A DNA stretch of 32,889 bases, from the NCBI GenBank assembly GCA_001789205.1, contig MFYT01000074.1, forward strand, positions 1-32,889. The letters are read 5' to 3'. Made by a program: the position numbers and the translations under genes. Source of the DNA: Candidatus Raymondbacteria bacterium RIFOXYA2_FULL_49_16. Its GTDB lineage: Bacteria; Fibrobacterota; OXYB2-FULL-49-7; XYB2-FULL-49-35. Under the pieces are notes generated by a model, which searched no databases, was not told the origin of the DNA, and was given only the letters and a program-made list of their open reading frames with translations. Position 1 is the first letter of the stretch. Each line of letters opens with the position of its first letter. Shown in pieces: positions 1 to 32,889 of this stretch.

Positions 1-2117
1 CCGTTATTGACAATGACCGCGTGTTCCACCGCGTTCTTAAGTTCCCGTACGTTTCCCGGCCAGTCGTATTTGATAAGGACGGGAAAAAGATCATTGCTGA
101 GTTGCGGAACAGGCATGTTGTTACGCCGGGCCATGTCCATGATGAAATGATTTACCAGAATATTGATGTCCATGAGTCTCTGCCGCAGGGACGGCATTGC
201 AATGGTAATGACATTGATTCTGTAATACAGGTCTGCCCTGAAGCGGTTGTTTCTAACATGTTCTCCCAAATCAGCATTGGTCGCGCAGATGATGCGGACA
301 TCGGACCCAAGAGTCTCTTTGCCGCCCAACCGTTCGAATTTCCTGTCCTGGAGAAAGCGCAGCAGTTTGACCTGGACCGACAGCGGGATGTTTCCGATCT
401 CGTCGAGAAACAGCGTTCCGGCATGCGCCTGTTCAAACTTGCCGATGTGGCGGCTTTCAGCGCCGGTAAACGCGCCTTTTTCATGTCCGAACAGTTCGCT
501 TTCAATAAGAGTCGGCGGCAGGGAAGCGCAATCCACCTTGATGAGCGGCCCCTTGCGTCCGCTCTCTCCATGGATGGCCGCGGCCGCCAACTCCTTGCCG
601 GTACCGGTCTCGCCTGTAATAAGGACCGATGCATCGGTCCGGGAGACAGATTTTATTGTCTGGAACACCTGTTCCATGGCCTGGGAATGGCCGATCATGC
701 CGTAAAACCCTTTTTCCCCTGCCTGCAGCTGCACGATCGCGCGATCGCGTTCCCGCCTGTATTGGATCATGCGCTCCTGGGTTTCAATCAATTCTCCCAG
801 TTCGGTCAGGAACAGAAACCGGTATATTTCTCCCCGGTATTCACCTGGAATAATACGCATATCGTAATAATGGCGGTTGTCGTTCCGCAGGCGGACCAGC
901 CTGCGGAACTCCTTGAGCTTTTCATAATCAAAGGAAAGCGGGGCTGTTTCAATGGAGATGTCAGTATATCTGGACGGTACGGGTGCATAAAGCCCAAAAC
1001 CGGTAAGTGATGCGTAGTCACCATAGAACGGGGTTTCGTCTATATGCTTCATGAGCGTCTTACCGTTCACCGCAATGGATATGACGACCCCTTTTTTTTC
1101 AATGACAACGGTCTCCGGCCTATTCGGACAGGGTTCGATATTAATCGTATTGGTGTTTCGTTTCAAAATCATTTTATTGTTATTAAACACTAACATATAG
1201 CCATTTTCTTCGGGAGATGTGACGGGCGTCGGCGATCCACAGAACACTACGCCTCCGCATCCTTCAGAGAGCCGGTATTTAATCCGCACGGCGGTCTGGA
1301 AAAAGTCTAATGGTCGTGTCATCATGCAGTAGATTTCATTTCCCTGGAACGGTACAAGGTCGATGCTGTTTTCATTGAAGACAACCCCCTTTGTCTTGGA
1401 GGGGAAAAGCTGTGAACAGGGATCCTTTGTACTATCGAATACGCGGCGCCACGCAAGGCCGCTTTCTTCTGCGTGCAGGAGCACATGTTCACGGTACATG
1501 CTCCGCGACTTTTCCCATTCTTTGAAATCCAGAGGATGGATGTATGATTTGAGAGGCGCTCCGCGAAATTTGTCTTCAGGATGCAGTTGCCGTAAACGCG
1601 TATAGCATGGCGCTCCGAACTCGACAAACTTCAAGTCGTCGTCAAGAATCGCAAACAATTCATTATGGAAATAGCCATGTATGGTGTCAGGATTGCGCGA
1701 AAGAGGTTCAACAAAAAACACCTTGCATGCGGTGGGGTATGAGTGCCAATGCAGTGAGGCATGCAGGCCTTCGTCCCTGTTTATCTGCCAGTCATAGAAA
1801 TATGCAAACTCCTTAAATTCCATTTGCGCGTCTGCGGGAATAATGAAATTACAGATGATGTCTTGTTCAGCTTTCAGTTCCTTTAAAATATGGATCATAT
1901 GCCGGAAGTCCCGGTTGCAGACCATGTCGAGGGAGTAGCCTGTAATTTTAGTAAATGTCCTGGAAATCCATATAATGCGGTCGCTCATGTCGGTAATAAA
2001 GCATGCCAGGAATGATTTATTGATTATGGATTCCGCGTTGGCGCTTAAAAAATCCAAGGGATTGATCTTGTCTGTCATAGATTTAATATATTCAATGCAA
2101 GTATCAAAGTCAAACAT
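1..2117 (-). CDS. Sigma-54-dependent activator with PAS and concanavalin-like sensor region (partial, 3' end off window)
   Basis: This is a bacterial enhancer-binding protein that would remodel sigma-54 RNA polymerase at -24/-12 promoters. About 705 residues are visible; the end of the AAA+ domain and any Fis-type HTH lie beyond the left edge. Residues about 30-130 read as a PAS domain (FITDMSDRIIWISRTFTKI, then ITGYSLDMV). Residues about 240-395 look like a jelly-roll of the LamG / 3-keto-disaccharide hydrolase type, with GYMLVFNNNKMILKR followed by VVIEKKGVVISIAVNGK and LTGFGLYAP. A charged coiled coil follows (about 400-470), then the AAA+ domain with Walker A GETGTGKE (502-509), GAFTGA near 548 and LFLDEIG. 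There is no membrane segment or signal peptide, so the protein is cytoplasmic. The start is uncertain: ATG at 2117 is chosen because the next upstream in-frame ATGs (2174, 2231) cut into the divergent promoter region, and none has a clear Shine-Dalgarno. It is transcribed divergently from the secreted-protein run and is its probable regulator. Confidence 0.92.
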   Translation of the reverse strand, partial: MFDFDTCIEYIKSMTDKINPLDFLSANAESIINKSFLACFITDMSDRIIWISRTFTKITGYSLDMVCNRDFRHMIHILKELKAEQDIICNFIIPADAQMEFKEFAYFYDWQINRDEGLHASLHWHSYPTACKVFFVEPLSRNPDTIHGYFHNELFAILDDDLKFVEFGAPCYTRLRQLHPEDKFRGAPLKSYIHPLDFKEWEKSRSMYREHVLLHAEESGLAWRRVFDSTKDPCSQLFPSKTKGVVFNENSIDLVPFQGNEIYCMMTRPLDFFQTAVRIKYRLSEGCGGVVFCGSPTPVTSPEENGYMLVFNNNKMILKRNTNTINIEPCPNRPETVVIEKKGVVISIAVNGKTLMKHIDETPFYGDYASLTGFGLYAPVPSRYTDISIETAPLSFDYEKLKEFRRLVRLRNDNRHYYDMRIIPGEYRGEIYRFLFLTELGELIETQERMIQYRRERDRAIVQLQAGEKGFYGMIGHSQAMEQVFQTIKSVSRTDASVLITGETGTGKELAAAAIHGESGRKGPLIKVDCASLPPTLIESELFGHEKGAFTGAESRHIGKFEQAHAGTLFLDEIGNIPLSVQVKLLRFLQDRKFERLGGKETLGSDVRIICATNADLGEHVRNNRFRADLYYRINVITIAMPSLRQRLMDINILVNHFIMDMARRNNMPVPQLSNDLFPVLIKYDWPGNVRELKNAVEHAVIVNN

Positions 2118-2124
2118 TGAAACG

Positions 2125-2177
2125 AAGATGATCAACAATGATATTTTAGATAATTGCTTCCGTTGTTTTATCATCTT
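2125..2177. promoter_or_regulatory. Possible activator-binding dyad upstream of the sigma-54 promoter
   Basis: AAGATGAT at 2125-2132 is repeated as its reverse complement ATCATCTT at 2170-2177, separated by 37 bases, in the AT-rich gap just upstream of the -24 element. Enhancer-binding proteins often use dyads in this position. An 8-base match with a long spacer is weak evidence and may be chance. Confidence 0.2.
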
Positions 2178-2198
2178 ATTAATCAACTGGTTGTGGAA

Positions 2199-2214
2199 TG
2201 GCTTACCATTTGCG
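2199..2214 (+). promoter_or_regulatory. Sigma-54 (-24/-12) promoter core
   Basis: The sequence reads TGGCTTACCATTTGCG. TGGC at 2199-2202 and TTGC at 2210-2213 have the exact spacing of the family consensus TGGCAC-N5-TTGC. The predicted transcription start is near 2225, about 23 bases before the first start codon (2248). It lies between the divergent sigma-54 activator and the co-directional run and points toward the run. It could be a chance match, but position, spacing and the adjacent activator all agree. Confidence 0.68.
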
Positions 2215-2247
2215 ATGATATATAAAAACATATCAGGAAGTAATAGA

Positions 2248-2460
2248 ATGCAATCAATAAAAAACCAGAATGAGCTTGTCAGAGAATATTGCAGGCTTTG
2301 TGCCCTTGATATGAAGAAAATGAACAAAGACGAGTTCATTCAGACACAGAAAAGAATTGAGGATCTCGGAAAGAAAATAGTTAATATTCCGAGCTATATT
2401 GTCTTACAAGGCGTTGGTTCCGATGAAACGGGGATTGAGATTAAAAGGGAGGGAAAATAA
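2248..2460 (+). CDS. Small cytoplasmic protein opening the run (70 aa)
   Basis: I do not recognise this protein. It is 70 residues, starts MQSIKNQNELVREYCRLCA, is charged and mostly helical in appearance, and ends in DETGIEIKREGK. It has no signal peptide, unlike almost every gene that follows. AGGAAG at 2235-2240 sits 7 bases before the ATG, which supports this start over the much longer upstream extension of the same frame; that extension is antisense to the PAS region of the activator. It is the first gene after the sigma-54 promoter, and its stop lies 2 bases before the next ATG, with that gene's ribosome-binding site inside its last codons. This suggests translational coupling. It could be a small regulator or chaperone for the run; that is a guess from position only. 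Confidence 0.65.
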   Translation: MQSIKNQNELVREYCRLCALDMKKMNKDEFIQTQKRIEDLGKKIVNIPSYIVLQGVGSDETGIEIKREGK

Positions 2461-2462
2461 CC

Positions 2463-4532
2463 ATGAAACGTTCATGCCGGCAGATCGTTCTTTTTTCGCT
2501 TTTTGTCTTAAGCGCTTTAGCAGCTGCGTATGATGTTCCCTTAATCACTGCTGACATGAAAGCTGTGATGCGTGACATATGGAAGCGCGGGGATGCCATG
2601 GGCCGCATTGAAGGGAAGATGGGCCAGTGGGGCAACAGCATCACGAATTCACAGGCATATCTGGGCAGCCTTGCGAGTGGGGGCTGTTCGGGTAATGCCA
2701 CCTGCGAGAGCTACCATGACATCCTTTTATGGATGAAGGCCAGCGAAACATCCCCTGGCAGCGGTATTGTCGGCGGCTACCATGCAACACCCCTCGACGA
2801 AAAGGGAGGCGGACATTGCTGTGAGTCAGGATGGAAAGTGACCGATGGGCTTTGGTGCATAGGGGGCGCCATACAACGCGATAATCCTTCATGGTCTTTA
2901 ACCGAATACGGAACCAATGATCTTACCAGGAGTTGGACAGCGGATGATTATGCTGCTTTCAAGCAACGGATGAAATACCTCCTTGTTGCCAGCATCGAAG
3001 CAGGCATCATCCCCGCTGCCGGCGCTATTCCGCCCCGGATGGAAAATTGCAGTCCAGCAAATAACGACAGTGTTATCGTCAAAAGGCTCAATGACAGCCT
3101 GAAAGCCGCTGCACAGGAACTGCATGTTCCCTATGTTGATTATTACCAGGCCTGTGTGGAACACCATCCCACGGACTGGTGTGGTGGAGCGGCGGGCACC
3201 ATCAGTGACGACGGCATACATCCTTCATGGCACAGTAATACAAATAATTTCGACCCTCCGGCCATCTACAATGACGGGTATGCCATACGTTCGAAACAGA
3301 CGCTTGATTATGCACGGAAACTGAAAACGATCGTGTTCGACAACGGCGCTCCCGACGGGCAGGACCTGCCCATTCTGGCCGTTTCGTCATCGACGCATCC
3401 ATGGGGCGAATATAATAACAGCGCAACCGCGTCCTTTTCCTGGGTGCATGACGGCGGGCCTGCGGCTACGGAATACAGCTACGTTTTTAACCAGACAGCA
3501 TCGACAATCCCTGATGAGACAAGCGAGGGAACAGGAACAACCGCGACAGTGAATGCGGGGTCAACGGGAGAGTGGTTTTTTCACGTGCGGGCGAACAGCG
3601 CAACAGGCTGGGGGCCTGCGGCCCATTATCCGGTCCGTATAATAGGAGAGAACCAGGCAGTGGTCCAGGATGGCATGAACGGGTATTCCGGAGCCACTGA
3701 CGCCATGATATTCGACCAGTATAATTACGGCGCCTCGGCCATCCAGCTCAAATACAACGGAGGGGAGAGCAGGGACAGGCTCTTAGTTAAATTTGACCTT
3801 TCATCGTTTGCCGGCGCAACAATCACAGACGCCCGGTTCGAACTGTTCATCGAAAAGACCGGCGGCGACGATTCCCTCAGCGCCCATGCCCTTACCAACA
3901 GCTGGCAGGAAGGAACCGGCGGATATGAGAAGAAGACAGGTGTTTCGTGGACATACCGGTATGCCAACGACTCCGCGGCCTGGACCACGCCCGGAGGCGA
4001 CTTTGCAAGCCAGGCCATTGACGGCAAAAAGATCAACGCAGCTGATGCCTTTACCTGGAAATCGTTCAATATGACGATAGCGGCACAGCAGTGGTGCAGC
4101 GATCCGTCCAATAACCATGGCCTTATCCTCATAGGCCATGGCTCTTATTCGTCCACGTATGTCTATTTCAGGGAATTCCCGCTTAAAACCCTTCGGCCGC
4201 GGCTTGTACTCACCGGTTCCGGGTTCTCACATACAGAGACTATATACGGGCCGAGAGGGTCGCGGCTTGGGGCCCCGTATCCCAACCCCGGTAATCCCGG
4301 GGTTTTTATTCCCGTGCACGTTGCCCCGCGCTCGCGTGTGACAGTGAAGATATATTCCATCAAAGGAACATTGGTATATCAAACAGCGCTTGTCAACGGA
4401 ACCGCCAGCCCGAACATCCAGACCGTTAGTTTTGGCGGGAACGGAAAAAGCATAGCTTCGGGCATATATCTGGCAAGGCTGCAGGGGGAAAAGTCAGTCA
4501 GCAGCGCGGGTAAGCTGATACTCATGCAATAG
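2463..4532 (+). CDS. Secreted SGNH/GDSL-type esterase with DNRLRE-like and C-terminal sorting domains
   Basis: This is an exported 689-residue multidomain hydrolase. A signal peptide covers residues 1-22 (ending LSALAAA). The SGNH core follows: block I GNSIT (Ser59), block III GTND (Asn152) and block V DGIH (Asp250, His253). Such enzymes typically remove acetyl or other acyl groups from carbohydrates, but the substrate is not shown here. Residues about 300-392 look like an Ig/FN3-type spacer. Residues about 396-590 look like a DNRLRE / disaggregatase-type beta-sandwich (KYNGGESRDRLLVKFDLSSF). Residues about 597-689 form the C-terminal sorting module (APYPNPGNPGVFIPV, then SGIYLARL). AGGGAGG at 2448-2454 supports the start. 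GNS replaces the classical GDS; the same variant occurs in the paralogue at 13376. Many Cys residues suggest disulfides outside the cytoplasm. Confidence 0.88.
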   Translation: MKRSCRQIVLFSLFVLSALAAAYDVPLITADMKAVMRDIWKRGDAMGRIEGKMGQWGNSITNSQAYLGSLASGGCSGNATCESYHDILLWMKASETSPGSGIVGGYHATPLDEKGGGHCCESGWKVTDGLWCIGGAIQRDNPSWSLTEYGTNDLTRSWTADDYAAFKQRMKYLLVASIEAGIIPAAGAIPPRMENCSPANNDSVIVKRLNDSLKAAAQELHVPYVDYYQACVEHHPTDWCGGAAGTISDDGIHPSWHSNTNNFDPPAIYNDGYAIRSKQTLDYARKLKTIVFDNGAPDGQDLPILAVSSSTHPWGEYNNSATASFSWVHDGGPAATEYSYVFNQTASTIPDETSEGTGTTATVNAGSTGEWFFHVRANSATGWGPAAHYPVRIIGENQAVVQDGMNGYSGATDAMIFDQYNYGASAIQLKYNGGESRDRLLVKFDLSSFAGATITDARFELFIEKTGGDDSLSAHALTNSWQEGTGGYEKKTGVSWTYRYANDSAAWTTPGGDFASQAIDGKKINAADAFTWKSFNMTIAAQQWCSDPSNNHGLILIGHGSYSSTYVYFREFPLKTLRPRLVLTGSGFSHTETIYGPRGSRLGAPYPNPGNPGVFIPVHVAPRSRVTVKIYSIKGTLVYQTALVNGTASPNIQTVSFGGNGKSIASGIYLARLQGEKSVSSAGKLILMQ
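4284..4310 (+). terminator. Terminator-like hairpin inside a coding region
   Basis: AACCCCGG (4284-4291) and CCGGGGTT (4297-4304) form a perfect 8-bp stem with a 5-base loop, followed directly by TTTATT. It lies in frame within the C-terminal sorting module of the preceding esterase. Translating ribosomes would normally hide it, so it could act only when translation lags. It may simply reflect the PNPGNPG codons. Confidence 0.3.
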
Positions 4533-4588
4533 GGTAAAACTTGGCCGCTGTTTTCTGTGGGCGCGGCCGAAAGAAAAGGGGGCGAACA

Positions 4589-6061
4589 ATGCAGGTACTA
4601 ATGTTTTGCGTCTTATTGGCAGTGATATCTCCTGCTTTTTCCCAGACAGAGCCAGCCGCACTGCTGTGGCCCCAGCAGATTGTTTATGAAGGCGCTTTCA
4701 AGTTCAGCACATCGGGCTTTGGATACGGCGGCGAGGCCTTTGGTTACTATCCAGCAGGAGACCCGTCGGGTCCGAATGACGGCTACCCCGGCTCCCTCTT
4801 CGGTTCGGGATATGGACAGGCGAATCAGATCGCTGAATTCGCCATTCCGACTCCTGTTATTTCTCCGACCAAAAGCATCGGCGCTATACCCCAGGCAGCA
4901 ACGCTGCAGTCATTTATCGATCCGTTTTCCAGCGTCCCCTATGTTCAGAACCTCGGCGTTGCCGGATTGCTGTATCTTCCGGCTAAAGGGAGCCAGACAT
5001 CCGGAAAATTATATGCTAACCTGAAGGATGAATACAACTCGCTTTCGGGCGGCACGCACATGGCGTGGCTGGATGTCACGTTAAACAATCCCAATACCGC
5101 CGGATTCTGGCGGGCAGACACATTCAACAATGTGGATATTGCACGATATCTGCTTGAGATACCCCAGACGTGGTCCGACAGTCATATCAGCGGAAAATCG
5201 ATTGGAACCGGTGACGGAAGCAACTATGGGGCGTCCGGTCCATGTCTGCTGGCCTGCGCACCCTGGCAGCACGGGAACCCGCCGACCTCACAAACGGTCA
5301 TGGACGCTGTTCCGCTGTTGTTTTATGATAAATACGACCATATCGGCAAAAAATTCACGGAAGTGGATTGGATGACCGGCGCTGCATGGGTGACATACGG
5401 CTCGCGGTCGGCGCTGGTCTTTTATGGCCCCATGATGTACAGCATGGACCGGTGCTATTTTTACGGCCATTACGGACCCGGAATCTATCCCTGTCTGACC
5501 TTATTTAACCCTGCGGATATTGAGCAAGTTACGGCTGGCACCCTGCAGCCATGGGCGCCGCGGTGGTATGCCCGGAAATGCCTTGACCCCTTCTTTTTCT
5601 CGAAAAAGATGCCGGGCGGCGGCTGCCGGTTTGCCGAGGACGGCGGATATGTATCGGGCGGTATGGCCTACGACCGCGAACACGGAAAATTATATGTGTC
5701 TCAGATGTATGGTAATGGAACAGATCCGATTATACATGTATTTCGTATTGATACAACTGTCAACGCATCGGAATCGGGCGTAAAAAAGAACAACCGTCGC
5801 ATGCCTTCGCTTGCGGTATTTCCAAATCCATTCAATCCAAGCACGCTTATTTCAGTCCCCAAAGAATATATCTCCGGTGAAAGCGGTCTTCAGAAGGAAC
5901 TGAAGGTTTTTAATGCACGTGGTGAACTGGTCGCTGATTTAAGCCGTGAACGCGGTCCCTCTATTGAATGGAATGCCTCACATATGTCGAGCGGCGTCTA
6001 TGTTATCCGTTTTAGTTGCGGGAGTACATCACTTTCAAAAGCGGTTATGCTTCTGAAATAA
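4589..6061 (+). CDS. Secreted protein of a four-copy unknown family (copy 1), with C-terminal sorting domain
   Basis: The function is unknown. It is the first of four homologues in this window (others at 17746, 20607 and 22128). The 490-residue protein has a signal peptide (MQVLMFCVLLAVISPAFSQ). Family landmarks include the opening LLWPQQIVYEGAFKF, GYYPAGDPSGPNDGYPGSLF, IPTPVIS, WSDSHISGKSIGTGDG, APWQHGNPP, FNPADIEQVTAGTLQPW and AYDREHGKLYVSQMYGNG. Recurrent strand-like segments with conserved Trp, Gly and Asp suggest a beta-propeller; this is inference. Residues about 404-490 are the sorting module (LAVFPNPFNPSTLISV, then SSGVYVIRF). The start at 4589 is preferred over an in-frame ATG at 4541 because AAAGGGGG at 4575-4582 and a proper signal peptide follow only from 4589. 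Confidence 0.85.
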   Translation: MQVLMFCVLLAVISPAFSQTEPAALLWPQQIVYEGAFKFSTSGFGYGGEAFGYYPAGDPSGPNDGYPGSLFGSGYGQANQIAEFAIPTPVISPTKSIGAIPQAATLQSFIDPFSSVPYVQNLGVAGLLYLPAKGSQTSGKLYANLKDEYNSLSGGTHMAWLDVTLNNPNTAGFWRADTFNNVDIARYLLEIPQTWSDSHISGKSIGTGDGSNYGASGPCLLACAPWQHGNPPTSQTVMDAVPLLFYDKYDHIGKKFTEVDWMTGAAWVTYGSRSALVFYGPMMYSMDRCYFYGHYGPGIYPCLTLFNPADIEQVTAGTLQPWAPRWYARKCLDPFFFSKKMPGGGCRFAEDGGYVSGGMAYDREHGKLYVSQMYGNGTDPIIHVFRIDTTVNASESGVKKNNRRMPSLAVFPNPFNPSTLISVPKEYISGESGLQKELKVFNARGELVADLSRERGPSIEWNASHMSSGVYVIRFSCGSTSLSKAVMLLK

Positions 6062-6077
6062 CCCTGGAGGAAACCCA

Positions 6078-7244
6078 ATGAACACACCATTCTGCATTAT
6101 ACTATGTTTAGCTGCGGCGCTGCTGGCACAGGCTCCTAATGTTGAATTTCATAAATTGTTCAATTCGAGCAGCGTCCCGGCAAAAACCGGGGACCAGGCG
6201 GACATCTACGCCCACTATGTGGTAGAAACCGCGGACCACGGCTTTGCCCTGGCCGTGCGCTGCTGCTGTTCGCACTGCGGCAATGATTTCTCCCTGATCA
6301 AGACCGACTCCGCGGGCAACCTTGTCTGGTCCAATCGGTACGACGGTCCCAATGGCGACGACAATCCCAACTGCGTCCAGCAGACAAACGACGGCGGGTT
6401 CATTATTGCCGGGCAGACCAATGATCAGAACGCCCTGCAGGACGCTTTCGTTGTAAAGACAAATTCAGCGGGTGATCAGGTCTGGTCGAACACGTATGGA
6501 AACACCGGGGGGTATGTCTGGGAACAACCCTATCACATAATCCAGACAACGGATGGCGGCTTTTGTTTCGCCGGATATGTCTGGGACAGAAATAACAGCA
6601 CCGGTCTTGACGCATACGTTGTAAAACTGAACGCGCAGGGCAATGCGGTCTGGACGAAAACTTACGGCGGCGCCAGGGAGGACTGGCTGCGGTGCGTCCA
6701 GCAGACAGCGGATGGCGGGTATATCCTGTGCGGAACTACCGGCTCTGTTACCACGGGATTCGGCTACGATGTATGGCTGGTCAGGCTGAACGGCTCGGGT
6801 GATACGCTCTGGACGCGCCATTTCGGCGGAGAAGACGTCAATGACGGAGGCATGTTCTTGGAAATAACGCAGGACAACGGTTATATCATCACTGGATATG
6901 CGAACAACTACGAGGACATGTATCTGGTGCGAACTAATTCCGAAGGCGTACTGCAATGGGAGAAAACATACGGCGCAGACGACACAACCTCCGAATGCAG
7001 CCATGCGGTAAAAGAAATACCCGGCGAGGGCTACATCATGGGCGGATATACCGCGTATAACAAGCCTGAGCCGTGCATTGTCCGCACAGACCTGCAGGGT
7101 AACGTGCTGTGGCGCAAGACAGTCCCGAGCGGCACGTGGGATTATTTTTACAGCATTGCCCTGACCAGCGATGGAGGCATTGTCGCGACCGGAAGGCAGG
7201 ACCAGCGCACCTATGCGCAGCTGATAAAACTCGACGGAAGATGA
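6078..7244 (+). CDS. Secreted seven-bladed beta-propeller repeat protein
   Basis: This is a 388-residue exported protein with a signal peptide (MNTPFCIILCLAAALLAQA). The rest consists of seven repeats of about 45-55 residues, each with a core like QTxDGGFxxAGxT followed by DxxVVKxNxxGxxxWxxxYG. The cores are ETADHGFALA, QQTNDGGFIIAG, QTTDGGFCFAG, QQTADGGYILCG, EITQDNGYIITG, KEIPGEGYIMGG and ALTSDGGIVATG. Seven repeats fit a closed seven-bladed propeller. Such proteins usually act as binding or scaffold modules; no catalytic site is visible. Unlike its immediate neighbours it lacks the C-terminal sorting module and ends in a blade strand (TYAQLIKLDGR). CCC and SHCGN near residues 62-70 are an unusual Cys cluster. 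GGAGG at 6065-6069 precedes the ATG. Confidence 0.85.
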   Translation: MNTPFCIILCLAAALLAQAPNVEFHKLFNSSSVPAKTGDQADIYAHYVVETADHGFALAVRCCCSHCGNDFSLIKTDSAGNLVWSNRYDGPNGDDNPNCVQQTNDGGFIIAGQTNDQNALQDAFVVKTNSAGDQVWSNTYGNTGGYVWEQPYHIIQTTDGGFCFAGYVWDRNNSTGLDAYVVKLNAQGNAVWTKTYGGAREDWLRCVQQTADGGYILCGTTGSVTTGFGYDVWLVRLNGSGDTLWTRHFGGEDVNDGGMFLEITQDNGYIITGYANNYEDMYLVRTNSEGVLQWEKTYGADDTTSECSHAVKEIPGEGYIMGGYTAYNKPEPCIVRTDLQGNVLWRKTVPSGTWDYFYSIALTSDGGIVATGRQDQRTYAQLIKLDGR

Positions 7245-7284
7245 ATATCGCTGTTAAAGAAATAAACAGAAAGGGGAAGTAAAT

Positions 7285-9462
7285 ATGAAGGCGTTTTTTT
7301 TATTAATGGTTTTTGCCTGCGTTGCGGCATTTGCCGCAGTGCCAACGGACATGGCCGGGTTATTCCGCTCAGGCCAGGTGTTCATCACCTGGTCTGAAGT
7401 AACAAGCGGTGAACTGTATGTCATTTACCGGACCACCGCACCAATGACGACGGGAGACCTTGTCCAGGCCAACAAACGATATGAAGTGATCCAGGGTTCT
7501 GCGGGAAATAAACATTTAAAAATGCTTACTCTTGCCCAGGACATTGGTTCGGGATGGCCCAGCATTACCCCGCCATGTTCTCTTTACCGCAATGTCATTA
7601 ATCCTCTCGATCCCGCAAACAGCGGCATGGCCCAGGAAGTGCCCTCAGGCACGGGAATGATAGTTTTCACAACGCATGAGGCTGGTTCGTACTATTATGC
7701 TGTAACGGCCGTGGTCGGCGGCGTGGAGGACAAGACCATTGGCGCTGGAAATGTCATCGGGCCTATTGCGGAGACCGTTGCAGATCCTATGCCTGTCCTG
7801 ATCTGGCAGGGAACGGCAAAGACCGCGCGCATTTACCTGCAGTATACGGACGTTGACTCCTGCAATCCCACACTGACCAACACCTATGCATGGCCGTATT
7901 GGGTGGGTGTAAAGGAAAATTACAATACCACGACCGACAGGCTCGATATGCAGGTACGGCTTGAGGGGTATCCGGGCGGCATGTCCTATTGCCGTAACAG
8001 CGCCGAGTGGAACCCGGACGGTATGGAGGTAAAGCCCCATGAATGCGGTTGCTGGTGGTACGGTTACAGCCAGACATGGCAATTCGACTCAAGCCGCGCA
8101 AACTATGGAAACAGCGAGTATGTTGGAACGCCCAATGTAGGCCCTGTTGGGAATTTTGTCCAGGCACGAATCATGAATTTTCTCAAATGGATGATATACG
8201 GGGAACAGTATTACGGGAGCAGGCTCGATAGCAACAGGATCTGGCTCTTTGGCGGTTCAATGGGCGGCGGCGGTACGCACCTGTTTCTGCAGAGCTATCC
8301 TCATTTCTTTGCCTATGGCACGTGTGACGTGGGACCCACCAATTATTTCGAGGCTGGTCCCTGGACCTGGCTCCAGGACTGTCAGAAGAAATGGGGCATG
8401 TACAATGACAACAACATGACCGTCACTTTTTCCGGCTGGGGCAGCGAATGGCTCAGGGACAATTTTACGGGACTGACCGTGCATGAATGGCTCAACATGG
8501 AGCACTTCATGGGCGCGAACAGGGCCATTGACCGGCCGTTTCTTGCAACGGCTCATGGCGTTGAGGACGGCAGCGTGACCTGGCCGCAGCAGGGCAGGGC
8601 ATATTACGATTCATTGAACTCGGCAAAACAGGGCTGGTGCGGCGGTCTCGATCCGGGCGGCCACGGCTGTTGCGCAACCCAAATGACCTCAAACCACAAT
8701 ATGCATGAAATCCGGAGGAACGAATCATATCCGGCATTCAGTAACGTGCATAAGAATCCTCCGCTGCCCATGCCTGCGGCAGGCCCCATATCCGCAAAGA
8801 TGCATTACAACAGGCACCTCATGTGGAGTACGCCCCACTTCAGGGTGGGTGGCTATCAAAACCAAGTGGATGAAACCAACCGGTACGAGATCGTACTTGC
8901 GTCGTACCGTGTCAGATACGACATGCCCCTTGTGGGCGATGATACCGCTGATGTGACGCCCCGCCGCCTTCAGAATTTTGTCGTTCTGCCCGGTGAAGAA
9001 TATATCATTCGAAATACGGCGGTGAGTGATACCAACACGGTGTATCAGAAAGACACGGTCACCTCAGACGCGGACGGTCTTGTGACCGCTGAGGATTTCA
9101 TCATCAAGGCAGGAGACCAGAGCACAGGCGGCTGCAGATTAATCCTGGTTCCGGTCAACCCTGTGTCCATTGCGGAGAAAAGCGTGACGGACGCAGGAAC
9201 GAGCATGGAATGCAGCCCCAATCCATTCAATCCCGAGACACGGATAACTGTGCGCGGAATTCAGGACACCAGAGGCTCTGCAGAGGCATTGATTAGAATG
9301 TATCACGTCGACGGGAAATGCGTTTACGCAGTAAGGGCCCTGCGCTCGCAGCTTGCGACCGGTTTGACATGGAATGCGTCGCACCTGCCAAGCGGTTTAT
9401 ATGTTGTCGTTGTTAGAACCGGAAACAGAGCAATGACAAAAAGAGTCACACTGTTGAGATAA
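7285..9462 (+). CDS. Secreted alpha/beta-hydrolase (esterase-like) with C-terminal sorting domain
   Basis: This is an exported 725-residue enzyme. A signal peptide ends near residue 18 (CVAAFAAV). Residues about 20-165 look like an FN3-type domain (GQVFITWSEVTSGELYVIYR). The hydrolase core carries the nucleophile elbow GGSMGG (Ser325), a candidate acid Asp428 in HGVEDGSV and a candidate His460 in GGHGCC. Their order and spacing match a Ser-Asp-His triad of the prolyl-oligopeptidase / feruloyl-esterase superfamily. Residues about 638-725 are the sorting module (MECSPNPFNPETRITV, then LPSGLYVVVV). Vicinal Cys pairs beside the candidate His may form a disulfide. The substrate is unknown; neighbouring SGNH esterases suggest a shared ester-bearing polymer. 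AAGGGGAAG at 7272-7280 supports the start. Confidence 0.85.
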   Translation: MKAFFLLMVFACVAAFAAVPTDMAGLFRSGQVFITWSEVTSGELYVIYRTTAPMTTGDLVQANKRYEVIQGSAGNKHLKMLTLAQDIGSGWPSITPPCSLYRNVINPLDPANSGMAQEVPSGTGMIVFTTHEAGSYYYAVTAVVGGVEDKTIGAGNVIGPIAETVADPMPVLIWQGTAKTARIYLQYTDVDSCNPTLTNTYAWPYWVGVKENYNTTTDRLDMQVRLEGYPGGMSYCRNSAEWNPDGMEVKPHECGCWWYGYSQTWQFDSSRANYGNSEYVGTPNVGPVGNFVQARIMNFLKWMIYGEQYYGSRLDSNRIWLFGGSMGGGGTHLFLQSYPHFFAYGTCDVGPTNYFEAGPWTWLQDCQKKWGMYNDNNMTVTFSGWGSEWLRDNFTGLTVHEWLNMEHFMGANRAIDRPFLATAHGVEDGSVTWPQQGRAYYDSLNSAKQGWCGGLDPGGHGCCATQMTSNHNMHEIRRNESYPAFSNVHKNPPLPMPAAGPISAKMHYNRHLMWSTPHFRVGGYQNQVDETNRYEIVLASYRVRYDMPLVGDDTADVTPRRLQNFVVLPGEEYIIRNTAVSDTNTVYQKDTVTSDADGLVTAEDFIIKAGDQSTGGCRLILVPVNPVSIAEKSVTDAGTSMECSPNPFNPETRITVRGIQDTRGSAEALIRMYHVDGKCVYAVRALRSQLATGLTWNASHLPSGLYVVVVRTGNRAMTKRVTLLR

Positions 9463-9481
9463 ATGGAGGTTGATTCAAGTC

Positions 9482-9535
9482 ATGGGAAATTATCTTGTAA
9501 AAATAGCGGCATTATCAATCATGATGCTGGCTTAA
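9482..9535 (+). pseudogene. Orphan signal-peptide remnant (17 codons)
   Basis: GGAGGT at 9464-9469 is followed by an ATG and 17 codons, MGNYLVKIAALSIMMLA, then TAA. The sequence looks like the n- and h-regions of a signal peptide with no mature protein. It sits just before a gene that also exists as a second copy at 24287. A plausible reading is the leftover start of a secreted gene lost by deletion or replacement. It could also be a short leader peptide. Confidence 0.4.
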
Positions 9536-9586
9536 GATGATTTTATCCAGATAGGGGACATAATAAGTTTTAAAAGAGGGGGGAGT

Positions 9587-10261
9587 ATGAAGCTTGCGAT
9601 TTTATTTATCCTGTTTGCCATGCTGTCTGCTGCAGCGGACAGTGTGGCTGTCTTTCCGCAGGGGCCGACAGAAGAGGATGTTTTGACCCTTACATTGACG
9701 GACGAATCAGCGCTCTGCTGCTGGACCCGCTGGACAGACTTTGATGCCTGTTCGATTGAAAACCGGTCCATTTTCCTTTCATTTTGTTGGGGCCTTCCAA
9801 GCGAATGCCCCACCAGCCCCGGCTGTGAAGGCTGGGGAAAAACAATAGAATATGATAATGTCGGCCCTCTTTCCAGCGGCGCATATCAGATATATTCAAT
9901 CGAATATCTCGCACGCATGCAGGGCCAGAATGTGGTTTTCACGATGGACACGAATCTGGTAGGAACGCTTATTGTCGGCAATGCCGGTGTAGCGGAAAAA
10001 CAGGCAAAACGGGGAGGCGGTGTAAATTTTGGGGTGTTTCCAAGCCCATTCCGGTCAAACACGACAATAGTTTTCCCTTGTTATTATCGCAATGCCGCGG
10101 TTGACATATTCAACGAAGGAGGCGCCTGCGTTGCCCGATACTCCGGCGTCCAGGGCCGGGCGTTTGATTTGAATGCGGCATACATGCCGAACGGCGTATA
10201 CATCGTTCGTGTCAGGGCGCAGGCAAAAACACATTGCACGCGGTTGATTGTGCAACGCTGA
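9587..10261 (+). CDS. Small secreted Cys-rich beta-sandwich protein with C-terminal sorting domain (copy A)
   Basis: This is a 224-residue exported protein with a signal peptide MKLAILFILFAMLSAAA. The mature N-terminal half (about 19-140) is a strand-rich domain beginning VAVFPQGPTEEDVLTLTLTD, with Cys clusters ALCCWTRWTDFDACS and SFCWG, then a GPLSSGAYQIYSIEYL strand. It resembles an Ig-like beta-sandwich; no enzyme motif is seen. Residues about 145-224 are the sorting module (FGVFPSPFRSNTTIVF, then PNGVYIVRVRA), so the sorting module is over a third of the protein. It is nearly identical to the protein at 24287; copies differ mainly around residues 60-80. AGGGGGG lies directly upstream. It may be a surface binding or structural subunit, judged only from size and lack of catalytic residues. 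Confidence 0.85.
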   Translation: MKLAILFILFAMLSAAADSVAVFPQGPTEEDVLTLTLTDESALCCWTRWTDFDACSIENRSIFLSFCWGLPSECPTSPGCEGWGKTIEYDNVGPLSSGAYQIYSIEYLARMQGQNVVFTMDTNLVGTLIVGNAGVAEKQAKRGGGVNFGVFPSPFRSNTTIVFPCYYRNAAVDIFNEGGACVARYSGVQGRAFDLNAAYMPNGVYIVRVRAQAKTHCTRLIVQR

Positions 10262-10350
10262 AAAGGCATGGATTGAATGAAAGTGAGACAGATGAAATGA
10301 ACGTTTTCCCATTTTCGACATTATCGGCAGGCATGTCGGGCACTGTGCGT

Positions 10351-10368
10351 CCGGTTGGGTACAACCGG
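10351..10368 (+). other. Conserved hairpin in duplicated 3' flank (copy A)
   Basis: CCGGTTG and CAACCGG form a perfect 7-bp stem with a GGTA tetraloop. The same 18 bases occur at 25042-25059. No T-tract follows, so it is not a standard intrinsic terminator; an mRNA 3'-end or processing element is possible. Confidence 0.45.
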
Positions 10369-10445
10369 AAAAGTCATCAGCGTCTGCGGCAACGACATCA
10401 GAAAGACAGCCAGAGTGTTGCTGATCAGATAAATTATTGCTATGC

Positions 10446-10494
10446 GGCGGAGGGGATGGTTTTCCTCCCCTTCATCCCCTTCATCCCCTCCGCC
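10446..10494 (+). other. Long perfect stem-loop between genes
   Basis: GGCGGAGGGGATG (10446-10458) pairs perfectly with CATCCCCTCCGCC (10482-10494), a 13-bp stem with a 23-base pyrimidine-rich loop that itself contains a repeated CATCCCCTT unit. It lies in the 279-base gap between genes at 10261 and 10541. It could stabilise or attenuate the transcript; there is no T-tract directly after it, so termination is unlikely without a factor. The rest of the gap shows no convincing gene. Confidence 0.55.
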
Positions 10495-10540
10495 TGCTCA
10501 TTGCACATGTGTTTAAAAGAAGGATTGAAAGGAGCAGAGA

Positions 10541-12169
10541 ATGCATATAAGCCGTTTAAATGATGAAAAAGGAAACGCTGTGGGCCGGAAACATGCATCG
10601 GTCTGGTGCAGTCCAGTGCTCATTGTTCTTTTCGCCGTATGGGCTGTGATTCCGGCCAGCGCGTCATGGCCGCCTGACACCTGTGATTGCATCAAATGGA
10701 AAACAGAACTTATCGACAGCAATCCGGATTTCAGCGGAAACCAGGTGGTATATGTTTCACGGACAGGCCAGGTCCCGGGAACTATCAGTTCGTTTGTGAT
10801 GATGGGCCGGCTGCGCAATTCGCAATACAATAATACTACATATATTGTTAAGGCTGACACGCAGCCTTATATTTTTTACTGCAACATCTATACCGTTGAA
10901 GTGTCAAATGTCCTTGTTCGCGGAGAAACAGGCCGCCGGGAGGACGTGGTTTTCGTCGGCAACGATCCAAGAATAAATCCCACATACTGGCATACGAGTG
11001 AGTACGGAGGCACCAGCCCGTGCGGGGCAGCCGCCTTTTTCCAGTTTTATAACGCCAGCCATTTTGCCATTGCTGACCTGACCTTGCGCAACATTCCCGG
11101 AAAAATGTTCAAGATGGACGGCGGTTCAGACATCATCATCCATAATGTCGACTTGTGGGATTGCGGAAGCCAGTTCATCAAAGCCGCGAGCAGCGGATCT
11201 GTCAGCGCACGGGACGTTGTCCTCGAATGTTCCAAGGTCCACTATACGACGTCCCTTTTCTCCGGAAACAATTACACCGCCCAGGGCATGTCAATCCACA
11301 AGGGGAGAAACTGGACAATCAGGGGCAACTGGTTCGAAAATATCAGGGACTTCGATAACGCCTCGCACGCTGTCCTCATGTGGGACAATACTGATACGGT
11401 GTATGTCTATAACAATTTGTTCGTAAATAATAATTTCAACATCGAGTTCGGCCTCGACGGGACGGGCAATCATATGTACGCGTGGAACAATGTCATTGTC
11501 TACAACGACCGTTCGTTCAGCGGGAATGTCGGCATTGGCGTGCGTACAAACATGACGTCATATGTGTATCACAATACGATCTATACTACAAACCAGAGCT
11601 ATACGGTTGCAGAATGCCCGTCCGCCGTTCCAAACCAGAACAATCTGTACAATAACGGCGACGGCGGCAACGGAAGCACGGCAAATAACATAAAAGTCCA
11701 GAATTCCGCATGGCAGAATCCGGCTGGCTGGGATTTCCGGCTAACGTCGTCAAACAATGTCCCGCGCCTCAATCAGGTATTGCTTGATATCAGGGGCAAG
11801 GAAAGGCCCGATCCGACATCAGCGGGAGCTTTTGAATATGGCGAGTTCGAATGCGACCTGAACGATATTATTGAGCATGGGGCCGACGCCACGCCCAATG
11901 ATGTCATGGACCTTGCCATAAGGCCGAATCCTGCCAATGCGTTAATAGGCATCCAATACACTTTTCCAGTGAATCCGGGAAAGGGCGATATTAATATTTA
12001 TTCGATTGGCGGCCTTCTCGTCCATCATTTTCATAGGAACGACGCACGTGGGACCGTACTATGGAATGGCGACACCATGCCTGGCGTGCCTGTCGCTTCC
12101 GGTGTATATATTGTAAAAGCGATATGCGGGGAAAGGGCGCTTATGAGTCATATCATTTTCGTAAAATAA
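10541..12169 (+). CDS. Secreted right-handed parallel beta-helix protein with C-terminal sorting domain
   Basis: This is a 542-residue exported protein. A rather long n-region precedes the hydrophobic stretch (SPVLIVLFAVWAVIPASA, cleavage near residue 42). Residues about 60-430 show the short Asn-rich turns of a right-handed beta-helix: VEVSNVLVRGETG, FAIADLTLRNIPG, IIIHNVDLWDCG, WTIRGNWFENI, TVYVYNNLFVNNNF, MYAWNNVIVYND and SYVYHNTIYTTN. The fold is typical of polysaccharide lyases and some glycan hydrolases or adhesins; catalytic residues cannot be assigned, so lyase activity is only possible. Residues about 456-542 are the sorting module, with a divergent opening (LAIRPNPANALIGIQY) and VASGVYIVKA. 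AAAGGAG upstream supports the ATG. The truncated gene at 30886 begins like a protein of the same fold. Confidence 0.86.
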   Translation: MHISRLNDEKGNAVGRKHASVWCSPVLIVLFAVWAVIPASASWPPDTCDCIKWKTELIDSNPDFSGNQVVYVSRTGQVPGTISSFVMMGRLRNSQYNNTTYIVKADTQPYIFYCNIYTVEVSNVLVRGETGRREDVVFVGNDPRINPTYWHTSEYGGTSPCGAAAFFQFYNASHFAIADLTLRNIPGKMFKMDGGSDIIIHNVDLWDCGSQFIKAASSGSVSARDVVLECSKVHYTTSLFSGNNYTAQGMSIHKGRNWTIRGNWFENIRDFDNASHAVLMWDNTDTVYVYNNLFVNNNFNIEFGLDGTGNHMYAWNNVIVYNDRSFSGNVGIGVRTNMTSYVYHNTIYTTNQSYTVAECPSAVPNQNNLYNNGDGGNGSTANNIKVQNSAWQNPAGWDFRLTSSNNVPRLNQVLLDIRGKERPDPTSAGAFEYGEFECDLNDIIEHGADATPNDVMDLAIRPNPANALIGIQYTFPVNPGKGDINIYSIGGLLVHHFHRNDARGTVLWNGDTMPGVPVASGVYIVKAICGERALMSHIIFVK

Positions 12170-12223
12170 GAGCGAAAAACAGAGGAATAGAACGCAATAA
12201 ACCCATCAATCAGAGGAGGTACT

Positions 12224-13342
12224 ATGGTCCGTTTATTATTTGTTACCGGAATTTGCGCGTGGATATCGCTGGCCGCGGCGCAGGAAGTGCATGTTTTTTG
12301 GTACAAGGCTGGACCGGCGAACAATAATTATCTATTGACCGAGAGCAGTCCTGGGCCGGGTATTCCGGCGGGAGCAATGATACACGAGAGCATGATGGCA
12401 TCCGCAACCGTTGCGTCCGGCTTGTCGTACGCGGACCCGGGGATTGTCCTTGGCTCGGCAACAGGGGACGATCAGGGGTGGTGCTCTGGCGTCTGGTCGC
12501 TTGACTTGAACGCTGATGGCATGACCGGGATCGTGGATTCCGCTTTTTTACGCTTTGAACTGAACGATGGATGGATGGGGGACGGTTTTTGCAATGCAGG
12601 ACCGATTAATCTCCGCGTTGGGGTCATTGACGCTTCAATGGGCATTACCATGTGGGGAGGGCCCGATCAGATTGCCGCTGATGCCGTTTGGGGCGATCTG
12701 GATCCGATCAATGCGCTGAACTATACTATGAGCAATATTATCAGCGGTACTCAGACCAATGTCACTGTCACGGGACTTTCAGGCCGGACCGGACCCACGC
12801 AGCCGTCGGTCCTGGACGGGCAGTTTGCACGCATCGATATTACGACCCAGGTGGATTATATACTGGCCACCAGCGGTCAATTCGCTATCGTGCTGCTTGC
12901 GCCGGTTGGACAGGGGAGCACGGGGAAAATGGGCGGTTATGCGACAGAACTGTGTGATTATGTGCTTGAATCAACGGGCTCGTCGATAAGCGGTTCTGAC
13001 GATCCATGGACTACCGACGGGAACACGGTCCACCTGCTTGTGTACGGTGATTTGACCGATGTGAAAGCCGAGGACAACAATGCTTCGCAGGGTGATGAAA
13101 GCGCGTTGCGGTTAACCAATACGCCGAATCCCTTTAACCCCGCAACTGCCATTTATTTTGAGACAGGCCGTGAAAATACGGGTACTTTGACGATATACGA
13201 TGCGCACGGAAGCATGGTGCACCGGCAGAGCGTACATGGCAATGGCTCGGTTGCATGGGGTGCTATGTCGACGGGCCTGTATATATGCGCGCTCCAATGC
13301 GGGAAAACGACTGTCACGAGAAAATTAATCTGCGTGAAGTAA
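12224..13342 (+). CDS. Secreted beta-sandwich protein of unknown function with C-terminal sorting domain
   Basis: This is a 372-residue exported protein with signal peptide MVRLLFVTGICAWISLAAA. The mature part (about 20-285) is strand-rich: GVWSLDLNADGMTGIVDSAF, then FLRFELNDGW, INLRVGVIDASMG, ARIDITTQVDYIL and QFAIVLLAPV. The order is reminiscent of DNRLRE-type sandwiches, where a strand pattern such as FLRFEL is followed by a distant IDIT strand, but I cannot assign a family. Residues about 294-372 form the sorting module (RLTNTPNPFNPATAIYF, then STGLYICAL). No catalytic motif is visible. GAGGAGGT at 12211-12218 is one of the strongest ribosome-binding sites in the run. The gene probably supplies a structural or binding component. 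Confidence 0.8.
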   Translation: MVRLLFVTGICAWISLAAAQEVHVFWYKAGPANNNYLLTESSPGPGIPAGAMIHESMMASATVASGLSYADPGIVLGSATGDDQGWCSGVWSLDLNADGMTGIVDSAFLRFELNDGWMGDGFCNAGPINLRVGVIDASMGITMWGGPDQIAADAVWGDLDPINALNYTMSNIISGTQTNVTVTGLSGRTGPTQPSVLDGQFARIDITTQVDYILATSGQFAIVLLAPVGQGSTGKMGGYATELCDYVLESTGSSISGSDDPWTTDGNTVHLLVYGDLTDVKAEDNNASQGDESALRLTNTPNPFNPATAIYFETGRENTGTLTIYDAHGSMVHRQSVHGNGSVAWGAMSTGLYICALQCGKTTVTRKLICVK

Positions 13343-13375
13343 TATCGCGGTAAAGCCGCGCGCCAGGAGCGAGAT

Positions 13376-15391
13376 ATGAAGAATTGTCAAGTCGTTGTAA
13401 TTGTGGTGTTACTTTTAGCCGTAGGGGTCATTCATGGGGCCGTCTTAAAAGGTGCAACAAATACCAACATCGATGTTTACTGCGCTGAATTTACCCAGGA
13501 GATCATAGACAACCTGAGGTCGTTGCATGCGCACTGGAAAACCAATCCCGGCTGGAACACATACCGGGTCACTACGTTCGGAAACAGCATTACTATTGAC
13601 GGCAAACACTGGACGCCCCTGGCGCAGGATGTCATCGGCAATGCGAATGCGGCTGACATAAATGCTTTCAAGGATTCTACATTCAACCAGGGTAGATGGA
13701 TAGCGGACGGCAAGGTGGCGGAAAGCGGGCGCACCATAAAGTGGGTCGCCAACCAGGTACAGTACGGGCTGTCGACCCAAAAGCCCATGATCGCTGCCAT
13801 CATGATCGGCACAAACAACGTCTCAATCAACAGCAGCCCTGCGCCCGGGTGCTCCACCACACTTGATTGCGCGGCTGATACGTTTGAATACAAACAGATC
13901 ACCGGCCAGCTGATTGCCCGGGGCGTTATTCCGATCATGACGACCATTCCTCCGGTTCAATGGGAGACGGCCGACCTCTTTCGAAAGCCTTTACTCGATG
14001 CATACAATGATAAACTGCGGCGATTTGCGTCCAGCCACAGGTTCCCTCTTATCGACCTTAATCGCTGGTGCGAAGACCACGGTCCTCTTTCTTCCCTGTT
14101 AGGTGACTGGGCGCATCCGGTGGGATGTTCCGACGGCGACAGGAGTTTTTCGGACAATTGTCTGGACGGCGGCAGTTCCGGCGGAGTGCAGAACGCGCGC
14201 AATTACATGCTGGTCATGGCGATTGACGATATTGTGCGGTATGTTGTCGACGAAGAGGCGTTTACACCCGAAGCTGTTCCTCCGGCTGCAGTTGCCAACC
14301 TTGCCGCACAACCGGAATTTAAAAGCGGGGCTGTGCTGCTTACCTGGACTGCGCCGGGCGATGACGGGACATCGGGATTATATGCTGAATCCTATGACAT
14401 CAGGTATTCCACGTCGTTGATCACCGAAAGCACGTTTTTTAGTGCCGTATCCGTTGATACAGCATTGTATCCGAAGGTTCCTGGAACACAGGAGACGCTT
14501 TCTCTTTCCGGACTGCCTGCGGGCCAGACATTGTATTTTGCGTTGAAAACATCAGACGAAACGCATAATGCAAGCGGTATTTCCAATGTCACTGTTGCAT
14601 CCACGGGAATAAAGGTCAGCCCTGTTGCGGACACGTATCTTGACAGGGGCGACCAGACTTCGAATGGTACGGACAGGGTGTTGCAGCTCAAGTCCGACGA
14701 CAGGGGCGTCATCTGTTTCAAATTCGATCTGAGCGCAGTGACCGGGGTCCCGGATTCCGCGGTCATTGTCATGAAACCCCGATGGGGCGACCTGCCGTTC
14801 AACTACACTGCGGCTGTCCGGCCGATATTAGTGGACTGGGATGAAGCCATTGCATGGCAGGGGACAATGCTTTCGGATAATATCGGTGCTGGCGCTGTCT
14901 ATCCTTCAACATCGTATTCCGGGTCCAGATTTGGTCAGCAGGAATACTATTTTCCGGTTCCGAAAGCAGCCATTCAGGCCTATGCAGCCGGGATCGCCAA
15001 GGGGCTGGCACTTGTTCAAACGGCCGCAGACACAAACACGAATGATTTTTTCAGCAGGGAGGCAAGCGCTTCCAGCCGGCCTTTCATGATGGTATTCGGA
15101 GGAGGGGCAACTCCTGTCGAGGCTGTCAGGGAAAACGTATCGTTTTTTGATGTTAACATCTCTCCCAATCCCTTTAACCCGGTGGCGATAATTGAAATCA
15201 TTGCGCCTATGGCGGACATGCATGAAATCCATATTGCAATATATAACGTTAATGGGAAGATGGTCAAAAAATATAACACCACGGACACAAGAATAGTCTG
15301 GAACGTCTCTTCATTACCCTCGGGCGCTTATTTCATACAAGCGCGGGCGGGTATAAGCGTTGTGGCGAAAAGGGTCGTGCTTCTCAAATAA
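13376..15391 (+). CDS. Second secreted SGNH-type esterase with FN3, DNRLRE-like and C-terminal sorting domains
   Basis: This 671-residue exported protein parallels the enzyme at 2463. The signal peptide covers residues 1-21. SGNH blocks are FGNSIT (Ser71), IGTNN (Asn147) and DWAH (Asp244, His247). Residues about 300-412 are a fibronectin type III domain (GAVLLTWTAPGDDGTSGLY, then AGQTLYFALKTSDE). Residues about 413-580 resemble a DNRLRE sandwich (VADTYLDRGD, GVICFKFDLSAV). Residues about 589-671 are the sorting module (VNISPNPFNPVAIIEI, then LPSGAYFIQA). Acyl-ester removal from glycans is the usual role of such enzymes; the substrate here is unknown. Two SGNH paralogues in one run suggest different ester positions. 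CAGGAG upstream supports the ATG. A small CGCGG/CCGCG hairpin (13346-13360) lies in the gap before it. Confidence 0.87.
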   Translation: MKNCQVVVIVVLLLAVGVIHGAVLKGATNTNIDVYCAEFTQEIIDNLRSLHAHWKTNPGWNTYRVTTFGNSITIDGKHWTPLAQDVIGNANAADINAFKDSTFNQGRWIADGKVAESGRTIKWVANQVQYGLSTQKPMIAAIMIGTNNVSINSSPAPGCSTTLDCAADTFEYKQITGQLIARGVIPIMTTIPPVQWETADLFRKPLLDAYNDKLRRFASSHRFPLIDLNRWCEDHGPLSSLLGDWAHPVGCSDGDRSFSDNCLDGGSSGGVQNARNYMLVMAIDDIVRYVVDEEAFTPEAVPPAAVANLAAQPEFKSGAVLLTWTAPGDDGTSGLYAESYDIRYSTSLITESTFFSAVSVDTALYPKVPGTQETLSLSGLPAGQTLYFALKTSDETHNASGISNVTVASTGIKVSPVADTYLDRGDQTSNGTDRVLQLKSDDRGVICFKFDLSAVTGVPDSAVIVMKPRWGDLPFNYTAAVRPILVDWDEAIAWQGTMLSDNIGAGAVYPSTSYSGSRFGQQEYYFPVPKAAIQAYAAGIAKGLALVQTAADTNTNDFFSREASASSRPFMMVFGGGATPVEAVRENVSFFDVNISPNPFNPVAIIEIIAPMADMHEIHIAIYNVNGKMVKKYNTTDTRIVWNVSSLPSGAYFIQARAGISVVAKRVVLLK

Positions 15392-15404
15392 TGGAGGTGC
15401 TTGT

Positions 15405-17711
15405 ATGAAATCATGCGCGGCGATTTTTGTCCTGATGATTGCCGTATCCATGGCTTTTGGCAAAGTGTATTCGCCAAAGGTCTTAACGGAGCATGTTGCC
15501 GACTTGAGCGGCGACTGGCAGAGTTTCCTGAGCAATCCGCGATTTACCGGTAAGACAGGTCAGGCGCTTGCTGAAGCAGCGTTTCAATATATCACCGATA
15601 CAATTACCGGCTATTATCATTGCACGGAGGTGCGCGGTGAATATTCGTCTTCATGGAACCAGTGGAGCGAAGGATTTAATTTCTGGCTCACAAGAGACCC
15701 TGTACTTGCTTTTAATGTGCATGGATATGGTTTGTGCTACCATATGAATGCCACCTGGACCGGCCTGTTAAGGGCCATCGGGTTCGATCAGGTACGGACC
15801 GGCGGGTGGGGTAGCGGCGGCGGGCTGCACACTTTTCCGGAAGTATATTTTAACGGGGGATGGCATTACCTGGACGCGCAGTTCCGCGGGTATGTCAAGA
15901 AGACAGACGGCACCATCCCCTCCTGGCAGCAGATAAAAGCACAACCAGCACTTCTGGACAGCAATCCGTACAATGTCTCGCCATTCTTCCCCTTCCCGAA
16001 CAACGGACCGCGCCAGGAAATGATGTCCCGGAGCGATATAAAGAACGTTGCGCAGAACGAACCGTATGAATACTGGCCTTCGGCGCACTACGGTTGCCAT
16101 ACCATGGACTATACCCTGCGGAAGGGCGAGAAGATCAGACGCTACTGGCAGTCGGACAGCGGCAGGCTCTGGATGCCGGCAGAGACCTATTCCGGCTGGT
16201 CGAGTGGCAATGAACTGTATGCGCTCTATAATCAGCAGCCCTTTGGTCCCAAGCCATGGGTCGGCGGACTTTCCGGCAGCGTGAACACGACCGGGTTTGG
16301 CGTAATAACATATGAACCCGTTCTAGTCAGCGCTGATTATACTGACGGCGTATATAAAGACAGCAATGTGGTACAGAACCAGAACGGCGTTTTTCTTGCG
16401 GCAAACGGCTCTGGATACATCATTTTCAGGACCTATACGCCGTATGTCATCATCGCCTGCGCAAACAGTTCCCTTTCCTCAAAATCCGATGATACCGGCG
16501 GGGCTGTCATCCATTATGAGACGCAGGGGCAGACAACAGTCTCATACTCGGTCGATAACGGCATTAGCTGGACATCTCTGGCAACCGGTTCCAATCTTGC
16601 CGAAAACAGGGACCTTTCGCAGCAGATGTACGGGCGTTTTGGCTATCTGGTTAAATTTAGCTTTTCCGGCAATGCAGGAGCGTCCGGCCTTACTGCATTC
16701 AAGACAAGAACGCTTGTTGCTGTTGCACCCATGTCCCTGCCACGGCTCAACACAGGCAGCAATACCATCACGTTTTCAACCGGCGACGCCAGGGGATACA
16801 ATACAGAAGCGATCAACCTTCCCATCGACCTGTACGATATGACCGCTACCAACCGCATGGCAGTCAGCCGTACTGCGACCTACAACCCGACTTCACTGAA
16901 CGGGAAATTAAAGAACGGCGACATCGTATTCAAGGCGCTGTCTCCGGAAGGAACATCAATCAAATGGTACTCGGTTGGCGCTTTTATAACAGGCGGATTC
17001 GGCGATCCCTGTACGTATACCATCGGAGTTTCCGGGACCAACGGCAATTTCCAGACGGTGGCCACATATGTCCCGAACAGCGGCACTCACTGGAACGACG
17101 CGTTTTATACAACAGGAAATGTGTCCAGTTACGAAAATGAACTCTATGTACGATATTATGCTGGTTCGAACGTCAGTTCCAATTCCATGAACCGCCTCCT
17201 CCTGTACGCTCATTATCAAAACAATACGCAAAGCAATTCTGATTCCGCAATAGTCACGTATTGCTACGATGTGAACAGCGTGGAAGAACAATTTTCGTTC
17301 AGGGCCGGTGACAATACTGTTTATAACAAAAATTTGTCGGGCAGTATAAAAAACAAATGGGTCGAGATTGCATGCCTTTCAGGCGGCAGCGCCCCCATCC
17401 AAAAAGGCGAAAAAGCGCCGTCGGGCGGGCCGGACATCGATATTTTTCCCAATCCATTCAATTCGAACGCGGTCATCCTGGTACAAAATGTGCGGGAACA
17501 GACAAACCATAAAGATACGCAAATCGAATTGAGCATATTTGACATTCAGGGCAAGATCATAAGGTGTTTGCCGCATCCAGCCCGTAATTCCCGCTCGTCA
17601 TCCCGGATGGCGTACACATGGAATGTTTCCATGCTACCGAGCGGCATATATCTTGTTAAGGTTAATATAAACGGAGATATATTGACACGAAAGCTGGTTT
17701 TTGCAGGATAA
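15405..17711 (+). CDS. Secreted transglutaminase-like cysteine protein with C-terminal sorting domain
   Basis: This is a 768-residue exported protein with signal peptide MKSCAAIFVLMIAVSMAFG. Residues about 60-170 match the transglutaminase-like core: Cys111 in GYGLCYHMNATW, His142 in LHTFPEVYFNGGW and Asp157 in HYLDAQFRGY, the expected Cys-His-Asp order and spacing. Members include transglutaminases, peptidases and amidases, so the reaction (crosslinking or cleaving amides) cannot be told apart here. The large remainder (about 300-660) is strand-rich with Asn- and Ser-rich loops, probably several beta-sandwiches. Residues about 676-768 are the sorting module (DIFPNPFNSNAVILV, then LPSGIYLVKV). 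The start at 15405 follows GGAGGT at 15393; an earlier in-frame start at 15360 overlaps the previous gene and would spoil the signal peptide. Confidence 0.84.
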   Translation: MKSCAAIFVLMIAVSMAFGKVYSPKVLTEHVADLSGDWQSFLSNPRFTGKTGQALAEAAFQYITDTITGYYHCTEVRGEYSSSWNQWSEGFNFWLTRDPVLAFNVHGYGLCYHMNATWTGLLRAIGFDQVRTGGWGSGGGLHTFPEVYFNGGWHYLDAQFRGYVKKTDGTIPSWQQIKAQPALLDSNPYNVSPFFPFPNNGPRQEMMSRSDIKNVAQNEPYEYWPSAHYGCHTMDYTLRKGEKIRRYWQSDSGRLWMPAETYSGWSSGNELYALYNQQPFGPKPWVGGLSGSVNTTGFGVITYEPVLVSADYTDGVYKDSNVVQNQNGVFLAANGSGYIIFRTYTPYVIIACANSSLSSKSDDTGGAVIHYETQGQTTVSYSVDNGISWTSLATGSNLAENRDLSQQMYGRFGYLVKFSFSGNAGASGLTAFKTRTLVAVAPMSLPRLNTGSNTITFSTGDARGYNTEAINLPIDLYDMTATNRMAVSRTATYNPTSLNGKLKNGDIVFKALSPEGTSIKWYSVGAFITGGFGDPCTYTIGVSGTNGNFQTVATYVPNSGTHWNDAFYTTGNVSSYENELYVRYYAGSNVSSNSMNRLLLYAHYQNNTQSNSDSAIVTYCYDVNSVEEQFSFRAGDNTVYNKNLSGSIKNKWVEIACLSGGSAPIQKGEKAPSGGPDIDIFPNPFNSNAVILVQNVREQTNHKDTQIELSIFDIQGKIIRCLPHPARNSRSSSRMAYTWNVSMLPSGIYLVKVNINGDILTRKLVFAG

Positions 17712-17745
17712 CAGGCGGTTAAACAAATTTAAGAAGGAGGGATAG

Positions 17746-19206
17746 ATGAGGTGCATTATAATGGTTGTTTTTATTATGGCCGCCATGACAGCGCTCTTTG
17801 CAGAGCGGTTACGGCCATCAGACTTCGAATACCGGGGCGCCATCCGCCTGCCCCAGCCGGAGCAGACCACAGGTTCCACATGGGCGTTTAATTATGTCGA
17901 ACCGGCCATGGCTTATTACCCAGGAGGGGACCCGGGCGGATCGAGCGACGGGTATCCGGGATCATTATATCTTTCCGGTCATCCATATGATCACTATCCG
18001 ATTACAGAAGTAACCATTCCCGCTCCGGTAAGCTCCCCGGCAAAAAATGTAGACGCACTTCCGGTGGCACAGGCGCTGAGGCCTTTTACGAACATTATCC
18101 CCCTCGGCGTTGAACCCGGATTCGACCTGGGTGTCGGCGCATTGACCTATGTGCGCCAGCAGGGCAATTTTACATCAGACAAGATCCTTGTCAACTGGAC
18201 GCCCTACTGGCTCACCTGGTCCTCACCGCGACTCAGCATGGTCGATCTCAATCTTACCAATGTGTCGGCGCCATGGCACTGCGGCCCGGACTCGCTGAAC
18301 ATGCGCACGGTCGGATATCAATGTGTCATTCCCCAGGACTGGGCTGACCAGCATGTGGGCGGCAAGAATATCGCCGTTGGCAACCCGCGCTGGGGCCAGG
18401 GCAGCGGCACATGGGGGCCGAACATTGTCGCCTATGCTCCCTGGACACTGAATCAACCCGTAACGTTCAATTCCCATGTCGCAGACTATAAGGAACTGCT
18501 CAGGTATCCGGATACGACAGATCGCATGTGGCACAATGGTTTCTGCACAGCAGACGAATGGTGGGGCCTGATGTGGCCCAAGGTAGGGGATAAATCGGCC
18601 CTTATCATTTCCGGGCGCAACAGCAAGGGCATATGCTTATATGACAACGGCCCGTATGCACCGGACGGGTACAACGCCCATTTTCTTCTTTACGATCCGG
18701 ACGATCTTGCGGAGGTGGCGCACGGCACCAAGCAGATGTGGGAACCTCTGCCGGAAACGCTTGATGTTACGAGCAATATGTACGGGTGGGAACAGCACGG
18801 TTTGTTATATACCATGCTGTTCGGGGCCGCGTATGACAGCGTCAACCAGCTGATATATGTCGTTGAAGTCGGCGGAGAATATCCCAATCCGCTCATTCAT
18901 GTATGGCATATTACCGCTACTGCCGATGCAGAGGGAAATGAGGTTGCAAAACGCGCCGGTCAGCTAACTGTGCAGCCGAACCCATTCAATCCCCAAACCA
19001 AGATAACAGTCAGCATGAAGCAGGCAAAGGTCAACGGAACAATCGAGATAAACATTTATGATTCTCATGGCAAACTCGTTCAGAAGCTGACAACTGACGC
19101 AGGTGAAGCCACCTGGGACGCTTCCGGTTTTCCAAGCGGTGTCTATGTGGTTTCCGCCAGGTATGGGGACATGACGCTTACCAAGCGGGCGATATTGTTA
19201 AAATAA
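17746..19206 (+). CDS. Secreted protein of the four-copy unknown family (copy 2), with C-terminal sorting domain
   Basis: This is a 486-residue homologue of the genes at 4589, 20607 and 22128. The signal peptide is MRCIIMVVFIMAAMTALFA. Shared landmarks are LRPSDFEYRGAIRLP, AYYPGGDPGGSSDGYPGSLY, ITEVTIPAPVSSPAKN, IPQDWADQHVGGKNIAVG, IVAYAPWTLN, FLLYDPDDLAEVAHGTKQMW and ANPLIHVW-like PNPLIHVWHI. The site equivalent to CDEWNGAAW of copies 3 and 4 is ADEWWGLMW here, so that Cys is not conserved. It is the copy with the fewest family Cys residues. Residues about 405-486 are the sorting module (LTVQPNPFNPQTKITV, then FPSGVYVVSA), one of the cleanest examples. AAGGAGG precedes the ATG. The function is unknown. 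Confidence 0.84.
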   Translation: MRCIIMVVFIMAAMTALFAERLRPSDFEYRGAIRLPQPEQTTGSTWAFNYVEPAMAYYPGGDPGGSSDGYPGSLYLSGHPYDHYPITEVTIPAPVSSPAKNVDALPVAQALRPFTNIIPLGVEPGFDLGVGALTYVRQQGNFTSDKILVNWTPYWLTWSSPRLSMVDLNLTNVSAPWHCGPDSLNMRTVGYQCVIPQDWADQHVGGKNIAVGNPRWGQGSGTWGPNIVAYAPWTLNQPVTFNSHVADYKELLRYPDTTDRMWHNGFCTADEWWGLMWPKVGDKSALIISGRNSKGICLYDNGPYAPDGYNAHFLLYDPDDLAEVAHGTKQMWEPLPETLDVTSNMYGWEQHGLLYTMLFGAAYDSVNQLIYVVEVGGEYPNPLIHVWHITATADAEGNEVAKRAGQLTVQPNPFNPQTKITVSMKQAKVNGTIEINIYDSHGKLVQKLTTDAGEATWDASGFPSGVYVVSARYGDMTLTKRAILLK

Positions 19207-19237
19207 ATTTCACCCTATATAAAGGAAGGGTTTGGAC

Positions 19238-20575
19238 ATGAAGGCGCCATATATTTCCCGAAGAAACTTTTTGAAAAAGAGCGGCACCGGGGCAACAGCG
19301 GTTGCCTTGAGTCCGCTCTTTGCCACGGCAGCACTCGGAAAGACTGCCGCGTATCCGTCGGCAAACCAGTGGCCGGGCAGGATCATTGAAGTCATCGATC
19401 CTGATCTTGTGGCGGGGACCGCACTTTCCATAAGCACAGAGCGGGAAGAGCGTGTACTCGCCATGTTTGACCGGGGTGTCATGGAGCTGACGGGAGAGTC
19501 CTCGGTTCAGGCAGCCATGCAGCTGCTCTTTCCTGGCAGCAATCCCAAGGTTTGCATTAAACCAAATACGCAGAATCCGGGCATTCCCACAAGGAAAGAA
19601 GTGGTAAAGGCGCTGGTCAAACGCCTTATCGATTATGTGACAACAGGGGATAAGATATTCATATTTTCCGGATATGGCGACTATATCCATGAGCGTGGTT
19701 TTTCCAGCAGTTATTTTCCAAACGTGGTTGTCCGTACAAATGATCAGAAGTCGACACATTCACCCGATGCGCCAATGGAGGTCGACGGAAGCCTGTTGCG
19801 TTATTCTGATACCTTGTTCGAATGCGACTATTTTGTAAACGCGCCGGTGCTCAAAAGTCATTCTGACCGGAACCACGGGTATTTTACCATGGCGTTCAAG
19901 AACCACATGAACACATTCAGTCCAAATGACGTGTATTGTACCGAGGCCACCAAATGCGTCCGGGCTTCCAATACGCCGCCTATCCGAGATAAATGCAGGC
20001 TGGTCCTGATGTCGGCGCTGCATGGGACCTACGACGGCGATCAGTTCAACGCGGCGTATGTTTTTGAACCAAAGGCTATTTTTCTGAGCACTGACCCGGC
20101 AACGAACGATTTTGTGGGCAGGATCAGGATGAATGAGGAACGGGCGCTGCATAGTCTTGATCCAAAAGCGGCGACTACAACGACACCCCCTGAATACGGG
20201 GAATCACTGGAGCTGGGCATTGCCTCCGTTGCCGGTCTTGTTACTATCGATATGTCTGCGTCGTCCATTTTCATGAACGCGGACGATATGGACGCAGGGG
20301 GATTGATAAGCGCTTCGCCGAACCCATTTCGTTCGGCAACCCGGATCACCCTGCACCGGTCGATTGCAGACGATCCTTCATTACGAGTGTCTGTCTTTGA
20401 TGTGAAGGGCAAAGTTGTCAAGCATCTTGCCGGAAACGGAGCGGTAAAGGCTTCGGGTATATTTCGCTGGGACGGTATTGATATGAAAGGGATGGCGTTG
20501 CCCAGCGGCTTATATGTCCTGCGGGCGAAGGTTCGGGGAGGACACTATATAAAGAAGCTCATTCTTGGGAGATAA
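19238..20575 (+). CDS. Tat-exported DUF362-like protein with C-terminal sorting domain
   Basis: This is a 445-residue protein. It opens with a textbook twin-arginine signal, SRRNFLKKSG at residues 7-16 followed by a hydrophobic stretch, so it would cross the inner membrane folded through Tat. The body (about 40-340) resembles DUF362: KVCIKPNTQNPGIPTRKEVV, then an acidic stretch and VNAPVLKSHSDRNHGYFTMAFKN. DUF362 proteins are often linked to iron-sulfur redox functions, but no classical ferredoxin CxxCxxC motif is seen here. Residues about 356-445 are the sorting module (ISASPNPFRSATRITL, then LPSGLYVLRA). The Tat signal plus the outer-membrane sorting tag is unusual. A TTG six bases upstream could also start the frame; ATG at 19238 has the better spacing from AAAGGAAGGG. 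Confidence 0.86.
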   Translation: MKAPYISRRNFLKKSGTGATAVALSPLFATAALGKTAAYPSANQWPGRIIEVIDPDLVAGTALSISTEREERVLAMFDRGVMELTGESSVQAAMQLLFPGSNPKVCIKPNTQNPGIPTRKEVVKALVKRLIDYVTTGDKIFIFSGYGDYIHERGFSSSYFPNVVVRTNDQKSTHSPDAPMEVDGSLLRYSDTLFECDYFVNAPVLKSHSDRNHGYFTMAFKNHMNTFSPNDVYCTEATKCVRASNTPPIRDKCRLVLMSALHGTYDGDQFNAAYVFEPKAIFLSTDPATNDFVGRIRMNEERALHSLDPKAATTTTPPEYGESLELGIASVAGLVTIDMSASSIFMNADDMDAGGLISASPNPFRSATRITLHRSIADDPSLRVSVFDVKGKVVKHLAGNGAVKASGIFRWDGIDMKGMALPSGLYVLRAKVRGGHYIKKLILGR

Positions 20576-20606
20576 ATTAGCAGTCGGTCAACAAGCGGGA
20601 GATGTT

Positions 20607-22103
20607 ATGCGCCAAGTATTTTGTCACGGCGTTTTTATGATATCCATACTAGCGCCATGGTTATGTTCCGGCGGACTTTTACAACCGGAAGACCTGGTCT
20701 ATAAGGGCGCTATTGGGACCAATTGGGACTACGCAGGCACTGCGCTGGGATATTATCCTCCCGGCGACCCAGGCGGTACGGCCGACGGATATCCTGGTTC
20801 CCTGTTTGGACGAAGCTATCATGGGAATTCAGAAGTGACGGAGGTGGCGATCCCCCAACCTGTGGTTTCCAAGACTTTCGGAAGTCTCCATCTTGCCCAG
20901 ACACTCCATGCAGGCGTCGATATCAACCCTGATCCTGATAATCCATGGTGCTGCGGTCCTATTCACGTTCACGGACTGCAATACCTTTTACCGCAGGGCC
21001 AGCAGGAACAGGGAAAAATGTACGTGAATTGGGGTTATTACTGGTGTTGCGATCCCTATGGAGAATATAATCCAACAATGGGCTGGATCAATCCCGATCT
21101 TTCAGATCCGCAGCCCACGGAACTCTGGTTTATCGACAGCCTGCCGGTTACCAGGATATCCGGATATATTCTGGATATCCCCAAAGCATGGGCCGATGCG
21201 TATGTGCAGGGAAGATATATCGGGACAGGGATGTTCAGGGCAAACGAGCCGAACAGCGAGGGCGGTCCCAGCCTGTATGCGGTGGCGCCCTGGGGATACG
21301 GCAATCCGCCCGATTCGGGCGCGGTTGTCCGCAGCACTCCGCTCATTGCCTACACACTGCAGCATCCTCTCGAAGACTGGCCCTCACTTTGTTCACCTTC
21401 CGGCCAATGCCACAAATGCGAGGAATGGAACGGCGCCGCGTGGCTTACGTCGGGTGACGATGCATCGTTTATCATTGCTGGAACCAAGTGCCTCGACCAG
21501 TGCGCTGCGGCCGGGTCCCACCGCGGCACCCCAAGCAATTATAAATTCGTCATCATGTTTTACGACCCCGACGATCTTGCGGCAGTAGCGCAAGGCGTAA
21601 AGCAGCCATGGGAACCGCAGCCGTATGCCTATAAAGATATTACCGAAATCGTATGGCATACCGGTTATGATGCCGGGTACGAGAACGAAGTCCTTGGCTC
21701 AATCGCCTACGACCGGGAGCATGGATTGCTGTATATTATTGAGCAGTATGTATATGATCATAAACCCATTATCCATGTTTTTCAGCATGAAGTCAGTTCC
21801 GGTGTTGGCCAGGGAACGCCCGATATGACCCAGGATGCCTTAATGGTGACGGCGGCCCCCAATCCGTTTAACGCGTCCGTATGCATAGAAATAAATCATG
21901 GCAGGCTGGCGGCCGCAAATGTAGAGATAAAAATATATGCCGTAAACGGCGTGTGTATTGCCAATTCTGTTGAAAATAAAAATGAATTTACCATCGGACA
22001 AAAGACGCTCTGGAACGCGCACGACCATTCAAGCGGCCTTTACCTTGTCTGCGTCCGGATAGAAAAGAAAGCCGTGACAATACCAGTCATGCTTATTCGA
22101 TAA
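20607..22103 (+). CDS. Secreted protein of the four-copy unknown family (copy 3), with C-terminal sorting domain
   Basis: This is a 498-residue member of the four-copy family. The hydrophobic N-terminus (VFCHGVFMISILAPWLCSGG) acts as signal peptide. Landmarks are LLQPEDLVYKGAIG, GYYPPGDPGGTADGYPGSLF, VTEVAIPQPVVS, YILDIPKAWADAYVQGRYIG, YAVAPWGYGNPPDSG, CEEWNGAAWLTSG, FYDPDDLAAVAQGVKQPWEP and AYDREHGLLYIIEQYV. Cys pairs (WCCGP, WCCDP) occur in the first half. Residues about 413-498 are the sorting module (VTAAPNPFNASVCIEI, then SSGLYLVCV). It is closest to the adjacent copy at 22128, which suggests a tandem duplication. The start at 20607 is chosen over 20565 because GCGGGAGA lies just upstream and the earlier start overlaps the preceding gene. 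Confidence 0.84.
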   Translation: MRQVFCHGVFMISILAPWLCSGGLLQPEDLVYKGAIGTNWDYAGTALGYYPPGDPGGTADGYPGSLFGRSYHGNSEVTEVAIPQPVVSKTFGSLHLAQTLHAGVDINPDPDNPWCCGPIHVHGLQYLLPQGQQEQGKMYVNWGYYWCCDPYGEYNPTMGWINPDLSDPQPTELWFIDSLPVTRISGYILDIPKAWADAYVQGRYIGTGMFRANEPNSEGGPSLYAVAPWGYGNPPDSGAVVRSTPLIAYTLQHPLEDWPSLCSPSGQCHKCEEWNGAAWLTSGDDASFIIAGTKCLDQCAAAGSHRGTPSNYKFVIMFYDPDDLAAVAQGVKQPWEPQPYAYKDITEIVWHTGYDAGYENEVLGSIAYDREHGLLYIIEQYVYDHKPIIHVFQHEVSSGVGQGTPDMTQDALMVTAAPNPFNASVCIEINHGRLAAANVEIKIYAVNGVCIANSVENKNEFTIGQKTLWNAHDHSSGLYLVCVRIEKKAVTIPVMLIR

Positions 22104-22127
22104 ATATCAAACGGAAAGAGAACCACT

Positions 22128-23612
22128 ATGCGTTGTATTTGTTTTTTTATAGTGATCGTGACCACCATAGTTCTTGGCGAACTTTTCCAACCGGAAGACC
22201 TGGTATATAAAGGGGCTTTTAAAGTACCGCTTCTTTCTTATGGAGGGTGGCCGCTTGCTTATTCCCCGGATGGAGACCCGGCCGGACCCAATGACGGCTA
22301 TCCGGGTTCTCTCTATGGCATGGGACATATATACGACCTTTATGTGGCCGAATTCAGCATTCCGGCGCCGGTGATTTCCACTAATAAAAACAGCAATGAC
22401 CTGCCATCGCCCGTCACATTGCAGCAATTGACCGATATTTGTCCGGTCCCCGGGCCCTATGTACCCAACGAAGATCATTTCAGCATCAAGGGTATGCTCT
22501 ACCTTCCGCAGCAGGGCGCGCAGGCGAGCGATAAGCTATATGTAAATTGGGGGTATAATTGGGGGGAGCCGCCGTACAATATCAGCGTACCGTCGCAGGG
22601 GTGGTGCAATCCGAATCTTGCGGATGCGCAGCCAACGGACATGTGGAGCATCGGCGGCCTGTTTCAGATGCTGACGACCGGGTATCTGGTCGAGATACCC
22701 AAGGAATGGGCGGACTCGCATGTTGGCGGAAAATATCTCGGTACCGGCGTGTACCGTTGGAACAGCGGAAGGGACCAGGGTGGCAGTCATGGGCCGACAA
22801 TATATGCGGTCGCGCCGTGGCAGGACGGCAATCCGCCGGATTCGGGAAGCGCTGTTTCGTATGTCGAACTTCTCCGCTATTCCGCAGCGCACCCCTTTGA
22901 CGACAGCTTTTGGACCGTATGTAATTCAACCCTTGCGTGTTATAAATGCGATGAATGGGACGGCGCAGTGTGGCTCACATCGGGAAATAAATCGTCGCTT
23001 GTTTTTATCGGCACCAAAGCCCTCGGGGGATGCTCATCCGCGGGGGCGACGACCCACAAACATGCCCTTATGTTTTACGATCCTGCGGATTTGGCCGCTG
23101 TTGCTGGCGGCACAATGGAGTCATGGGAGCCACAACCCTATGCATATATGGACTTGGACCCCTATATGTGGGAACAAATGTCCATAGCGTATTCGCACCG
23201 TCGGCTTACGCAGGGTGCGTACGACCGGGAACATGGGTTGCTTTATATAATGGAAAACTATACACTGAGCGGGGGAGTCCCCATTATCCATGTTTTTCAG
23301 CATGAAGCGGCCGCATCGGTTGCCGGGAACGGACGCGCTTCTTCTGCCACTATGGAACTTACCATTGCGCCCAGTCCCTTCAATGCCACGGCAATGATCC
23401 GCGCTTGCCATGCCGGGATTTTGCCGTTGGCGTCTGCCACAGTCTTCATCTACGATCAGCGCGGCGGTTTGGCGGACCGTATTACGACAACAGCGGCTGT
23501 GCTTGGTGCAGGTCTGCAATGGAACCCCGGTATATTGGCGTCAGGTATCTATTATATAAAAGTGCATATGCAGGGACATACACTCGTTGCGAACGCCGCT
23601 CTTGTACGATAG
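22128..23612 (+). CDS. Secreted protein of the four-copy unknown family (copy 4), with C-terminal sorting domain
   Basis: This 494-residue protein directly follows its closest relative (copy 3). The signal peptide is MRCICFFIVIVTTIVLG. Landmarks are LFQPEDLVYKGAFKVP, AYSPDGDPAGPNDGYPGSLY, VAEFSIPAPVIST, YLVEIPKEWADSHVGGKYLG, YAVAPWQDGNPPDSG, CDEWDGAVWLTSG, FYDPADLAAVAGGTMESWEP and AYDREHGLLYIMENYT. Residues about 411-494 hold a more degraded sorting module (LTIAPSPFNATAMIRA, then LASGIYYIKVHM, ending ANAALVR rather than KRxxLLK). GGAAAGA upstream supports the ATG. The function is unknown; conserved EWxGxxWLTSG and YDREHGLLY are the best handles for structure-based searching. Confidence 0.83.
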   Translation: MRCICFFIVIVTTIVLGELFQPEDLVYKGAFKVPLLSYGGWPLAYSPDGDPAGPNDGYPGSLYGMGHIYDLYVAEFSIPAPVISTNKNSNDLPSPVTLQQLTDICPVPGPYVPNEDHFSIKGMLYLPQQGAQASDKLYVNWGYNWGEPPYNISVPSQGWCNPNLADAQPTDMWSIGGLFQMLTTGYLVEIPKEWADSHVGGKYLGTGVYRWNSGRDQGGSHGPTIYAVAPWQDGNPPDSGSAVSYVELLRYSAAHPFDDSFWTVCNSTLACYKCDEWDGAVWLTSGNKSSLVFIGTKALGGCSSAGATTHKHALMFYDPADLAAVAGGTMESWEPQPYAYMDLDPYMWEQMSIAYSHRRLTQGAYDREHGLLYIMENYTLSGGVPIIHVFQHEAAASVAGNGRASSATMELTIAPSPFNATAMIRACHAGILPLASATVFIYDQRGGLADRITTTAAVLGAGLQWNPGILASGIYYIKVHMQGHTLVANAALVR

Positions 23613-23631
23613 ACTATACCAAAGGATTATC

Positions 23632-24285
23632 ATGAAACAGATGGCCATACGATTCCCAATACTGCTGACAATAGCAATTCCCTTATTATGCGCTGCCGCT
23701 CCCTGGGATTGCGTCCCTGCCGACAATGAAATCGCCGGTTGGACCAAGGGCGGTTCATGTTCAACCGTACCGCAGATACCGGATACTGCGTCATTGTACC
23801 GCGCCATTGACGGCGCCGCGCCTGTATATACTGCCTGCGGTTTCACCTGCGCATCGTATCAGGGCTATATCAATGGAGCAATTGAAATGTGCGTGGAAAT
23901 TTACGACCAGGGGGTTACGGAGAACGCAAAAGACCTCTGGATTAGAACTGCGTCCGGAGAACAGATACCCATTGACACAATCGGCGACAGCGCACGGGTA
24001 TTTGTCGGCCTGTTCGGATATTTTTATGAATGCATAGAAGAGCAGTGTTACATTAAAGTAAGCGTTATGAGCGATGATCCTGAAGCCGTTGCCGCCGGAA
24101 GCCGGATGGCGCGGTGTATTGCTGAAAAAGTTGTTACGGTATCGGTTGAAAAACCATTCAATAGTTTGCAGTCAAACGGAGAAACGAATAACAAGGGCCG
24201 GATTGGAGGATGCGGAAACGGGATCGCTTTTGCTTTTACGGTTCCGCTTGTTGTACGTCTGCTTAACGGAAAAAAAAGGAGGTAG
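23632..24285 (+). CDS. Secreted DUF6599-like protein with a Cys-TM-basic C-terminal tag
   Basis: This is a 217-residue exported protein with signal peptide ending near LLCAAAP. The body resembles DUF6599: GWTKGGSCSTVP, LYRAIDGAAPVYTACGF and IEMCVEIYDQGVTENAKDLW match the family pattern of a GW start, a YxxINGGA-like segment and a VEIYDMG strand. The C-terminus differs from all neighbours: GRIGGCGNG, then a hydrophobic stretch IAFAFTVPLVV, then RLLNGKKRR. This Gly/Cys motif, TM helix and basic end is the layout of Cys-containing CTERM sorting tags (MYXO-CTERM or Synerg-CTERM type). The start at 23632 follows AAAGGA; an earlier frame start at 23587 overlaps the preceding gene. Its stop is one base before the next ATG, suggesting translational coupling. 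Confidence 0.78.
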   Translation: MKQMAIRFPILLTIAIPLLCAAAPWDCVPADNEIAGWTKGGSCSTVPQIPDTASLYRAIDGAAPVYTACGFTCASYQGYINGAIEMCVEIYDQGVTENAKDLWIRTASGEQIPIDTIGDSARVFVGLFGYFYECIEEQCYIKVSVMSDDPEAVAAGSRMARCIAEKVVTVSVEKPFNSLQSNGETNNKGRIGGCGNGIAFAFTVPLVVRLLNGKKRR

Positions 24286-24286
24286 T

Positions 24287-24952
24287 ATGAAGTTCGCAAT
24301 CGTTTTTATCCTGCTTGCCGTGATGTCTGTTGCAGCGGACAGTGTGGCTGTCTTTCCGCAGGGTCCGACAGAAGAGGACGTGTTGACTCTTACATTGACG
24401 GATGAATCAGCGCTCTGCTGCTGGACCCGCTGGACAGACTTTGATGGATGTTCAATTGAGAACCGGTCCATTTTCCTTTCGTATTGCTGGGGACTTGCGG
24501 CTGAATGCACTGAATGTGAGGGCCAGGGAAAGACAATCGAGTATGATTCTGTCGGGCCGCTTTCCAGCGGCACATATCAGATATATTCCATCGAATATCT
24601 CGCAAGCATGCAGGGTCAGAATGTGGTTTTCACGATGGACACGAATCTGGCAGGAACACTTATTGTCGGCAATGCCGGTATAGCGGAAAAACAGACACAA
24701 CGAGGAGGCGGTGTAAATCTTGGAGTGTTTCCAAGCCCATTCCGGTCAAACACGACAATAGTTTTCCCTTGTTTTTATCGCAATGCCGCAGTTGATATAT
24801 TCAACGAAGGAGGCGCCTGCGTTGCCCGGTACTCCGGCGTCCAGGGCCAGGCGTTTAATTGGAATGCAGCATCCATGCCGAACGGCGTATACATCGTTCG
24901 TGTCAGGGCGCAGGCAAAAACACATTGCACGCGGTTGATTGTGCAACGCTGA
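24287..24952 (+). CDS. Small secreted Cys-rich beta-sandwich protein with C-terminal sorting domain (copy B)
   Basis: This 221-residue protein is a near-identical second copy of the gene at 9587. The signal peptide is MKFAIVFILLAVMSVAA. The mature domain starts VAVFPQGPTEEDVLTLTLTD and keeps ALCCWTRWTDFDGCS. It differs most at residues about 62-75, where copy A has a PTSPGC insert and this copy reads AECTECEG, shifting Cys positions. Residues about 141-221 are the sorting module (LGVFPSPFRSNTTIVF, then PNGVYIVRVRA). AAGGAGGT precedes the ATG. Ranges before 24287 in the same frame are antisense or overlapping noise. Two copies of one small protein fit a multi-subunit surface structure; this is inference. 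Confidence 0.85.
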   Translation: MKFAIVFILLAVMSVAADSVAVFPQGPTEEDVLTLTLTDESALCCWTRWTDFDGCSIENRSIFLSYCWGLAAECTECEGQGKTIEYDSVGPLSSGTYQIYSIEYLASMQGQNVVFTMDTNLAGTLIVGNAGIAEKQTQRGGGVNLGVFPSPFRSNTTIVFPCFYRNAAVDIFNEGGACVARYSGVQGQAFNWNAASMPNGVYIVRVRAQAKTHCTRLIVQR

Positions 24953-25041
24953 AAAGGTATGGATTGAATGTAAGTGAGACAGATGAAATGAACGTTTTCT
25001 CATTTTCGACATTATCGGCAGGCATGTCGGGCACTGTGCGT

Positions 25042-25059
25042 CCGGTTGGGTACAACCGG
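25042..25059 (+). other. Conserved hairpin in duplicated 3' flank (copy B)
   Basis: This is identical to 10351-10368: CCGGTTG, GGTA loop, CAACCGG. It lies in the 169-base gap between the genes ending at 24952 and starting at 25122; the rest of that gap holds no convincing gene. Confidence 0.45.
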
Positions 25060-25121
25060 AATAGTATCCAGAAGAAACTTGTATTTTGCAAATAATCAAA
25101 GATCTTCAACGGAGGACCTTC

Positions 25122-26198
25122 ATGAGATCGTTTGTCGCCACGCTTCTTATATCGGCAGCAGTCTCGCTGCTTGCTGTTGCCGTCTATCACGGCCTCATTT
25201 CCCGTTCCGAATACCAGCCGTACCATCACCGCAATGTCGCGTATCTTGATACGGCTGACAATGGCTTCTCCAAAGGGTGGCAGGGCCACGAACGCGCCCA
25301 GCCCAGGGTATGGTTCGACATGCACATGCATATGACTGACGCCTGTTCAACCGTGGGGCTGATACAAGAAGGGGTCGGATACTGGAAAAAGGCCATGGGA
25401 GACCTGGGCGGGCTGTGCGGCGGAGTAATCCTCGACGGGACTCTGGATACGGCTCGTCCCTTATACGAGTACTGCCGTACCGATACGTCCATGCATCCTT
25501 TTCTCTGGCTCAAATTCAGCAAAGACCCGCCTGCCCCTGCGCAGCTGGAATACCTTGTGAAGACCAGAGGTGTTGAGGGCGTAAAACTCCATAATGGATT
25601 TATCTACGATGATGCCCTCGATTACCGGCTCATGGATTCCGAAGCATGGAACGCCATATACGCCACATGCGGAAAGCTGGGCATTCCCATTCTGTGGCAT
25701 TTGAACCACCGTTTTTGCGATCCTGAAATAGTATACTGGGACTGCAATTATGAGAAGATATGGAAAGGGCTGCCCTATACCAACCGGGACGTACTGGCCT
25801 TGTTCGAAAAAATAGCGGACAAGCATAAAGATGTACAGTTTATCCTGGCCCATATGAATTTTATGGGCTATGATTCGCTTGGAACTCTCTTTGACCGCCA
25901 TCCGAACGTATGCGCCGACGGTTCAAGCCCCCTGAAGATTAGCACTGCCCATCGACTGACGCCAAGGGAGATCCAGGAGTTACGGCCCTTTTTTATAAAG
26001 TATCAGGACCGTATCTTTTTCGGCACAGACAATTCGATACGGCTGCCTCCTCAGCGGAATGAGGCTGTTGAGGTGTTGAATATGTTGTATTTATACACGG
26101 ATTACCAATATTTTCTCCTGCAGCTCGAGCTGCCTCACAGGGTGATCGACAAGATAGCGTATCGGAACGCGGAGAAGGCGCTTCGCGCCAAATTTTGA
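25122..26198 (+). CDS. Membrane-anchored amidohydrolase (amidohydrolase-2 type TIM barrel)
   Basis: This is a 358-residue predicted metal-dependent hydrolase or decarboxylase. An N-terminal hydrophobic segment (FVATLLISAAVSLLAVAVY) should anchor or export it. The metal-site pattern follows the PF04909-type order: DMHMH (Asp66, His68, His70), a His in ILWHLNHRF (about 190), a His in ILAHMNFMG (about 243) and an Asp in FFGTDNSIR (about 301). The end, IAYRNAEKALRAKF, is the typical family terminus (YxNAxRLL). It lacks the C-terminal sorting module of upstream genes. The start at 25122 follows GGAGG at 25111-25115; an upstream in-frame start at 25086 is rejected. It begins the distal enzyme block; the substrate is unknown. 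Confidence 0.86.
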   Translation: MRSFVATLLISAAVSLLAVAVYHGLISRSEYQPYHHRNVAYLDTADNGFSKGWQGHERAQPRVWFDMHMHMTDACSTVGLIQEGVGYWKKAMGDLGGLCGGVILDGTLDTARPLYEYCRTDTSMHPFLWLKFSKDPPAPAQLEYLVKTRGVEGVKLHNGFIYDDALDYRLMDSEAWNAIYATCGKLGIPILWHLNHRFCDPEIVYWDCNYEKIWKGLPYTNRDVLALFEKIADKHKDVQFILAHMNFMGYDSLGTLFDRHPNVCADGSSPLKISTAHRLTPREIQELRPFFIKYQDRIFFGTDNSIRLPPQRNEAVEVLNMLYLYTDYQYFLLQLELPHRVIDKIAYRNAEKALRAKF

Positions 26199-26210
26199 AA
26201 GGATATTCTT

Positions 26211-26777
26211 ATGAAAATTATTGGCGTGAACGGAAGTCCGCATGCGAACCATAATACAGGGTTCCTTGTTAAAAAAGTGCTTGAAGGGGCGGGAAAGGCC
26301 GGAGCAGAGACAATGCTGTTCCATCCCGAGCGCATGAAACTGCGGTCATGCAAAGCGTGCATGGCGTGCAAGAAGCGGCCGCTTGCCTGCAGCATCAAGG
26401 ACGACATGGCCGGATTCGTGGGGGCGGTTGAAGAAGGATGCGGCTTGGTCATTGGCACGCCGGTGTACTTTGACCATGTCAGCGCGCAGCTCAAGATGTT
26501 TCTCGACCGTATGTACTGCTTTCTCGGTCCTGATCTAAAGAACCATTTTCCGAAAAAAGCGCGTGCGGTGCTTGTCATGACCTACGAAGCTGATAACCCA
26601 AAATCGTACGAAAGCGTGCTGACGTGGATCGAAGAGCGGCTGAAAGGATATTACGGTATCGAAACCATCGGCAGCATCAAACTCCATGGCAGCCCATGCA
26701 GGTTAACGTCCAACAAGGACGCCGCGATATGCGAGAAAGCCTATGCTTTGGGGCTCAAGCTTGCAAAAAATAAATGA
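26211..26777 (+). CDS. Flavodoxin-fold NAD(P)H-dependent FMN reductase / iron-sulfur flavoprotein-like
   Basis: This is a 188-residue cytoplasmic protein. IIGVNGSPHANHNTGFLV is the FMN phosphate-binding loop of the NADPH-dependent FMN reductase family. SCKACMACKKRPLACSIKDD (residues about 45-64) carries closely spaced Cys residues as in iron-sulfur flavoproteins. GTPVYFDHVSAQLKMFLDRM is the family GTPVYxxxxxxxxKxFxDR motif. It probably transfers electrons through FMN. It has no signal peptide, which is rare in this run. AAAGGA lies before the ATG. Its stop overlaps the start of the GH38-like gene by four bases, so the two are likely translated together. Confidence 0.9.
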   Translation: MKIIGVNGSPHANHNTGFLVKKVLEGAGKAGAETMLFHPERMKLRSCKACMACKKRPLACSIKDDMAGFVGAVEEGCGLVIGTPVYFDHVSAQLKMFLDRMYCFLGPDLKNHFPKKARAVLVMTYEADNPKSYESVLTWIEERLKGYYGIETIGSIKLHGSPCRLTSNKDAAICEKAYALGLKLAKNK

Positions 26778-29443
26778 ACACGCAGCAATACAACGGGCAA
26801 ATAATACGGAGTTCAGGAAGCATGGCCGGCCTGTCTGTCGCATGCATGCTTGTTCTTTTCACCTCAATTGACGCCCGCGCCGCCACTCCGGCGACTGATT
26901 CGGCCTGCAGGAAAATGGCCATTATTGTCCCATCAACGCACATGGACATAGATTTCACCGGGCTTGTTACGGATTGCTATGCGTTATATGATACCTTTAT
27001 TGTCCAGGCCATCCATTTGGCAGAAAAAGACCCCCGCATCGCCTATACTATCGAACACACATCGGCGATCAAGCATTTTCTGCAAACACATCCGCAGTTG
27101 CGTAAACGTCTTATGGAAAAATTAAAGGCCGGTCAACTGGAAATCGGGTGCAGCTGGACCAGTCCTCATTACGCGGACCTTGGCCAGGAGCTCATGCTTC
27201 GCGAGTTTGCCTATGCCAAACATTTTCTGCGGACCGAACTCGGATACGAATCGATCATCGCGAAAAACGGCGAGCTTTCAGACCCGGTACCGCAGATGGC
27301 GCAGGTCATGTCCAAATGCGGGATCGCATTGTTTCAGTCGTGTAAGGTAGACCAAAACCCCCTGCTTACAACGACATTCGCATATGTAGGCCTCGATGGT
27401 TCAGAAGTGCTTTTCCATCCATACAATTACACGTTTAGGGGCCGCTTGAGCGGTATATATAACAATGACCGGGACATACTGCGCTTTATGCTCATGGACC
27501 GTCGTATGGATCTTTCGGTCCAGTACGTCGACGGCGGGGGAGACGATGCAATGCCCGACATACCCGCACTTATCGCCGCTTGCAGTTCATGGGATTCGAG
27601 CGGAGATTCGAAAAGCATTGGGTGCTCTATTATTACGTCGACCATGACACGGTTCGTAAAAGAATATACCGCGAGGGTTGCTGCAGGCCGCATCGATCCT
27701 CCGCAGCGTGGCACAGGGTTTACCCAGCATGGCGAACAACTCTATTACCAGTGGGGATGGACCAAATATTACGACAGGGCCATTGCCGAACAGGCCTTGT
27801 TGCGCGCGGAAAAACTTTCGGCAGTTCTCGATATTACCGGCATTCGTCCGTATCCTTCAAAAACACTTGACAGTTGCTGGGAAAACCTGATGCAGGTAAG
27901 CACCCATAACTGGGGATACCAGAAAAGGAAGGGCGACACATTGCTGCCTCCGCTTGCCGCATGGGCGCGCGAACAGGGCGAACGCATCAGCATTGCAGCG
28001 CTCAAGGACATGACGCGCAGTGTTAAGACCGGAAATAAGGGTATTCCGGTGATTGTTGTTAATCTTTCCAATGGAACTCGCATAGACGTTGCTACGGCAG
28101 AAGTGGAAATGCCCGAATCCATGGTTCCCGCCATTATTGGCAGTTCCGGGCGTCTTGTCCCCTGTCAGGAAATAACGGCAGTACGGGGATCGCGCAGGGG
28201 ATGTAAAATATCCAAACTCGTTTTTGTGGCATCGAAAATGCCATCATTCGGATGGAAAACGTACTATGTGACTGACAGCGCCAGGGCAGGCAGGCCTTCT
28301 ATGGAGGATACCGTGCAGTGGAATCCGGACAGCACTTTTGAAAATGCGTATTATAAGGTTAAATGCGACAATAAGGGCATCAGAAGTATTTTTGATAAAG
28401 CAAACAGGCGTGAAATGGTCGGGCAAAACGGCATACGCGTATGGGAACACGGATACGGCATTCTGGGAATACCAACGTTTAAAGCGGAATATATGGACAG
28501 AAAAACCGGTTCGGCGCCCCTGGCATTCACCTCTGCAAGGCTGGAAAAAGGGCCTGTGCGCGCGGGCGTGTCACTTGTCGGACGCGCTGTAGAGCTGAAT
28601 GTCCATGTGTATGCAGGCGTGCCTCGGATCGATATCCAGGTCGTTCCCATTACGCCTTTTCCAAACATATTATACGCGCTCCACGCAGACGTGAATTGTG
28701 ACGATCATTCGTGTTCCATGCGCGTGGGCATGCAATACGGGTCGGTCGAATACCCGCATGAGCCTGTCTGGCGCGGGACCGCAACTGCAGAGGGTTGGTC
28801 AAAGGCAGTGCAGGGACTGTGTGCCTGGACAGGTCTTTATAATGAAAAATGGCACGCGCCGCTCGAAGACTGCGTGTCCGCAAAAGCAGCGTGCGCTTCG
28901 TGGATCGACGTGCATGACAACGCATCGTATGGGATCACGATCTCCGGGGAACGGCCATCGAATTTATGGATATGCGACAAGGAAGACAGGAGCATTATTA
29001 AGAAATCGCTGTTTCTCGGCGACAGCGGTCTTATGCCAGAATGCTTCTCGATACGCGGCCATGCCGGAACCTGGAAACAGTCGAATGCCCCGCTTTTCGG
29101 GGAACAGACAATGAACCCGCTTCTTGCCGTACAAGCAAAATCAGGCAAGGGACTTTTGCCCGAAGAGGCAAGCTGCCTCACTATCGAACCGTCGGGGTCC
29201 ATTGCATTAACGGCGTTTAAAAAGGCCTGGAACAGGGAAGGCTATATTGTCCGGTTTTATGAAACAATCGATTCCATAACAAAGGCCTCGATTACGGTCC
29301 AGATACCCGGAGTCCGGTGTGACATTTTCACCTCAGGTCCTGCTGAGGACGGAGGCGCGATGCTGCAGCAAATTGCAGGGCAAACGGCAGTCAAGGACAT
29401 CAGGGGTTTTGGCATAGAGACAATACGTTTAAAGAAACGCTGA
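26774..29443 (+). CDS. Secreted GH38 alpha-mannosidase-like glycoside hydrolase
   Basis: This is an 889-residue protein. A hydrophobic segment (LSVACMLVLFTSIDARAA) follows a 17-residue n-region; ATG at 26822 would give a more compact signal peptide but has poor spacing. The catalytic half matches GH38: metal-site HMD (His56, Asp58) in PSTHMDIDFTG, Asp170 in ELSDPVPQMAQ as candidate nucleophile, and His378 in VSTHNWG as candidate metal ligand. The helical segment after HPQLRKRLMEKLKAGQLEIG is also typical. The C-terminal half begins with the GH38 signature ENAYYKVKCDNKGIRSIFDK. Family members release alpha-mannose. The motif SDPV replaces the commoner DPFG, so activity should not be assumed. 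It has no sorting module. It overlaps the preceding FMN reductase by four bases. Confidence 0.87.
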   Translation: MNTQQYNGQIIRSSGSMAGLSVACMLVLFTSIDARAATPATDSACRKMAIIVPSTHMDIDFTGLVTDCYALYDTFIVQAIHLAEKDPRIAYTIEHTSAIKHFLQTHPQLRKRLMEKLKAGQLEIGCSWTSPHYADLGQELMLREFAYAKHFLRTELGYESIIAKNGELSDPVPQMAQVMSKCGIALFQSCKVDQNPLLTTTFAYVGLDGSEVLFHPYNYTFRGRLSGIYNNDRDILRFMLMDRRMDLSVQYVDGGGDDAMPDIPALIAACSSWDSSGDSKSIGCSIITSTMTRFVKEYTARVAAGRIDPPQRGTGFTQHGEQLYYQWGWTKYYDRAIAEQALLRAEKLSAVLDITGIRPYPSKTLDSCWENLMQVSTHNWGYQKRKGDTLLPPLAAWAREQGERISIAALKDMTRSVKTGNKGIPVIVVNLSNGTRIDVATAEVEMPESMVPAIIGSSGRLVPCQEITAVRGSRRGCKISKLVFVASKMPSFGWKTYYVTDSARAGRPSMEDTVQWNPDSTFENAYYKVKCDNKGIRSIFDKANRREMVGQNGIRVWEHGYGILGIPTFKAEYMDRKTGSAPLAFTSARLEKGPVRAGVSLVGRAVELNVHVYAGVPRIDIQVVPITPFPNILYALHADVNCDDHSCSMRVGMQYGSVEYPHEPVWRGTATAEGWSKAVQGLCAWTGLYNEKWHAPLEDCVSAKAACASWIDVHDNASYGITISGERPSNLWICDKEDRSIIKKSLFLGDSGLMPECFSIRGHAGTWKQSNAPLFGEQTMNPLLAVQAKSGKGLLPEEASCLTIEPSGSIALTAFKKAWNREGYIVRFYETIDSITKASITVQIPGVRCDIFTSGPAEDGGAMLQQIAGQTAVKDIRGFGIETIRLKKR

Positions 29444-29456
29444 CAGGATATCAGGA

Positions 29457-30176
29457 ATGCAATTAAAACAGGCCCTCGAATATTCCGCTTTTCCCTTTCT
29501 TTTGTGTTTTTCACTTGTCCTCGGACAGGGCGGCGACACCATTCGCGTGTATAAAACAAATAAACCGCCTGTCATTGACGGTACCCTTGCGGACTGGGAC
29601 AGGGCGTATTGTATTGGCGGATTTACCGGCGAAAAAAACCATGCGCTTACCAAGGGTTCGTGGAAGGGTTTTGCCAAAGATTACCAGTGTGAAACCTACG
29701 CATGCCATGACGACTCATTCATGTATATCGGCTGGAAAACCCTTGTCGACGACGAGTCCATTGTGGGCCGCGGCTGGGAGAAGGTCTGCGGGGACAATAT
29801 TAAACTGTGCCTTGGGGGCTGGAGCGACGTCATTTACCTTTGGAACGACACGGTTGTGCCTGGCCGCAACCCTGAGTATATGAACTTCAATTATCATTTA
29901 AAAGTGGGTATTACCAGGGGAAAGCTGCCGGTATATGAGATACGGATTCCCAAGCAGGAGATACGCTTATATTACGACGGCAGTCCTCCGTATGCCTTCA
30001 TGAATATTATGACAGAAGACTACGACAATAAGTGCTCAGAATATGACTTCTGGGGAATAGGTTTTACCTTGCCAGATTCACTGGATAAACGCGACGACAA
30101 CTGGAATCAGTGGGAAAATCCTTGGTATTTCCCCGTATTCCTGTTTTATAATACAATACCTGTCCAAAGAAAATAA
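29457..30176 (+). CDS. Secreted CBM9-like carbohydrate-binding protein
   Basis: This is a 239-residue exported protein; the signal peptide ends near FSLVLGQG. The mature start KPPVIDGTLADWDRA is the characteristic opening of CBM9-like domains. Later, SFMYIGWKTLVDD and VCGDNIKLCLGGW match the family's exposed aromatic strand and GDxIxLxLD-type segment, and YEIRIPKQEI matches its EIxIP strand. The entire mature protein is this single domain, so it probably binds glycan at the cell surface or in the periplasm rather than acting as an enzyme. It sits next to the GH38-like gene, which suggests a shared sugar target. The ribosome-binding site is weak (CAGGAT). Confidence 0.85.
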   Translation: MQLKQALEYSAFPFLLCFSLVLGQGGDTIRVYKTNKPPVIDGTLADWDRAYCIGGFTGEKNHALTKGSWKGFAKDYQCETYACHDDSFMYIGWKTLVDDESIVGRGWEKVCGDNIKLCLGGWSDVIYLWNDTVVPGRNPEYMNFNYHLKVGITRGKLPVYEIRIPKQEIRLYYDGSPPYAFMNIMTEDYDNKCSEYDFWGIGFTLPDSLDKRDDNWNQWENPWYFPVFLFYNTIPVQRK

Positions 30177-30201
30177 TACCCGCGATTTGAAAGGAATATC
30201 C

Positions 30202-30816
30202 ATGCAACATAAAGGCATGTTCCTGTTTGCTGTATGCGCTGCCGTGCTGTTTGCCGCGGCCGCAGTTTCAGGCGCTGGTCCAAAGAAGACGGTGATTGTA
30301 ATCTATTCGGCCGGGATCGAGAGTGAAAAGAGCATGTCCGAAGAGGACAGTACAATAGACGGCAAAACCAATGCCACGCCGAAGAAGGCCATGAATGCAA
30401 AAATGGCCGCATATCACTTGGCAAAGGCGTTTGGCACGCTAGGGCTTGCGGTTTCCGTAAAGGAAGCGCTTGATATAAAAGACCCCGGGGAGATAATGAA
30501 TAAGGACTGCTTTGTCATCATCAGCCCTACAAGGTTCAACAACATGTCATGGGAGATAAAAAAGCTGTCAGATCAGGTTTTCCATGCAATTTACAAGAAA
30601 AAAGGGAAGTTGAACGGAAAACCGGCAAGTATCATCGCGACATCCGAAATCGTCAGTTCAGCGAAGGATTGTATCGGCAGGATTGGGAATGTCATAGGTC
30701 AGTGCGACGGTAAAGTGGAACAAACGCTTATTCTGTTAAATGAGACCGCTTTCTCAGAGGCGGAAAAGCAGGTATCAGACTTTGCCGCGGCATTCACTGC
30801 TTCGTTGCGCAACTAA
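30202..30816 (+). CDS. Exported flavodoxin-like protein
   Basis: This is a 204-residue protein with signal peptide MQHKGMFLFAVCAAVLFAAAAVSG. The mature part has a flavodoxin-fold order: strand TVIVIYSAG, helix AAYHLAKAFGTLGL, strand CFVIISPTRFNNMSWEIKKL (equivalent to the PTxxxxMSxxxK region of flavodoxins) and strand KPASIIATSEIV. The phosphate-binding loop after the first strand is replaced by an acidic segment (SEKSMSEEDSTIDG), so FMN binding is doubtful. Flavodoxins are usually cytoplasmic; an exported one is odd. The start at 30202 is preferred over an in-frame TTG at 30187 because AAAGGA lies between them. Confidence 0.72.
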   Translation: MQHKGMFLFAVCAAVLFAAAAVSGAGPKKTVIVIYSAGIESEKSMSEEDSTIDGKTNATPKKAMNAKMAAYHLAKAFGTLGLAVSVKEALDIKDPGEIMNKDCFVIISPTRFNNMSWEIKKLSDQVFHAIYKKKGKLNGKPASIIATSEIVSSAKDCIGRIGNVIGQCDGKVEQTLILLNETAFSEAEKQVSDFAAAFTASLRN

Positions 30817-30827
30817 GGGGAAGTGTT

Positions 30828-30878
30828 ATGTCAACTAAAAAATGGACCGAAGGCCTTTCGAAAACCTATTTAAAGTGA
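30828..30878 (+). CDS. Possible micro-ORF or gene remnant (16 aa)
   Basis: MSTKKWTEGLSKTYLK follows AAGGGGAAG with reasonable spacing and ends at TGA eight bases before the next ATG. It has no signal peptide. It may be a leader, the decayed start of a lost gene, or chance. Confidence 0.25.
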   Translation: MSTKKWTEGLSKTYLK

Positions 30879-30885
30879 GGAACGC

Positions 30886-31125
30886 ATGAATAAAACCTTT
30901 CCGATTTTTTTGCTTGTGTCGTGTGCCGCGTTTTCATCCGCGTATATTGCTTTTGACGGCAAACAGGTGCCTGCCCTGCCTTTGAGCGGTAATGTGGTGA
31001 ATGTCACGACTCCGGTCATGCTCTATCAGGCCCTGCGCAACCAGGCCGCAGGACAAACCATTGTTATAGCGAATGGCACGTACGATGTTTCCCCATGGGA
31101 ACCTATCCACTTGAGAGTGATATGA
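30886..31125 (+). pseudogene. Truncated secreted parallel beta-helix / chondroitinase-B-like gene
   Basis: 79 residues remain: signal peptide MNKTFPIFLLVSCAAFSSA, then VVNVTTPVMLYQALRNQAAG and QTIVIANGTYDVSPWEPIHL. This is the typical first coil of chondroitinase-B-like or other right-handed beta-helix proteins (a segment like LxxALxxAxPGDTIxLxxGTY), which normally run for 350 or more residues. The frame ends at TGA just where the second coil should begin, and no continuation is found in the other frames before the next gene. GTGAGGAACG before the ATG acts as ribosome-binding site. The break probably came from deletion or from insertion of the downstream ATPase segment. It ends the co-directional run. 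Confidence 0.72.
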
Positions 31126-31228
31126 TTTGTTGATGCCTGCAAAAAATCGGTTTTGTCCATTTTTAGAAAAAATACCCCTTCACATCCATGCAATCAAGTA
31201 AAATAGGTAACACTTCGCCATGGCTTTC

Positions 31229-31270
31229 CGGCCCGCTTCGCTCGCCTCACTTCGCGGGCTAAGCGGGCCG
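31229..31270. repeat. GC-rich palindromic (REP-like) element
   Basis: CGGCCCGCTT (31229-31238) pairs perfectly with AAGCGGGCCG (31261-31270), and the loop plus right flank contain further CGCTCGCCTC / GAGCGAGTCGAGGCG near-complementarity. It sits in the 287-base gap 31126-31412, otherwise AT-rich and without a gene. It could be a repetitive extragenic palindrome or the terminator region of the run. Confidence 0.55.
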
Positions 31271-31412
31271 AGAGCGAGTCGAGGCGGGCAGATTTCCGGC
31301 GGGGGACTGGGAAACTGATTGGTGTCACAAAATGCATTATATGCTTGCATATTGATTATAAAAAACGTATTTTAATGTATGATATTGGTTATAATAATGG
31401 TGGTTTCGGCAA

Positions 31413-32738
31413 ATGAATAGAAAAATAGACGAATATCTTTTAAATTGGAAAAATAAAAAAGATAGAAAAGTCCTGTTACTCAGGGGAGCAAGACAGGTTG
31501 GGAAAACCTATTCCATCAGAGAACTTGGAAAACGTTTCGACCATTACCTGGAAGTAAACTTTGAGGAGAACAAGGAGGTAAAAACCTTCTTTTCCGGCTC
31601 CCTTGATCCCGTCTCCATTATTGAAAAACTGATCCCTTATTTTGGTGTGCCAATCCTACCCGGAAAGACACTGCTATTTTTGGACGAGATACAGGCATGT
31701 CCCGATGCGCTTCGCGCTTTGCGGTTTTTTCATGAGAAGCTTCCCGAACTCCATGTTGTGGCAGCGGGCTCCCTGCTTGAATTCGCTTTGGAAGAAATCC
31801 CATCTTTTGGCGTTGGTCGTATTGAAATGCTTTTCATGTATCCCATGAATTTTATTGAATTCCTGGGAGCAACGGAAAATGAATACCTTGTGTCCGCGGT
31901 TGAAGGAGCGAGTCCGGCAAAACCTCTGGAGGAAGCAATCCACGGTAAACTTCTAGACCGGTTCAAGATATACCAGATGGTCGGTGGTTTACCCGAAACG
32001 GTTTCTGATTTCAGGGAAAACCGAGATGTCCGGGCGTGTCAGCAGATTACTGCCGCGCATATCAATACGCTCGAGTCGGATTTCACGAAGTATAAAAAGC
32101 GGGCCCCGGTCATTAAACTTCAGGAGACCTTTCGCGCTATAAGCCGGCAGGCTGGTGGAAAATTTAAATTCTCAAACATTGTCGAAGGCGCCTCTTCGCA
32201 CGGATATCGGGAGGCGCTTGAGCTTCTGATCCAGGCCGGACTTGGCCAGAAGGTGTTCCACACAGCGGCTCGGGGAATTCCGCTGGGCGCCCAGATGGAT
32301 ATCCGGAAATTTAAGGCATTGCCGTTTGATCTGGGTGTCCACCAGATGCTCATGGGTCTTGATTTATCCCGCCAGGTGGTGGCCGCACCCATAGATATGA
32401 TTAATAAGGGGAATCTTGCGGAGATTTCCGCTGGCCTGGAAATTATCACCGGCAACCCGCCGTGGCTCAGGCCACAGCTTTTCTACTGGCATCGGGAGTC
32501 ACCGGGAAGCAGCGCAGAGGTGGATTATGTGGTGCAATACGGCGAGAAAATAATCCCCGCTGAGGTCAAGGCCGGGACCAAAGGCCAAATGCAGAGCTTG
32601 CATTTGTTTCTGGAAGAACGGAACCTCGGCAGGGGTGTCCGTTTCTCGCAGGAAAATTTCAGCGTTTATGGGAGGATAATGACCATCCCAATTTACGCCG
32701 CTTCCCTTGCAGGAAAGATTTTATCGTCTGAAGTATAA
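31413..32738 (+). CDS. AAA_14 / DUF4143 family ATPase
   Basis: This is a 441-residue cytoplasmic ATPase. The N-terminal AAA_14 domain has Walker A GARQVGKT (residues about 25-32) and Walker B LLFLDEIQ, with the sensor stretch VVAAGSLLEFAL. The C-terminal DUF4143 part contains YQMVGGLPE and a nuclease-like SSAEVDYVV ... IIPAEVKAG (Asp, then Glu-x-Lys), a pattern seen widely in this family; whether it cuts DNA is unknown. Such genes are common, mobile and often found alone at genome break points. It is unrelated in style to the secreted run, has no clear Shine-Dalgarno, and lies beyond a palindromic spacer next to a truncated gene, which suggests a separate arrival. Confidence 0.93.
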   Translation: MNRKIDEYLLNWKNKKDRKVLLLRGARQVGKTYSIRELGKRFDHYLEVNFEENKEVKTFFSGSLDPVSIIEKLIPYFGVPILPGKTLLFLDEIQACPDALRALRFFHEKLPELHVVAAGSLLEFALEEIPSFGVGRIEMLFMYPMNFIEFLGATENEYLVSAVEGASPAKPLEEAIHGKLLDRFKIYQMVGGLPETVSDFRENRDVRACQQITAAHINTLESDFTKYKKRAPVIKLQETFRAISRQAGGKFKFSNIVEGASSHGYREALELLIQAGLGQKVFHTAARGIPLGAQMDIRKFKALPFDLGVHQMLMGLDLSRQVVAAPIDMINKGNLAEISAGLEIITGNPPWLRPQLFYWHRESPGSSAEVDYVVQYGEKIIPAEVKAGTKGQMQSLHLFLEERNLGRGVRFSQENFSVYGRIMTIPIYAASLAGKILSSEV

Positions 32739-32889
32739 TTGATAAGCATTTTGATTTTCCGATTCGTGATGTGTCGAGATGTACACTGCAAGGCGAATTT
32801 TGTTCCGGCATTCGATAAAGCCCCCCCGTTTTCCTCTCTCCGCATCCAAATTCGGCCTCCTCGTCAAGAAAATAACCCTTCCAGACTTC
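32739..32889. other. Right-edge noncoding stretch
   Basis: I see no gene, clear promoter or terminator in these 151 bases; a run of seven C residues followed by GTTTTCC occurs near 32821. Confidence 0.5.

Follow-up and report, generated by a model that had tools for sequence, protein, structure and literature searches.

The gene run at positions 2248-31125 of the window (the whole stretch of DNA that was analysed, contig C74, 32,889 bases with 51% G+C) is probably a T9SS cargo island, which resembles a PUL but is made of other parts and is switched by a divergent sigma54 activator. This locus is best read as a PUL-like island, controlled by a sensor, whose secreted proteins act on glycans. 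The T9SS sorting domain is known; the proposed control of the run by sigma54 is what is new. The conserved feature is the regulatory architecture and not the gene content, a point that was not noticed in the preliminary description of this DNA. The genome comprises 5.43 Mb in 112 contigs.

Table 1. Features of the window with positions, strand and basis of the assignment
Feature	Position	Strand	Basis
sigma54-dependent activator, divergent: PAS1, PAS2 + lectin-like beta-sandwich, AAA+ (GAFTGA)	3..2117	-	Pfam Sigma54_activat (PF00158) 5e-69
sigma54 -24/-12 box TGGCttaccatTTGCg / TGGCTTACCATTTGCG, 33 nt before first gene	2199..2214	+	matrix score, position, recurrence
70-aa leader protein, first gene of run	2248..2460	+	protein comparison
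SGNH/GDSL esterase + DNRLRE (CBM96-like) + CTD	2463..4532	+	PF13472, NF033679, TIGR04183
U4 copy 1: beta-propeller (not covered by a Pfam model) + CTD	4601..6061	+	model pLDDT 84, Foldseek
delta-60 repeat propeller, signal peptide, no CTD	6078..7244	+	TIGR02608, NF047494, both below cut-off
alpha/beta hydrolase (PHB-depolymerase/S9-like, weak) + CTD	7306..9462	+	paralogues with 43-53% identity at several other loci
224-aa protein + CTD, duplicate 1	9587..10261	+	808-bp repeat
parallel beta-helix-like protein + CTD	10541..12169	+	sequence inspection; no Pfam domain besides weak tail
372-aa exported protein + CTD	12224..13342	+	paralogues on C64
SGNH/GDSL esterase + CTD; CBM96-like stretch weak	13376..15391	+	Pfam
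transglutaminase-like protein + CTD	15405..17711	+	PF01841 weak, PF18962
U4 copy 2 + CTD	17746..19206	+	protein comparison, window-trained CTD profile
DUF362 protein, Tat-type signal peptide + CTD	19238..20575	+	PF04015, TIGR01409
U4 copy 3 + CTD	20607..22103	+	protein comparison, window-trained CTD profile
U4 copy 4 + CTD	22128..23612	+	window-trained CTD profile; no PF18962 match
DUF6599 protein, signal peptide	23632..24285	+	PF20244 at its cut-off
221-aa protein + CTD, duplicate 2	24287..24952	+	808-bp repeat
Amidohydrolase 2 family, exported, no CTD	25122..26198	+	PF04909
NADPH-dependent FMN reductase	26211..26777	+	PF03358
GH38 alpha-mannosidase-like, exported	26822..29443	+	PF01074 4.9e-14; PDB Ams1 family 2e-8
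exported protein; homologues among CTD genes beside other sigma54 loci (C23, C67)	29457..30176	+	
exported flavodoxin-like protein	30202..30816	+	
start of a protein of a ~512-aa CTD family, truncated at 79 aa; run ends here	30886..31125	+	blastp to L022 9274-10812 and others

Divergent activator, promoter box and leader gene

Two elements escaped the preliminary description: the minus-strand gene for a sigma54 activator (3-2117) and a predicted promoter of sigma54 type (2199-2214). The activator gene is cut by the contig edge. Contig C84 overlaps the first 86 bases of the window exactly and supplies the missing C-terminus, which is HTH-like; another set of U4, propeller and hydrolase genes is located on the same contig. 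A GAFTGA-type sigma54 loop was found in every activator of the family, and the genome contains a single rpoN (one PF04552 match, C23:33942-34415). An AlphaFold model (pLDDT 81) of the sensor region contains two parts that resemble PAS domains and, at about residues 224-393, a beta-sandwich. The sandwich follows the helices of the second PAS-like part and precedes its last strands, and this strand order suggests an insertion within PAS2. With Foldseek the sandwich matched CBM66 (E 5e-6, TMt 0.61) and other concanavalin-like folds, and the other parts matched PAS proteins. Such a beta-sandwich fold is also known in proteins without sugar binding.

Eight sigma54-type activators with this sensor were identified in the genome. 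All of them face CTD cargo, seven directly or behind a leader only, and the one on C17 with two genes between. Ten further regulators share the sensor and carry AraC or SpoIIE-type phosphatase outputs; six of these were typed by Pfam (three SpoIIE, three AraC) and four were assigned to AraC by eye. A listed CTD was present within 8 kb of 15 of the 18 sensor-family regulators, compared with 4 of 19 other sigma54 activators (p 2e-4). The latter four point to the density of CTDs in this genome and count against the preferred reading.

The sigma54 matrix was drawn from general knowledge and not trained on these sites. The box of the window has the form TGGC-N7-TTGC, with the -24 GG and the -12 GC in N10 spacing. 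Taken alone it reached a shuffle p of 0.012, and higher-scoring matches occur inside coding DNA. It is the only plus-strand match with a score of at least 8 in a non-coding gap of the window. By score the box is modest; its weight comes from position and recurrence. Internal sigma54 promoters in the run were rejected, as the other plus-strand matches of at least 8 are all located in coding DNA.

In the 100-nt zone preceding the first gene on the cargo side, scores of at least 6 were found at 8 of 8 activator loci versus 7 of 129 other upstream regions, these controls being taken from fetched stretches of which many were picked around CTD clusters. With a score of at least 8 the same zone gave 7 of 8 versus 5 of 129 (p=4e-8). 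The weak box of the eight belongs to L025 (GAGCATGCTTTTTGCA). Single-site p-values at the eight loci range from 0.003 to 0.08 and combine to 4e-9 by shuffles; the p-values for this genome are partly post hoc, because the boxes had already been seen when the 100-nt zone and the starts of some first genes were fixed. Clean tests were provided by G001, a genome of the same order but of another family, and by the sixth leader gene, both of which were checked after the rule was defined.

Of the activators in G001, six face CTD genes, and a box in cargo direction is present in each of the six regions between activator and cargo. Five of these boxes are located at most 100 nt from the called start; the box at L153a is farther upstream, at about 300 nt, and is directly followed by a small ORF. 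The sensor was detected in five of the six activators by the first profile and in L153b (7856-10180) by a later search. A seventh activator, L150, is divergent from a gene without a CTD, and no box was found there.

Five clear homologues of the leader gene (2248-2460) were found elsewhere in the genome. All six copies come first behind a sigma54-type box, which is weak in the case of L025. The sixth copy (L022 14179) was found by protein search alone, and the box AGGCGCCAGATTTGCT is situated 31 nt upstream of it. A seventh, weak match to the leader on C19 showed no box, and no convincing leader homologue was detected in 40 relatives. Cargo genes tested near those regulators of AraC and SpoIIE type that share the sensor scored below 6 within 200 nt. 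Regarding enhancer sites for the activator, inverted repeats were observed in several intergenic regions, with no motif in common. A scan for sigma70-like promoters and terminators was set aside, since its counts were noisy compared with expectation (37 promoter-like sites versus 22 expected, 19 terminators versus 20 expected).

Gene content and conservation of the run

Gene calling, with starts called in this analysis, confirmed 22 genes on the plus strand. The short gaps reported before were found as well (below 70 bp in 18 of 21 intergenic gaps), as were strong ribosome-binding sites. Three gaps exceed 100 bp (124, 279 and 169 bp) and could hold internal promoters. Thirteen CTDs were recovered with a profile trained on the CTDs of the window, in agreement with the number of C-terminal modules counted previously. 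Nearly all of them are backed by PF18962 or TIGR04183, which bear out the assignment of this shared module to T9SS sorting; the gene at 22128 had no PF18962 match and the gene at 10541 only a sub-threshold one. Toward the 3' end of the run the amidohydrolase, the FMN reductase, the GH38 protein and others lack a CTD. An export signal was detected in 12 of the 13 CTD proteins by a crude hydrophobicity test, and a Tat motif in the DUF362 protein, which supports the view of the run as one encoding exported proteins. Pfam matches for SusC or SusD and genes of the secretion machinery were not present in the window, as described before. The translocon protein SprA is encoded elsewhere in the genome (C61:36074-41077).

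The CTD gene density of the run is 4.0 per 10 kb and thus above chance locally. Up to 4.2-4.5 CTD genes per 10 kb were counted in other fetched stretches around CTD genes of this genome, and the genome-wide count is at least 150 (431 candidates at first look, of which 150 were scored). Density was therefore dropped as a distinctive feature, as CTD runs are numerous in the genome. The preliminary description had seen a match to no known locus type; this uniqueness is not supported, and T9SS cargo runs of this kind are numerous in the genome. The set of hydrolase, U4 propeller and delta-60 propeller occurs in varying order at seven other loci, with a weakly similar hydrolase at C40 (L029) and a more distant one at C84 (L036).

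Missing conservation of the gene neighbourhood in relatives had been named as evidence against the earlier reading. The specific gene content is indeed not kept: U4 was found in 2 of 168 genomes of the phylum, and the U4 loci of other phyla have no more than scattered homologues in common with the run. For these two reasons the run was rejected as an old conserved system. At least 80 U4 loci were detected in other phyla, archaeal genomes included, and at least 13 full-length copies in this genome, four of them in the run. Judged from this distribution, with U4 in many other phyla and in so few genomes of its own, lateral entry and then expansion in this genome is likely. Foldseek matches of the U4 model are beta-propellers, and its tail matched the CTD of RgpB; the propeller part has no PDB relative by sequence and was assigned by fold only. 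For the alpha/beta hydrolase at 7306 no close PDB relative was found. The CTD genes 9587-10261 and 24287-24952 represent one 808-bp duplication with 90% DNA identity. The phylum was assigned to the Fibrobacterota from the fibro-slime family, which is present in 11 of 16 genomes searched but does not occur in this genome.

Alternative explanations and proposed function

Chance alone, with TGGC-N7-TTGC boxes arising in AT-rich upstream DNA and activators as accidental neighbours, is a highly improbable explanation. The single sites are indeed of limited significance and the test zone in this genome was picked after looking, but the combined p-values, from shuffles as well as from real upstream regions, argue against coincidence. 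The pattern was also borne out, after its definition, by G001 and the sixth leader gene, and the tested cargo genes at AraC and SpoIIE loci showed no box. Ordinary accretion of T9SS cargo by duplication and lateral transfer is rather unlikely. In that case several promoters would serve the run, and the activator would control its first genes only or something else. The four U4 copies, the 808-bp duplicate, the distribution of U4 with its hint at lateral entry, the three wide gaps and the many other CTD runs are all consistent with such an origin. However, activator and box recur at all eight loci and in another family, no second sigma54 box of at least 8 occurs in the gaps inside the run, and most of these gaps are short.

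Glycan degradation, adhesion or a surface structure had been proposed as the function of the run. A surface structure or adhesin array, built from propeller, Ig-like and transglutaminase-like proteins and with a sigma54 switch that answers surface contact or cell state, is unlikely. The transglutaminase-like protein and the propellers, five in number with the four U4 copies and the delta-60 protein, would suit it, and sigma54 has been tied to the bacterial exterior (PMC3162934) and to PEP-CTERM floc proteins (PMC9850573). In contrast, the two SGNH esterases, the GH38 protein, the alpha/beta hydrolase and the CBM96/DNRLRE part are catalytic or glycan-binding, and the beta-sandwich of the sensor matches glycan-binding folds. 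Glycan degradation at the cell surface fits better than a purely structural assembly, given two SGNH esterases (one with DNRLRE/CBM96), the GH38 protein, the hydrolase and the beta-helix.

For the preferred reading, a glycan-active island under its own sigma54 switch, the following course is proposed. The sensor of the cytoplasmic activator would bind a ligand, most likely a saccharide or a breakdown product. The AAA+ ring would then remodel sigma54-RNA polymerase at the -24/-12 box 2199-2214, and the polymerase would transcribe the leader and the run behind it, probably as a single long operon. The 13 products would cross the inner membrane via Sec, the DUF362 protein probably via Tat, and after passage through the T9SS they would be released or fixed at the surface through their CTDs. 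Esterases, mannosidase-like protein, hydrolase, beta-helix and propellers may together bind a glycan and trim it; this glycan would be acylated and perhaps contain mannose, a substrate guessed from the SGNH and GH38 enzyme families.

Comparison with known systems

The likeness to T9SS type A cargo (PF18962 / TIGR04183) consists in the 13 proteins with the domain and in SprA in the genome. The domain itself is ordinary; distinctive are the clustering of 13 such proteins and the dedicated sigma54 regulator. With PULs of Bacteroidota the run shares a local regulator beside co-directional exported glycan-active genes. Their regulators are a membrane hybrid two-component system, SusR or an ECF/anti-sigma pair. 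Here SusC and SusD are missing, and the regulator is a cytoplasmic sigma54 activator, replaced elsewhere by AraC or SpoIIE types. If the order-level proposal given below is true, cytoplasmic saccharide sensing would represent a PUL-like logic evolved without SusC/SusD or membrane hybrid sensors. The sensor insert is predicted to have the same fold as CBM66 of B. subtilis, with about 11% identity and here within a cytoplasmic PAS regulator.

Dependence on RpoN was reported for a PEP-CTERM gene, together with the two-component pair PrsK-PrsR (PMC9850573), and a general link of sigma54 with the bacterial exterior has also been described (PMC3162934). The PEP-CTERM/exosortase system is comparable in that C-terminally tagged proteins are expressed from sigma54 promoters, which are predicted ones in the present case. 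It differs in the sorting system and in the regulators, here many one-component PAS/beta-sandwich activators, each beside its own cargo. No exosortase domain was found in the window, and the tails of the run are T9SS CTDs. After PEP-CTERM, the T9SS would be a second protein-sorting system with cargo that is apparently under sigma54 control.

Transcriptional control related to the T9SS is known from Porphyromonas gingivalis, where PorXY and the ECF factor SigP act on machinery genes (PMC4800418, PMC8265659). There, machinery genes are controlled by an ECF sigma factor, whereas cargo islands and sigma54 are concerned here. The switching of T9SS cargo genes is little known outside a few Bacteroidota. 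No report of sigma54 activators tied to T9SS cargo was found in the open-access literature, which was the scope of the search.

The layout of activator, box, leader and cargo is a testable rule for this lineage, by which cargo could be assigned to signals from sequence alone. On the level of the order we tentatively propose that a family of cytoplasmic regulators with PAS and lectin-like sandwich, equipped with three interchangeable outputs, namely sigma54 AAA+, AraC HTH and SpoIIE-type phosphatase, radiated and gave T9SS cargo islands private switches, so that saccharide sensing selects the set of exported enzymes. This comparison covers two genomes, the present one and G001; in the latter the sensor was found in at least 16 proteins. 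With one sensor joined to three different outputs, a single genome provides about 18 natural experiments in the search for ligands. Elsewhere in the phylum the sensor gave weak matches, one to three per genome, mostly in ORFs of more than 900 aa.

Contig join and PAS/beta-sandwich regulators

Positions 1-86 of the window are identical to positions 5808-5893 of locus L036, at the end of contig C84, an exact overlap of 86 bp. Because of this overlap the two contigs could be joined and the sigma54 activator completed. The PAS/beta-sandwich sensor of the sigma54 activators was also identified in three SpoIIE-type phosphatases encoded near T9SS cargo. These phosphatases hint that another sigma factor is reached by partner switching. 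At loci L149-L156 of G001, the order's second genome, the PAS/beta-sandwich proteins number at least 16, seven of which were looked at.

For a single locus, L021, two sigma54-type boxes with nearly identical upstream sequences were observed (5827-6086 and 8380-8570), one preceding a 595-aa gene and the other a leader gene.

Cargo families of the run

The beta-propeller family U4, for which there is no Pfam model, is found in many phyla of bacteria, and some genomes of archaea also have it. A further U4-propeller-hydrolase set was found on C84. The DUF362 protein combines a Tat-type signal peptide with a T9SS sorting domain, a pairing that would mean Tat export feeding the T9SS route.

Coordinates of the features
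Feature	Location	Remark
U4 copies	window 4601-6061, 17746-19206, 20607-22103, 22128-23612; outside window L041-L120
DUF362 protein	window 19238-20575	Tat-type signal peptide and T9SS sorting domain
AAA_14/DUF4143 gene	window, at 31413	after G+C-rich repeat-like stretch
SpoIIE-type phosphatases	L141 6214-8373; L143 106-1842; L144 1863-4025	PAS/beta-sandwich sensor; near T9SS cargo

Duplication and 3' end of the run

Window 9572-10378 and 24272-25068 form an 808-bp duplication with 90% DNA identity, which takes in a CTD gene together with the spacer downstream of it. In the region 30886-31413 an insertion or a rearrangement seems to have taken place. It starts with the truncated beginning of a CTD protein family of about 512 aa, followed by a G+C-rich, repeat-like stretch at about 31220-31300.
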